Source: Malus domestica (Eukaryota > Streptophyta > Magnoliopsida > Rosales > Rosaceae). From it: a DNA stretch of 64,000 nucleotides. The notes beneath the pieces are model-generated. The model searched no databases. It was not told the DNA's origin and worked only from the letters and a program-made list of their open reading frames with translations. Positions within the stretch are counted from its first letter, which is position 1; every line of letters starts with the position of its first letter. Made by a program: the position numbers and the translations under genes. This document shows positions 1 through 64,000 of the stretch, in pieces. The stretch spans positions 33,472,001-33,536,000 of the forward strand of contig NC_091667.1 in assembly GCF_042453785.1 (NCBI RefSeq), read 5' to 3'.

Positions 1-3000
1 CTACTAAAATTCAACTTGATCACCAATCAATCACAATAGTTTACTACAACCCAATTGAAAAGTTAAGTTTGCCATAATACAACTAAAGTTCAAACTTCAA
101 AGTTTCAAACAAAGTTCAATGTCAAATGCCTTATGGCATTAATACAACCAAAAAAATAAATGGTTCATGAAATTCAACAAAATCTTGGTTTTCAACTTAC
201 TTTGCATCGTTCAAGTTTCAAACCTTTACCTTTCCTTTTCCTTTTGGACACTTATTCTTTGAAGGTTTAGGAGGCCTTTGAGCTTGTGAAGACCTTGCAC
301 TTTGTAAACGCATAAGGGGAGGCTCTTGTGAATTAGAACCTTCAGATTGCTTTGGAGCTTGTTGTGGTTCTTGATCAAGAGTAAGAGAGGCAATGCTTGA
401 AGTCGATTTGGCCAACTCTACACAATACAAAACATAAAAAATATAATTGATGTTTAGTTGAAAAAAGAAAACAAAGAAAGTTCTTTTATTTCAATTGATA
501 TACTTACCGGATTCAATACTTTCATAGAACTCAATGTGGTCAATTGAAGGTGCATCATCCTCCAAAGTAATAATATTATCACCCCTCAACCAATTTTGCA
601 TGCATATCAAGGCCTCCACCGATTTAGGAGTTAAAGAACTCCTAAAATCCGAAATCACTCGACCACCGGTGCTAAAAGCACTCTCCGATGCCACGGTCGA
701 AACTTGAATTGCAAGAATATCTTTTGCAATTGCGGCCAAGATAGGATACTTGTTACCATTCACCTTCCACCATAGGAGAATGTTAAAATATTTTGTGGAC
801 TCCTCTTTTGTAATTTGTACCAAGGGATCAAACAAATAAGAATCCACCTCATCTCCCACCACTTTCTCATCACTATCTTCAACAAAATGCATCCATTCAT
901 CAATTAGATCATCTTCCGTCATAGCCACATTAGATGAGGTAGAAGAAGGTTGTGATTGTAAACTTTCCGATTTCTTCATGTATTTTCCACCTTCAACATT
1001 AGGAACATATTCATCATAAAGGGCACGCAATATATTTTTTATTTCTTTATTTTTCAATTGTGCCTCAATGTCGGAAAGTTTCTTTCTAAAGAGTTGTGTG
1101 ACATGCCTCAACTTGAACCTCGGATCTAAAACAAGTCCAATCACAATAAGAGGGTTCAATTCATGGTATGAGTCAAAATATTTTTCATATTTTGATCTCA
1201 TATCGGATGCCATTGCCTTCAATAATTGCTCCGACAGTAAACCCACTTGCATGTTGGCTCGGGATTCCAAGTTATTGATGGCGGTCTCCACTTTTATGAC
1301 ATCATGGAGGCCGGTATGAACCGTGGGATGTGTAGAAGCACTCACCCTCAAAGTCACATCATAAAACACCCGTAAAAACTTGACAAAAACCTCCGCCTTG
1401 GACCAATCTTCTTCCGTTGGTGGTCCAACCCTTTTCCTCCCCTTGGTTTGGCAAACAATAATTACACCATCTTCATCTTTTTCATCTTCAACTTCCTTAA
1501 AGTAAGCCAAAAAAGGACTTGCTTCATCCTCCGCCATTGTAGCAAAGGCCTTCTTAAATTTCAAGGCTACATCCAACATAACAAATGTAGAATTCCACCG
1601 AGTAGGGCAATCAAGGCAAACCGTTGCTTTGCATGTCAATTTCACCCTATTCACGGCTTGCCTAAAAAGCTCCAATCTTTGTGGAGAGCTCCTCACGAAC
1701 CTCACACAATTTCATATAGCTAATAGACCATTATTTAGCCTCTTCATCCCATGACTCACAATTATGTTGGTTTTGTGAGCGATGCATCTCACATGTAAAT
1801 ACTTGCCACCTAGAATAGCTTGTGAATTTTCCCACCTATTCATTTTCGTCATAAGTTGATCCAAAGAAACTTTATTGGCGGAAGCATTGTCCACTGTGAT
1901 TGTCATAACTTTGTATATCCCCCATTCCAACAAGCAACTTTCAATTAACTTTGCAATTGTGGTTCCATAGTGGTTAGGAATAACACAAAAGTTTATGATC
2001 CTCTTATGCATATTCCATTCATGATCAATAAAATGTGAAGTAAGAACCATATAATTGGGGTTTTGTGTGCTTGTCCAAGTGTCGGTAGTGAGACAAATTC
2101 TATGGGCACTTAAGGTTTTCTTCAAATAAGCTTTTGATTCATGAGACATGTTGAGAAAGTTCTCACAAGAGTTCTTCTAGAAGGCACTTTAAACAATGGA
2201 ATACCAACAGCACAAAAAAGCCGAAACCCCATCTTATCAACTGTACTAAATGGCATCTCATCTATGACTACCATCTTGACACATGCTTCTAACACACTCT
2301 CTTGTGAAAATCCAACAGCTACCAGATTGTTACCTTTACTTTTATCCCCAACCAAAACTTTTTGCTTTTTACTTCTATTCCCTTGGTAAAATTTACAATA
2401 TCTTTCAATGTGGTGTCTCATGCTTGTGGTGCCATTAACTCTTGGTTCAGCTGCATAATCACCTACACTGCTCTGTTTTGGGCAATAATTACATTTAGCT
2501 CTCCTAAGTTTTACTTCGGCCAAATATTTCTCTCCCTTTTCATTGATTTTCGACTGTTTTTTCGTCACATAATATGTTGTAAAATGATCCCAAACCCAAC
2601 TACGTTTTCTTGAATCAGAGTTACTTACTTTTTCATCTTCGCCCTCAGATTCAAAGTCACCTTCAACGTCTATTTCATTTTCCGAGTCAATTTCTATTGC
2701 CTCGTCCTCCGGCTTCTCAGGGGAGTCCCCCGTAGAAGAGTAACCAATCCCACTATGCTTGCTGGATTCTTCATATCTTGACTGAAATAAAATACGAAAG
2801 AAGAACATAGATAGATATTAGGATTTTATACTAAGAAAATAGATAGATATTAGGTTTTTAAATTGACTTTGTACTTCACATTTCTATTATACTGTAGCAG
2901 TAATCAATACAATTGGATATGTAATAGCTGAATAAATAGGGAGGAAGGCAAAATGACGCGATACGCACCATAGTTTGAAGTTCATCGGTTGAGAACGGGT

Positions 3001-4842
3001 TACAGTAGTGGTCCATGCATAGATTAACAAACTGAAAACAACAAATGGTGCAGTGAAGACGGTGAATCAACGCAGTCACAGATTAACAAATTGAAAACAA
3101 CAAATAAAACCACAGAAAAAGAAAACAGCCACATAGTGTGTTGACTTCAAGAGAAAGAGGCTCTTACACCCACACAAATTAAAAACTAACTTCTCATTCT
3201 GCAAAGATTCATATAGTACTGTTTTATAATCATCTTTGAAAGAACAAGACCACAAATTTTCTTCATATAATACTTAATCGAACAAGTTTGTGCTAAATTT
3301 GAATTATTTTAACGAGGCCAACAATCTAACAAGTAATGAATTGTATTGGAGTGTATGAGCAGCAAGTAACTCAGTAAATAATCACATTGAGACTCCAATG
3401 TCGGGAGCTAGCACACTGATTTTTATCTATGAATCAAGTTCAACTTAGCATCAGAAGCCAACGAAATTCAATAACAAGGAGGCAAGCAAAAACTTGATGG
3501 AGCTCCAAGTAAAAATCTAGTCCTCAACCTGCCAAATACAAGTCAAATGCAACCACTAAATCAGTTGTTCAAAAACTAACAATAATGGATTAGAAGATGG
3601 ATCTGAATAACCATCTTGGTTAAGACGCTGTCAAGTGCCAATTGGTGACCATGTTGGAAATAATAAGATTCTCTATTAATTTTCTTCTTGGTGTTGGCAG
3701 CAGTAATCAAACTTAAGCCCCAAACAAATCCCTTATGCTTGCTTCCCCTTTGACAACACTAAATTATCAGCATTTCCAACCCCACAAAGGCTGTCAACAA
3801 GACACGGCTCATATACTAACTCTGATAGAGGAGACAACTTGAAGGCTAGCAATCCTTATCTCTGTGAAGGACCGTAATTTAGCAAGACAGCAAAGAAAAA
3901 CATTTTGAAGCAATACAAGTCTCAACAGAGATATCAAACAAAAAGAAAGCATCAAACGAAGAAAATTAAGAGAGGTGAGGGTACTTATGCCATGCTGCCT
4001 GTGATAATCAAACATCAAAGTTTCAGCAACTCGCTTTCCCTCGTCACAGCAACTCCTAACTCATGTTTATGTTTCCAAACACAAAACCAATTAACATGTG
4101 CCACAAGTTGGTGCAAATGAAATGTTGGCATTCTGAAAGATGTTTAAATTTTTTGGATAGAGGGCAATGAGAAACCATATATAACATTATGTCACAATAT
4201 AGATTGGATTACAATTAAAGAGATGGAATTTTAATAGACAACACCCAGACAAAGAGAGAACAGATTTTCAAAAATGAAAACCGTACTAGGTCACTTGTGA
4301 CCACATAACTTCATCTAACAACAAACCCAAACCTGCCTAACATTCGAATTAATCTAACAACAACATATATGAAATTGAAGACAGAGGATGAGAAATTTTT
4401 ACCTCTGCTCTGGGTGTGTCGACGCCAAGATTGGAGGCAAGGCAGAGATGAAAGCAGTGACTCGCAGAGGTAGATGCAGGCAGGCAGAAGTAGATGCAGA
4501 AGCAGTCGCTCGCAGGCGGAGATGCAAGGAGGCGCAGACAGTCGCAAACCCACTCGGTGTCGGTGCAAACCCAGAAGTTCTAGCGGCGCAAAACCAAATG
4601 TATAAGTTTTCTGTATAACCTAGTTGAATAATGAACTAAATAAAAATAAAAAAGTGCGGTTTCGGTTTCGGTTTCGGTTTCGGTGTGGTTTTGAAAACCC
4701 AAAACCGAAACCAAACCGTTTTGTGTGCCGCGGTTCGATTTTGAAACCGAAACCGTTTCAAAACCGCAAAACCAAACCGTTTGGTGCGGTTTGATTCGAT
4801 TCGTGTTTCGATTTCGGTTTTCGGTTCCAAGTGGCCACCCCT
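1..4842 (-). mobile_element. hAT superfamily DNA transposon, decayed, left part only in window
   Basis: The coding part (218-2808) is a broken hAT transposase on the minus strand. Upstream of it, 2809-4842 is about 2 kb of non-coding 5' sequence. That stretch includes a purine-rich GC island near 4390-4600 and, at 4650-4820, runs of CGGTTT-like repeats. It closes with GTGGCCACCCCTA, which reads TAGGGGTGGCCAC on the minus strand and resembles the terminal sequence of plant hAT elements (TAGGGnTGG type). I take about 4842 as the element's 5' end. The opposite end lies left of base 1, so neither the terminal repeat pair nor the 8-bp target duplication can be checked. Positions 1-217 are AT-rich 3' sequence of the same element. 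Confidence 0.7.
218..2808 (-). pseudogene. hAT transposase (BED zinc finger, RICESLEEPER-like), broken
   Basis: Three collinear minus-strand segments encode one transposase. Segment 2808-2122 has an acidic N-terminus and a BED-type zinc finger (CNYC ... MRHHIERYC). Segment 2149-1712 has the catalytic-core start (LTTDTWTS, NASANKVSLD). Segment 1705-491 carries the rest and the C-terminal hAT dimerisation motif (ASESAFSTGGRVI). A last exon, 417-218, is joined by a 90-bp intron with a consensus donor (G|GTAAGTA at 508/507) and a TAG acceptor at 420-418; the reading frame is kept. Two lesions break the gene: a one-base frameshift near 2150 and an in-frame TGA at 1714-1712. The TGA could be a decayed CGA, because the frame is otherwise continuous into the next segment. 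It should make no active transposase. The family is certain; the precise clade is not. Confidence 0.85.
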
Positions 4843-5487
4843 ACTTGGAGATGAAGGACGCCATTATAAGAAGGAAGCACGGCGTAAAAGGGTTTTTTGG
4901 GTTGGGGGATTTGAAGACGAAGACCTGGAAAAAGAGATGTGCTGGAGAATAAGGGCAAGAGCTTTTAGAAAGTTTTGGGAGCGTAAAGTGCGAATGAGAG
5001 ATTTTCAGTATTTATAGGCTTTTGGCAGGAAGGGTAATCGTTTGAAATTCAAAACAAAGGGCAAAATCGACCGAAAGAATCGTTGATCATGATGAACATT
5101 TTGGAAATGCAGTTGAGAAGACCGAAGGTTTCAGATGTTGGGGGCGCACGATTGCGTGTGACGGCGAAATTAATGGCGGAAGACGTTTCGACGCCTGCAC
5201 GATGACAAGTGGGCTCACGGACTGAGGAAGTGGCTCGCGGATTGAGATAGTGGTCATAATGGCAAGACGATTCAGGCAGCCGCACGCTTTGGACGTCATT
5301 ATTGGGATTGGTCGTGTTAGAGGACGCCACGTGGCGAGTTTGGTTAGCAGAATCAAGATCGTGCAATTATGTTCAATGAATACGCCTTAGAACTCGGGCA
5401 TTAGGGCTCTGAGTAATAGATTCGCTTCTTCAAGGCCGAAACTCGGCCGAAGAATTTAGACCGAGGACCTCAGAAGCTAGGGGGCAA
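4843..5487 (+). other. Probable 3' internal (post-pol) sequence of an LTR retrotransposon
   Basis: This stretch has no intact coding region. It ends in a purine-rich tract (AAGCTAGGGGGCAA, 5474-5487) directly before a TG-starting LTR-like sequence. That is where the polypurine tract for plus-strand priming lies in an LTR retrotransposon. The segment is therefore read as the untranslated 3' end of the internal region. The hAT element abuts its left side, so the rest of the retroelement may continue beyond the hAT insertion, outside the window. Confidence 0.5.
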
Positions 5488-6399
5488 TGTTTGGGCCCAA
5501 AATATTAATTTGGGCCGAGGGTAGGATCACTCTCGGCCCGGAAGGCCGATCGGCTAGTGGGCTTCCCAGCCTAGGGCGGTTAGGTCAGAACGCCAGCCGA
5601 GTCCTAGCACAATGAGGAGTCTCGATGGGATCAGTAATCCAGAAGGCAAATCCGGCTCAGTTAAGGACTAGATTCATAGTCCTAGTAAAGATAGGACTGG
5701 TCGAGGTGACGTTGATCCGGAGAGGAAAACCTAGTCCAAATAGGATTCTAACTCGGACTTAAGGTCCAGTGCTATAAATAGGGGAAGCTGTGCACCAGGA
5801 AAAGCTCCCTGCAAATCAACACAAAATTGCCCTGCGCAAATTCTCACAACTTGTGATTTTTCTCTTTCTTTTTCGCTGACACATCTTCCATTGGCATCAA
5901 CAGCACTGTGGAAGCAACCGGTGATATCTTAAGTCGGCATAGATAGCTCTGTCACCGTAGAGTCAGTCGGTTTCGCAGTATCTTCCGTTGGCATCAACAG
6001 CACTACGGCGAGAACGATTGATTACCTATCCAAGTCTCGGTCGAGAAGGGTTTCTGAATCCTTATTGGTCGAGGTCATCTCATTAGCCTTCTCGGCGAAG
6101 TGGGGTGTTACAGTTATTACATTCGGCACATTGAAAGCCGAATTTGATATTGAACTTCGTAAGAATAGTAACCTTGTCTTCAGGTTCGAGAGCCCAAGAG
6201 GCCGAGACGTGTTCCTTTCTCGGCCGCAATCGCAAGACGCAGAAGTTAGTAGCGCGACCTAACGCAACATCAACAAATTTACTCCTCGGCCGAGCTCGGC
6301 CGACGAGTTGGCACGCCCCGTATTCACCGAAGGACGTAGTTAGCTTATAGAATACTCGGCCTGCGCGCCACGTAGGCTTTGTAGTTTCTAGGGTCAACA
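5488..6399 (+). mobile_element. LTR (probable 3' LTR) of a retrotransposon
   Basis: The 912-bp segment starts TGTTTGGGCC and ends GGGTCAACA, so it has TG...CA ends. It contains a promoter-like TATA box (TATAAATAGGGG near 5773) followed by a transcribed-leader-like region. A GGCATCAACAGCACT motif occurs twice, near 5893 and 5991. The purine tract before it and the lack of matching 5-bp flanks (GGCAA left, AATGT right) favour a 3' LTR of a truncated element over a solo LTR. GGCCGA/TCGGCC motifs recur throughout. Lineage (probably Ty3/gypsy) is inference. Confidence 0.6.
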
Positions 6400-8710
6400 A
6401 ATGTACAGTTTTTTTTTCTTATTTTTTTGGTGGGTGGAGAAGGGGGAGGGGGAGGATTATTATCATGTCATAACCCAATAAGCGAGTTCCATTCCATTGT
6501 AGGGTTTTTCAAGTAATAATAGTACTGCTTTTCGTGGGCTTCTCATTATGTTTGCTTTGTATTACTCCTGCGCCATGAAGCTGAACAAAACGATCTCCTT
6601 GACTCGTTTGCTAACTCAATATTTTGACACTTTTACCAAGAGCGAGAAAATTAAGCAACGGTTACTCGCCGAGTGTGGCTATTAGGTTATTCCCCAAGTG
6701 TGGCTAATGCCACAATGGCGAGCCGCCGCATGGAATTCGTGGCTATAGCTCAACTTTTTAATAGCATTTTAGAACAGTAAGAAAAGAAAAATGCCACGCA
6801 TTCTTAGAGCATTCTTATTTCTTACCTAGTCCTTTGCCATACCTAATACTCTTGATTGACCAAAAAAAAATACCTAATACTCTTTGATGCAAAATTTTGT
6901 TGAGGTTTTTCGGGATGGCAAGGGGAAAGGCGTCTAAGTTGCTGCGCATGTTCGACAAAGAAAAGGTACTGTGGATGGAATTATGCAACAATAAGCATAT
7001 GTGGGGACAAAACTTAAGTGCAAATGAGCTATTTTATCTGTGGAGGGCATTATTTAATATGTGACATGGCACAACCATTGCTCGTGTTGCCATCGAACAA
7101 CATTGAAACAACTAAAACCCTCAATTAGAGACTACAAAATACATAACCTCGAACTTAATTTTTAGTGTCGAGATTTTTTGGTTTGGTAATTCACGGTAAC
7201 TTAGGTTTTTCACGATATCTCGATAATTAAATTCGATTTTCAACATTTTTGGGTTTACTTTTTTGTCTTGACACATTTTGACAATAAGAATAGGAAGGAA
7301 GTTAAACCATAATTTTAAATATTAGAAAAATGAAACCAGACAATGTGAGAAAAGTCTCAAAGTTTTGGTAGAATAATACGAAGGGGAAACCCTATCACCA
7401 CAGAAAAATGGTTTTATAGTTTACCTCAAACCTGGCTTGCAAGCAATCCTAAGTGAAAGCACAAAAGGAAAAAAATAACAAAATCACGGAAAATATTCTG
7501 AAAACTTAAATTTCAAACTTAACATAGCAAACAAATGAATTTGATCTATAAACCTATAGATCACAACTTTTCAGTGAGTTTGACTTGTAACATTGTCTTT
7601 GAAAAGAAAAGTCTATTACGAGCCCAAGCCTACGTTGCATAGACCTTATTATCCGATTTAGGCTTGTCAAGTTGATCTTGAGTTATTCAGCGATCCATCT
7701 ATCCTATCTAATATCATGTCTTTATTTAGTTAATCTCAATTTTCGTCTAGGTACCTTTTGTTTGCGTTCTTTTTTACACTATGTTTGAATAAGAGAAATA
7801 AACTTATAATTTATGTATAAATTAAAATTTATAAATTGACATGCACTATTTCCTTTGTTTGGAATCATAAATATATAAATTTAGAATTTCAACTTGGAAA
7901 CAAAAACTTGGAATTTGGGATCTCAAATTCTCAAGTTTAAATTCCATGTAAATATATGTCATTTCCCAATTTCTATGAATGAAAGTTTAAAAATATCAAA
8001 TTTTGTATTCAATTCCATTGTTTTTTTAGGTTTACCAAACAGGTAAATTCGCAAATTCTAGAAAATAATCTCATCGTTTCAATTTCCGTCATTTTAAATT
8101 TTTTTTGTAATCTTAAATTTCTTCATCCAAACATAATGTTAGTTGTTATTTCAAATTTCTTGAAAACTTAAAAATCATCACCAAATTACTTTTATTGAAA
8201 ATTAAAATTATTTATCTTGTGTTTATAAATTTAACTGAGTTTTTAGTTTTTTTTTTTTTTATAACTAAAAATAGCTACCAAACCAAATAACCCTTTAATA
8301 ATACCAAAAATGCTGATTAGTAACTCTTCAATTCGTTTTTTACGGTAAGTTTATTGAATCGGGGGGATCGGGGATGCTGTGAAAGTCGAGAGAGAAGTGG
8401 TGGTTGGTGTGGCGGCTTGGGTGCCGTTGGCTTGGGTACTGTTGGGTGGGTGGCGGTGCCGTGGCATTCATCCTTCCATCTGGGTTACCATTGTTGACCG
8501 CTCCTTCACTAGTTCACTTTCATGCTGGACTTCAATTGATAAACTTCACATGCTGATGCTCTGCTTCGAAGAAACTTCGTCATCATTCATGCGCCAGAAA
8601 ATTGGGGCTGGAAACAAAAGAGCCCAACTGTCAACTGACCCTTTTTTGTTTTCATTATCCGACGGTTATTAGTTAAACAGTCTTCTTTGGTTGGTAGGAT
8701 GTTGACATTG
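6400..8710. other. Intergenic, AT-rich, no gene seen
   Basis: I see no coding sequence here. A 97-codon open frame at 8379-8672 has no recognisable domain and low-complexity content. The part from 7790 to 8280 is rich in AAATTT-type words and probably contains worn MITE sequence, but I could not define ends. Confidence 0.5.
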
Positions 8711-8842
8711 CAAAATTTTGGAGAAATATTTTAGTAATTTGACTATATAGATTTTTTCACGAGTCATATGCCAAATTTTGGAGAAATATTTAGTAATTTG
8801 ACTATGTAGATTTTTTCACGAGTCATATGCCAAATTTTGGAA
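8711..8842. repeat. Tandem repeat, 59-60 bp unit, about 2.2 copies
   Basis: The unit begins CAAATTTTGGAGAAATATT and ends CACGAGTCATATGC. Copy 1 is 8711-8770, copy 2 is 8771-8829, and a partial third copy follows to about 8842. The copies differ by a one-base length change and a few substitutions, so the duplication is fairly recent. Confidence 0.85.
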
Positions 8843-8951
8843 AGAATCGATAAATGGATCATACATTTTATTTGATAAACTTCACATTGATGTCATAGGC
8901 TAAAATAATATTTTTTTAATATGTTTGATATTACTTAGGAGGTTTAAATTT

Positions 8952-9029
8952 GTTTTTTACGATAATCGAAGTTAAGATTTCTAACTTACAAGTGAAGAGA
9001 AAATTTACTAGACGGTAGTGCTAAGTGGC
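8952..9029 (-). mobile_element. SINE fragment (tRNA-related 5' part)
   Basis: The reverse complement reads GCCACTTAGCACTACC, then CTCTTCACTTGTAAGTTAGA and a worn TTCGATT box. This matches the 5' (Pol III promoter) part of the SINE family seen in fuller copies at 16201, 16825 and 31403. The 3' body and poly(A) are missing. Confidence 0.55.
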
Positions 9030-10064
9030 GGCTACTAGAAGTGTTTTTAAAATAATTGAAAGTGATTTTGTTGAAAATGTAAGTGAATCTTGAAAAACAC
9101 TTGAAGTATTTCCTGTAAGAAGCACTTTAAATGTTTTTAGAATCCAAAAGTATTTTCTTTAAAAACTATTTTAGTTATTTTAAAAGTATTTTCAAACAAG
9201 TCATAAAACAAATATTTTTGATAACCTAGAATAAATAAAGATTTATCCGGTATGATCCGATCAATCATCTATCAATGTTCATATGGGGTAATTACGTTGA
9301 ATATGTTTCCTCATGGGGTTCCAAGGATTATCTTAATTAAGTTCAAAATTACTCAATTACCTACCCAAATTGAATCGACATGGGACCCAACTGATGGATA
9401 AGGAGGTCGGATGCTACATCAATCTGACTCTGCATGCCGTGGAATCGATTCAGCAGTCCCCTAACATCCGTTGATTCTACATTTAGGTGGTCCCTACGCC
9501 CACACCTTCGCGCATCTTGCACTCCAACTTATTCGGCTGATTTAGTCGACGAACTATATTTTAATTGTATTTCTCTTCATTCGAGATAGTCGTAGTTGAG
9601 AAATTTTAAATTGAATTTGTGCATAAGATGATGAGGCGAATTTCATACCAAATTGTAGTTATCTTGTTGTACGGCTCAATGCAGATTTTCATCATCTTTT
9701 ACTATTGTTTAAATAAATAAAACTTGTAACTAGTTAAGCTCCCAAAATCAAGAAGAAAACATCTACGTGACATAGTAACGGTATGTTAAACCAATTCACG
9801 AATGATATTCGAGATTCACAAAAAAGTTTAACACAAGAGGAGATACCAATCCCAATTTTAAGCAAGAGACGCATATATCCAAAAGTGTGATTGTAACTAA
9901 GGGAATATACTTGTGAACAAACCACTCCGCCCAAATCCAAACTTTTTTGGTGTGACATCCATACCATTATTCTGTGTTATTAATTTATGCGTTATAACAC
10001 AAGTGGATATTATTTTTGAGATTTCATATACTTATGGTAAAAGGTTAACAAATATATACACGTT
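9030..10064. other. Upstream flank of SDH-A with a worn foldback repeat
   Basis: Positions 9035-9205 hold a worn palindromic repeat built on AAGTG-TTTTTAAAATAATTGAAAG words, related to the better copy at 22896-23128. The rest (9206-10064) is AT-rich sequence in which I see no gene. Confidence 0.5.
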
Positions 10065-10215
10065 TTATGATATCAATGAATTAATTTCTCCACGTAATAG
10101 TGTGTCAATCACACATGTTATGATAAGAATGAATTAAATTCTGCATGTAACAGTGTGATAATCATACGTGTTATGATAAGAACGAATTAATTTCTGCATG
10201 TAAACATTTGACAAT
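10065..10215 (+). repeat. 53-bp tandem repeat, about 3 copies, upstream of SDH-A
   Basis: Copies start at 10065, 10118 and 10171, an exact 53-bp period. Each begins TTATGATA and carries GAATTAATTTCTGCATGTAA-like sequence. Copies 2 and 3 contain GATAAG (an I-box-like word), and the copy borders carry ACATG/ACGTG. The array lies 285-435 bp upstream of the SDH-A start codon, so it could affect its promoter. No similar array is visible upstream of SDH-B or SDH-C. Confidence 0.85.
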
Positions 10216-10360
10216 CTCAACGAAATATTTCTAGAATAATTCAAGATACACGTTAATCGAGGTTCCCCAAGGTACAACTATGACAACCAGTGCTTGGCCA
10301 TATAAGATTCTATAAACTTACAGCGGGTGATCTTGCACCTTCACAGGCAACCTAGACCAA

Positions 10361-10368
10361 TATAAATA
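10361..10368 (+). promoter_or_regulatory. TATA box of SDH-A
   Basis: TATAAATA lies about 130 bp upstream of the SDH-A ATG. SDH-B has the same motif in the same context (TATAAATACCAC, 21074), which supports a shared core promoter. The leader between TATA and ATG contains CGTGTATTCTGTGTATTC-like repeats (10420-10445). Confidence 0.75.
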
Positions 10369-10499
10369 CCACCCCGTAGCCACTCTATTTTCATCAAGAA
10401 ACCAAACAAGTCCGTGTATTCTGTGTATTCCGTGTATTCTGTGTCTATTTTATTTGAAGAATAAGTAGTTTGTGTCTTCCAAACAGAGAAAAGTAAAAC

Positions 10500-11738
10500 A
10501 TGGGTAAGGGAGGCCAATCCTGCAATGGCGTGGTTAGAGATACCAAACCTGTTGAGCAGGAAAACATGGCTGCCTGGCTCGTTGATGTTAACACCATCAG
10601 GATCCTACCTTTCAAGCTCCCCGATATTGGTATTTTACTTATCTCCCTACTTTTTAATTTCATCGCTAATTTTTTTTTCCTTTTTATTTTTTTATTTTCA
10701 GTTTTCATGGATGTATTGACTAACATGTTGCTCCCTGTTTTGTTTGGATTTCTTAATTTAGGACTCAATGATGTTCAAATTCGGATTAAGGCTGTCGGCA
10801 TTTGTGGAAGCGATGTTCACTACCTCAAGAACATGAAACTGGCGGATTTTGAGGTGAAAGAACCAATGGTGATCGGACATGAGTGTGCTGGGATCGTAGA
10901 AAAAGTTGGGAGCGACGTGAAGCATCTGGTTTCTGGTGACCGCGTGGCTGTAGAGCCCGGCATCAGCTGCTCACGGTGCCAGCAGTGCAAAGGAGGCCGC
11001 TACAATCTCTGCCCCGACATGAAGTTTTTCGCCACCCCACCGGTTCATGGTTCCTTGGCTAACCAGATTGTGCACCCTGCAGATCTGTGCTTTAAACTGC
11101 CCGAAAACGTGAGCTTGGAGGAAGGAGCAATGTGTGAGCCCTTGAGTGTTGGGGTTCACGCTTGTCGGCGAGCCAATGTTGGTCCCGAAACAACTGTTCT
11201 GATCGTCGGTGCAGGGCCGATTGGGCTGGTTTCCGTGCTCGCTGCTCGTGCTTTCGGAGCACCAAGAATTGTCATCGTAGATATGGATGATAAGCGTTTA
11301 GCCGTGGCCAAGTCTCTGGGAGCTGATGGAACCGTCAAAGTTTCAGCAAAAATGGAGGATTTAGATGACGAAGTTGCCAAGATTAAAGAAACCATGGGAG
11401 CCGAAGTTGATGTGACCTTCGACTGTGTGGGTTTCAACAAAACCATGTCTACGGGCCTCAATGCTACTCGTCCCGGCGGCAAAGTTTGCCTTGTAGGAAT
11501 GGGGCACAGCATGATGACAGTCCCTCTGACACCGGCTGCAGCCAGGGAGGTTGACGTGGTTGGAGTTTTCCGGTATAAGAACACATGGCCTCTTTGCCTT
11601 GAGTTTTTGAGAAGCGGGAAGATCGACGTGAAGCCGCTTATTACCCACCGGTTTGGATTTACCGAGAAGGAGGTGGAAGAAGCATTTGCAACCAGTGCTC
11701 GTGGGGGTGACGCCATTAAAGTCATGTTTAATCTATAG
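10500..11738 (+). CDS. SDH: NAD-dependent sorbitol dehydrogenase, copy A (2 exons)
   Basis: This cytosolic zinc enzyme of the medium-chain dehydrogenase family oxidises sorbitol to fructose with NAD+. In Rosaceae it uses imported sorbitol in sink organs. Exons are 10500-10629 and 10762-11738, giving 368 residues, the usual length. Visible are the catalytic-zinc motifs [17 protein letters not shown] and CEPLSVG, the structural-zinc cluster CSRCQQC...NLC, the Rossmann motif GAGPIGLV and the NAD-binding acidic end VDMDD. The single intron (132 bp, phase 1, donor TTG|GTATTT, acceptor TTTAG|GAC) is a multiple of three with no stop, so the gene also reads as one open frame of 412 codons. Introns found in copies B and C after SLANQ and inside AAAR are precisely absent. 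No defect is seen. Confidence 0.95.
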
Positions 11739-12214
11739 TAAATAAATCATTAAGTTTCTGAATTTTGGATTCGTCGAGAGGACAAGTTTTTGTGATGGTT
11801 TGGAAAATTGGAAGTCATCGTCTCGGATGAAGAATGGTCTTGTTTTTAAGTTCCGGGAAACTTGTTGATGTACAGAGACCATTGTATAGCTGTATTAGAT
11901 CTCGGCATGCACCACACTAGTAAATTCATTATTTAACATGAGTCCATCAATACATGTTAACTATGTGCGTACGTATGCATGTAACTAAATTGTCTTCAAT
12001 ATAAATCATTTTTCTGCCAAAGTTGTTTTTATTTGCTTGCATTTCTTTGGACTATCGATGAGTGTTACAGACACGCATCATGTACGTACAATCGGCCTAT
12101 AATCAAAGATAAACTAACTTGTCTATTCAAATCTTGCAACACAAGATGAAAATACTTCATTGCTTAAATTGCAAATTACTCTTTTCCTTTCTCTTTTTTT
12201 CACCTTAAGGCATA
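11739..12214 (+). other. 3' flank of SDH-A, homologous to the SDH-B 3' flank
   Basis: The sequence aligns by eye with 22642-23190 behind SDH-B: GAGAGGACAAGTT, GATGTACAGAG and CTCTTTTTTTCACC..AAGGCA occur in order. It holds the 3' UTR and no further gene. The homology shows that the duplication included downstream sequence. Confidence 0.65.
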
Positions 12215-13007
12215 GGGGTTGTTCGGGACGGGATCCCGAACCGAAACTCATATCCCAAATCTTGAACCAATCTATTTCGGGATGAAATTCCAAAAACCGA
12301 AAGTTTAGGATTCTCGAAAAAAATTTGGGATTTCGGTACGGTTCGGAATTGGCCATTTTCCGTGCAAAGATTTCCCACGGCGCCGACAGAGGTGGAGAAT
12401 AAGGGTGGAGGAGAGATTGAGAGACGAAGAAACAACAAGCGAGTCGTGGTGGCTGCATTGGCTGGGCGACGGAGAAATCAGACAGAACTCAGATGAGGGA
12501 GGGAGGGAGGGAGAGAGAGAGAGAGAATATCAGGGTTATGTATGAAAGCAACGTTGGTTTTGTATTGTGAAGGCGAAGTTGTCTTTGCATTACGTTTGAA
12601 AGTCAATATGCCTAGAGTCTAGGTGCTAGCAAAGAGGTGGAAGGCTTCAGACGTAATGATGATATCCAAGGTTTAGGAAGCTTTACGGAAGTGAGATGAT
12701 AGATGGGAGAGTATGAAGTTTTTGAGGAAGTGAGGTGACAGATAGTAACGAACTGTTGAGATTGAACCTCAACTAAATCCTATGGCCATTATTAATTCAA
12801 ATATACATAAAATTTATTATATTAATATATTGATCGGTTTGGTTTGAGAATACCGTACAAGGCCATATCAGATCCCAATCCCATACCAAAAATTTTCAGG
12901 ATCGGGTATCGAACTGTTTAGAATTTTTGGTTTGAGATGTTTTCGGTTCAGTTTCAGGATTATTTCGGTATAGTTTGGGATTTTCAGGATTTGTTTTTAC
13001 AGCCCTA
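12215..13007. mobile_element. Non-autonomous hAT-like element (MITE), 793 bp
   Basis: The left end reads TAGGGGTTGTTCGGGAC. The right end reads ...TTTTTACAGCCCTA, whose reverse complement is TAGGGCTGTAAAA. Sub-terminal regions at both ends are rich in GGGATTTTCGG/CGGTTTGG-like words typical of these hAT derivatives. A (GGGA)n(GA)n tract lies at 12494-12528. The same flanking sequence behind SDH-B (AAGGCA at about 23182-23187) lacks the insert, giving an empty-site comparison. The 8-bp target duplication is not clear (TTAAGGCA left, GACATTTC right). Confidence 0.75.
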
Positions 13008-16000
13008 GACATTTCCTTTTACTTTTTCTTATCACCCTAATACTTTTGTGTTAATGATGGTTGTCCAAATATTATTTTTGGTTGTTAATAGAATCCATAT
13101 CTCTTTTATGAAACGAAAAACAGTCAAAAAGAGCAAAGCCTTTGTAATCAGTTGGTGTCTTGAGTGAGCCAAAATATTTGCAACAAAGTTTACCTCACGC
13201 CAAATATAAATAGAAATGACGTGGCTATTCACATCAGATACCATCTAAAATGATGTAAAAATGTGTTATAAAAACATGGTATGAATAACATTACTTTTAA
13301 TTAGGATAGAAGCAGGCCAAGTGATTTTCAATTGGTTTTATAAAAATTTTAAATTTTAAACTCGTTAATACTTGTGCCACTTACTTGATTTACATGTTAG
13401 CGAAAACTAGCTCACATATGTGCCATGCTATACATTTTAGTAGAGTATTTGGCGAAAAAAGTTAAACAAGATAAAGTGTGACACAAAAGTTGAATTCATC
13501 GACTTAATGGCACTAAACAAGTTTCTAGCAGCATAATGAGATTCGACTTGTAGTTAAGAAGATATCAAATTAAGCCATCAATATTTTCATCTTATTAACT
13601 TACAAGAACCCTAAGTCTAACCATCTAGAAATTAAACATGACCCTTTCATTTTTTTTTGTTTGGACTGAATTAGTTGCCAACCGACAGGGATATAGCTCA
13701 AACCCCTGATCTCTTGAAAAATTTTAAGTGAGGTTTTGAGTTAATTTTCCGATATGAAACTTGAACTTTCGATCCACCACGCATGATCTCTAGAGATATT
13801 TTAGGGAACTTGTAGAAAATCATCAAAAATGTATTGTCATATACCCAATATATCAACAATATTTATACATTGACAATATCGACAAGGAACGTCTAGGAAC
13901 TTTGGGAGAGACAGTCAATTAACTTGTTTTTTTTTTTTTTGTCAATATGCTCTATGCATTGGTATTCCTTGTTGATATTATTAATAATATGTTAATAGTC
14001 CGTATTTATGTTGTTGATAATTTCCCAATATTGGATTTAAGAGGTTCCTCTTCAGCCCTCAGTCTTTCAAACCCAATCATCTTGATATAAATTGGTGTAA
14101 AATATTACGTAAATTAAAATAAAATTTTAATTATATGAGAATATACATAAAGGAGAGGAATATTTTTTAAGAGGGATTGAGATTTACTCTGAATCTCTGT
14201 GTCTAAAGTATATAGGCCGAGAAATTTAGACCACTTAATTTCAATTTTACGATCTTAATTAGCTTATTCTATTTACTCATTTCACAAAAACTCAAAAAGT
14301 TCAACGTCTCATAATGTTTTCTTTCTTTCTTGAACCGCGGAGACCTCTCAGTTGATCTTTCATTCACAAGGATTCGAAGTTGATCTTTCATTCTTTGCAA
14401 GAGGACCACTAAAACAATTTTCCTGATTTTTTATATTGCATACGCGTGTGTCTGACTGGACACCTTGTCGTGGCACTTCGTTATCCATTATTAACGTACC
14501 ACGGCTCTTTTGACTTTATTCGCTCTTGCACTTTATAAAAGGAAACTTCAGGATCGGTCGTTGCAACTCATGCCAACGGTCGCAAGATTCAATCCCACAT
14601 ATACGTGACGTAGGAATTAGTCAGTCGTCACCTACCTTGGACGCGTGCCAAAAACCCTAAGGTTTGCTGGCAACACAGATAGCACATCTCATGCATGGGC
14701 CTGGCCGCAGAGTGACCATCCAACTGTTGCTAAATAATTAATCTTTTATTTTATTTTTGGTCGGTTTCTGTTAGTTGATATATGGATAACAGGATTAATT
14801 ACTTCACTGATTGGCAAATAGATTTTATTAACCGACCAAAAATATAAATAATTCAGGGAGTTAAAGAAGTCCCATGAAAAAGAACAAAAAGAAAACTTGT
14901 AAAACAAGATTATTATTCGTGTCCCCCTACCTACTCCACTCAAACTTCTTGGCACCAATTCTTACCTACTCGACCCATAAAGGGGCAAAAGCATTCTTAC
15001 CTACTTGTTAGCTCCACCTACTCGATCGTTCGAGCAGGTTTTAGTAGGTTCTTTTGGGGGGATGCCTAGGCTAGGGTTTACTCGGACGCTAAGGGTAAAT
15101 GAAAATATATATGCAGCAACAATTAAAATTGTGTTAGGAATGTGCAAGAGGGCAACACAATCATGCTGTTAAAATGACAGTACTTTAAACTTATCATGCA
15201 TCATCATGTGTTTTTTAATGTTATTATCATCTTGTTCTGTCATCATGTGTTTTAATTTTTCCATACAAGTTTGCTTGCATTCAATTCTAATGTTTGGCGA
15301 CGAAAATGGAACAAAATATGTTTATAGTTACACTTTTTTCTGTCAACAATATTGTTTAGTTCAATGTTATGACAAACCACGAAGTAAAGGGAAGCAACCT
15401 CTCGATATAATCTCCAAAATTGATTGAATCTCATGAAGAAGTTGAGGTTTTCCCATAAAATTAATTGGTAATATGGTGAGTAATCTATTGACTACTTATA
15501 AGCACATGAAAAGCCCATCATTTCCCTGATGTGGGATTGACTCTCAACAATTTGATGTAAGGCCAAGTTATTTAGAATAAAATGAATAGGATGGTGCTAT
15601 TCACGCACCTATTTTTACATTCACACACTTCTTGTTTAATTTTGTCTGTTGATCATCTTTATTTTATTCAATCCAATAATAAAAAAATTTAAAAAAATAT
15701 GTAAAGTAAAAAAAAATGTAAATATCACCATCGAACTGAATATTCCAGATTCCACTTTGAGTAACAATAAACCTAACATGGGCACGACCCGACTTATATT
15801 CCAGATTCCACTTTGAGTAAACCCAAACCTATAACATGGCCCTAACATGGGCAAGATTAACAGCAACCTGTATTCATACTCAAACCTAGCTATTTCGTCA
15901 AACCGACATATTCAAACTTATTAATTGTTACAACGGTCTTCATTTGGATAACGTTTTATAGTTTCACTTTCAGCCTCCAAATATTTGGATAATCCAATTG

Positions 16001-16039
16001 GAAAATTCCTGCTAGTCTTGGGCAAACCGATGCACCGTC
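13008..16039. other. SDH-A/SDH-B spacer; part is paralogous to the SDH-C 3' flank
   Basis: I see no gene here. From 14880 to about 16040 several blocks match the flank behind SDH-C at 37670-38820: AATTCTTACCTACTTGTTAGCTC, then GGGGGATGCC...CCTAGGCTAG, then ATATTGTTTAGTTCAA, then TCACTTTCAGCCTCCA. A 24-bp sequence (TATTCCAGATTCCACTTTGA...) is repeated at about 15742 and 15796. The rest is AT-rich. Confidence 0.55.
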
Positions 16040-16735
16040 CAAGACGGCATGTGGTAGAAGCTTCTCTCCGCCAAGTGTGGAATGGACTAAGTGAATTGTG
16101 GATAACGCTAGAACTCAGGCGAAATTCAGTGTCAAACATGTGGGGGGTTTCTTCTTTGATCTAACTAAACCTAGTCATAGAAAGAGGTGTAATGACAATA
16201 TTTTTTTTTTTTTTTACAAACGATATTATTTACAAATGGAGGTGGGCTTAGCCTCATAATGAGCTAGCAATAATGTGGTTCAAATTCGTCTTTGGTGAGA
16301 AATGAACTAAAGACATTTTACTTACAAGTGAGAAGAACACTCTAGACTGTAATATTAAGTGGTTTATTTTTTAGTTTATACAAGATCTTTAGAGAAGGGG
16401 AATTGAAAACACATGAGTTCAATTACGAATAGATGTTTTAATCACTCGAATTACAAGACATCGATTATACTTTGAGCCGATTTTGGTTAGATCTGATGAT
16501 GATTTTCAACACCTCTTTAGCTCCAAGACGGCATGTGGTAGAAGCTTCTCTCCGCCAAGTGTGGAATGGACTAAGTAAATTGTGGATAACGCTAGGACTC
16601 AGGCGAAATTCAATGTCAAACATGTTTTTTTTTTTTTTTTTTTTTGGGGGGGGGTTCTTCTTTGATCTAAACCTGGTCATACTACGTAAATTGTGGATAA
16701 CGCTAGGACTCAGGCAAAATTCAGTGTCAAACATG
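16039..16735. repeat. Dispersed direct repeat, three copies (about 100, 103 and 55 bp)
   Basis: Copies at 16039-16140, 16522-16624 and 16683-16735 share AATTGTGGATAACGCTAG and end CAGTGTCAAACATGT (or CAATGTCAAACATGT). After each copy comes a T run then a G run: T1/G6 at copy 1, about T21/G9 at copy 2 (16625-16654), and about T15/G13 at copy 3 (16736-16763). A CTTCTTTGATCTAA tail follows each. The third copy is truncated at its left. Confidence 0.85.
16201..16362 (-). mobile_element. SINE, minus strand
   Basis: Read on the minus strand it starts CCACTTAATATTACAGTCTAG, has CTTCTCACTTGTAAGT and a worn TTAGTTCATTTCTC in the place of a Pol III B box (GGTTCGATTC type), then TTTGAACCACATTATTGCTAG. 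It ends AATAATATCGTTTGT followed by a poly(A) tract (the T run at 16201-16215 on plus). The tRNA-like head with a simple A tail marks a SINE. Two fuller relatives are at 16825 and 31403. Confidence 0.65.
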
Positions 16736-16824
16736 TTTTTTTTTTTTTTTGGGGGGGGGGGGGCTTTCTTCTTCGATCTAAACCTAGTCATAGAAAGAGG
16801 TATAATGACAATATTATTTTTTAG

Positions 16825-16987
16825 TTTTTTTTTTTTTGACAAATGATATTATTTATAGATGGGGGTGGGCTTAGTCTCACAATGAGCTAGCAATAATGTG
16901 GTTCAAATTCGCCTTTGGCAAGAAACGAAACAAAGACCTCTCATTTATAAGTGAGAGGAACACTACCAGATTGTAGTACTAAGTGAC
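16825..16987 (-). mobile_element. SINE, minus strand, same family
   Basis: Same organisation as the copy at 16201: GTCACTTAGTACTACAATC head, GAGAGGTCTTTGTTTCGTTTC box-B-like region, AACCACATTATTGCTAG body and a terminal A tract. This copy and the one at 16201 lie in neighbouring units of a local duplication that also includes the repeat at 16039-16735 and the TTAGTTTATACAAGATCTTTAG sequence after each. Confidence 0.65.
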
Positions 16988-17420
16988 TTATTTTTTTAGT
17001 TTATACAAGATCTTTAGAGAAGGGGGGTTGAAAGAATATGAGTTCAATTATGAATAGATGTTTTAATCACTCGAGTTACGAGACATCGCTTATACTTTAA
17101 GCCGATTTTGGCTAGATCTAATGTTGATTTTCAACAACTCTTTAGTGAACTTTTTTAAGATGAATTTTTCAGTTCTGGGAACATGGCTCGGTACACCAAG
17201 TGTAATAATAATATAATTGGTTGAAAACTTGAAGAAAAAAAAATTCAAGCAATTGTACCATTACTTGATGTACTTAACCGTGTCCTCTGCACTTGAAAAA
17301 TCTTTTTTTTTTTTAGTCGACACTTTGGTAGCCTTGCTAATTTAAGCTTTTCAGTGAATCTGGATTGTAGGTTTCAACCCCCAACCCAATATATCCTTGG
17401 TAGTCTTCTTGGTGACATTA
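16988..17420. other. Spacer with duplicated flank of the SINE
   Basis: Positions 16990-17150 repeat 16365-16510 (TACAAGATCTTTAGAGAAGGGG, then CGATTATACTTTGAGCCGATTTTGG). This confirms a local duplication of about 620 bp. No gene is seen. Confidence 0.6.
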
Positions 17421-18253
17421 GAGCAATTCCACCGGGAAAAAAATGTCCCAGCCCTCAGTCCAAAAAACAAGCTAGCCCTCAGTCCATTTGCTCCAGCCTG
17501 TGGAGTTGCCTGGCACCCAGCCCAGCACGTTTTGGACTGACCAAGAAGCTGGCCTGTTTCTCAGGCGCGTGCAACACAAGCGCGCAAGGCGCGAGTGGGT
17601 TTCAGGCTTTCCTGAAAATGTGTCAGCCCACTTGGGCTCAGCGACGTGGCGTTATGATAGCCGTTGGATTTCCAACGGCTAGTTTTTCTAGACCGTTGGA
17701 TTTCCAACGGTAAAAAAAATTTAAATTTTACTTTTAAAATAGACCGTCTGATCACAGATCAACGGTCTACGTTAATTAACTAAATTAAAATTTATTAAAA
17801 AATACAGAAAATTTTAAAAATTTTATTTATTTTTTCTATAAATACCTAACTCTCATCTTCCACCTTACACCACATTTCAATATTTTCTACACTTTCTACC
17901 AAAGCTTTCATATACTTTTTGTGTGAAAAAAAAAATACCAAAAAGCTTATGGTTGAAGAATAAAGTGTATTTGATGAGTTTATGTAATTTCATTTTAGTG
18001 TGTTTTTTTTTATAGTTTATTTGATGAGTATGTAATTTTATTTTAGTGTGTATTTTTTTTAAGTTTATTTGAAATTTTATCTGAAATTGGTTAAAAATCT
18101 TATCCAAAATAAACTTAAAAAAAAAACACCAAATAAATGCACTGGGTGCCAGCGCATTTTTTTAGGGGTGGAGATGCCTTGGCCTATTACTGTTCACTTG
18201 AGTGGATAAATGCGCTGGGTGCTGACGCAAAGTCCTTAGGGGTGGAATTGCTC
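17421..18253. mobile_element. Harbinger-like MITE, 833 bp, TTA target duplication
   Basis: The ends are an inverted repeat: GAGCAATTCCACC on the left and GGTGGAATTGCTC on the right. Both sides are flanked by TTA (17418-17420 and 18254-18256), the 3-bp target duplication of PIF/Harbinger elements. Related copies with the same ends are at 28574 and 32277. Inside are a repeated CCGTTGGATTTCCAACGG palindrome (17660-17710), GCTGGCACCCAG-type words shared with the 28574 copy, and AT-rich filler. No coding sequence is convincing. Confidence 0.8.
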
Positions 18254-18345
18254 TTAAGGGGCTGTCTTGGCCTAGAACAATGGCCAACTTTTTGTTAAGA
18301 CTTCTTTCGGATATGTGTGGAAAACAGTTGTGCTCAGAAACCCTT

Positions 18346-18687
18346 ATCAAATAATTTTAAAAAGAGTAATGCTAGGAAGACTAAATTTAGAAACTAAATT
18401 TTGGAAATTAAAGAACATGTAAGTTGATTATTGGTTTATTACAACGTTGATAGACATGCTTATTTTTATTTGTGACATATCATTTAGTTTGTAAATTTAA
18501 TCTCTAAATTTAATTTCTCTAATATTATTCTTTTTAAAAACGTAACAAAATTAAAGCACTTTGAGAAAAAGAAAAAAAAAATTCTTGAAGAAACACATGG
18601 TAAGAAAAGCACTCGGAATGACTCCTCCTCAGGAAACATTCAAGCAATGTCCGCTTTAAACAATAATTTATTATTTTCTGTAAGGAA
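18346..18687. repeat. 342-bp direct repeat, left copy, with nested 168-bp MITE
   Basis: This sequence recurs at 20649-20990 with the same length and only about six visible mismatches. It contains a small Mutator-type MITE at 18364-18531 (GAGTAATGCTAG / CTAATATTATTC ends) flanked by the 9-bp duplication TTTTAAAAA (18355-18363 and 18532-18540). The right copy carries the same MITE at the corresponding place, so the MITE is older than the duplication. Confidence 0.85.
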
Positions 18688-18924
18688 GAGGTATTCATCA
18701 ATTCCCCCCCTCAACTTGTGACTATTGGCCAATTTCCCCCCTCAACTTTAATTTTGGCCAATTTCCCCCCTCAACTCTCATAATTAGTCAATTTCCCCCC
18801 TCAACTTTAATTTGGCCAATTCCCCCCCTCAACTCTCATAATTAGTCATTTTGCACCCTACTATTAATTTTTTAATTTGATCATAATTAAACAAGTGTGT
18901 GTAAGAAACTAAATAAGATGTATG

Positions 18925-19951
18925 TGTAGACATCGAAATTTCGGTAAATAAATGTTGACCGATAAATCAAAGTGGCAACGCTCATGTATTACATAAATTT
19001 TACACGTAACGTGTGACTCAACGAAAATTGAAATGAGTTGGAAAAGTCATCAAATAGGACACATGTCAACACCTGTCAGAAACGACTTATTTCATCTGGG
19101 ATATTATATTCAAAATTAGGCCTTGGAAAATTCTATAAATACAAGCCCATTTCATTCATTTAGGGGGGAGGGACCAAAATCATTAAGCAAGCTCTGAAGC
19201 TCTGAAACTCCGAAGCTTTGAAACTCCGAAGCTCTCAAGCATCCAGGTTCCCGAAGAATCAAGAAAGCTCTCTTCGTTCTTTGTTCTTCGTTCATCTTAA
19301 AGATCAAGCCCCAACGGCCCTTTGGATCAACAATCATCCACCAATTCAAGATCAAGCCCCGACGACCCTTGAATAAAGTGTTCTTCGTTCTTCGTTCTTC
19401 GTTCATCGTTCATCCTCAAGATCAAGCCCCGACGACCCTTGAAGAAAGTGTTCTTCGTTCTTCGTTCATCATTCTTCCAAGATCAAGCCCCGACGACCCT
19501 TGGATCAACAGCATCAACAAATCCACACATCCAACCGTTCTTCAAGATCAAGCCCAAAAGTCCTTGAAGATCCGTTCATCACTGTTTCTTCAAGATCAAG
19601 CCCAAAAGCCCTTGAAGATCTGTTCATCACCGTTATTCAAGATCAAGCCTTAACGGCCCTTGAAGAAACATTCATCCTCAAGATCAAGCCCCAACGGCTC
19701 CTTGAAGATCCGCTCAAATCCACCTTCAAAGATCAAGCCCACAGCCCCTTGAAGAAACAAACAACTGTTCATCCCAAGATCAAGCCTCGACGGCCCTTGG
19801 ATCAACGAAACATCCACAAATCAACGCCTTATGGAGATCGAATCAGATGATCAAGTTATAGAGAGATTGTAACCCAAAATCATCAAATACAAATATTTGT
19901 TTGTGCACGTTGTTCTTGTCTCTTTCGTTTCAGGAATTTTCCGTGTTCACA
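18925..19951 (+). mobile_element. Solo LTR, 1027 bp, perfect 5-bp target duplication
   Basis: It begins TGTAGACATC and ends GTGTTCACA, with GTATG directly on both sides (18920-18924 and 19952-19956). A TATA box (TATAAATA, 19134-19141) precedes a region rich in short repeats. No internal retrotransposon sequence follows, so this is the product of LTR-LTR recombination. It lies inside the foldback element and is therefore younger than it. Confidence 0.85.
19299..19800 (+). repeat. Degenerate minisatellite inside the solo LTR, ten AAGATCAAGCC units
   Basis: The core AAGATCAAGCCCC-ACGGCCCTTGAAGA recurs about every 40-70 bp, starting near 19299, 19347, 19418, 19477, 19543, 19591, 19638, 19679, 19728 and 19775. 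GTTCTTCGTTCATC-type spacers lie between units. Long open frames here (19369-19850) are by-products of the repeat and not genes. Confidence 0.85.
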
Positions 19952-20648
19952 GTATGTTAATCATTTTCCTATATCTTTATCCTATTACAAATAGATTAAA
20001 ATTTAGAATTTTACAATTTATCATAGATAGTATTATTAGTCATAATAAATCAGTGTGGAGTAATTTTATTTGATTTTTTACTATACAAAATTTATAACGA
20101 AAAGGATTGATGTGTACATTTTTGTATGTGAATACAATTTTCTTTATAAAAGTGAAAGTTAAGTTCCAGTAAATTGCAGAGAATCGAGCTTTAATGCAAA
20201 AATGGCTAGTCAATTCATAATTTTCGACTCCTTATTAAGAATAACCTATTTTATCGAAATAGGTCTGATCCATGAGTTTAGGATTATTATGTCTTTTTGT
20301 TATTATTTCTTCTTCTACATGCTTTAAACCCGATTCATAACTTTTTCTTATAATCAACCCATATCACATACTAATTGTATTATGTTTTTGTACATTTTAC
20401 CGTATATTATGCAAGTGAGTTTATATTAATTTTAGTACTTTGTTGGAAGTTATTAGAAAGATTGAAAAAAAAAAAAAGAATAGATGGAAAATTAAAAAAA
20501 AAAATAACAGTAGGATGCAAATTGACTAATTATGAGAGTTGAGGGGGAAAATTGGCCAAATTAAAGTTGAGGGGGGAAATTGACTAATTATGAGAGTTGA
20601 GGGGGGGAATTGGCCAAAATTAAAGTTGATGGGGGAAATTGGCCAATA

Positions 20649-20990
20649 ATCAAATAATTTTAAAAAGAGTAATGCTAGAAAGACTAAATTTAGAAACTAA
20701 ATTTTGGAAATTAAAGAACATGTAAGTTGATGATTGGTTTATTACAACGTTGATAGACGTGCTTATTTTTATTTGTGACATATCATTTAGTTTGTAAATT
20801 TAATCTCTAAATTTAATTTCTCTAATATTATTCTTTTTAAAAACGTAACAAAATTAAAGCACTTTGAGAAAAAGAAAAAAAAAATTCTTGAAGAAACACA
20901 TGGTAAGAAAAGCACTCGGAATGACTCCTCCTCAGGAAACATCCAAGAAATGTCCGCTTTAAACAATAATTTATTATTTTCTGTAAGGAA
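20649..20990. repeat. 342-bp direct repeat, right copy, adjoining the SDH-B promoter
   Basis: Nearly identical to 18346-18687; the MITE copy is at 20667-20834. Visible differences are GCTAGAAAG/GCTAGGAAG, GATGATTGG/GATTATTGG, GACGTGC/GACATGC and CATCCAAGAAATG/CATTCAAGCAATG. Its right border runs straight into the SDH-B upstream sequence. Confidence 0.85.
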
Positions 20991-21073
20991 TTAGATAGTG
21001 TTTCAGGTTTGGCTTATCCAAATTTTATATAGGTGTACAAACCAACTTGACCAAATCTGACTATCAAGACTTC

Positions 21074-21080
21074 TATAAAT
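21074..21080 (+). promoter_or_regulatory. TATA box of SDH-B
   Basis: TATAAAT followed by ACCACACCCTAGCC, about 120 bp before the ATG at 21200. It matches the SDH-A core promoter (TATAAATACCACCCCGTAGCC). Less than 85 bp separates it from the transposon-associated direct repeat ending at 20990. Confidence 0.75.
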
Positions 21081-21199
21081 ACCACACCCTAGCCAAAGCT
21101 TGTTCCATCATAAAACACAAGTACTCTTTGTCTTTGAAACACAAAACACAGAGAAAGCAAGACAATTCAGAAAAAAACAGAACCAGTATAAAAAACATT

Positions 21200-22641
21200 A
21201 TGGGTAAGGGAGGGCAATTGATTAACGAAGTGGGTAAGGAAGCCAAACCTATTAAGCAAGAAAACATGGCTGCTTGGCTTGTTGATGTCAACACCATCAG
21301 GATCCTACCTTTCCAGCTCCCCAGTATCGGTATTTACCTCTCTCCCTTCTTTTAATTCCATGGTTATTTCTTTCAGTTTTTAGTTTTCATCGTTTATATC
21401 GTTGCTCACGTATAGCTCCCTGTTTTCTTGGGATTTTTTAATTTTAGGACCCAATGATGTTCGGATTCGGATTAAGGCTGTCGGCATTTGTGGAAGCGAT
21501 GTTCACTACCTCAAGACAATGAAATGTGCGGATTTTGAGGTTAAGGAGCCAATGGTGATCGGACATGAATGTGCTGGGATCGTAGAAAAAGTTGGCAGCG
21601 AGGTGAAGCATCTGGTGCCCGGTGACCGCGTCGCGGTAGAACCTGGTATCAGCTGCTCACGGTGCCAGCAGTGCAGAGGAGGCCGCTACAATCTGTGCCC
21701 GGACATGAAGTTTTTCGCCACCCCACCGGTTCATGGTTCCTTGGCTAATCAGGTATTAATAGATACAATTAAAAAATTTCGACTTTCTTAAGCTTTGTGC
21801 CATATGAATTCTATAGGATTACGACCATCTAATAACCATTTCGTTTTAACAGATTGTGCATCCTGCGGATCTATGTTTTAAGCTGCCGGAGAACGTGAGC
21901 TTGGAGGAAGGGGCAATGTGCGAGCCCTTAAGTGTTGGGGTTCACGCTTGTCGTCGAGCCAATGTTGGTCCCGAAACAACTGTTCTGGTCATCGGAGCAG
22001 GGCCCATTGGTCTGGTTTCTGTTTTGGCCGCTCGTGCTTTTGGGGCACCAAGAATTGTCATTGTGGATATGGATGACCAGCGTCTAGCTATGGCAAAGTC
22101 TCTCGGCGCTGATGAAACCGTGAAAGTTTCGACAAAAATGGAGGACTTAGATGATGAAGTTGACAAGATTAAAAAGGCCATGAATTCCGAAGTGGATGTG
22201 ACCTTCGATTGTGTTGGTTTCAATAAAACCATGTCGACGGGTCTCAACGCCACTCGCCCCGGCGGTAAAGTCTGCCTTGTCGGAATGGGACACGGCATGA
22301 TGACTGTCCCTCTAACTCCAGCTGCTGCTAGGTATAAATTGTTTTCATTTCGTATAATTTCTCTTATAAGAATCGACCCCTAGCTGATCGTACATTAACA
22401 AATTATGTGATCTTATTTGATTAATTATTTTGTTGTGTTTGAACACAGGGAAGTTGATGTGGTTGGAGTTTTCCGGTACAAGAACACATGGCCACTTTGC
22501 CTCGATTTCTTGAGAACTGGGAAGATCGACGTGAAGCCGCTTATTACTCACCGGTTTGGATTCACCGAAAAGGAGGTGGAAGAAGCCTTTGCGACCAGTG
22601 CTCGTGGGGGTAACGCCATCAAAGTCATGTTTAATCTATAG
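21200..22641 (+). CDS. SDH: NAD-dependent sorbitol dehydrogenase, copy B (4 exons)
   Basis: Same reaction and family as copy A. Exons are 21200-21329, 21448-21752, 21853-22331 and 22449-22641, giving 368 residues. All three introns are GT-AG, in phases 1, 0 and 2. The start is the ATG of MGKGGQ, as in copy A; both copies share the segment [13 protein letters not shown]. The zinc ligand motifs ([24 protein letters not shown]...NLC, CEPLSVG), GAGPIGLV and VDMDD are intact. Copy B lacks the intron that copy C has after SDVHYLK but keeps the two downstream introns that copy A has lost. It appears functional. A and B are closer to each other than to C at the N-terminus. Confidence 0.95.
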
Positions 22642-22895
22642 AAATTAGCTATAAGTTACTAAATTTCTGATTCTTTGAGAGGACAAGTTGTGATGGTTCG
22701 GAAAGTTGGATGTACAGAGTTGAAATATTTTTTATTTGCCATTATTTCCTTCAAGATATATGAACTATGTAATGTTACATTATGCCGAAAGGTTATTCAA
22801 TCATTATAAGACATTTTTTTTTTCTCCAAAAGCTGTGTTTATTTAACATGAGGTTTAATAGTTCAAATCACACCATTTAAGATGGAAGCCTTCAG
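22642..22895 (+). other. 3' flank of SDH-B
   Basis: It holds the 3' UTR and matches the SDH-A 3' flank in order (GAGAGGACAAGTT, GATGTACAGAG). No gene is seen. Confidence 0.6.
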
Positions 22896-23128
22896 ACTCG
22901 TTTGGAAGTGCTTTTAAAATAATTGAAAGCATTTTTTTGATGAAATTGATTTTAGATTCCAAAAGTACTTTAAGTGCTTTTTGAAAGAAGCATTAGATAT
23001 GTGCTTCTTGCAGGAAGTACTAAAAGTATTTTTTCGTGATTCACTTAGATTTTTACTAAGGCTTGATTTCAAAAACTTTTTCACTAAAAGAGCTTTCACT
23101 CATTTTAAAAACACTTTCAAATGAGCTT
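22896..23128. mobile_element. Foldback MITE, about 230 bp
   Basis: The left end reads CTCGTTTGGAAGTGCTTTTAAAATAATTGAAAG. The right end, CTTTCACTCATTTTAAAAACACTTTCAAATGAGC, is its imperfect inverse. Between them are repeated AAGTGCTTTTTGAAAGAAGC and GGAAGTACTAAAAGTA words. The insert is absent from the matching SDH-A 3' flank, and worn relatives lie at 9035-9205 and 46490-46600. Confidence 0.65.
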
Positions 23129-23290
23129 TTAATTGCTTCATTCGCAAGTAACTATTTTTCTTTCTCTTTTTCACCACAAGGCATTTTTTTTTTCACCCTA
23201 AAGTTATAAAGCCTAATATTCTTGTCTTAGTAAAAGCCAGATATCAAGAGGTGTTTTAATAGAATCTTTCTTTTTATTCAATTGATTTTA

Positions 23291-23442
23291 GGGAATTTAA
23301 CGAAAAGCTCCCGGTGCTGTTCATTTTAACGAAAAACCATATTTTATACTAAAAATTCAATCATGTTACTATTCACTTTACCTTTTATTTTATCTTTATC
23401 GTTAAAACTCAAAATTTTCAAATCATTTTCATTAATTTATCT
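23291..23442. mobile_element. Mutator-type MITE, 152 bp, 9-bp target duplication
   Basis: It starts GGGAATTTAACGAAAAGC and ends CATTTTCATTAATTTATC. TTGATTTTA lies on both sides (23282-23290 and 23443-23451). A second copy with its own duplication is at 40494, and a worn copy is near 56678. Confidence 0.8.
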
Positions 23443-23451
23443 TTGATTTTA

Positions 23452-24267
23452 TTAACATTTTGTAATATTAAACTCAATGGGACGTGTGGCACTGTTCATA
23501 ATCACAGTGTGTTTCCTGTTTTGGCCCTGTTAAGTTTGTTTTATTACATTTTTGCCACTGATAAAAATGCCCCGCCCTGATCACGTTTCTCCATGACTTC
23601 TTCCGTTCGACTTGGATTCGAAAAAAAGCTTCTGCTCCAAATTTCAGGAGTGAATTCCCTCACCAAATTTCAAAAGCCAATTAGCTCCTGATCGTTCCAA
23701 TTGAACTTCCTTTCCTTCAGTTGTTCCCATCAACATCATCTCCCTGGAACCTACGAGCTTAGTTGGGATTCCAGTTTTCCGATGATGATCGACGATCCCG
23801 GCAACGCCCGCCATCGAGGTTGGTCTGAAACGATTCCTCATCACCTATGGTACCTTCTATACCTATTGCATGTCAAAATCTACTTCAAATTTGTGATTTA
23901 ATATAATTAGGTTTTAGTAAATTATTCAGGATTTTGTAAAATTTTACGTTTAAAATTCTAATTAGTTTGTTAGGGATTGTTGAGGGATGTTTAAGCCCAG
24001 TTTGTTTTTTATTTTCAACCGATATAATGAACTTGCACTACGTCATTGCCTCTTCTCTGTATGTATTTTCCAGTACACCTAATTACAAATTAAGTATTTA
24101 AATTATGGTGTGCATTTGAGAAGTGATTTGGATTTAGTTTGAAATGATCGGTTTGCATTATTTTAGATTTGAAGGCCATTGCTCTATCATCCGTGTATAT
24201 TTTTCCATAATGAATGACTTATGTATCAAGCACTATTGACAATGGAATCATAGAAAACTCAACATGA
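23452..24267. other. Intergenic; possible 5' part of the decayed gene that follows
   Basis: An ATG-bearing, more GC-rich stretch (23575-23850) is followed by a GTACCTT donor-like site and AT-rich intron-like sequence. It could be the first exon or leader of the pseudogene at 24268-24607. I cannot assign a protein. Confidence 0.35.
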
Positions 24268-24607
24268 GCCATTCCAGCCGCCACTTCATGTCGAAAGAAG
24301 AACGAGCAAGCCACTTTCTTGGAGGATTTGAAGGATCACATTAATGATCTTGTCAATGCATCTAAGGATGAACACAAAACTTGCTTCAAGAACACCATGC
24401 AGAAGGTTTGTTCCTCCTTCACATTTAATGCTAATACAGCCTGTCCATAAGTGTTTTCATTGTTCAATCGGTTTGCTTCTGACTCTAATTGGGTAATTGT
24501 GCATTCGTTTTTAGTTGTTTGGAATGTCAAAGATTGTTGTTGAGAGGAGCCATGACACCACGAAAGTTTAGGGTACTCTTCCCCTTCAAGCCACAGTACA
24601 AAATAGA
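24268..24607 (+). pseudogene. Decayed two-exon gene fragment, family not named
   Basis: Exon-like block 24268-24405 encodes a charged helical segment (FLEDLKDHINDL, then DEHKTCFKNTMQK) and ends at a good donor (AAG|GTTTGT). After an intron of about 109 bp with acceptor TTTTTAG, block 24515-24607 continues LFGMSKIVVERS. It then has a TAG within the coding stretch, followed by GTLPLQATVQN before another stop. The upstream side begins after an in-frame TGA. The phase-consistent exon pair shows this was once a spliced gene. The combination resembles a conserved small plant protein, but I do not name it. Confidence 0.5.
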
Positions 24608-25451
24608 ACATCTTCTTTTATGTTTTGTAGGCAGATACATCTTGAGAACCAAACTTCGCTTTCTGGCTTTAACCAATTAGATTCTGGTGATGTATATTTT
24701 TTTTTAAATATTGGCACCTGCACTTCCAATTTCTATTATGGTCGTTCTTAGTATGTAGTATGTACCACGTCACCGTCAAATTTGATGGGTGAGATCTACC
24801 CAAAGAAACTCTATTGTTTCTTGAATTAATATACATGGCTATGCTCTCTACAAATTGATTGGCCTGGCTATATGGATGTATGCGAATAAATTATTATTAA
24901 TTTGCCTCTATACTCTGATGCAACTGATATTATTGTATTACCATGCCTCTTCCTCTCAGTCTGTCACCCATTTGTTTGATTGAGCTTTGGTGTCCAGCTG
25001 GCTTAATTAACTGTAACTGATTACCTGAAACACAATTTTGCACTTTCTCTTTGTTCTTTCTGTTTAATTAATTGACCAAAATGTAACTGAACTATCTTGG
25101 TTATCGTCGATACTTCATTAGGCTGTGGCAGTAAGTGAGCAAAGGGCTCTTCCAAGTCCCCTCACAACGTTCTTCTGCTATAGGTCTTAGACAGTAATGT
25201 TGACCTACAGATCAAAGACAACTTCTTTTAGCAACCATTAATTCATTCTGCTATATGTCAGCAAACAAAGTGTTATGGAAACCGCGAGCTAAGAAATTGG
25301 ATCCAAATTTAAATCTTGTTCTTCTCTCGGTTGCTAGAGTCCCCACTACTTCATAGCATTCCTATAATTTCACCTTTGCCACCCTTACTGGCTCCTATAA
25401 TTTCACCATGCCACCACCGCAGAAGTTCTCTCAGCCACGATTTAAATCGCT
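24608..25451. other. Intergenic, no gene seen
   Basis: This is AT-rich sequence with no convincing coding or repeat signal. Confidence 0.5.
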
Positions 25452-25860
25452 CCGAGGACTCTGATCCAGATTACAACATCATGCACTACCACAACACCAT
25501 GGCACTATACAACAACAACGACGCTTGGATGTGCAAGATGTTCCCATCCACCTTGAAAGTTCCCACAATGAGGTGGTTCTCGTAATCACCATCTAGATTC
25601 ATCGAATGCTTTGAAAGCATAGTTGACCCTTTCACAAACACATAGTCGGTGTACCGCGATGTGCGCTAACGTCAAAGCCATGTTTAGGATGACCCCTCAG
25701 TCAAAAGACAAAAATCCTTAAGACTTATCTGAAACGCTTCTGCGTAGAACTGGCGGAAGTAGAGAAGCCGGATAACAGATTGGCCACTACGGCATTCAAA
25801 CAAGGACTCTATGTTTACTCTCCCTCAAATTGATGCGCATATGTCACTAGCGCCCAACCT
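25452..25860 (+). pseudogene. Gypsy-type Gag fragment, broken
   Basis: The plus strand encodes Gag-like pieces: WMCKMFPSTLK followed by MRWFS, then a stop; SRFIECFESIVDPF; and in another frame TYLKRFCVELAEVEKPDN then LATTAFKQGL. These match the retrotransposon Gag domain of plant Ty3/gypsy elements in order. Several stops and frameshifts interrupt them. No protease or reverse transcriptase follows; the sequence meets a copia relic on the opposite strand. Confidence 0.7.
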
Positions 25861-25885
25861 GTCAAGTGAGCTATGATATACTTTG

Positions 25886-27425
25886 CTAGACAACTTTTGT
25901 ATGAACATTTACCAGTTGATCTTTAGACTTAACAAACTGCACGGAAATTAGTTCAGCTTCCAATTCCATTTCAACATGTTTAGTTCGATAATGTTGAACT
26001 GGATTGTGAGCAATGTCAATTGTAACCTTGTTATAACAATGTGACTTCATTGGTTTCCGTGGTCTAAAGCCCAAGTCGAAAGTAAATTTTGAACTCATAA
26101 CAACTCACAAATGCTATAAGACATACCTCGAAACTCTACCTCAGGGCTTGATTTGGCAACAACATTTTTTTCTTTGCTTCGCCCGGTAACTAGATTGCCT
26201 CCAACAAATGTGAAATAACCTAAAGTTGAACATTTTTCAGTGGTAAAACACGCCCAGTTTGCAATTGTATACCCGAAAACGTCCAAGCGACCATGTTTTG
26301 AGAACATAAGTCATTTCTCTAGAGCAGCCTTTAGGTATCTCAAAATGTGATTATCCGCACTACAATTCTAAATTCTAGGAGCATGCATGAACTGGCTAAC
26401 CACACTTACTGCATATGTAATATTTGAGATGATGTGTGCCAAATATATTAACCTTCCAACAAGACACTGATATTGTTCCTTATTGATTGGTGTTTGATCT
26501 TCTTACTTACCCAACATATGATTCAACTCTATAGATGTATCAGCAAGTTTGCAAGCAAGTATTCCAACTTATGTTAGCAATTTCATCACGTATTTCCGTG
26601 AGATAGGAAAAAAACAAAAACAAAAAAAACACCTTTCGGGGATATAGACACTTCCATCCCCAAGAAATACTTTAAGGGACCAAGGTCTTTCATCTTAAAC
26701 TCTTGAGACATATATGTTTGTAATGCAGCTCTTTCTTTAAGATCATGCCATGTCACCACCATGTCATCTGCATAAATAATCAATGCAATGCTTTTATCTT
26801 TCTTACATTTCAAAAATAATATATGGTAGGAATTACTTTGTATATACACAAAGGCCTTCATTAACTTAATCAATTTGTCAAACCATGCTCGTGGAGACTG
26901 TTTGAGGCTGTAGAGAAGCTTCTTTATTTTGCACACTTTAATTCTCAGAAGGCATATTACATCCTAGGGGAGGATGGATCCATGATTTTACAATTACTGA
27001 ATGAGTTCATGACTCGCAAACTCATCGTCCTTATCAGAACTCATAACCTAAATCTTACTCTATAACTGGGTACCCTCCTTTTTGTGGAACCTTTGAAACA
27101 TAGAACTCACTTTCCCTTTTGTCTTTCGTAGACAAATCCATGTTATGCGGGTGCCATCTTTTATAAAGGAAAGGAACCATCGAGCTCTTCTAGGATTAGG
27201 AATTTTTGCTAGACCCCATACATCTGAACGAACGAGCAAAAAGACTTTGTTGCTCGTATAATGCTTAAGGGAAACGGAACATGATGTCGTTTTGCTAACT
27301 CACATATGTCACATATAAAATCAACATTACTGAGATTTGTAAATAGTGAAGGAAATAACTTCTTAAGATAATCGAATGATGCATGCCCCAGCCTTTTGTG
27401 CCATAACCATATACTAGTTTATATT
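25886..27425 (-). pseudogene. Ty1/copia polyprotein relic with internal deletion
   Basis: Read on the minus strand from 27425: a GAG-pre-integrase segment (LWHKRLGHASFDYLKKLFP, then CDICELAKRHH) and the integrase start (SDVWGLAKIPNP, FIKDGTRITW). These are followed within about 160 bp by reverse transcriptase (LYSLKQSPRAWFDKL; YADDMV at 26780-26760; MKDLGPLKYFLGMEV). RNase H follows (DVFGYTIANWA, YFTFVGGNLVT, at 26280-26120), then the C-terminal tail (QLVNVHTKVV) near 25890. A normal element has well over 1 kb between integrase start and reverse transcriptase, so there is a large internal deletion besides frameshifts and stops. No LTRs were recognised. Confidence 0.85.
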
Positions 27426-28573
27426 TTTAAATTGTATCTCCACTTGCCTTGAAATTGAAAGCTTGAGCAATGCGCCGAGTACAAAAACTAATCAACTTTG
27501 TTATGCGAGTACAAGAGAATAAGAAACTATAAGATTATAGAAAACCCTAATGACAAAGTCAACTAAGCCCACTGAAGCTGGCCTCACAATAACATTGAGT
27601 CTTTTATTTAAAATATTATCTGTAAGATATTACCCAACTGACAGGAACAACAAAACATACATAAAAGTAAAACTCAAAGGTCAATATTTCTTACTTAAAA
27701 AAACATACTAATAAACTAAAAAAATGTAAACTTCACAGCCCTCTAATTTTCCATATATTGCAAACTTCATCATCATGCTACAATGTCGTCGTTGTCCATA
27801 ATGAGGCCATCGATCATTTTGATAAAGAAAAACAAGACTAGCCGTTTGATCGGCAGTCCAGAGATGCTACTAAAACTCTTACTAATATACTATATTGCTC
27901 AACTAGCTCTCTGCCGAATATATTATATTGCTCCACTAGCTTAACTCATATTTATCCTAAACCAAATATATTACGTTGCCTACGCGTATCTTGGTGGACG
28001 CTCTCGTGGCACCGATTATCCGTTTTTGTGCCTAATGCCTCTTTGATTCTAGCACACACATTTCTACCGTGGAAATGGAGCTGCTTTTTTTTTTCTTTTT
28101 TTTTTTAAATTTAGTTTTTGTTTTGGTCGCTTCTGCTCAATAGTCGATTAGATATTGTCGAAAAATAAATAAATTAATTAATTAAATAGTTGATTTGATG
28201 ATATAATTATGAGATAACCACATTTCTTATTTTGGCTAAATTAAGTATTTCATAATTCAATATTCAATTATAAATGGCTTGGCTGCAAGTGATTGTGGGA
28301 TAGCATATCAGATAAGCGCAATAAATGAGAATTACGACAAAAATACATTTTCGAAGTGATTTTTTCTTTTGAAGTGAAGAGCATCTTCAACAGTCACCTA
28401 ATTACAAAGATAATTAAATTGAACTCCTTTTTGCCTAAAAAAAAAATCAAATCTAACGGTGAAAATAATTGCAGCCCAGAAAAAATCACTAAATTACTAA
28501 TGATTCTCTAAACATACGCATACCCTTGCAAGAATTGACAGAACAGCTATCAAAGCACTTATCCAAATTCTTA
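27426..28573. other. Intergenic, no gene seen
   Basis: This AT-rich stretch includes a T-rich run at 28085-28108. Some of 27430-27700 may be further worn copia sequence. Nothing else is supportable. Confidence 0.5.
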
Positions 28574-29389
28574 GAGCAGTTCCACCGGAGGTGGAATAGC
28601 CCAGCACCCAGTCAAAAAACCAGGCTGGCACCCTGTCAATTCACTCCATCCCGTGAAATCGACTGGCACCCAGCCCAAGCCAGTCCACAAGCTGGCCTAA
28701 AATCGACAGACCTTGGGACTGGCCTATCTGACGTCAGCGTGGCGTCGAAGGAGAATCCGAGCACCGAGACAACGAGCGGTGAATCGCTCTGGAGCTCGTT
28801 CTGGAACTTGAGCTCGCGCTGGAGCGACCCGGAGTCCACGAGCTTGACGGCGACGTCTTGGCGAGTGTGTGGGATTATGCCGAAGAACACGGACCCGGAG
28901 CCGCCTTGGCTGAATCGGTGCGTCGAAGAGAACAAGTCGGTCGCTCGGCGGAGGACGGAGTAGGAGTACCGGTGGGGGGGCTTGGAGTTGGATTCCGGGG
29001 CAGTCCGTTTCTGGGTGATTTTTCGAAAGCAGACCAGGAGGAAGAGGAGGAGAGAGAAGGCGGTGGTGGTGGAGGCGGCGGCGAGAGGGTGGGGGAAGCG
29101 GCTGCTGACGCGGGGTTGAGGCTGAGGACTAGCTGCGGGCTATGGCGATGGGGAGTGAAGGAATTGGCGCATCGTGGGGACCAAAGACAGTCGGAGGAGT
29201 TGAAGGAGGAAGAAGAAGAAAGTGTTTATAATAAAAAATAATAATATTTTAATAAAATTGACTAGGCTATTTTTTTTTTAGGAGTGGAGATGCATTGGCC
29301 TATTACTGTTTATTGGGGTCTATTACTGTTTATTTGAGTGGATAAATGCGCTGGGTGCTGGCACAAAGTCCTTAGGGGTGGACTTGCTC
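28574..29389. mobile_element. Harbinger-like MITE carrying a host gene fragment, 816 bp
   Basis: The ends are GAGCAGTTCCACC and GGTGGACTTGCTC, flanked on both sides by TTA (28571-28573 and 29390-29392). It is the same family as the element at 17421: the sub-terminal words AGCACCCAG, GACTGGCACCCAGCCC and TGGGTGCTGGCACAAAG are shared. Unlike the AT-rich 17421 copy, its middle (28735-29220) is very GC-rich and is an acquired piece of a receptor-kinase gene, described separately. Confidence 0.8.
28735..29172 (-). pseudogene. Captured 5' fragment of a receptor-like kinase gene
   Basis: The minus strand, starting with an ATG at 29172, reads as one frame with a single TAG stop after about ten codons. 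It shows an Ala/Ser/Thr-rich segment, a hydrophobic stretch (AFSLLLFLLVC) followed by FRKITQKR (a membrane anchor with basic flank), a juxtamembrane linker (HRYSYSVLRRATD) and the kinase N-lobe: FSQGGSGSVFFGII as the glycine-rich loop and VAVKLVDS with the catalytic-type lysine. It ends in VVSVLGFSFD, before the catalytic loop. It therefore cannot be a working kinase. The fragment lies wholly inside a Harbinger-like MITE, so it was acquired by transduplication. The donor is a membrane receptor-like cytoplasmic-type kinase gene elsewhere in the genome. The exact subfamily is inference. Confidence 0.8.
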
Positions 29390-29559
29390 TTACAAGGGCA
29401 TGCGTTCTCTTGGAGAAGCATTAGACAAGGTGAGGGTCCACCCGCACGCGAAGGACCAAAGCCAAACAGCTCCATTTGATGCATACATTTTATGACGTTG
29501 GTGAATGTGTCATTGATTCTGAAAGGATGAAATGAATATGGAAGACTTCTCTTTGATTT

Positions 29560-29733
29560 GTGGGAGAGGATCTTTCCCTCATCTTTCTTCCATTCCTTTT
29601 TTTTTATACTTAAATAATTACGGTTAAGTCATGTAAATATCTTATGTTGATTTTTTATAAAGATAATAAAACAAAAAATAATATTTGAGAGGAGGAGAGA
29701 GAATGAATAGGAATAGGAGGGGAAAAAATCTTA
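29560..29733. mobile_element. Possible small MITE with purine/pyrimidine inverted ends
   Basis: The left end reads GGGAGAGGATCTTTCCCTCATC, and the right end GGAATAGGAGGGGAAAAAATC is an imperfect inverse. A related sequence is at 37441-37600. Ends and target duplication are not clear. Confidence 0.4.
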
Positions 29734-29764
29734 CGTCGAATTTGTGAAGCCATAATTAATTTAA

Positions 29765-31143
29765 GAGTAAATTACACAAAATTACTTCAACTATTAATTG
29801 AACCACAATCTCATACCTTATATTTTAAACATTGCAATGTCATACATTAACTTATGAATTCGTTGCAATGTCAAACTTCCGTTAAATTTTTAGTCAATTT
29901 AACTATTAAATGATGATGTGGCAAGATCAGGATCCACTCTTCCGCCAATTGGAATAAAAAAAAAATTTATTATTAATAAATTAAGAAAATTTTATTTTAT
30001 CAATTAAAATTATTTAATTACTTATTTTGAAAAATAATAATTTTCTATTACTGCTTCTGTTTTTTGGGGTAAATTTTTTTCTTCAAATTTTGTGTTATTT
30101 TATCAACTATTAATTTTCTATTCCGGCGACCTCCTTTATCTCTTTCTCTTCCTCCTTCTCTCACTCTAACCTCGAAATGGTGTCGATCGAAACCCGGCGA
30201 GCAGCCACCAATGAAATCGAAGGTTAGAATCTGAGATCTGGCGTTGACCATTCGCCTGCTACGATTGTAGTCACGTCGAGAGACATAGATAACTAGGTTT
30301 TGGGGTAGGTTTTGGGGATTGTGGTATTTGCTTGGCAAGTACCAACAGCTGGGGCTGTGTATTTCGAAAATTTCTCTTAATCTTTCGAATTGGTGTCGCC
30401 ACTCTTCAATTGATTTGTGGGTTTCCTCCATCTCTGTGAAAATGGTGATGGACAAAAGAAGGAGAGGTAGGTGAGGTTGGGCCACTGCTGCCTACCCAGT
30501 TGCTTCTCTTATCTTGTCTGTAAATAACATGAATTGCTGGATTTGGGATAACTCAGAAGTGCACCATCGCCAGAAACCTATACAAAGGCTTTTAACCTTT
30601 TCAATTAATGAATAATTAATAAAACACTTGTTGTCAACAAAAATCTTATGAAATTATCAGTTTAATCCTTTAATTAAAACTGAACATGAAGAAAAAATAT
30701 GGGACAGAAATGTAATTAAACAGAACTAAATTTTACTGTTTTTTTAAATCTCACATATATGTAATCCTAATATATTTCTAATTAAAAAATAAAAAATAAA
30801 AAAATTCTCACTCTCACATTCTCTATCACTCTCTTCCTCTCTCCTTCTATTTCAAAAATAAAAATAAAAAATTTTCTTACACACTTTGTGTGTGCTCATA
30901 TACTAGTATTTTTTAAAATAACTAATTAAAGTAAATTTTTTAATTTATTATTAATTAATTAATTTTTTATAGTGGGCCCTCTCCTGCCACATCATCATTT
31001 AACAACCAAATTAACAAAAAATTTAACAGATGTCTGACATTGCAAAGAATTCATAAGTTGAGGTATGACATTGCAATGTTTAAAACATAAGATATGATAT
31101 TATGGTTCGACTAATAATTAAGGTAGTTTTATGTAATTTACCA
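29765..31143. mobile_element. Mutator-like non-autonomous element, 1379 bp, 9-bp target duplication
   Basis: Terminal inverted repeats of about 190 bp are visible: the left begins GAGTAAATTACACAAAATTAC, and the right ends GTAATTTACCA with GACATTGCAATGTTTAAAAC in inverse order. TTAATTTAA flanks both sides exactly (29756-29764 and 31144-31152). The interior (30050-30480) is less AT-rich and has a 145-codon open frame on the minus strand with no recognisable domain. It may be acquired sequence. No MURA transposase is present. Confidence 0.85.
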
Positions 31144-31402
31144 TTAATTTAACTCTAAGAAATTGAAAAAATAAATCATAAAAACTACTAAAAAAATTAT
31201 TTTAAAAATTCAAAAAACTTACCAAGTTTACACTCTAAAAATCTACAAAGTTCAACACAACATGGCTGACCCTAAGATTTCAAAAGTCATGTGCTAAACT
31301 AAATCTAGAACCTGAATAATGCTAAGATTGTAATTTCATTTTAGTTGTACTAAATTGTAATAGGATTAAGAATTTCATACAAACAACTGCGCTAACAAAC
31401 AC

Positions 31403-31584
31403 TTTTTTTTTTTTTTTAACAAACGATTTTATTAACACTAAAGGAGTGAGGGATTGTGTTAAGCCTCACAATGGGCTTGCAATAATGTGGTTCAAATTTG
31501 TCTTTTGTGATAATCAAACTTAAGACCTCTCACTTACAAACTTACAAATGAAGAGGATTACCACTAAACTGTAGCATTAAGTGG
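31403..31584 (-). mobile_element. SINE, minus strand, best copy in window
   Basis: On the minus strand: GCCACTTAATGCTACAGTTTAGTGGTAATCC head (A-box-like TAGTGGT), then GTGAGAGGTCTTAAGTTTGATTATC (B-box-like), TTTGAACCACATTATTGCAAGCCC, GTTAATAAAATCGTTTGTT, and a terminal poly(A) (T run 31403-31417 on plus). The layout is that of a tRNA-derived SINE. Confidence 0.7.
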
Positions 31585-32276
31585 CTACAAACACATTTAA
31601 ATATATATACACATGCAAAAATGAAAAATCGAGGCCCTTCTGATTTGGGGGACATGTACAGTGACACCACTTGCAGTCCCTCAGGGCTGTTTCTGCAACA
31701 CACTACCAAGTTAAACATTTAAAATTACCCAAAAAGTTTACGACGGTAATAATATGTGGGATAAGACGAAGAAAACATTAAAAAAAAAAAACATTTGTGA
31801 ATATCAATCGCCCTTGTGCTTGGCCTTTTTCTTTCCAAACTGTTGGACTTGCACAAAAACAATTATTGTTTAGAGTGAAAAGTAAATACAATTTTATGAT
31901 ATAAAAATCATCATAACTCACTTTTACTTTTTGATTTTTCGAAAATTATATTAGTTGATCCTATATGTTCTCCTTTATCCAATAACAATTATTTCCAAAT
32001 ATGTTAGTTTTTGGGCACAACACTACATCTTAAATTATCTTAAATTGGGTTTAATAATTACTACTCATCTACTCACTCAACCACGAGCTGGTGATCCAGA
32101 AAAACGGATTACGATACTTCCTTAAAATTAAAAACTGGAGGTTTCGGATTCGAAACCCGCTACTGGTGTGGAAGCCAGACTTGTGGTTAGTGGGAGGCTG
32201 AAATGCCTCTGTGAGTCTTCCCAGCCGCCGGAAAAGGTGAATAATCATGGTTTACCATCAGTTGTCCCAATTTTTA
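31585..32276. other. Intergenic with a possible second SINE-like sequence
   Basis: At 32085-32240 the plus strand has ACCACGAGCTGGTGATCCAG, then GGATTCGAAACCC, a B-box-like word, and AAGCCAGACTTGTGGTTAGTGGGAGGC. This may be another tRNA-related SINE but no tail is clear. The remainder shows no gene. Confidence 0.35.
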
Positions 32277-32957
32277 AGAGTAAGTTCACCCCTCATTTAG
32301 GGGGTGGCCCAAAGCCTAAAAAAATAGGTTGGCACCTAAAAAATCCACTCCACCCCACAAAATAGGTCGGCCCAAAGTGGATGTCAGCTTTGAGCTCAAC
32401 ATATAATGGACTGAGCAAGGAACTAACCTACATGACGCCAGGTTGACGTCAGCCATGTAAATTTCTTGTTTTGCTGATGGCACGTGGGATAGAGTTCCAA
32501 CATTAAAAAAAGAAAGAAAGGAAAATGTCAGCATCTTATAGTGGGCCATGTGTCCACTTTTGGGCTCTTGGATTTCAACCTTTTTGAAATCTAACGGTCC
32601 AGATTGATTAACTTAATAAAAAAATTTAAAAATTGTTTAAAAATACAAAAAAAGTAAACAAATGTTTTTTAATATAAATATCTAACCATCTTCTACAAAA
32701 ATTGTACTTTCGGATAATGATACGTGGCAGGACAAGATTGGTTAAAAATCATATCCGAAATTAAAAATATTTTTTTAATTATTTTATAATAAAAAATTAA
32801 TAATATTTTAATAAGAATTAACTAGACTCTTGCCCATCTCATTTTTTAGGGGTGGAGATGTACTTGGCCAATTACTATTCATTGCAGTAAATTACTATTC
32901 ATTTGAGTAGATTAAATAGACTTTGGACCAACTCATTTTTTAAGGGTGTAATTGGTC
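32277..32957. mobile_element. Harbinger-like MITE, worn copy of the 17421/28574 family
   Basis: The left end AGAGTAAGTTCACCCC and right end GGGTGTAATTGGTC form a worn inverted repeat between TTA triplets (32274-32276 and 32958-32960). Interior words shared with the family include GGGGTGGAGATG...TTGGCC..ATTACT.TTCA, near 32865, and a sub-terminal second inverted end (GGGGGTGG at 32300). Confidence 0.65.
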
Positions 32958-32999
32958 TTAAAAAAAATATGCCCACTCACAAGGGATAAGGATCCTTGC

Positions 33000-33182
33000 T
33001 AGATCCTTTTCCTGGGGATCCTAAGGACCACGTGATCGTGACCTTTTATCGTATATTGTGTGGTCAGTTTTCGTTCGGTACTATTTATATTTAATTTTAA
33101 ATTTTAAATTTTGAAATAATTTCTGACCTCACGATGTATGATGAACGGTCACGATCAGTGAATTCCTAGCATTCCTAGCAAA
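33000..33182. mobile_element. Small repeat (MITE-like) with GGATCCT words
   Basis: It contains CCTGGGGATCCTAAGGACCA, GTACTATTTATATTTAATTTTAAA, GAAATAATTTCTGACC and CGATGTATGATGAACGG in order. The same order occurs at about 41005-41165 (GTATATTATATGATCA, AAATACTATTCATATTTAATTTTAAA, AAATAATTTCTAACC, CGATGTACGATGAATGG). Two related copies support a repeat family. Ends are imprecise. Confidence 0.5.
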
Positions 33183-33310
33183 AATGATCCGGCGAAGATC
33201 CATTTCCACTCACAAGTCCAATTGGATGCGGGGTCCACAATAAACGAATAATATGGACGGTTGCTTCGCTGATATGACTATGCATTACGTCACATCCACT
33301 CACCATTTCC

Positions 33311-33708
33311 TAAGGGTGGAAAAAAATACCAAAAATCCCAAACCGTACTGAAAAAATTCCGAAACCAAACCGAAAAAATATCAAACCGAAAATCTTGAAA
33401 ATTTTGGTACCGATCCCGACCTTTTCGGTACGGGAATCGGTCTCAAAATCTTATTGTTTTGGTATTCCCAAACTGAACTGAAGTTAACATATATATAGTT
33501 TTAGATATTATAAGTCGTTGGATTGGTTGAGAATTAATTTCAGCTGTTCATTCAAAATGAAACCCAACCTCACCTTCACCTTCACTCTCTGACCTCTCCG
33601 CCAAACTCTCTGACCTCACCTCCACCTTCACTTCCCTCCCTACTCCTATACTCCTTTCAGTTTAGACCCACAAATCTCTCTCTCTCTCTCTATCTCTCAG
33701 TTTAGACC

Positions 33709-33752
<44 letters not shown>

Positions 33753-34672
33753 TCCACTCTTTCACTCTATCACCCTTACCTTCACACTACATCCAGACTC
33801 CAGCCTTCCATTTTCTTTTTGCATTTGACAACTTCCTCTGCATTTGATAATCAATACAGCCACTTCTGCTTCCTTTTACTTCTCTCTTCATTAAGGTAAT
33901 ATTCTTGTCTTCATATGGTCATCTTGATGTGGTAAAGTCTGTTTGTGGCTTCAATTCGTTTTTAATTTGGGCATTTGAATTCTAGGGTTTTGGATTTGGG
34001 GGTTTTCAATTTCGTTTGAAATTTGGGATTTTTAATCATATGGTTCTTCTATAGTTTGTTTATTTCCTCCTCGAAGCTAGCAGACCCGAGCTTCTTCGCC
34101 TCCTCCTCGAACTCTCTCTGTGAAATAGGGACTTGCATGTTATCAAGCCCTGTAGTCGAAGAGAAAAAGTGCAAATGTTTATTGTTTCATAAATCTTTTT
34201 GCATAAGGGTTTGTGTTCTGCAATCTTCATTTAATTTGGCACTCTTCTTCAATAGTTTGTACTTTAATGGCAGCAGCTGCAATTTGTGTTTCCAACAACA
34301 TTTGCTAGCAAGGCAAGTTTAAATAAATTCATTTTTTTTATCAGTTCACGGTCTTAATTTTTGGAATTTTTAACCATGAAGCCTTCATAAAACATGGTGG
34401 ATTAGATTTGTTTTATTAGCAAGATACCATCCATATTTGAATTCTATGTTTCTTACATTCCCCTCTCTTTCTTTACAGGCATGAGAGAATTGAGGCCAAT
34501 GAGTTACAATTGTTTTGACGCATGAGCTCAAAACTATTTCGGAATTTCCGGTTTGTCTCGAAATCTCGAAAATTTGGTTTGGGATCGGTCTTGAAATTGG
34601 GATTTCCGAAAATTTCGATTTGGGAATCGGGGCAAGGGTTTCAGTTCGGTATCCCATACCGAACCAGCCCTA
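33311..34672. mobile_element. Non-autonomous hAT-like element, 1362 bp
   Basis: The left end TAAGGGTGGAAAAAAATACC and right end GGTATCCCATACCGAACCAGCCCTA (inverse TAGGGCTGGTTCGG) match the hAT-type ends seen at 12215 and 4842. The 8-bp flanks CCATTTCC (33303-33310) and CCAGTTCC (34673-34680) agree at 7 of 8 bases. Sub-terminal GGTTTCGG/TTTCGGTA words occur at both ends. The interior has a long CT microsatellite and no transposase. Confidence 0.8.
33676..33748. repeat. Imperfect CT microsatellite
   Basis: (CT)n is interrupted by a duplicated CAGTTTAGACCCACAAAT block at about 33658 and 33698. It lies inside the hAT-like element. Confidence 0.9.
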
Positions 34673-34680
34673 CCAGTTCC

Positions 34681-35138
34681 CTAAAAACTCCGCCGATTCC
34701 AACTTGCTAAATCCAACCCAAATATTTTGAACAGTTTAAAAATTAGATACTCTTGGGACGTAGGAAGTTAGGCTCCCCATGTCCATAAAGATTTCATGCA
34801 CATACAAAGTTATAGTACCACAAACTGTAACGTGAGAAAGTTAAGACAAATTATAAAATTTGATAATACATTATTAAATTAGAATACCTCCACATGCAGG
34901 AATCCTAAATGAATAAGGAGCTTTTCTACCGTAAAGAAAGGTAAAGACTACTACAATTTTAGATAATATGATTGGTTTGAAATACCTCCACATACGGAAA
35001 CCTAGATGAATAAGGAGTTTCCATTGAGATAATAATTCTCAAATCTTAATGAAATATGGATAGTGTAACAGAAGGAAGACTGTCCAAAAATAGTTAGGAT
35101 GATTACGGATAAACATAAAATAATGACCCTAAAAACAC
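34681..35138 (+). other. Upstream region of SDH-C
   Basis: No gene is seen. Two short similar blocks (ATACCTCCACATGCAGGAATCCTAAATGAATAAGGAG at about 34883 and ATACCTCCACATACGGAAACCTAGATGAATAAGGAG at about 34981) form a direct repeat in the promoter region. Confidence 0.55.
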
Positions 35139-35146
35139 TATATATA
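35139..35146 (+). promoter_or_regulatory. TATA box of SDH-C
   Basis: TATATATA followed by GCAGGGGC, about 165 bp upstream of the ATG at 35313. The surrounding sequence differs from the SDH-A/SDH-B core promoter. Confidence 0.6.
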
Positions 35147-35312
35147 GCAGGGGCAAACCAAAGACCAAATCATGGTATAGATTTATAAATTGCAAGAGCA
35201 GCAAGCGTATTTCCTCATTGGCTTGATATAATACTATAGCTAGGGCACGCTTTGTTCCATCATAAACGTAACATTTTTTATCAAACACACAAAAAAAGGA
35301 AGCACAAATAAT

Positions 35313-37036
35313 ATGGGGAGGGGAGGCAAGTCGGCTAACGGGGAAGCAAGAGAAGGAGGGGAACAAGAAAACAAGGCTGCATGGCTTATTGGTGTTAACA
35401 ACCTCAAGATCCAGACTTTCAATCTCCCGAGACTTGGTATACATCTATCTCACTCAATACCATAGATCTTTTAATTCGCAATTGTTTTTTTTCGTTTTTG
35501 GTTTTTAGTTTTTAGTTTTTAGTTTTCATGTCAAATTATGTATCCTCGTTTGGGCTGACATCTTGCTCCCTTGTTTTCTTGGGATTTGTTAATTTTAGGA
35601 CCCAATGATGTTCGAATTAAGATCAAGGCCGTAGGCATTTGTGGAAGCGACGTTCATTACCTCAAGGTTCTCATCCCTTCCATGTATTTTTCCCACTATT
35701 GATGTTTATTGATTGTGAACTCCCCTGTTCTAAAGTTTTTATTTTTGGAATTTTTTCAGACCATGAAGTGTGGGGATTATGAAGTTAAGGAGCCAATGGT
35801 GATTGGCCATGAGTGTGCTGGGATCGTAGATGCAGTCGGTAGCGAGGTGAAGCATCTGGTTTCTGGCGATCGCGTGGCTTTAGAGCCCGGCATCAGCTGC
35901 GCAAAGTGTCATCAGTGCAAAGGAGGCCGCTACAATCTTTGCCCTGACATGAAGTTTTTCGCCACCCCGCCAGTTCATGGTTCCTTGGCGAACCAGGTAA
36001 TATATTCCCACAACTACGAAATTTCAACTTCTATTATAAGCTTTGAACATAATGTTATAGTGTTTTATACTATGAACCCGTTTGATACTCATGTCGTTTT
36101 ACAGATTGTGCATCCTGCGGACTTGTGCTTTAAGCTTCCTGAGAATGTGAGCTTGGAGGAAGGGGCATTGTGTGAGCCCTTGAGTGTTGGGGTTCATGCT
36201 TGTCGGAGGGCCAATGTCACTCCGGAAACAACTGTTCTGATCATCGGAGCAGGGCCGATTGGGCTTGTTTCCGTGCTATCTGCTCGTGCTTTTGGGGCGC
36301 CAAGAATTGTCATTGTGGATATGGATGACCAGCGTCTAGCTATGGCAAAGTCTCTTGGTGCCGATGAAACCGTCAAAGTTTCAACAAAAGCTGAGGATTT
36401 GGATGACGAAGTTGCCAAGATTAAAAAAGCCATGAAGTCCGAAGTGGATGTGACCTTTGACTGTGTAGGTTTCAACAAAACCATGTCAACAGCTCTCGCC
36501 GCCACTGGTCCCGGCGGCAAGGTCTGCCTGGTCGGAATGGGACACAGCATGATGACTGTCCCTCTCACTTCTGCTTCTGCCAGGTATAATTTTAGCCCAC
36601 TAGGTGTCTTTATTTCGATAAGGATCGACCTCCTTCTTCAACAAAATTGTTAGGGAATTAATTGTAGCTAGGTCAAAGAGTGCGGTTGCAAATTTGGTCT
36701 TATTTTTCTTTCTTTTCTCGATAAGGATCGACCTCTTTCTTGTCCTACGTCAACAAATTTATTAGGGCACTATAAACCAAAGTGCGAGTTTACAAATTTT
36801 GGTCGTATCTAACATTTCCTCTTTTTGGTGTGTTTGAACACAGGGAGGTGGATGTGGTTGGAATTTTCCGATACAAGAATACGTGGCCGCTTTGCATCGA
36901 GTTTCTGAGAAGCGGGAAGATCGACGTGAAACCTCTTATTACGCACCGTTTCGGATTTTCCCAGAAGGAAGTGGAAGATGCCTTTGAGACCAGTGCTCGT
37001 GGAGGCAATGCTATTAAAGTCATGTTTAATTTGTAG
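35313..37036 (+). CDS. SDH: NAD-dependent sorbitol dehydrogenase, copy C (5 exons)
   Basis: Same enzyme family and reaction. Exons are 35313-35436, 35599-35666, 35760-35996, 36105-36583 and 36844-37036, giving 366 residues. The four GT-AG introns are in phases 1, 0, 0 and 2. The extra intron, relative to copy B, lies directly after SDVHYLK. The N-terminus diverges from the other two ([11 protein letters not shown]...[13 protein letters not shown]). Intact motifs are [24 protein letters not shown]...[18 protein letters not shown] and VDMDD. No defect is visible. With most introns and the most distinct promoter, it probably keeps the ancestral structure. Confidence 0.93.
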
Positions 37037-37440
37037 GGACACTGCAAGCTTGTTACCTGATCACTTATCACTCAATAATCAAGTTTATTGACCTAAAAGA
37101 GCTCATCAAAAAAGTTCAATCGTATGGTTTTATCCAGAGTGTTTATAGTGTTACTTGTAGGGACTTCCCATTTTGTTTGTATTTTGGATTGTGGTTTGTT
37201 TTTTTGGGGCTTTTTTTTATTGTTTATAGAATATAACTAATTTATAAATATGGTGGTGAGGGACGCTCTTTGTTAATTTGACCGGATTGAAATTTCCGGC
37301 AAAGTTTTTATCGAGGCCCATGTAATTGCATCCTATCCAAAAAAATAAAAATAAAAACCACTTGCTAGTTTACCATGTCTTTGGAATTATTATGAAGAAT
37401 GACAAAAAGAAAAAGAAAACCAATGAAAGGGGGCACTAGT
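37037..37440 (+). other. 3' flank of SDH-C
   Basis: Holds the 3' UTR; no gene seen. Confidence 0.5.
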
Positions 37441-37600
37441 ATGGGGTTGGATTCTCTTCCCTCCATGTTCCCCTTCCCTCCTCTCTCAGTTTCCTCTTCT
37501 TCTTTCTTATAGTAAATAAAATAAGATAATGACGTAACTTAATCGTAAACCTTCAAATAAGAGAAGAGGGGAGGGAGGGGAGAGAATTCATATCCCACTT
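37441..37600. mobile_element. Small foldback MITE, about 160 bp
   Basis: The left end GGGGTTGGATTCTCTTCCCTCC is inverted as GGAGGGAGGGGAGAGAATTCATATCCCAC on the right. A relative is suspected at 29560. Target duplication not determined. Confidence 0.5.
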
Positions 37601-39631
37601 GTGCATACAATGCCCACACCAAATGTGACGTGACTGCTGCTTTCCAGCAGGAAACAAGAAAAAGACTACGAACAAGAGAATTTGTAAAACAAGATGGTTC
37701 GTGACCCCCGCAAAAGAAAACAGCTTGAAAAACAAAAATCAAAAAGGAAAACCAATTCTTACCTACTTATTAGCTCTACCTACTACTCGTTAGAGCAGAT
37801 TTCTGTTTGGTTTTGGGGGATGCCAATTGCCCAGGCTAGAAATTAAGTCGCTTTGTTAAGACATTGTGGCCATACACTAAACAAATCCCGCCTGATTATA
37901 TGGATGCTTGTTAGGTTTTTTGGATGTCAAGTCTAGAGGTTGACTTAGATACTACAAAAATGAGAAAGACCTTAAGATTGAGGAGGAGTTCTTCGAAATG
38001 CACTTAGTTTTTAATTCACAGAACTTCGTGCTTATGGTCCGAACCATAAAAAGAAATAATTAAAACTAAGGTTGTTTGGTCAATCAATTGCAGCAAATAG
38101 ATAAACAGTTTGTAATTTTTCTCTCAAATCCATCCATCTGTTTTTACACGGTTTGATGAGTAACAATCTCATATTTAATTGATGTACAAATGATCTTTAA
38201 AGTAATTTACATATAATATGAACAATTCGGATTATAGACATAAAATTCTTTGAATCAGTCACAGAGTGAATTGAGGAGGAACTCTACCTAATTTATTGAG
38301 GAGCCAAGTTAATTCCCTAAAAAATTGTGATGGTATACTGATTAGATGACATTACACATTCACATTATGCATTTTTTATTTTCTAATTCATCGATGTTGA
38401 GAGATGAAAATTCGTAGCCGACCTAACATCCATAAATAAACATTCATAACCACTTGAATTATAAAATTTCTTGCCCCATCACCATGCATTTACTTTTCTG
38501 TGTTTAGAGAGAAGAAACACGAAATAAAAAAATGTTTATAGTTCGTTTTTCATGGGAGAATATATTGTTTAGTTCAAAGGTAATTAGAAACCACACTTAG
38601 TCAAGGGAAAGGAAGATGTTGGCCAGATCTTCAAAATTGTATAAAACTCAATGTATTTGCAAGGGTAATTGCTGCAAGGTGAATAATTAATATTCAACTT
38701 TGAGTAAACCTACCGGCCAACATTCTAGAGAAAACCCAATTCGGATAATGTTTTATATAATCACTTTCAGCCTCCATTTGGATACTTTGATTGGAAAATT
38801 CATGCAACAGGTTAGAAAATTGGAGAAGGGCATGCGGGGGAAGCTTTCGACTTGCTTCGCAGTCAAACCAAGTTAAATGTGGATAAGATTAGAAGGATGT
38901 GGGGTCTCTTCTGTGATCTAACTGATTGGTGAACGCTCTTAATCACCTAACTACGAAATTTCAACAATCTTCAAGTTTTTTATGTTTAGCAATAGTGCTT
39001 CTCTGGGATCTAAAATTAGAGCATGAGGGGCTTTATATAGGGCTGGAAAAGTGATGGATATAGCTTATTTTAGAGCTCCGATGAATCTTTGAGGCTTTAT
39101 AAAAGAATATCTTCCAATGAGGGGCTATATCGGGCTCTAAATGGGACTATATATATTTATTTATGTAGTAATTTGATTAAGCGATAATTTATTTATTTAT
39201 TTATTTATTTGTTAGCTTTTCTTAAGTTGATTTTTGGACATGTTATCTTAATTTTTTTTATGGACCCTTCAACCTAAAAAGTTCAAAATTGTGACAAAGT
39301 TAGATTTCATCACTTATGAATCGTTCGTTGGATTAGATTCCCTTATTTCAATCTCATCCGTTGAAAGAAACAAACCCCTACTTTGACCTCTGAAATAATT
39401 TGATTTTCACGTATAACACAACAATTTACCTAGCACCAATTGGTAAATTAGTATCATACAATTTTGAAAAAAAAAAATTATTTGAAAATTTCACCCATCA
39501 ATGCCCATGAACGTTAAATCAATTTGAAATTTTAATTCTTATAGAATTTAAAACAATCATTAATTGGTCAAATTGCAAGAAAAATAAGTAAGAAAAAAGA
39601 AATAAAAAAATAATAAAAGGAAAGTATAAAT
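37601..39631. other. Spacer paralogous to the SDH-A 3' spacer; no gene
   Basis: Blocks at 37670-37850, 38555-38650 and 38740-38820 match 14880-15070, 15330-15430 and 15940-16000 in the same order and at similar spacing. This shows the duplication between the A and C units extended beyond the genes. From 39017 the words GAGCATGAGGGGCTTTATATAGGGCT may start another inserted element that ends near 40288 (GGGGATGCTCTTA). That boundary is weak. Confidence 0.5.
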
Positions 39632-40258
39632 GTATACGCAAGTGGATGGAAAGTGATAGAACTTTGCTCACATGGGTTGCTATTTTTTTTGTGGGACCCA
39701 CTGTTTTTTTTTTGGTAGATATAGCCCGATTTTATGTTACCCAAGAAAGGAAGTTGCTAGCCCCAGTGGTGGATCTAGCCCCATTTTCTGGCTCATTGGG
39801 GATGAAATTTCTCATTAAGGCTAGAAATGTGGTAGCCTCATGTATACACAAGTGGATGGAGAGTGATAGAACTTTGCTCACATGGGTTGCTACTTTTTTT
39901 GTGGGACTCACTGTTTTTTGGGCTAGATGTAGCCCAATTTTATGTTACCCAAGAAAGGAAGTTGCTAGCCCCAATAGTGGATCTAGCCCCATTTTCTGAC
40001 TCATTGGGGATGAAATTTCTCATTAAGGCTAGAAATGTGGTAGCCTCATGTATACGCAAGTGGATGGAGAGTGATAGAACTTTGCTCACATGGATTGCTA
40101 CTTTTTTGTGGGACCCACTGTTTTTTTGGGCTAGATGTAGCCTGATTTTATGCTACCTAAGAAAGCAAGTTACTAGCCTCAGTGGTGGATCTAGCCCTAT
40201 TTTCCGACTCATTGGAGATGAAATTTCTCATTAAAACTAGAAATGTGGTAGCCTCATG
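39632..40258 (+). repeat. Tandem repeat, about 209-bp unit, 3 copies
   Basis: Units start at GTATAC at 39632, 39842 and 40050. Each has CAAGTGGATGGA, TTTGCTCACATGG, GTGGGACCCACTG, ATGTTACCCAAGAAAGGAAG, GTGGATCTAGCCC, ATGAAATTTCTCATTAA and GTGGTAGCCTCAT. Copies 2 and 3 are slightly shortened in the T run. Open frames here follow the repeat and are not genes. Confidence 0.9.
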
Positions 40259-40493
40259 GAGGATAAAGCTCCTATTGGGGATGCTCTTATAGAAGAGACT
40301 TGCCTTGCCTACATACCGTGTGAGGCTATCACAACATCCCAAACTAATAATTCGATGTCATGTAGAAAGTTGAAATGCATGTTACTACGATACTGACATC
40401 AAATGTCACAATGACATATCAAAAAGTGGAGAAATTTTTCATTGTGCCCCTAACATAGATGGTACACTACATGTTATTTATAAGGGAACTTTA

Positions 40494-40635
40494 ACGAAAA
40501 GCTTCTGATACTGTTCACTTTAACGAAAAAACACAATTTTACTCTATAAAGTTAATCCTAGTACTATTCACTAGGGCACCTTTTTGTCATTTTCGTTAAA
40601 ACTCAAAATTTTCAAGCCATTTTCATTAATTTTCC
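40494..40635. mobile_element. Mutator-type MITE, 142 bp
   Basis: Starts GGGAACTTTAACGAAAAGC and ends TTTCATTAATTTTCC. TTATTTATAA stands on both sides (40484-40493 and 40636-40645), which fits a 9-10-bp target duplication. Same family as 23291-23442. Confidence 0.8.
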
Positions 40636-40645
40636 TTATTTATAA

Positions 40646-42351
40646 TTGGTTGAAAATCTTAATTTTAAAGAGCATCTTCAATAGGTATGTTAATTTTTTC
40701 TGTTAGATTCTTAATTGATGGCTAATATGACATTGTGAAGCACGCTGTTAAATTTGTTTATATTTCAACTGATATGTTAGTTATTATTTTACTATCATAT
40801 AGGACCCACTTTAAAATAAAATAAAAAGTAAAATCATTTTTTTTTAGCAAAAAGAAAAGTCATTTTAAATCTTTATATTCTAGTGGATTAGAGGACCTAC
40901 CAATTAAAAAATAAATATATTGCAAACGTAGGCAGCGTCAAATTTGACGCTAGAAGCCATTCCAGGTCAGTTAAAAGAATGAGTATCCTCTACGTATTCT
41001 CTTTGTGAGGATTATAGAGATTTTCAAATTATCTCCGTATATTATATGATCAATTTTTGTTAAATACTATTCATATTTAATTTTAAATAAAAGTATTTAA
41101 AATAATTTCTAACCGTACGATGTACGATGAATGGACACGATTTGAGGATCCTCATTCCGATTAAAAGACTGTTCGGTTGGAGCAATATTTAATGTTAAAA
41201 GTGATTAGCTGACATTTTACCTAGGATTTGGCATCTATTTTCGAGATTATCTAAGTTGTTAACTTTTTAACATAAATATCTCACAATTTTTATAATAACA
41301 CGTAATATATCACTTCGTATTTTGAGCACACTAAAAATCTCTCCAAAAGAGTGTCGGTAAGTCCTTCCTCTTTATAGAAGTTAGAGAAGGCTGACAGCCT
41401 TGCTATATTATGGGCTGTCTTGGGCTTATTTGTTTGGTTTAATCTGGTTTGGTAACCCACTCACACCTTGCTCCCATTGATCTGATAATCACCAAGGGGT
41501 TTCTGTGGACTTTCAAGCCCGTTTGCAGTTTTGTTAGATTTTTTTTTTTGAAATTTTTTTTGAAGACTTGTCATTCTTATTGAAAAGATATATTTTTTTT
41601 TTACCAAAAGCGTTTTTAATGATTAGAAAATAATATTTTCAAATTTGCTCACGGAAAGTCCAAGCATTAGTATGGTTTCATGCTCGTTTCAACCAAAATA
41701 TATAAATATATATATATATTTCAATCAAATCAAAATAGAATTAACATGTGCTGACTTTTACTTATTTTCAAAAGAATTTTTATCAAGATTGGGGTCTAAA
41801 ACAGAACCCTTCAATCAAAATGATCTCCTGAAATAGAAAATCAATCAATTTTAGTACTTCCATCAGCTGATACGGCACAAGCACACTAACAAACTATGAA
41901 ACTAAGCACACTGGGTGTGTGAGATCTGCTCGTGTGCTGCATAAGAACACTAACAAAGGATTTGACGAAAAGCTTTCGAAGGGACCAAATTGATTGATTT
42001 TTTTACTTTTGAGACCATTTTGATTGGAAGGTCCAATTTCACCGACCACAGATAAAAGCCCTTAATTCAAAAATGAGACGAGAAAGATTACAATCCGAAG
42101 TCCATAGCAACTTGGAATGAGCCAAGAAGCTTCTTCACGTCCATGGCACCCAAAACAGGGGACGGCGGACGGCGGACGGCGAATGGTGCTCAAGCTACTA
42201 ATTCCTGGCTCTATAAATCCTCCAAAAAAAGAAAAATCTCAATGCATTCCCGTAATTTGTTCCTCAGAGCTTGCACTTACAAAAGAACCCAGATAAAGAA
42301 AACGAAAAAATTACAGATACAATGTGGCCAATATAAATAATCCCCCTTTCC
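40646..42351. other. Intergenic; one repeat copy, otherwise no gene
   Basis: Positions 41005-41165 are the second copy of the repeat described at 33000. An (AT)n-rich patch is at 41699-41722 and a GGACGGC triplet repeat at 42161-42181. The 3' UTR of the minus-strand zinc-finger gene should lie at about 42150-42351. Confidence 0.5.
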
Positions 42352-45300
42352 TCAGGCAGTGACCGCAGCTGGTTCAGTCCATTTCCATACTTTCACTTGA
42401 CCGGTTCCATCACCCGTGAAAAACAAGCCACCAGGGCCAACCTGAATCGATCTTATCTCCTGTTTTGAAAATATTTTACCCCTCTCCGAAAACCTAGACC
42501 ATACAATAGAAGCAAAGATGACAATTGCACCAACGTCAGATGCTTGAAATATAAGTTTTCTAAAAATAAGAGAGGACTACAACAGATAGGTTGTGTTGAA
42601 AGCTCACGATGGTAAATCATATATGCGGACAGTGTTGTCGTTGCAAGCGCACAGTAAGACTGGCTTGGCTTCTGAATCATGCATCCCACAAAGTGTTATC
42701 AAACCCTGCAGCAAGGTCATATGCATTATTAAACTGGACCTTTCAAGTCACCTTGAAAATCATAAATAACCTCTAATGATGACAGTTTCAGGAAACTGAA
42801 CGTTAAACCCATCGCTAGGTGAAACACCAAGCAAAGTTATTCATTTACTGTGGGGAATACAATGATGATTACGATACCCAAACACAAAATACATGTGTAG
42901 CACGCATCAGAGATTCCAACTTTCCAAGTGTAGGGACAGAGTATCAGCCTTGAATGTTCCTCTACCCTATGTTTGGATGAGGAACTTTTGAGTTTCCATG
43001 GAACCTAGGCTAATTTGTTAGGAATGTACTACAAAATTAGATAGATGGACTTGATGCAATACAATTGAGAAGACTTTCAAATGACACCTGTCATGGTGTC
43101 ATTCTGAAAGTCCTTTGTTAAGTGTATTTGTAGTGTTTTAGTAAGAGCTTTGTAGTGCTTTAGTTCATTGGTAGTGCCCTTGTAGTGCATTTTAACAATT
43201 GAGTCTAGAGTTCCTGGGTACTTTGAAGTCCCTCATCCAAACATAGGGCTGGGGAAATCTTAAAACGTACCCAGCTTGTTCTTTGTCAACCCAGGAATAG
43301 GGATTAACTGAAGAGGGAAGACATATATTGAAACATAAACATACATGTTCTTCCGTGTGAGTATATGTTGCTTCCAAGTTTCCACTTTGAGTAGCAACCC
43401 AGACCTGCACAAACAAATGAATTGGAGCAACTAAATAATTTTACAGTTCTGCAACACTCTGTTACGTATACAAGCCCACAAAAAGAGTTACATAACATAA
43501 AAGTAAAACACACCTTTAATTGTCGATCCAAGGAACATGATAAAAGAAACTGATCCCAGCAAAGAACAGACATGACAACTTCAGTATGCTCCGTTAGCGT
43601 TTGTATACACTGCAAAGTTTCCAGGCTCCAGACCTAAAAAGAATTCCAATGAAATAACTGTTATACTGGTATGGAGCAATTAAAGGCCTCGAGTGTTCCA
43701 CCAGCAAGAATTTATGCTTATTACAGAATACATGTGATACTGAACCCAACTTACCCTTATAGAATGATCCATTGAACCAGAGTAGAGCCTATTTGCTCCA
43801 ACTACTAATGAAACAACTGCAAGAGTGTGACCTCTCAGTGATGCAGCTGGTTCAAAGCAATTAGTAACAGCATTAAACTTCCATGCCAATATAGAACCAT
43901 CCTGCATCGAAGGACAATTTTGCTACATATTAGGAAATATGTTGATCCCACACATGAATATGCACAAAGGAAAATGGCGAGGAAGCGATGGAAGTAAGTA
44001 ATGCAAAGGCATGCAACATAAATTAACAAATTTCAAATGAAAAATAAGAAAAACAAAGTTTTCTCCCTCAATAATACAGTTCACATAATGTAGCTGAAAG
44101 CCCTAACAAGAAAGATATGAGGACCAAACATTAATTAAAGTATAATGGTAGTCAAGAAATTACCTGTGTACCAGCAAAGAGCAAATCATTTCCCACAACC
44201 ATGGCATAAACTTGCCCAACAGGCCCACTAAGACTCAGTTCAGAGTTAGTCTGGGTGTTCCATGCCTACAAAACCATATCCATATATGAATGAGCCAAAG
44301 TATCCTTATATTCTGATGCTATAAGCTTACATTACTCGAGATTCCTCCTGCCCTACCTTTACAGCTTCTGGTATGCCAACAAAAATCCAAGGACCTTCAC
44401 TGATCATACACCCTACTTCACCGCCAAGATTAATAACTCCCAGGCACTGCAACATTAACACATAGAAGCCCACGGATTATTTTCCTAGCCCTTGGGAATG
44501 GCAATGAGACACGTCGAAAATAGTATCCAACTATCTAGACTAAGCCCAATGGCAATGAGCATGTGACTTTGGAAAACAAAAGGACAATATATGAGACATG
44601 GGTGCAAGTCTCTAGAGCGGCCTCCAATCCACCGTGTCAAAAGCTCTCTTATATGCATCCTAGAATACAAGCTATCTTTCCCTTCTACATTTTTCATCAT
44701 AGCCACTCATATGTTCGCACACTCTGCTCCCTAATGTGATCTCCATTCAATTTGACTATAATTTGAGAAACAGCTGCATTCAGTGATGTTAATAGAAACT
44801 ACTTCCTACATAGAACTTGCACTCATTGTTTATAGCTTTTACTAATTGTGATCAATAAGGAAAGAGATTTCTTTACAGAGTTATTAGCTGGCATACAATG
44901 TTAACATTCCTAATCCAAACTGAATTAACTAATTGCGATCACTCAAGTTAGCTATTACGCAAAGACTTTCAATTGATAAGAAACTCTCAGGTCGCCCAGA
45001 TTGATTAAACTAAGCCCTAATCCAAATACGAGAAATGAGATCAACTACGGGAGTCCTCTACCCATCTAATCACACATTAAACTTTCACCCATCACAAAAA
45101 AGGGAAAGAACTATTGAAACATTCTATTTAACGACAAGTCCTCAGGAACATACATATAATATAGTTAAATAATTGAAAACTGGAGTCCCAAAAATGAGTA
45201 ACTACCTGACCAGACGCGCAATCCCAAACCCTCACAGTTTGATCCTTACTCCCAGTATAAAGCTTATCAGACCCAGAAGACAGTGCAATCCCACTAACAA

Positions 45301-45863
45301 CCTGTTCACAAAACCTCATCAATTCCAAAACATAAATACCAACAAGGACCCAGAAGCACGTAAGTAAATCAATAAAAACAATGAGAACACAACATATATA
45401 ATCTAAAAATCACCTCCTGATGCCCCTCAAGCTGCGTCAACAAGCTGAAGCTATCCCCCATACTCCAAGAATGCAAGAACTTACACTTATCCCCATAGCT
45501 GCAATTCCCCTGAACCCAAAAATTACAGACTTTCTCCATCTTCCTAACAAACACCCTATTTGCTCCTCCTGTACGACCCCACGTCGAAGAAGTCCCGCCA
45601 TTGAAGTTATTGGGACCCCGATTCCGTGACGATGGACCGTCGGTGTCAGCGGCGAAGGCGTGATGGCGCTTAGTCGAGGTCGTCCCGTTGAGACCTTGCT
45701 GCGACGGCGGGGCCGGTAGCTCTCTGTGGAGGAAAGGGCAAGGGTGGCGATTGCACTTGCCCGCTCTCCAATGGTAGCATACCTTCTGGTTCTTTGATGG
45801 GTCGGATTGTGGCCCACCCAGTCTGTGAAAGACCCGTTTGCTTCCCCCTCCGTCTACATCCAT
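42352..45863 (-). CDS. CCCH zinc-finger and WD40-repeat protein (ZFWD type, 9 exons)
   Basis: The spliced product is 434 residues, the usual ZFWD length. Exons (minus order) are 45863-45414, 45301-45206, 44446-44357, 44265-44164, 43901-43755, 43633-43514, 43404-43345, 42705-42608 and 42493-42352. All introns are GT-AG and the frame is kept. The first exon holds two CCCH fingers: C-YHWRAGKCNRHPCPFLH at about residue 28 and C-NFWVQGNCSYGDKCKFLH at about 112. The rest forms WD40 repeats with typical ends (SKDQTVRVWDCASGQ, MDHSIRVWSLETL, DRQLKVWVA, NDNTVRIYDLPS, TGQVKVWKW). The finger pair suggests RNA binding and the propeller protein contacts, but the substrate is unknown. It resembles the plant C3H48/C3H63 group. 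No lesion is seen. Confidence 0.92.
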
Positions 45864-46289
45864 TGGCCACGGATTGGAATCTCTATGTAGCTATAGACTT
45901 TGAACTGAAACTCAAAAGCTTCGATTTTCCCCCTTTGTTGTTTATGGGGTTTTTCAATTTCGAGTGGATGAATTGGTTGATTGGAATTCGATCATGGAGT
46001 TGGAGAGAATCGGAAAGTCGAAATTTTCTTGCCCTCTCTCTCTGGAGGGTGAGGGGTTGGGGGGATTTGAATTTCGGAAACCCTAAATTGATTTCGGGGG
46101 CAGAGTTTGATTTGTATCAGTCTGTTCAGTCTCTCTCTCTCTCTCTGTCGCTCTCGCGGTAAAGGGAGGGAGGCGATGTACAAAACTGGAATTGCGTCGA
46201 GACTACGAGGAAGTTGAATTACTGAAATGCCCTGGTTCTGATGGGAAGATACGCTCGCCGTTATAGGGCTCGTTTGGTGCCACATAATA
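45864..46289 (-). promoter_or_regulatory. 5' leader and promoter region of the zinc-finger/WD40 gene
   Basis: This region lies upstream of a minus-strand gene. It includes a CT tract on plus (46128-46147), typical of plant leaders. Transcription start and TATA box are not evident. The 122-codon plus-strand open frame here lacks any domain. Confidence 0.45.
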
Positions 46290-46474
46290 TTACGGTATTA
46301 TAATATTCATCTTTACTTGAAAATGAGATAATATTCATCTTTACTTGCAAATGAGAGGGTTTAAGTTTGAATCTCGTGGATGGTGAATTCGATACTAAAT
46401 TAGGCTGCTCATTGTGTGACTTTGCCGAACATCGTTAGTATAAAAATATCAATGTACTAAAAATAAATAAATAA
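46290..46474 (+). mobile_element. SINE, plus strand (different family)
   Basis: CTTTACTTGCAAATGAGAGG is followed by TTTAAGTTTGAATCTCGTGG (B-box-like), GATGGTGAATTCGATACTAAATTAGG, CTGCTCATTGTGTG and a tail ATGTACTAAAAATAAATAAATAA. The start contains a duplicated ATAATATTCATCTTTACTTG (46299 and 46330). Fits a tRNA-related SINE with an A-rich tail. Confidence 0.5.
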
Positions 46475-47793
46475 CTCGTTTGATAGTATGTTTAAAATTA
46501 CTGAAAAAGTTTTAGCAAAAATGTCTTAGGATTGGTTTAAAAAACATTTTCATCAAAAACACTTTTAATCATTTTAAAATAGCTTCTAAATAATCACTTT
46601 TCATTGAGGGTTTTCTTTGTCTTTTTACTTTTCCTAAAGCAATTTTTATGCAGGAGAATTAATTATTGAGTGTTCTAGCGTGATTATAATTTGGCCTTAC
46701 TATAAATCAATCACAATTAGATATTAAAATCGTTTTTAATAAGAGTTGAATTTGAGATTACTCACTCATAAATGAATAGAAGTATCACATATAATTGTGT
46801 TGGTTGCAACTTGCAACACATATATTTTTTAGTACAAAGACTAGTCAGAAGAAAAGAAGAATTAGTCGTCATTATTTTGCAGATTCCAAATCGTCGCACA
46901 TTTTCAAATGCAAAGATGTGTTTACTCGATACTTTGATACTTATGTAACATTTAAAGTGACTTCATAAACAAGTTTTAGAAGTTTGAAAACAAATTCAAA
47001 CGAAGAGACATGGTTTATATAAAGTGATACCTCAAATTGATGGGTTGTAGTCCAAACGTTATTTGGATTTTAATGTTTTTCAAACTACTTAAAAAGAAAG
47101 CTCCAAACAAACACATGGTGGTGTGACCACTAGAGTCGGAGCTATACGCACCTTCCGAGAGGCTCGCAACAGATCGCATGAAGAAAAAGTGACTGCAAAT
47201 CCGAAATGAAGTGGGATCGAGGAAGGCAGGAGCCAGGTGGGGAGGATAAGATTTGGAATGAAGAGAAACATGGAGGTGGACGGAAAACAAAAACGCAGGG
47301 GAAACTAGCAAACAAAAAAGAAAAGAAGAAAAAGAGAAGCATGGGACTGCCCACCGACCCTGGCCTCAGTTAGGTCGGGCGGTGAAAAATATGGAGACAA
47401 CAAGATCACACCAAGTGAGAAGAACTCTCACGAAGAGAAACGAGAGAAGAACTATCACAAATAAAAGATCATTTATGTAGTTTCTGAACACTTAACTTAT
47501 ATTAAGGTTTGCTAAGAGTGATCAACACAAAAGCATTCTATATCTTTCCACCATTTTTGTTAAAAACCAAGGCTCAACACTTGATCTTGGTAAAGTAAAT
47601 ACTTGAGAGTATTCCTGTTATCCTTTGTATGTCTGGGTTTGTCTCAAAAAGTGTTCAAAATTTGATGGACTATAAATTTTAGGTAAGACTTTATTGTATT
47701 TATAAGGCTAATGCACAACTTAATAAGTCAAAATAGCGAGTAATCGACGCGTCTTGAAATAATATTTCATACAAAATTTTCACATAATTATAA
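46475..47793. other. Intergenic, no gene seen
   Basis: Positions 46490-46600 carry worn foldback words (AAAACACTTTTAATCATTTTAAAATAG) related to 22896-23128. At 47080-47360 there are open frames of low complexity with no domain. The rest is AT-rich. Confidence 0.5.
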
Positions 47794-49958
47794 TGACACA
47801 CCCCGATCCTAGAATCAGGGCGTGCTGGCCGTCACGTGGGCGTGACGTAACCAAAAGTGCGATGCGGAAGCAGTAGATAAGAGAAATACGAAGGAAAAAA
47901 AAAACCAACTACTAGCAATAATATCCAACTAGCATGCTAGTGTAAGTTTAAGTGTGAAACATACATATTCAGAGTATAAGTACTAGGTGCAGTCAAATAG
48001 GATCATAACTAAATTACAACACCCAAAGGTGAGTCTTACATTTATGTAGTCTGTCAGAATGTCGTGGGAATCCTCGTGAGCCACCACACCGCTAACTAGA
48101 ACCTGAAGGGGCGCAAAACAAAATTGAGTGGGTCAGTAAAACAAAGCTTTTCGAAAACACTTCATTTAATAACATTTCTAACATCTCGTTGTAAAACATG
48201 TATACTTTCCCAGAAAATAACATAATATGCATATAATTCTTCAAATATCTCAAATCACCAATCTTTATCAAAACCCAGAAAGTATGCCATGCTATAAGCA
48301 TCAATAACAAAATAAGGATGCAACATTATAACAGGTGAAATAAGGAATCAACCGGAGACCCTGCAGTTGGTCATGTACGGTTAATTCTATAGCTCAATAT
48401 CCAATCCAACCGGAGTCACCATAGTGACCTGTACGACGCTACTCTGCACATAAATCGGAACTACCTGAAGTAGTCTGTACGGTAAGAAAGGTGTAATAAT
48501 ACGCTCTAGTGCTTCTCTCATCAACAGCTGTATAATAATCTAAAATCACCTACAAGTCGGAACCACCTCTCATGGTCTGTACGACATGTCGGAACCCTCT
48601 AATGGTCTATACGACATGCACCTACTTGGATCCAAGGTGAGCGTGTGGTGCGGGTGAATAATATAAGCACTAACACCAGGGGTGCAGGTTATGAGCTCTC
48701 AACGCAATTCACATCATCGATAAACCATATGAATAACATAAAACTCACATGATACTCACCTGTGCGTCCACAACACCAATTTACATATATGCATCAAATA
48801 CTAATTCATATATTTCATATAATATGCATGCATGGCATTTTAAAACATATTTTCATTTAAATTCAATTTCTAGGAAAATCAATAGTATATAGGTAAATAC
48901 AGAAAATACTACCCAATCACTGGTATGTCGAAGGGTCGTAACCCCCATAACGTCCTTGAATGCGCTCGTCCTCGGGATAGGTATCACCTATATGCGAAAC
49001 AACTATAAAAACGTTATTTAAAGCACATAACCGACAATGCGTCATAACTTCTCATATGATGCTCAATTTGGGTATATGAATATACCACAGTGACCTACTC
49101 GACGTCACGGACGTTGAGGTATTTTTAGAAAAAAATTTGGACTTGCCACGCGCCCTCACGTGCCGGGATAGGCACGGGTCCATGCGCGTCATCCCCTACC
49201 TCCAGTCGCCGAATTGGTTTCGCCGGCACCAGAAAACTGGAGATTTTTCAATCTCCTTGTTCTCCGTCATTTCTCAACCATTTTCTACGCATTTTATACC
49301 AAAATGAAGCCCTAAACATGTAGAATCACGATGCACTACTTTAAGGCTAAAAATCACACGAAATCTCACCGAAGAAAATAAAAAAAAACCGGCCAACTTC
49401 GAACCCTACGATCCCGACGTCCAAAATCTTCAAACTAAGTACTCCGAGCTTCCTTGGGACCTCACTAAGCTCCCTGTAAGCTTAGAATTCCCTAAAAATC
49501 AACAATTCACGTGTGCATGAACAATACTCAAATCGGACCTCGAGTTTTCAACGTGATATCGAGGGTTTCCAGTTCTAAAAATGGTACCATTCAACTCATG
49601 AGGTTGCAAGGATGAAGAAACTCACCTTTTTGGCGTTGATCCGTGAAGATTTGAGGGTTTGGTGCCTTGTCCGTACAATTCGAAGGGAGAGAGAGAGAGT
49701 GAACTGTGAGGGAGGAGAGAGAGGGCACGGGGTGAGGGTATGTCCCGTGTGTGTGTGTGTGGTCCAACCAAAACAACCATACTTTAATTCCCTAACCACA
49801 CAAATTGTAAACAACTCTTAATCCAACTTGATTTTTTTCCAAAAACTTAGGAAAGTATACAATAATCAACTTATGTGTCACACGTACCTTAGTCACCTTA
49901 AGGGTAATTCCGTCAAATCACATCCACGATAACTGAATTTTCGGGACGGGCTGTGACA
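47794..49958 (-). mobile_element. Solo LTR, 2165 bp, perfect 5-bp target duplication
   Basis: It begins TGACACACCCCGATCCTAG and ends GGGACGGGCTGTGACA. TATAA lies on both sides (47789-47793 and 49959-49963). TG...CA ends with a 5-bp duplication indicate a large LTR left by recombination; no gag or pol follows. The minus strand starts TGTCACAGCCCGTCCCGAAA, which I recognise as the start of a common plant gypsy-type LTR, so the likely orientation is minus. Inside are repeated GTCGGAACC...GTCTGTACGAC words (48480-48620). A DNA transposon with TGTCACA inverted ends is less likely. Confidence 0.7.
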
Positions 49959-51500
49959 TATAACCCATTGACCCTATATATCCAACATGTAATTTAAGAA
50001 GTTAACACTTATCCCAACACTCGAACTCTTGTATTTAAGTCATCATCGCTCCCAAAAGGTGTATATGTGATGCATGTCATAACTTGATGTACATATTTCC
50101 TTTTTCGTCATATTCCTGGAGTTGCTTGTACTTTATTTTCATTAGCTGATATCTTAGATCATGAACGTTTAATTGACTGCAGGTCTCAACTAGGAAAACG
50201 CAAGTTTAGGTTTTTGTTGTCGTTTGGGGTTTTTCAGAATTAAGGAAAAATACAGAAAAACCTTCTTCTGCTTGCGCAGCAGGCCGGGAGCTGAGAGGAT
50301 ATGGAAACTATGTACATCGTCGATCATCTGTCAATTCTATAAACCCTAACAAGTTGTCGTTTTTTCAGCTTCTACAAGATAACTGATAATATATATATAT
50401 ATATATATATATTTATATCTCTTCAACAGCATCTGTGCGTTCTCTACCAACTTTTTTTATTTTACTCTCGTCGATTATAACTGAAATCTCTCAGATTCTA
50501 AGAAGAACAAGAAAATAAGAAGAAGAAAGTGTCATAGTTGATGACGTCCATAAATGAATATCAGCATATTTAAGCAGGCATTGCATGAAAGTCCAAACTT
50601 GCATTCACGTTGTAGCCCTCTTGTTTTTGGTTCTAAGAAAATCTGTGTGTGTGTACAGCAGTTTAATTCTCCTCACCTTAATTAACAGTGTAGTAATGTT
50701 ATGGAATGACATCGATAACCTTCGAATCCATGCTAACGAGAATACTATCGAATGAGATCGATAACAACATTGTTAGATTGTTGATCAAAATGTGGTGTAT
50801 GAGAATATGTCGAAAAGAAAAAGAGAATGTTGAAATTCCTGGAGCGATTTTTTTAATTAGAGTTTAGTCATAGAAAGACTCATCATAATCGAACTCTAAA
50901 CTTAGGGACGGAGTTGACTTACTTCCAAGGCTGGCTAGCATAAAACGAGTTCAAATGTTTTGCATTCATTTTGTGTGTGATATTTCTGTATTCTCTATCA
51001 TTGATTAACACATGTTAATAAACTTAACATTCTTAACTTTATTATCATAAACTTAACACGTGTCAATCAATAATAAAAGTCATACACAAAATTAGTGTAG
51101 AAGCTTTAATCTCCCGTAACAGGCGAGTACGCGGTACTACAACCAACCCAGCGAGAAGAGAAAGAAAGACCCGTACTTAAAATAAAAATTAAATAAATAA
51201 AAGAAAAAGAAAAAAGAGTATTTCTCCATCGAGAGAGACAGAGAGTGTTGAAGTAAATAAACAGACAGGAGCCAAAACAAGGGCAAACAAGAAGAGTTTA
51301 AAGCAGCCTCGGACGAAGCCAAAGCCAAAATCCAATGATAGGCTCCAGGTAATTCAAAAGAATACAGTTTGTTAGATCAAATATCATAATATAAGTTGTT
51401 GAAAATTTAAAAAAAATTAATCACTTATATTATAAATTTAATATACCGAATCACAGTACACTGAAAAATCTTTATGGTAATTGACAACTCTCTAATATTA
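49959..51500. other. Intergenic, no gene seen
   Basis: An AT microsatellite is at 50389-50412. The rest is AT-rich without coding signal. Confidence 0.5.
50389..50412. repeat. AT microsatellite
   Basis: An uninterrupted (AT) run of about 12 units. Confidence 0.95.
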
Positions 51501-52230
51501 AGGGCTGGTTTGGTATTGCTGTACTTTGAAAAAAAGCTGCTGTGAGAATAAGCGGCTGTGAAATAAAGCCAGTAGAGTGTTTGGTAAACTTTTTTGTGAA
51601 AGTGCTTTTGGAAAAAAAAGCAGGATGATAGTGTGTCTTTTCATTAAAGGAGCACTGTAGCTCCGTGTGCTTTGAAAAAACTGGTTTTTTTTCAAAGCAG
51701 CAAATAGCAGCTTCAGCTTTTCCTTTGATTTTCAGCTTATTCTCACAGCAGCTTCCAAAATAAGCCATTTTTTTTCAGTTTACCAAACACAAAAATGACC
51801 TTCAGCTTTTTTTCACAGTGGCTTTTTTAAAATCACCTCAATCCCAAACGGGGCTAAGGGCTGGTTTGGTATTGCTGTGCTTTGAAAAAAAGCTGCTGTG
51901 AGAATAAGCGGCTGTGCTGTGAGAATAAGCGGCTGTGAAATAAAGCAGCAGAGCGTTTGGTAAACTTTTTTGTAAAAGTGCTTTTGGAAAAAAAAGCAGT
52001 CTGATAGTGGGTATTTTCATTAAAGGAGCACTGTAGCTCCATGTGCTTTGAAAAAAAGCCAGTTTTCCAAAGCTGCAAATAGCAGCTTCAGCTTTTTCCT
52101 TTGATTTCAGCTTATTCTCACAGCAGCTTCCAAAATAAGCCATTTTTTTTCAGTTTACCAAACACCTAAAACCCTCACAGCTTTTTTTCATAGGTGCTTT
52201 TTTTTTAAGCACCTCACTCCCAAACTAGGT
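51501..52230. repeat. Foldback MITE present as a tandem pair (about 356 and 374 bp)
   Basis: Unit 1 is 51501-51856 and unit 2 is 51857-52230. Each starts AGGGCTGGTTTGGTATTGCTG and ends CTC(A/C)ATCCCAAACGGGGCT or ACTCCCAAACTAGG. Each folds on itself: GCTGCTGTGAGAATAAGC is opposed by GCTTATTCTCACAGCAGC, and AAAAAGCTG by CAGCTTTTT. Unit 2 has an extra internal repeat (GCTGTGAGAATAAGCG twice). Head-to-tail adjacency of two whole foldback elements is unusual. Confidence 0.85.
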
Positions 52231-53250
52231 ATAAGTCAGCTCACAAATATTCAGATGCTAAATTAAAAAAGAAAAGAAAAAGAGAATTACAATATTGGCC
52301 AGTAGGCTAAATAGCCAAGTGCGTAAACGTCCAAAGAGAGAAGGAGAGAGAAAGAGGAGAGAGAAGCCACAGGACAGAAGAGCTCTGTCTTGCGGAGCTC
52401 CACCACTGTTCCAACGGCCTCCTTTGCTTTCTTTGTGCTTTATCTCTCTTCAAGCAGGTACCTTTCCCTTTCTCTCTCTCTGTGAATGTATATGTTTGAG
52501 TGTATGTGGATTTGGAGTTCTGGGTTTCGTTTATAAGTGCTTTTTCTGTAAGCACTTGGAAAATTTGGATCTGGGTTGCTTTAGTTTCAACTGGACTTTT
52601 GATGGGTTGTGTTTGAATTTTATTTTTTCAAGTAAAGTTGGGAACTTTTTAGGTTGATGGATTTTGGGTTTTTTTTTTTTTTGGCTTTTGTTTTCAGATG
52701 ATTAGAGCTTGTTATTGGATCGATTCATAAAAATGCTCAAACTTTTGATTTTCCATTGTTTCTATTTTTGGGCGGTTTTTGAAAAGCGGGAGATTTGTGT
52801 CTCAATTGAACTTGAGTTCTGTTTTCTGAAGTGTCGAAAAGTCCGAAAAGAAGCAACCTGTTAATAGAAAGCAAGGTTTTTTTGCTGTAAATAGAATTGC
52901 TCCAATGGATATCGTTTGTAATTGCTTTTTGGCTTTGAATTTAATGCTTGAGACTGAATTTGTACAGCTTGATGTCCCCCTGGACTGGATCCACGTGATC
53001 CGGTCACGTCGAAAAGGAATTCCCTGCTGAAATAGAAGCCTCATTGACAACTTTAATTACAATCCCGGGAAGCTTCTCTTCTGATTTCACAGAGTATGCT
53101 TTGGTGAATCAAGATATTGACTTCAAACTTCAGGTTTCTCATCTGTTGGAAAAGGGTTTTTGAAACAATGTGCCCGAAGGCCGGAAAGTTGAAATTTGTG
53201 AGCTGAAATTGTGATTATTGTTCGAGGTGGTTGAGGAGCGGGATATTGGT
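52231..53250 (+). promoter_or_regulatory. Promoter, 5' leader and probable leader intron of the kinase gene
   Basis: A purine-rich leader (52320-52380) is followed by CAAGCAG|GTACCTTT, a good donor at 52457/52458. The T-rich stretch that follows looks like intron. Possible acceptors are TTTGTACAG (52967) and AACTTCAG (53132). This suggests a spliced leader before the ATG at 53251, a common feature of plant kinase genes. RNA evidence is needed to fix it. Confidence 0.5.
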
Positions 53251-55435
53251 ATGGCTGTTGCCAGGAGCAACAGCAGCAGTGCAGCATCAACGTGGCCGTG
53301 CAATTGTTACAAAGTCGCAAGCTTGACTTCCTCCATTTTAGATGCAAACGAGACTTCAAATCTAAAAGATCGGTACATTCTAGGAGAGCAGTTAGGTTGG
53401 GGGCAGTTTGGTGTTATCAGGGTGTGCACTGATAAGTTGACCGGAGAGGTCTTGGCATGTAAATCAATTGCTAAAGATCGATTAGTGACCTCAGACGATG
53501 TGCGAGGCATTAAACTTGAGATTGAAATTATGACCAGGTTATCTGGGCACCCAAATGTTGTAGATCTCAAGGCGGTGTATGAAGAGGAAGAGTATGTCCA
53601 TTTGGTGATGGAGCTTTGCGCAGGAGGAGAGCTTTTCCACCAGTTAGAGAAGCACGGTCGATTCTCCAAGTCTGATGCCAGGGTTCTCTTTAGGCATCTG
53701 ATTCAGGTAGTTCTATATTGTCACGAAAATGGGGTTGTTCACAGAGATTTGAAACCAGAGAACATCCTATTGGCCACAAAAGCCTCCTCGTCTCCAATCA
53801 AGTTGGCAGATTTTGGTCTTGCAACCTACATCAAGCCTGGTAATTCCATATTTCCTTTACATTGGTTAACTTTATCCCGCTAAAACCTTGATTTCAGATT
53901 TTTGACAATATTTTTGGTTGAAGCAGGGCAGAGTTTGCATGGGTTAGTTGGTAGTCCGTTTTATATAGCTCCTGAGGTACTTGCAGGTAGCTATAACCAG
54001 GCTGCAGATGTGTGGAGTGCGGGCGTTATTCTCTACATTCTTCTTAGTGGAATGCCGCCATTTTGGGGGAAGACAAAATCACGGATATTTGATGCTGTTA
54101 GGACAGCTGACCTGAAATTCCCATCTGATCCCTGGGATCGCATTACTGGATCAGCTAAGGATTTGATTAGAGCAATGCTCTGTAAAGATCCTTCACAAAG
54201 GCTCACTGCTCAGCAGGTTTTAGGTAGGTCAAATGCACGCGCAAATACACACCACACACACAGAGTTTATTATAATGCTTTAACAGTCCGGACATCCCAT
54301 TTTGGATTCTGATTGGCATCTTTGGACTGTGGAAGGTGATAATTGAAATTTAGTTAAGTTCTAGAAGATGACTGTATTAGAAGAATCAAAAGAAAATTTC
54401 ATTTATTTGACCGTATCTTTACGTTAGATGATTGGTAGGCCGTTTAAGAAACTGGAGAAGGGCTCTCCTTTGGTTAGCGCATATATAGATATGGTCATCT
54501 ATTTGTCAGTATTCTTCAAAAAATGGAAAATTATAACGTTTTCAGTCAAATAGGCCATCGCTCCTTGCTATTTGTCTATATGCTGTAATTCTTCTAAGAA
54601 ATCAAAATATTTGCATCAATGACTCCTGTGATCTACACTCTCTGTGTTACTGGCAAATCAACGGAGTTTATAAGTTGGATTGACTTGTCTGTGTTCTTTG
54701 GGAATTTCCTTTGTAGATCATCCTTGGATGAGGGTTAATGAACCATATCCTAAACAGCCGAGTCAATGTGAAAATGGAGGCCGTGGAGAATGTGATGTAG
54801 CCGGCAGCTCATTCTGTACTATGTCCAGGAGTCAAGACATCAGCTTTGGCACTGCATCACATAATGCATGTGATGCCCAATCACCTACATTTACTTGTAG
54901 GTCATCTTTTTCTGCTCTCATGGTGGAACCATTTACTCCCCACTTAGCATCCGGCGGGTTTTCATTCTGCAGCGATGGTGATTCTAATAGTTTGGAATTC
55001 TCCTCCCCCATTCCCTCAATGCCAAGCTTTGCATTCTTCAGCCCTGGTTCTTTGGTTGAGGAAGGTAGTTGTGCGATAGAGTTTTCAGCCAGCATATCCA
55101 GAGTAGACGCAATTCATGGAGGTATTTTGAGTTCCTTTTTGCTGTTCCCTGCACCAGTATCATAGAATTATCGTCGTCTCAATCATTTTACTGGGAAGCT
55201 GCTCTTGTTGCCAGGTTCCCTTTCGTTCAGACTTGAAACGAGACAAATGGTTAACAAACCAGCCGAAGCTAAAAGGACAGGTGGAACAAGGACGTCAGCC
55301 ATTCACAACAAGAGAAACCGTACAATTGGACTTGGTGAGCACGAGCAACTAGATTTCATGGTGACCGAGTCAATCATTCGTTGGTCATCATGCACAAATC
55401 TTCCTACATCTCTGAGATCTTCTCTTGTCTGTTGA
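53251..55435 (+). CDS. PEPKR2: CDPK-related Ser/Thr protein kinase, PEPKR2-like (4 exons)
   Basis: Exons 53251-53839, 53927-54223, 54717-55121 and 55215-55435 give 503 residues. The kinase domain spans about residues 46-305: GWGQFGVI (ATP loop), ACKSIAK (catalytic lysine), HRDLKPEN (catalytic loop), ADFGLA (Mg-binding), GSPFYIAPEV (activation segment) and WSAGVILYILLSGMPPFWG. No EF hands follow, so it is not a calcium-dependent CDPK but the related PEPC-kinase-related group. The C-terminal extension ends with KRNRTIGLGE and SLVC. Starting at the first ATG (MAVARSNSSS) fits the family; the open frame extends upstream without an ATG. The last intron (93 bp) has the only phase-matching acceptor (CCAG|GTTCC). 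Retaining it inserts a TAG. The substrate is unknown. Confidence 0.88.
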
Positions 55436-56677
55436 CCGTGTGGACCTGAAGCAGTAAAAGATAAGGCGGATGGCCCCGATGCCCATGTGAAGTCCAAAGT
55501 CTTTCACTCGTGCATAGTATCAAGCGCATATGTTACAGTTTGACTGATTCCTACTGCTTAGTGCCACTCTTTTCTGTAATTTCGACTCCAAGTAGCTGGT
55601 GGTATGATCAGAGATATATAGGAAGAGCGACAGATGGAGGTGGAGGGTTCCGATGAAGTTTTCTGTAAGCTAATGTATTGTATCGTTCGTGTCTCTGTTT
55701 CCGTTCGTCTGATTTATGATGTTTAGTACCATTTTTCATGTTGGTAGTAGCTAGGAAGAGTGCTAAATGATGTATGCCTAATGAGCTTCTGCCCTTTTGT
55801 ATAAAGTAATTGTTCACAGCATTGCTTTCCAAGTCTTGTGATATGTCTTTCTGGCCTTTTTTGGTTATCCACCCTATCAGTTTCGTCAGCGATACAAGCG
55901 GTATCAGGAGGGCCGAACACGAGATCTCTAGTGCATGAGTAAATACTTTCCCGCGTGAGCTACAAGGCTGCCGTAGGTATATTCTTGTTTACTAATACAA
56001 TCGAAAGAGCAAAAAACTGTAAGTACATTTCAATTACGTGACAAGAGAGATAGAAAGACAGATCACCTGACAAGAGGGAGAACATTTGGTAAGAGTGGAA
56101 AACTGAGTCACTAAGCATGTAGGTAAAAGAAGCACCATCTCATTTTGTTAATGTTCTGCGCCAAGTGCCGGCCCTACTTTAGGAGACAGCATTCTGTTAT
56201 TCATTGGCTTGGCCTAAATAAAAGATAATTAATATTATCACCACAAAACTATTAAAATAAGTTCCAAACAGTCTTGCTTTTGACCTCTCATACAAACCAA
56301 TACTAATCAGCCATAACCTCACTTGTTCCCAATTTTTAAATTTTTTATGGGAGGGGGTTTGGACTCCAATTTTAGTGAAGAAATTTTTGTGTCTGACAGT
56401 TAGATTAGGTGGACTGTCCATTTTAATTACAAAGATGGGTCCCTCTATATTTGGGTGCTATTTTTTCTTGTATAAGAGAAAGACTTCCATGACACATGAT
56501 AATCCGATTACAATGTGCTTGTGCTACATAAGTTGTTAAGTTGTTCTCAACACGTAGGCACAAACTACTAACCTCAAAGCAAGGGTTCCATGCCTATGTA
56601 AGTTGGTCCAACAGTTCACCTAATCTGATTATCGGGCACCCAAAAAAAAAATTTGCGTTATTCTACCAATTGATCTA
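55436..56677. other. 3' UTR of the kinase gene, then intergenic
   Basis: Transcribed 3' sequence probably extends to about 55830. The rest shows no gene. Confidence 0.5.
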
Positions 56678-56792
56678 AGGGAGTTTTAATAAAACACTCA
56701 TAGTACTGTTCACTTTTAACGAAAAACCACATTTATACATTTTTCTAGTACTATTCACTATACCTTTAAAAATGGCTTTTTATTAAAAGGGA
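56678..56792. mobile_element. Worn Mutator-type MITE
   Basis: GGGAGTTTTAATAAAACACTC...GTACTGTTCACTTTTAACGAAAAACCAC resembles the family at 23291 and 40494. The ends are worn and no target duplication is clear. Confidence 0.5.
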
Positions 56793-56889
56793 AGTTTTTT
56801 TTAATTTTTCGTTAGTTTTCGTTTGATCTAACTCCTATTTGTAGTTCACCTAATCTTAACAAATCACAAAAAAAAAGTGCCCGCCAAAA

Positions 56890-57615
56890 ATGGGGTGCTG
56901 CAGGATAAACCGACTCTCTGGAAATTCCCAACTCAAAACCAGAATCCCAGAACAAAAACCTTCATCTCCTTGTCTTCCCCTTCCTACACTCAAACCAAAG
57001 ATTCGAAAATCGAAGCTTTGTACCGTAAACGTCAAGACTTTGAGTGCCTGCAAGCTTGGCATAGCCAGATATCCGGACTTAGAATACAATGCTGAAGGTG
57101 GTGTAGGAACTGAGTCTGCTGCAGAGGTGACGGAGAGCGACTCGTTCGGAGATGTCTTGGTGTCGTTTGACATCGGAAGGCTCTGTATCGCACCGTTAGC
57201 AACCGCAACAACAAAGTCCTTGCCGTTCCCATTGCCGCCGTTTCAGTGGGAGCATCAATCCGGAATCCGGCCAGGTGCTTTGATAAAAACCAATTTCAGC
57301 GCCACGTTAACTTACTAACTGGTTAGTATACATTTCATAACCACTCTGGTTGGTACTTTTTTATGCAGGTTGATCCGGTTGGGAGCATCTACAAGGCTCC
57401 TCCGCTGCTGGGGAAGACGGCATTGACATCCGAGGAATCAAAAGGAACAATGACAAGCGGAAGAGGGGAGAGGTTGGACAAACAAGGAAATGCAGACTGG
57501 TTGGTGTGGCAACCGTTGATCCTATTGATGACTTTCTGATCAATCCTTCCTTGGCCTTCCCACGGAATGCCTCGCCAACCTGAATGCTATTATTTCCATC
57601 TCTAAGTATTCATAG
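56890..57615 (+). pseudogene. Decayed gene for a predicted plastid-targeted protein, family not named
   Basis: From the ATG at 56890 the frame reads a Ser/Pro/Lys-rich N-terminus, then CTVNVKTLSACKLGIARYPD, EYNAEGG and VLVSFDIGRLCIAP...FPLPPFQ. It then runs out of frame: INPESGQV appears in another frame near 57250. After an intron-like gap with acceptor TTTTTATGCAG (57369), the sequence gives VGSIYKAPPL, LTSEESKG, SGRGERLDKQGN. Another shift gives CRLVGVATVDPIDDFL, and one more gives CLANLNAIISISK before TAG at 57613. At least three frameshifts and an internal deletion are evident. The N-terminus resembles a chloroplast transit peptide and the conserved blocks recall a plant plastid protein family of unknown function. 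A working truncated version cannot be excluded. Confidence 0.55.
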
Positions 57616-57973
57616 TTTCACGAGAGAGGATCATCGTCCCTGCATTGCAGTCTTTTGCGTAATCAAAGTCAATGTCGAACGAAAGCAAAAGTATGTAGAG
57701 TCAGAGATAGAGAATCAACATTGAAATCAGCCTTTCCTCCTTACTCAGAATATACACTGTTTCCTGTAATTCAAATGTAGATGCTTTCGACCGTTTAACA
57801 ATTGACGACAACAGAAATTATAGGTATCATCTACCATAAAAGTTATGAAATTTTTTCTGTGCTATCATTCTCGTTCTGTAACCACAGCCATCACTTATGC
57901 TATATGGTTATACAACTCACTTGTGTGCTCCGTTGTCGTTTACTTGTTTTCAACAATCGGAGATGTTTCGAAA
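57616..57973. other. Short intergenic gap and 3' UTR of the ABC transporter
   Basis: The pseudogene (plus) and the transporter (minus) converge here. No further gene is seen. Confidence 0.5.
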
Positions 57974-60900
57974 TCATTCAAATGCCAGCCTCTGAGTGCC
58001 AACCAGTGAAGCGTATTGACCTTTCTTGGCCAATAATTCGGAGTGGGTTCCTAGTTCAGCTACCCTCCCATCAGAACATAATGCAATTTGATGCGCATTC
58101 TGAACTGTGCTTAATCGGTGAGCAATCACCAACGTTGTCCTCCGCTTCATCAGATGGTCCAGTGCATCCTGGACTAGGCGCTCACTCACTGCATCCAACG
58201 CACTGGTGGCCTGCAGCAAAGAACAAAACATGAAAACCTAACCTGGGATGGGGCTTGGAAAATTGTAATGGGGAATGAAAGTGATGAGACTGATATTTCC
58301 AGATTCATTTGTAATGACGATCAGGACTGGAACTAGAGTATCAACGTGATTAAATCAAACTGGCAGTTTACCTCGTCAAGTATTAGGATTGGGGCGTTCT
58401 TAAGCAGAGCTCTCGCAATAGCGATTCTCTGCAGGTGAAAAGAAAAATAGAAAAAGCATAAGTACCACTGCCTCTCTCCAATTTCCTCCCTCCCTCTCTC
58501 TCTATCTCTCTCAACTGATTTTCATACCTGTCTCTGGCCACCACTAAGTAGACCTCCACGTTCACCAACCAGTGTATCGTAACCCTTTCAAAATCAAAAT
58601 AAGCATTCAGTAAAGAACACACGAAATCACAGATTAAACACAACATATTTCAAGGACTACCAACCTGTGGAAGTGAAATTATGAACTCGTGAGCATTTGC
58701 AGCTTTTGCGGCTTTTATCACGTCATCCTTTGACACGTGATCATCTGGAAGCCCATATGCAATATTTTCTCCAACAGATACCGAAAAGAGTACAGGTTCC
58801 TGTATCATTTTAAAATGGGAAATGTATAAAAAAAAAATGTTGAAAGTATATGAGCAAAACCAAGGTTAATATTTTGTGAAAATTAGGAAGTTTGTAAAAG
58901 TGTTATGTCAGATGTGTAGGGATTAGGTACGTTACCTGACTGACTATAGAAACAATCTGCGCCCATTCACTCTTGTCGAATGTTCGAACATCCTCTCCTG
59001 CAACAGTTATACGGCCTCTATTTGGCTGCAGAAATCAGACATTGAACTTATTCATAGTTTTCACCAACTGAAGACTAGTAAAATGAAATTGATGCCTCAA
59101 ACATATAGAAAGAAGAAAAATAAGACCTCATAGAAACGTGCCAGTAGCTGTACAATAGTACTTTTTCCTGCACCGCTTGAGCCAACTAGAGCAGTTACAG
59201 TTCCACACTTTAGTGTTAGATTTAGACCATTTAGAACTTCTACATCAGGTCTCAAAGGATAAGAGAAATGCACATCTGCATAACAAAATCAGGTTACTCG
59301 TAGGCACATTGGAACACAGTATATGTGCATTCACTGTAGAACTTCAGCAGTAGAAATTCAACAGTAAACACTATATTCCACAATATGTAAATTATACCCA
59401 GACAATGCGCGTTATGGGAAACTTTGTATCTTCTTAACAACTAGACATTGGCCTATATGCAATGTAATATTAACTAAAACCACAATGGGGACAAACACAA
59501 AGCAAATGTGCTAATCCCTGCACTTCAATGAAAATGTATCCTAGATACCTTCAAGACAAACATCGCCAGACCAAGCTAAGCGACTAACGTTACTACCCGA
59601 TTTCAGAGCTGACATGTAATGCGTATTTACTGACTGATTTGTCTCGCTCAGACCATCTATAAGGAACAATCTGTAATTTTCATCAAGTAATTTCTTTTGT
59701 TGCATTTCCCTTTCTAAACCATAAGCGAGGGCCTCATCAATTTCTACCCCAGATAAAACAGAGTTAATCCTCTCCACAGCAGCAAAAGTTCCACGAAGGT
59801 CTCCAAAGGTGTTAACCAGACCTTGAACCTGAAAGGTAGGTTACATCAGACCCTTAGCAATAGCATAAAGATGGAAATAGCAAACAGGTATAAAAAGTTT
59901 AAAACAATAGAAACTGAACTCACAGCAAATGTTAATGTGAAAGTATAACCAATGAAAGAAGCCACAGTTCCAACAGAGAGTTCACCCTGCAAGCAGGAAA
60001 AGTTTAGAAAAACATATTATGAATTTCTATAATACAATTTCTGGTAAGTTTTCCACCCGGGGGGGGGGGGGGGGAGAGAGGGTGATTGACAATTATGAAG
60101 GCCTGAGTTGTTCTGCACAATTTGGTTAGCTGACAAGACGAGCTAGACTGAACACATGAATAGATGGTGGGAGATGAGGGACTGAATCTGAAGTAAACAT
60201 TACAAGGGTTACAAGAGCTTACCGCCTTCACTTTGCTTCCTCCAAGACAATATAAGGCCATTAGAGATATGTAAACAACAACTCGAGTCAAAGATTCATT
60301 AACAGATTTAAAAGTCCCAAGCTTTATCCCACTGCTCTGGTAAGCTAGCACCTGCCAAACTCACGAGAAATTTGTTTAGTGAAAGGGAAGGAATTTCCTG
60401 TTTTTGTATTACTAGATTGCATTAGCTTACCTGTCTACCAAATGTTATCATTTGGCGCTTTTCCCCACCAAAGGATCTTACCTGCAATAGCATGTGGTTA
60501 CCATATCGATGATAAAGTGCACAAACAATCTTAACTCTCACTCAATTCTGATTTCTTAATGACAAAAGGTTGATAGGGATTATGATTCTAAAATCCTAAT
60601 GGTGTGCAAATAATATAGCTAAGGACTTCAGAAAACTTACAGTGCGTATGGCAGAAAATGTTTCTGAAACACAATCAGATATAGATGCTTGCGCCAATCC
60701 ATGAGCCACGAAAACGGGCACAGTTGATCTCTTGTATACAGCTTTGAAAAAATTGATAACAGTCAAATCAGAGAAAATAATATGTTTCAAGCAACAGAAT
60801 ACCAAAATTTCCAAACTAAAGGCTACTGTTAAACATTAAACAATAGACAACCATTAAAAGGATAATTAAGTACAGATCGGATAATGTGAAGAACCTAATA

Positions 60901-62634
60901 TGATGCAATCGGCAATTCAGATACTAACATACACAAATATTATTGGTGAAACATCACCAATTAAGCGTTGATATGATGTATAAAATATTCCTAATCCATT
61001 ACAAAATAAAATAATCCTAGTTCTATTCTCGTACCATCTGCACCCCACGTTCAAACTAATTAAAAAAATGACAAAAAATTATGAACTTTCACTGAGGTGC
61101 TTGTCACTTCTAATCTGAGAACATTTCAGCATACTAACAGATTAATCAATATAAGCATGCAAATCATTATTAAGCTCTGTGAGGATTTATATAATTAAAT
61201 CACATAAAGAAAACCGCAGTTTTATGTGACAAAAACATGCAATATCAATTTAAAAGAGTCTTGAAGATAAGATAAATACCAACTAAAATAGACACAGTGA
61301 GCATCAGCACCGCCAAGATTGGGGCAAGTTGGGGAGCCAACGTAAACAGTATGCATATTGTCCCGATAACCTATAAAAACAAAGAAAACAAGACATATAT
61401 TAGACCCACATGAACATGAGTCGAAAATTAATCCAGATTTCTCCTGCAACAATTTGATTCATACAATTATAATAACCACATTCACAAAAAATAACTTAAT
61501 GTCAGTATAAGTACATCCAAAAATCGGGAAACCATTTGGTGCTCTAGTGGTGAAACTGAGTGAACTTCAAAACCAGGTATTACATGCTTAAATGGAGTCA
61601 ACATAAAGCTCACTTGTACTTGGTGGTAGAGTTGCTTGCCTCAGTAAGTGCCCTGAATCCTCGGTCCCTCGAAATGTTGTCGCTCACAACACTTTTAATA
61701 GAACCCAAATCAGATGTCAACAATCCCGTCAGTTCACCAACCTATATGGCGCAAATCCAACTCAATCAGAAAGTACAAAAAAAAAAAAAAAATCAAATAA
61801 CTCTTTATTAAAAAAAACTATCACAAACATACCTTGTAACGGTCAAAAAATTCGACCTGCAACAATGAACAAAAGAAAAACAGGATCATAAATTATGAGA
61901 ATTCAGGTTTGTATTAATCGATACGATCGAAAATGAAATGACTGGAGTTTTACCTTCTGAATCAAAACCCTTCCAAATATCTGGGCTCTGAGCGTGGACA
62001 TAACTTTTTCCCAAATAGTATTCAAATTAATAACAAAAATGACCGTTAAAATTGGCTCCAATGCATACAAGACACCGACTTTACTCAGCAGCTTCCACAA
62101 AGGCTCCGGCCTCTGCCCAATCAGCACTTCAAAAAACCGCCCTAAACAAACAGCAAGTCAGCTACATTGGTTTTAGGGATTTTATTTTCCTTTCTGTCCA
62201 TTCACTTTTCTCGGCAACCAAATAGGCAAAAAATCGAAACTTTGAAGCCAAGTTAAAATTCTGGTACCCGAAAATATGGGCATTGAGAGAGTGCAGGCAC
62301 TGCAGCCGATGAGGGCGAAGGCGGAGACGGCGAGCCGGAGCTTGTGCTTGAGCAGGAGGCTCCATAAGAGGCCCCAGCCAATCACGCTCGGCGGCTGGAC
62401 CTTTGCGTCCGACTCATCGAGTTTCGGGTCGGGCTCGCTGACAATCGCGTCGGAGGCAGGCCCGGACACGTAGGCGAATGAGGCGGCGGTGGTCTTTAGG
62501 GGTTTTGGGAGGCGGAGTGGAAACCGCGGGAAGGGATGTGATTGGCGGAGAGAGGAGAGGGCGAGTTTGGAGGCGACAGTGCGCGCGCGCGTCGGGGTGG
62601 GAGTGAGAGGGAGAGAGAGTATGAGAGAGGTCAT
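57974..62634 (-). CDS. ABCB28: Half-size ABC transporter of the B family, ABCB28-like (16 exons)
   Basis: The spliced product is 706 residues, close to the known plant protein. Exons (minus order): 62634-62268, 62141-61954, 61856-61833, 61741-61640, 61370-61280, 60741-60641, 60481-60431, 60351-60223, 59986-59924, 59828-59549, 59275-59127, 59025-58936, 58799-58665, 58584-58528, 58428-58372, 58210-57974. Frame is kept throughout. The N-terminus is Ser/Thr/Arg/Pro-rich, like an organelle transit peptide. One six-helix membrane domain (about 95-390) precedes one ATPase domain: GSSGAGKST (Walker A), SQEPVLFS (Q loop), LSGGQRQ (signature), ILILDEATSALD (Walker B) and AHRLST (H loop). It should act as a homodimer or heterodimer in an organelle membrane, substrate unknown. 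Intron 4 has a GC donor (GAG|GCAAGC). Strong likeness to Arabidopsis ABCB28/NAP8, recalled and not searched. Confidence 0.93.
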
Positions 62635-63081
62635 GGCGGTTGCTCTGCTGCCGCTCTCGAGAGTGGATTGCTTGGCAGTGGAAATAGGGATTAGAACACG
62701 ATATATTCGCCACCACGCGCCAAACTCTGAAAGTACATATCTCTCTCTCTCCGTAAATGTTTTTTCATTTTTTTTTAAATGTTTGAGGGAAAAACATTTA
62801 TCTTTACGATCAACGTCGAAAGCTCGATTTTCTCAACATTGATATTGTTTCACAAGAGTAAAATAATCCATCAAAATAAGAAATTACCAATTTCATCATA
62901 TTCGAACTTGATATTTATCTCTACAATCGAGATCTGAACTTGTGTTCCTTACATCAAAATATAACAACAATTACCAATTTAATCATATTTGAACTTGATA
63001 TAAAGGTCGAGGCAAATTTCATATATGCCAAACAAAATGAAACCGAACTAACTACGCTTTGGTAACGTTCAAATCAATTTA
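62635..63081 (-). promoter_or_regulatory. Upstream region of the ABC transporter gene
   Basis: Contains the 5' leader next to a purine-rich tract and AT-rich upstream DNA. No TATA box is convincing. No other gene. Confidence 0.4.
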
Positions 63082-63486
63082 GAGGGGTGTATTCAATTAA
63101 GATTCTAAGAGAGTTTAAGGGAATTACGATTTTAAGTGATTCTCTGAAATTCTAGGTGTATTCAATTAGAATTTCAAAATAGTTTATTAAAATCCTTAAA
63201 AATCCAGGTGTATTCAATTAAGATTTTAAAGAAGTATATAACATTCCAGGTGTATTCAATTAGAAATTGATTTTAAAGAATTTGAGAAAGTTAAAGAATT
63301 AGAGGGAATTGAAGAGATTTCGTAGTGTATTTTAAGTATCCACAAATCTCACATTTTCTCATAAGATTTTGAGGGAATTGAATCAAAATTTTATATGGAA
63401 TCTCTACAAATCAATTAAACTCTATAAAAATCCATGGATTTATAAATCTATTAAAATCCCTCACATTCTCAATTGAATACACCCCC
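63082..63486. mobile_element. Harbinger-like MITE, 405 bp, TTA target duplication
   Basis: The ends are GAGGGGTGTATTCAATT and AATTGAATACACCCCC, between TTA triplets (63079-63081 and 63487-63489). GGTGTATTCAATTA recurs inside at about 63155, 63206 and 63251, giving internal copies of the terminal sequence. No coding sequence. Confidence 0.75.
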
Positions 63487-63829
63487 TTACATTTTTCATT
63501 TTGCAGTAAAACCAAATCACTCAAATTAGTCTAATTTAGAATGTTTAGATCGTTCAGTTAGTTTGATTTTAGCCTATTTTCAATTTATCAATCACAAAAT
63601 GGAACATATTCATGTTAGAAATCCTTTTAACCAAAAAACTCAATCACAATTATATACAGAATATAAATTGATTGATTTTACGACGAGAAAATTATATGCG
63701 CAATATAAATTGATTTATAACTTTTGGTTTTTTACCATTTAAAGTCCTCGTTGTTACACTGCGTCACGGGCAAAACAGGGACTAAAAAAAGGAAATAAAT
63801 GTTTTTTTGAGAGGGAGTGGGGGAGAGAG
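63487..63829. other. Intergenic, AT-rich
   Basis: No gene or defined repeat seen. It contains a short direct repeat of ATATAAATTGATT (63661 and 63704). Confidence 0.5.
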
Positions 63830-64000
63830 AGAGAAGTACAGCTTCAGCACGTTCAGTAGCCAGACACGTGTCTCCTCCAGAATCATCTAGAGTTGAGACC
63901 CTCACGAGATTCTGGTCTCCGCCCCATCGCCTCGATTCACCACCCAACACACACAATCCCAACGAAATCACCTCAACTCGTCGTCCCTTCTCGCTCCTTC
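63830..64000 (+). promoter_or_regulatory. Probable promoter and 5' leader of a gene beyond the window, with a G-box
   Basis: Composition changes sharply here to a C-rich, TC-rich sequence (CACCTCAACTCGTCGTCCC) typical of plant 5' leaders on the plus strand. A perfect G-box palindrome, GACACGTGTC, is at 63863-63872. The coding start must lie to the right of 64000. Confidence 0.45.

Follow-up and report, generated by a model that had tools for sequence, protein, structure and literature searches.

How did three neighbouring copies of one gene, whose introns fall at shared positions, come to differ so that one has four of them, one three and one a single intron? The question is posed by a 64,000-nucleotide stretch of the Malus domestica genome (hereafter the window; NC_091667.1, positions 33,472,001 to 33,536,000), in which genes A, B and C (7A, 7B and 7C in the family-wide comparison below) lie on the + strand with coding sequences of 1107, 1107 and 1101 nt, the sole stop being terminal in each. 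Judging from the Pfam domains of A (ADH_N and ADH_zinc_N) and the closest solved chains to B (ketose reductase and sorbitol dehydrogenase), all three are sorbitol dehydrogenases (SDH) of the zinc MDR family.

Gene C (35313-37036, 366 aa) has five exons (35313-35436, 35599-35666, 35760-35996, 36105-36583 and 36844-37036) separated by intron 1 (35437-35598, 162 bp, phase 1), intron 2 (35667-35759, 93 bp, phase 0), intron 3 (35997-36104, 108 bp, phase 0) and intron 4 (36584-36843, 260 bp, phase 2). An imperfect repeat lies inside this last intron, at 36607-36655 and 36711-36767. Gene B (21200-22641, 368 aa) has four exons (21200-21329, 21448-21752, 21853-22331 and 22449-22641) and only introns 1 (21330-21447, 118 bp, phase 1), 3 (21753-21852, 100 bp, phase 0) and 4 (22332-22448, 117 bp, phase 2), while gene A (10500-11738, 368 aa) consists of two exons (10500-10629 and 10762-11738) around intron 1 (10630-10761, 132 bp, phase 1), which shares sequence homology with the first intron of both B and C. 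Shared introns occupy identical positions and phases, all eight are GT-AG, and introns 1, 3 and 4 of B resemble their namesakes in C in sequence, with local alignment scores above those of 300 dinucleotide shuffles, narrowly so for intron 3 (score 29 versus a shuffle maximum of 27). No base was gained or dropped at the junctions where an intron is missing: in B, CTCAAG^ACAATG at 21515/21516 (intron 2); in A, CTCAAG^AACATG at 10829/10830 (intron 2, after coding nt 198), AACCAG^ATTGTG at 11066/11067 (intron 3, after nt 435) and GCCAG^GGAGGT at 11545/11546 (intron 4, after nt 914). Blastn alignments of A exon 2 to genes that carry the introns break at the same sites, splitting near query nt 67/68 for intron 2, at 303/305 for intron 3 and at 782/785 for intron 4. 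The exon maps thus bear out the graded counts, phases and exact junctions described in an earlier note on this DNA.

The pattern extends beyond three genes and beyond one array. We mapped introns in 15 genes of the same genome (with two splice sites corrected by hand), comprising 14 SDH genes divided between two homoeologous tandem arrays, C7 and C1, and one distant gene, 1z (G000:C1:22.29 Mb); the window itself probably belongs to apple chromosome 7. Four introns are present in 7a, 1a, 7C and 1h, introns 1, 3 and 4 in 7B, introns 1 and 3 only in 1e, 1f and 1g (the C1 counterparts of B, which lack its intron 4), and intron 1 only in 7b, 7c, 7A, 1b, 1c and 1d; the true counterpart of A is 1d, not B. 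In 1h, intron 3 is mapped with GC-AG borders. Gene 1z has introns 1-4 at matching positions and phases, including the intron 2 position common to 7C, 7a, 1a and 1h, plus one extra intron. In the gene descriptions of a Pyrus pyrifolia study (Dai et al. 2015, PMC4490486), PpySDH1-6 have 4, 1, 1, 1, 3 and 4 introns, identical in order to 7a, 7b, 7c, A, B and C, and PpySDH15 down to PpySDH8 have 4, 1, 1, 1, 2, 2, 2 and 5, against 4, 1, 1, 1, 2, 2, 2 and 4 in the C1 array; PpySDH7, which is not expressed and whose structure is unstated, was omitted. This comparison concerns intron counts rather than positions, with orthology taken from gene order. Since introns recur at the same four positions across 15 genes and the pear counts match, chance or assembly error is an unlikely source of the pattern.

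Whether introns were lost or gained was decided by 1z, the kind of outgroup gene on which the earlier note had made its claim of loss depend. Gain of introns 2-4 in C, B and the genes at the array ends has next to no probability: no evidence in its favour was found, it would require repeated insertions at identical sites, and 1z carries all four, each matching in position and phase. In a tree of the whole coding sequence of the 15 genes rooted on 1z, the ten genes without intron 2 form a clade (support 100/99), as the earlier note had proposed for the lineages of A and B; the six one-intron genes group together (95/98), as do 7B and 1e-g (87/90). Gene 1z fell outside the array genes in both DNA and protein trees, also when animal and bacterial SDHs were added (91/96). 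A simpler rooting of A, B and C by animal and bacterial proteins, in which the sites pairing A with B and the outgroup with C numbered 7, 7, 7, 7 and 4 for the five outgroups (0-3 for other pairings), was superseded by this tree; searches for plant SDH outgroups returned three bacterial genes from genome_contigs and none from viral_contigs. The fewest changes on the tree are one for intron 2, one for intron 3 and two for intron 4. We therefore regard exact, stepwise intron loss, as read from the intron map and tree, as practically certain, the mapping that the earlier note had called for having been done on these 15 genes of one genome and the pear counts as printed (PMC4490486).

The placing of the intron 3 and intron 4 losses is less firm. 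Exons 1-3 alone again unite the six one-intron genes (95/97), with the order of the two four-intron pairs swapped (76/64), but trees of exons 4-5, and of exon 5 joined to the end of exon 4, place B's group among them with weak support (56/73 and 62/85). Because these trees split the six genes and lack the branch that carries the joint loss, it is the whole coding sequence and exons 1-3 that speak for introns 3 and 4 having gone on a single occasion; the statement that A further lost its two 3' introns holds for the whole coding sequence and is not recovered from exons 4-5. On coding sequence alone, an alternative topology that unites all nine genes lacking intron 4 was not rejected (AU p = 0.145); it is disfavoured by synonymous divergence (dS 0.29 between 7B and 1e-g) and by flanking matches, since 7B and 1e-g share 147-196 bits upstream and 358-375 bits downstream, compared with 0-76 and 0-184 bits against the six one-intron genes.

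These data suggest a history in which the common ancestor of the array genes had introns 1-4, intron 2 was exactly removed once in the ancestor of the ten genes of the A and B lineages, and introns 3 and 4 were exactly removed on the stem of A's clade. These losses would predate the duplication that separates the C7 and C1 arrays, after which 1e-g would have dropped intron 4 independently. The idea of two steps within one array gives way, accordingly, to losses older than the duplication and a separate third loss, of intron 4, in C1.

The second loss of intron 4 might instead have been copied into 1e, 1f and 1g by ectopic gene conversion from a neighbouring one-intron gene, a single loss thereby spreading through the array, which we consider unlikely. 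Candidate donors adjoin 1e-g, the exon 4-5 trees mix B's group with the one-intron genes, and over the latter half of exon 4 (nt 676-912) synonymous differences are 9/56 between 1e and 1c, 16/55 between 1e and 7B and 18 between 1c and 7B. However, an A at nt 903 is common to 1e-g and 7B, unlike all six one-intron genes, and so is an A at nt 960, against every other gene, so a converted tract spanning the junction (nt 914) would be confined to nt 904-959, where no one-intron gene matches 1e-g throughout. In a run test of 91 gene pairs, the two top pairs (0/1000 shuffles, then 0.3% of 20,000 when six pairs were re-run) fail correction for 91 tests, and in both the run does not cover the intron 4 site. 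Conversion among A, B and C, which the earlier note had suggested looking for, was not upheld either: the longest A-B run is ordinary (p = 0.36; 0.12), and a run shared by B and C in exon 4 (p = 0.0013 in a set of three tests, 0.006 in the set of 91 pairs) is not counted as shown. Synonymous divergence is uneven among exons for A-B (chi-square p = 0.019; exon 2 low, exon 4 high), with p = 0.14 for A-C and 0.31 for B-C; for A, however, the proper partner of such a comparison is 1d.

By what process were the introns removed? We infer that recombination of a gene with reverse-transcribed spliced mRNA, its own or that of a close sister, is the likeliest single process, at about even odds; it would have acted in separate events with short tracts. 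It is preferred on three grounds: every loss is exact, a single short branch saw two adjacent introns go, and in pear the counterparts of the one-intron genes are expressed at very high levels. Exact, adjacent losses in highly expressed genes are the traits of the reverse-transcription model as set out in the relevant passages of PMC3652778 and PMC4256211. Germline expression is a further trait of that model; the expression data considered here are those printed for pear fruit and tissues (PMC4490486). Co-loss is weak evidence in itself: the branch that lost introns 3 and 4 measures 0.018 changes per site and a second loss joins the first there by chance with a conditional probability of 0.034, but some neighbouring pair among four random losses shared a branch in 11.6% of simulations. 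Moreover, intron 2 went alone, flanked by two kept introns, whereas a cDNA tract from the 3' end predicts otherwise. No processed SDH copy was found: among at least 45 blastn pieces matching A exon 2, the only ones continuous over the sites of introns 3 and 4 are those of the six one-intron array genes. A correlation of intron loss with processed copies is reported for rodents (PMC3652778).

A quite different use of reverse transcription, in which A's clade arose as a semi-processed retrogene through insertion of a reverse-transcribed, partly spliced mRNA, fits the retention of a single 5' intron and the exact absence of the others, but is very improbable here. A lies in the same array and on the same strand as B and C, A and B share sequence from a TATA-like motif onward (upstream of a likely transcript start) and just past the stop, and A and 1d are alignable over ~720 bp upstream. 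Such an origin has been proposed for rodent insulin 1.

The more serious competitor of cDNA recombination, which we hold to be a real possibility though somewhat doubtful, is that each intron was deleted separately and exactly when a double-strand break was repaired through the short repeat at the splice sites (the donor being preceded by AG or CAG and the acceptor by CAG). Every lost intron has such microhomology (2 bp for intron 2, 3 bp for intron 3, or 5 in 1z, and 3-4 bp for intron 4), and these 2-4 bp would permit exact deletion, beside the cDNA recombination put forward in the earlier note. Intron 4, which among the array genes has the most microhomology, disappeared on two occasions, the solitary loss of intron 2 is readily accommodated, and end joining was argued for ABCB1 (PMC5716013). 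However, microhomology does not discriminate, since the kept intron 1 has 2 bp in 15/15 genes, equal to the lost intron 2. Deletion would also require four separate exact events, two of them on the one short branch (0.034, conditional), and the lost introns are not uniformly short compared with intron 1: in array genes, introns 2, 3 and 4 measure 91-210, 85-116 and 117-374 bp, and intron 1 in three- and four-intron genes 118-162 bp.

If cDNA recombination was the process, intron 1 may have been kept because cDNA rarely extends to the 5' end, or because this intron is required. Intron 1 was never lost, but four random losses spare it in 28% of cases and the first loss was of the internal intron 2; the 3' weighting of the losses, on which the earlier note had leaned, is not significant. 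Unusual conservation of intron 1 was considered and rejected, its identity between homoeologues (81-91%) not exceeding that of introns 2-4 (85-90%). The last ~20 bases of intron 1 are much alike across the 15 genes. Nor do the pear data agree with a lowering of expression through lost splicing enhancement: summed from Table 3 of PMC4490486, the six one-intron genes contribute 92.4% of SDH RPKM in fruit. More tentatively still, extreme expression may have made the Maleae SDH arrays a hotspot where introns were repeatedly lost through cDNA templates; intron-poor copies would have become the main enzyme source there, intron 1 would be held by function, and every stage (4, 3, 2 and 1 introns) together with homoeologues one intron apart would have been preserved.

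The SDH arrays neatly illustrate a process already known, stepwise exact intron loss, and do so in the dominant pathway of sugar use of apple and pear. The Pyrus pyrifolia study, in its sections on gene structure, drew no inference on intron loss (PMC4490486). The plant SDH classes I and II and the growth of the family by tandem duplication on chromosomes 1 and 7 of apple, the same gene family and probably the same chromosomes as our C1 and C7 arrays, are covered in the relevant sections of PMC4404067, in whose main text the words intron and exon are absent; the portion of PMC9284748 consulted has nothing bearing on SDH introns. The closest likenesses come from elsewhere. As far as the respective excerpts go, angiosperm ABCB1, with one to nine introns, likewise shows exact, partly parallel losses and one rarely lost intron (PMC5716013), and grasses likewise show exact, adjacent and recurrent losses, with loss commoner than gain (PMC4256211). 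The ABCB1 work compared orthologues across species and favoured end joining, and the grass work was a genome-wide orthologue survey in which 3' bias was absent, whereas here the genes are tandem paralogues in one genome, with four stages side by side. Since the duplication that separates the arrays can be dated and one homoeologous set (B versus 1e, 1f and 1g) is a single intron apart, the SDH arrays offer a convenient natural test of the mechanism of intron loss and of its effect on expression.

The exact intron losses in the SDH (sorbitol dehydrogenase) arrays of apple form a real, orderly and in part recurrent series, which is older and wider than the three genes of the window suggest. Our gene models gave one intron for A (10500-11738), three for B (21200-22641) and four for C (35313-37036), all on the plus strand, at exactly coincident sites (after coding nucleotides 130, 198, 435 and 914 in the numbering of A and B; phases 1, 0, 0 and 2) and with GT-AG borders in 8/8 introns. 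Where A and B lack an intron, the exons are joined with no base gained or lost, and reading frames are unbroken (368, 368 and 366 residues for A, B and C), confirming the counts, phases and exact junctions of the earlier note. A domain search identified protein A as a zinc-type medium-chain dehydrogenase, and the solved structures nearest to protein B were a ketose reductase and sorbitol dehydrogenases, which we take to be from whitefly and from animals, respectively. Synonymous distances were 0.48 (A-B), 0.66 (A-C) and 0.69 (B-C). Intron 4 of C is lengthened by an imperfect internal repeat (36607-36655 and 36711-36767). Elsewhere in the window, the minus strand holds pieces of hAT-type transposase (dimerisation region, RNase-H-like; BED finger) in separate open frames (491-1711, 2122-2817), an RVT_2 fragment of Copia-type reverse transcriptase in the interval from B to C (26586-26963) and, on the far side of C, an open frame with a CCCH zinc finger (45369-45890); an open frame with a protein kinase domain lies beyond it on the plus strand (53215-53883).

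Protein and DNA searches of the 651 Mb genome (19 contigs; window G000:C7:33472001-33536000) found six SDH genes in the array on contig C7 (7a, 7b, 7c and A, B and C, here 7A, 7B and 7C), eight in the homoeologous C1 array (1a-1h) and a single distant one, 1z (C1:22.29 Mb); the 45 DNA-search pieces were all assigned (15 genes, three 5' fragments, seven exon-4 fragments). Tandem SDH genes on apple chromosomes 1 and 7 are described in an earlier report (PMC4404067). Splice-aware alignment of the 15 genes placed introns 1-4 in 7a, 1a, 7C and 1h, introns 1, 3 and 4 in 7B, introns 1 and 3 in 1e, 1f and 1g, and intron 1 alone in 7b, 7c, 7A, 1b, 1c and 1d (the one-intron six), while 1z has introns 1-4 and one additional intron, located after codon 242. 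Manual correction was needed at two places: intron 3 of 1h (L022), a GC-AG intron split in two by the program, and intron 4 of 1z, where this gene is three codons shorter. DNA-search match boundaries near query nucleotides 67/68, 303/305 and 782/785 agreed independently with this map. The otherwise complete 7c (L014) has a one-base frame break near codon 102, either a pseudogene mark or an assembly error; 1c (L017, C1:29301178-29302413), with an A/1d-like upstream and a 7b/1b-like downstream flank, is likely a product of unequal crossing-over between neighbours; and a lone exon-1-like fragment lies between 1e and 1f (C1:29326622-29326753, inside L020).

In a tree of the 15 genes (1107 columns, rooted on 1z, with 24 columns of 1z masked around intron 4 and the 7c frame break treated as a gap), (7C,1h) branched first, then (7a,1a; 84/86), then the ten genes without intron 2 (100/99), which split into 7B with 1e-g (87/90) and the one-intron six (95/98). 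Addition of animal and bacterial proteins also left 1z outside the array genes (91/96, with a long-branch warning). The history with fewest changes has one loss each of introns 2 and 3 and two of intron 4, upholding the loss rather than gain read previously and making intron gain very unlikely as the origin of the pattern, within one genome. The one-intron six stayed together in exons 1-3 (95/97), whereas the group of B fell among them, with weak support, in exons 4-5 (56/73) and in the second half of exon 4 plus exon 5 (62/85); a possible exchange of exon 4 sequence among neighbours would explain this conflict.

Because of the synonymous distances between cross-array counterparts (7a-1a 0.19, 7C-1h 0.21, 7A-1d 0.26, 7b-1b 0.27, 7B with 1e, 1f and 1g 0.29) and their best-matching flanks, the losses in A and B are older than the duplication that gave the two arrays, presumably that of the Maleae genome. 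On coding sequence alone, a history in which intron 4 was lost only once was not rejected (AU p 0.145); we count two losses since 7B, in its upstream as well as its downstream flank, is much closer to 1e-g than to any one-intron gene. The second occurred on C1, after the array duplication and before 1g split from 1e/1f (dS 0.15-0.16). It could instead be a conversion from a one-intron neighbour, but the tract would have to be confined to nucleotides 904-959. The stepwise course proposed earlier thus stands, but not its restriction to two steps within one array.

The introns may have been removed by recombination of the gene with cDNA, as favoured by the exactness of the losses, the high expression in pear, the retention of the 5'-most intron 1 in 15/15 genes and the disappearance of two adjacent introns, 3 and 4, along a single short branch (chance 0.034 conditionally, 0.116 for any such coincidence). 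Against it, no processed SDH copy was found among the 45 pieces of the DNA search, intron 2 was lost alone, and sparing of intron 1 is expected by chance in 28% of cases; the last two points also weaken the case for the 3'-weighted pattern previously claimed. For exact deletion through microhomology, intron 2 offers 2 bp, intron 3 offers 3 bp and intron 4 offers 3-4 bp, but the retained intron 1 likewise has 2 bp. Origin of the clade of A from a semi-processed retrogene is disfavoured, its promoter-side and downstream sequence being shared. Three dispersed fragments of ~460 bp (L024 on C13, L025 on C17, L026 on C16; 91-93% identical to 1b) extend from exon 1, with intron 1 retained, to a common end point at ~residue 130; since the intron is retained, DNA was the source of the copies, perhaps as part of a mobile element. 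An exon-4 piece occurs in seven copies (L027, L028, L029, C16:37089802, C6:22076189, C4:28008298, C5:46741327), with 1a the best match in 3/3 compared; in L027 and L028 similarity ends <=1 base from the splice junction of exon 4, an end point that would be compatible with capture of spliced RNA.

Exact intron loss is already well known as a kind of event; our literature search, of partial coverage, found no published reading of pear SDH intron counts as stepwise loss. The pear study (PMC4490486) prints intron counts for 14 SDH genes, the one-intron genes being "the remaining six" (by elimination PpySDH2, 3, 4, 12, 13 and 14). Summing its Table 3, these six account for 92.4% of SDH RPKM and the other eight expressed genes for 7.6%, opposite in direction to the lowered expression that the earlier note had implied as possible after intron loss, here of introns 2-4 (Mann-Whitney p 0.0047, although kinship makes this nearly one clade-level contrast, not 14 points). 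Leaving aside PpySDH7, listed there with no expression and no stated structure, and comparing counts, not positions, PpySDH1 to PpySDH6, in consecutive numbering, have 4,1,1,1,3,4 introns, identical to the apple C7 series, and PpySDH15 to PpySDH8 have 4,1,1,1,2,2,2,5, matching the C1 array save the last (5 versus 4 in 1h), where a GC-AG intron 3 like that of 1h could explain the five-intron annotation of PpySDH8.
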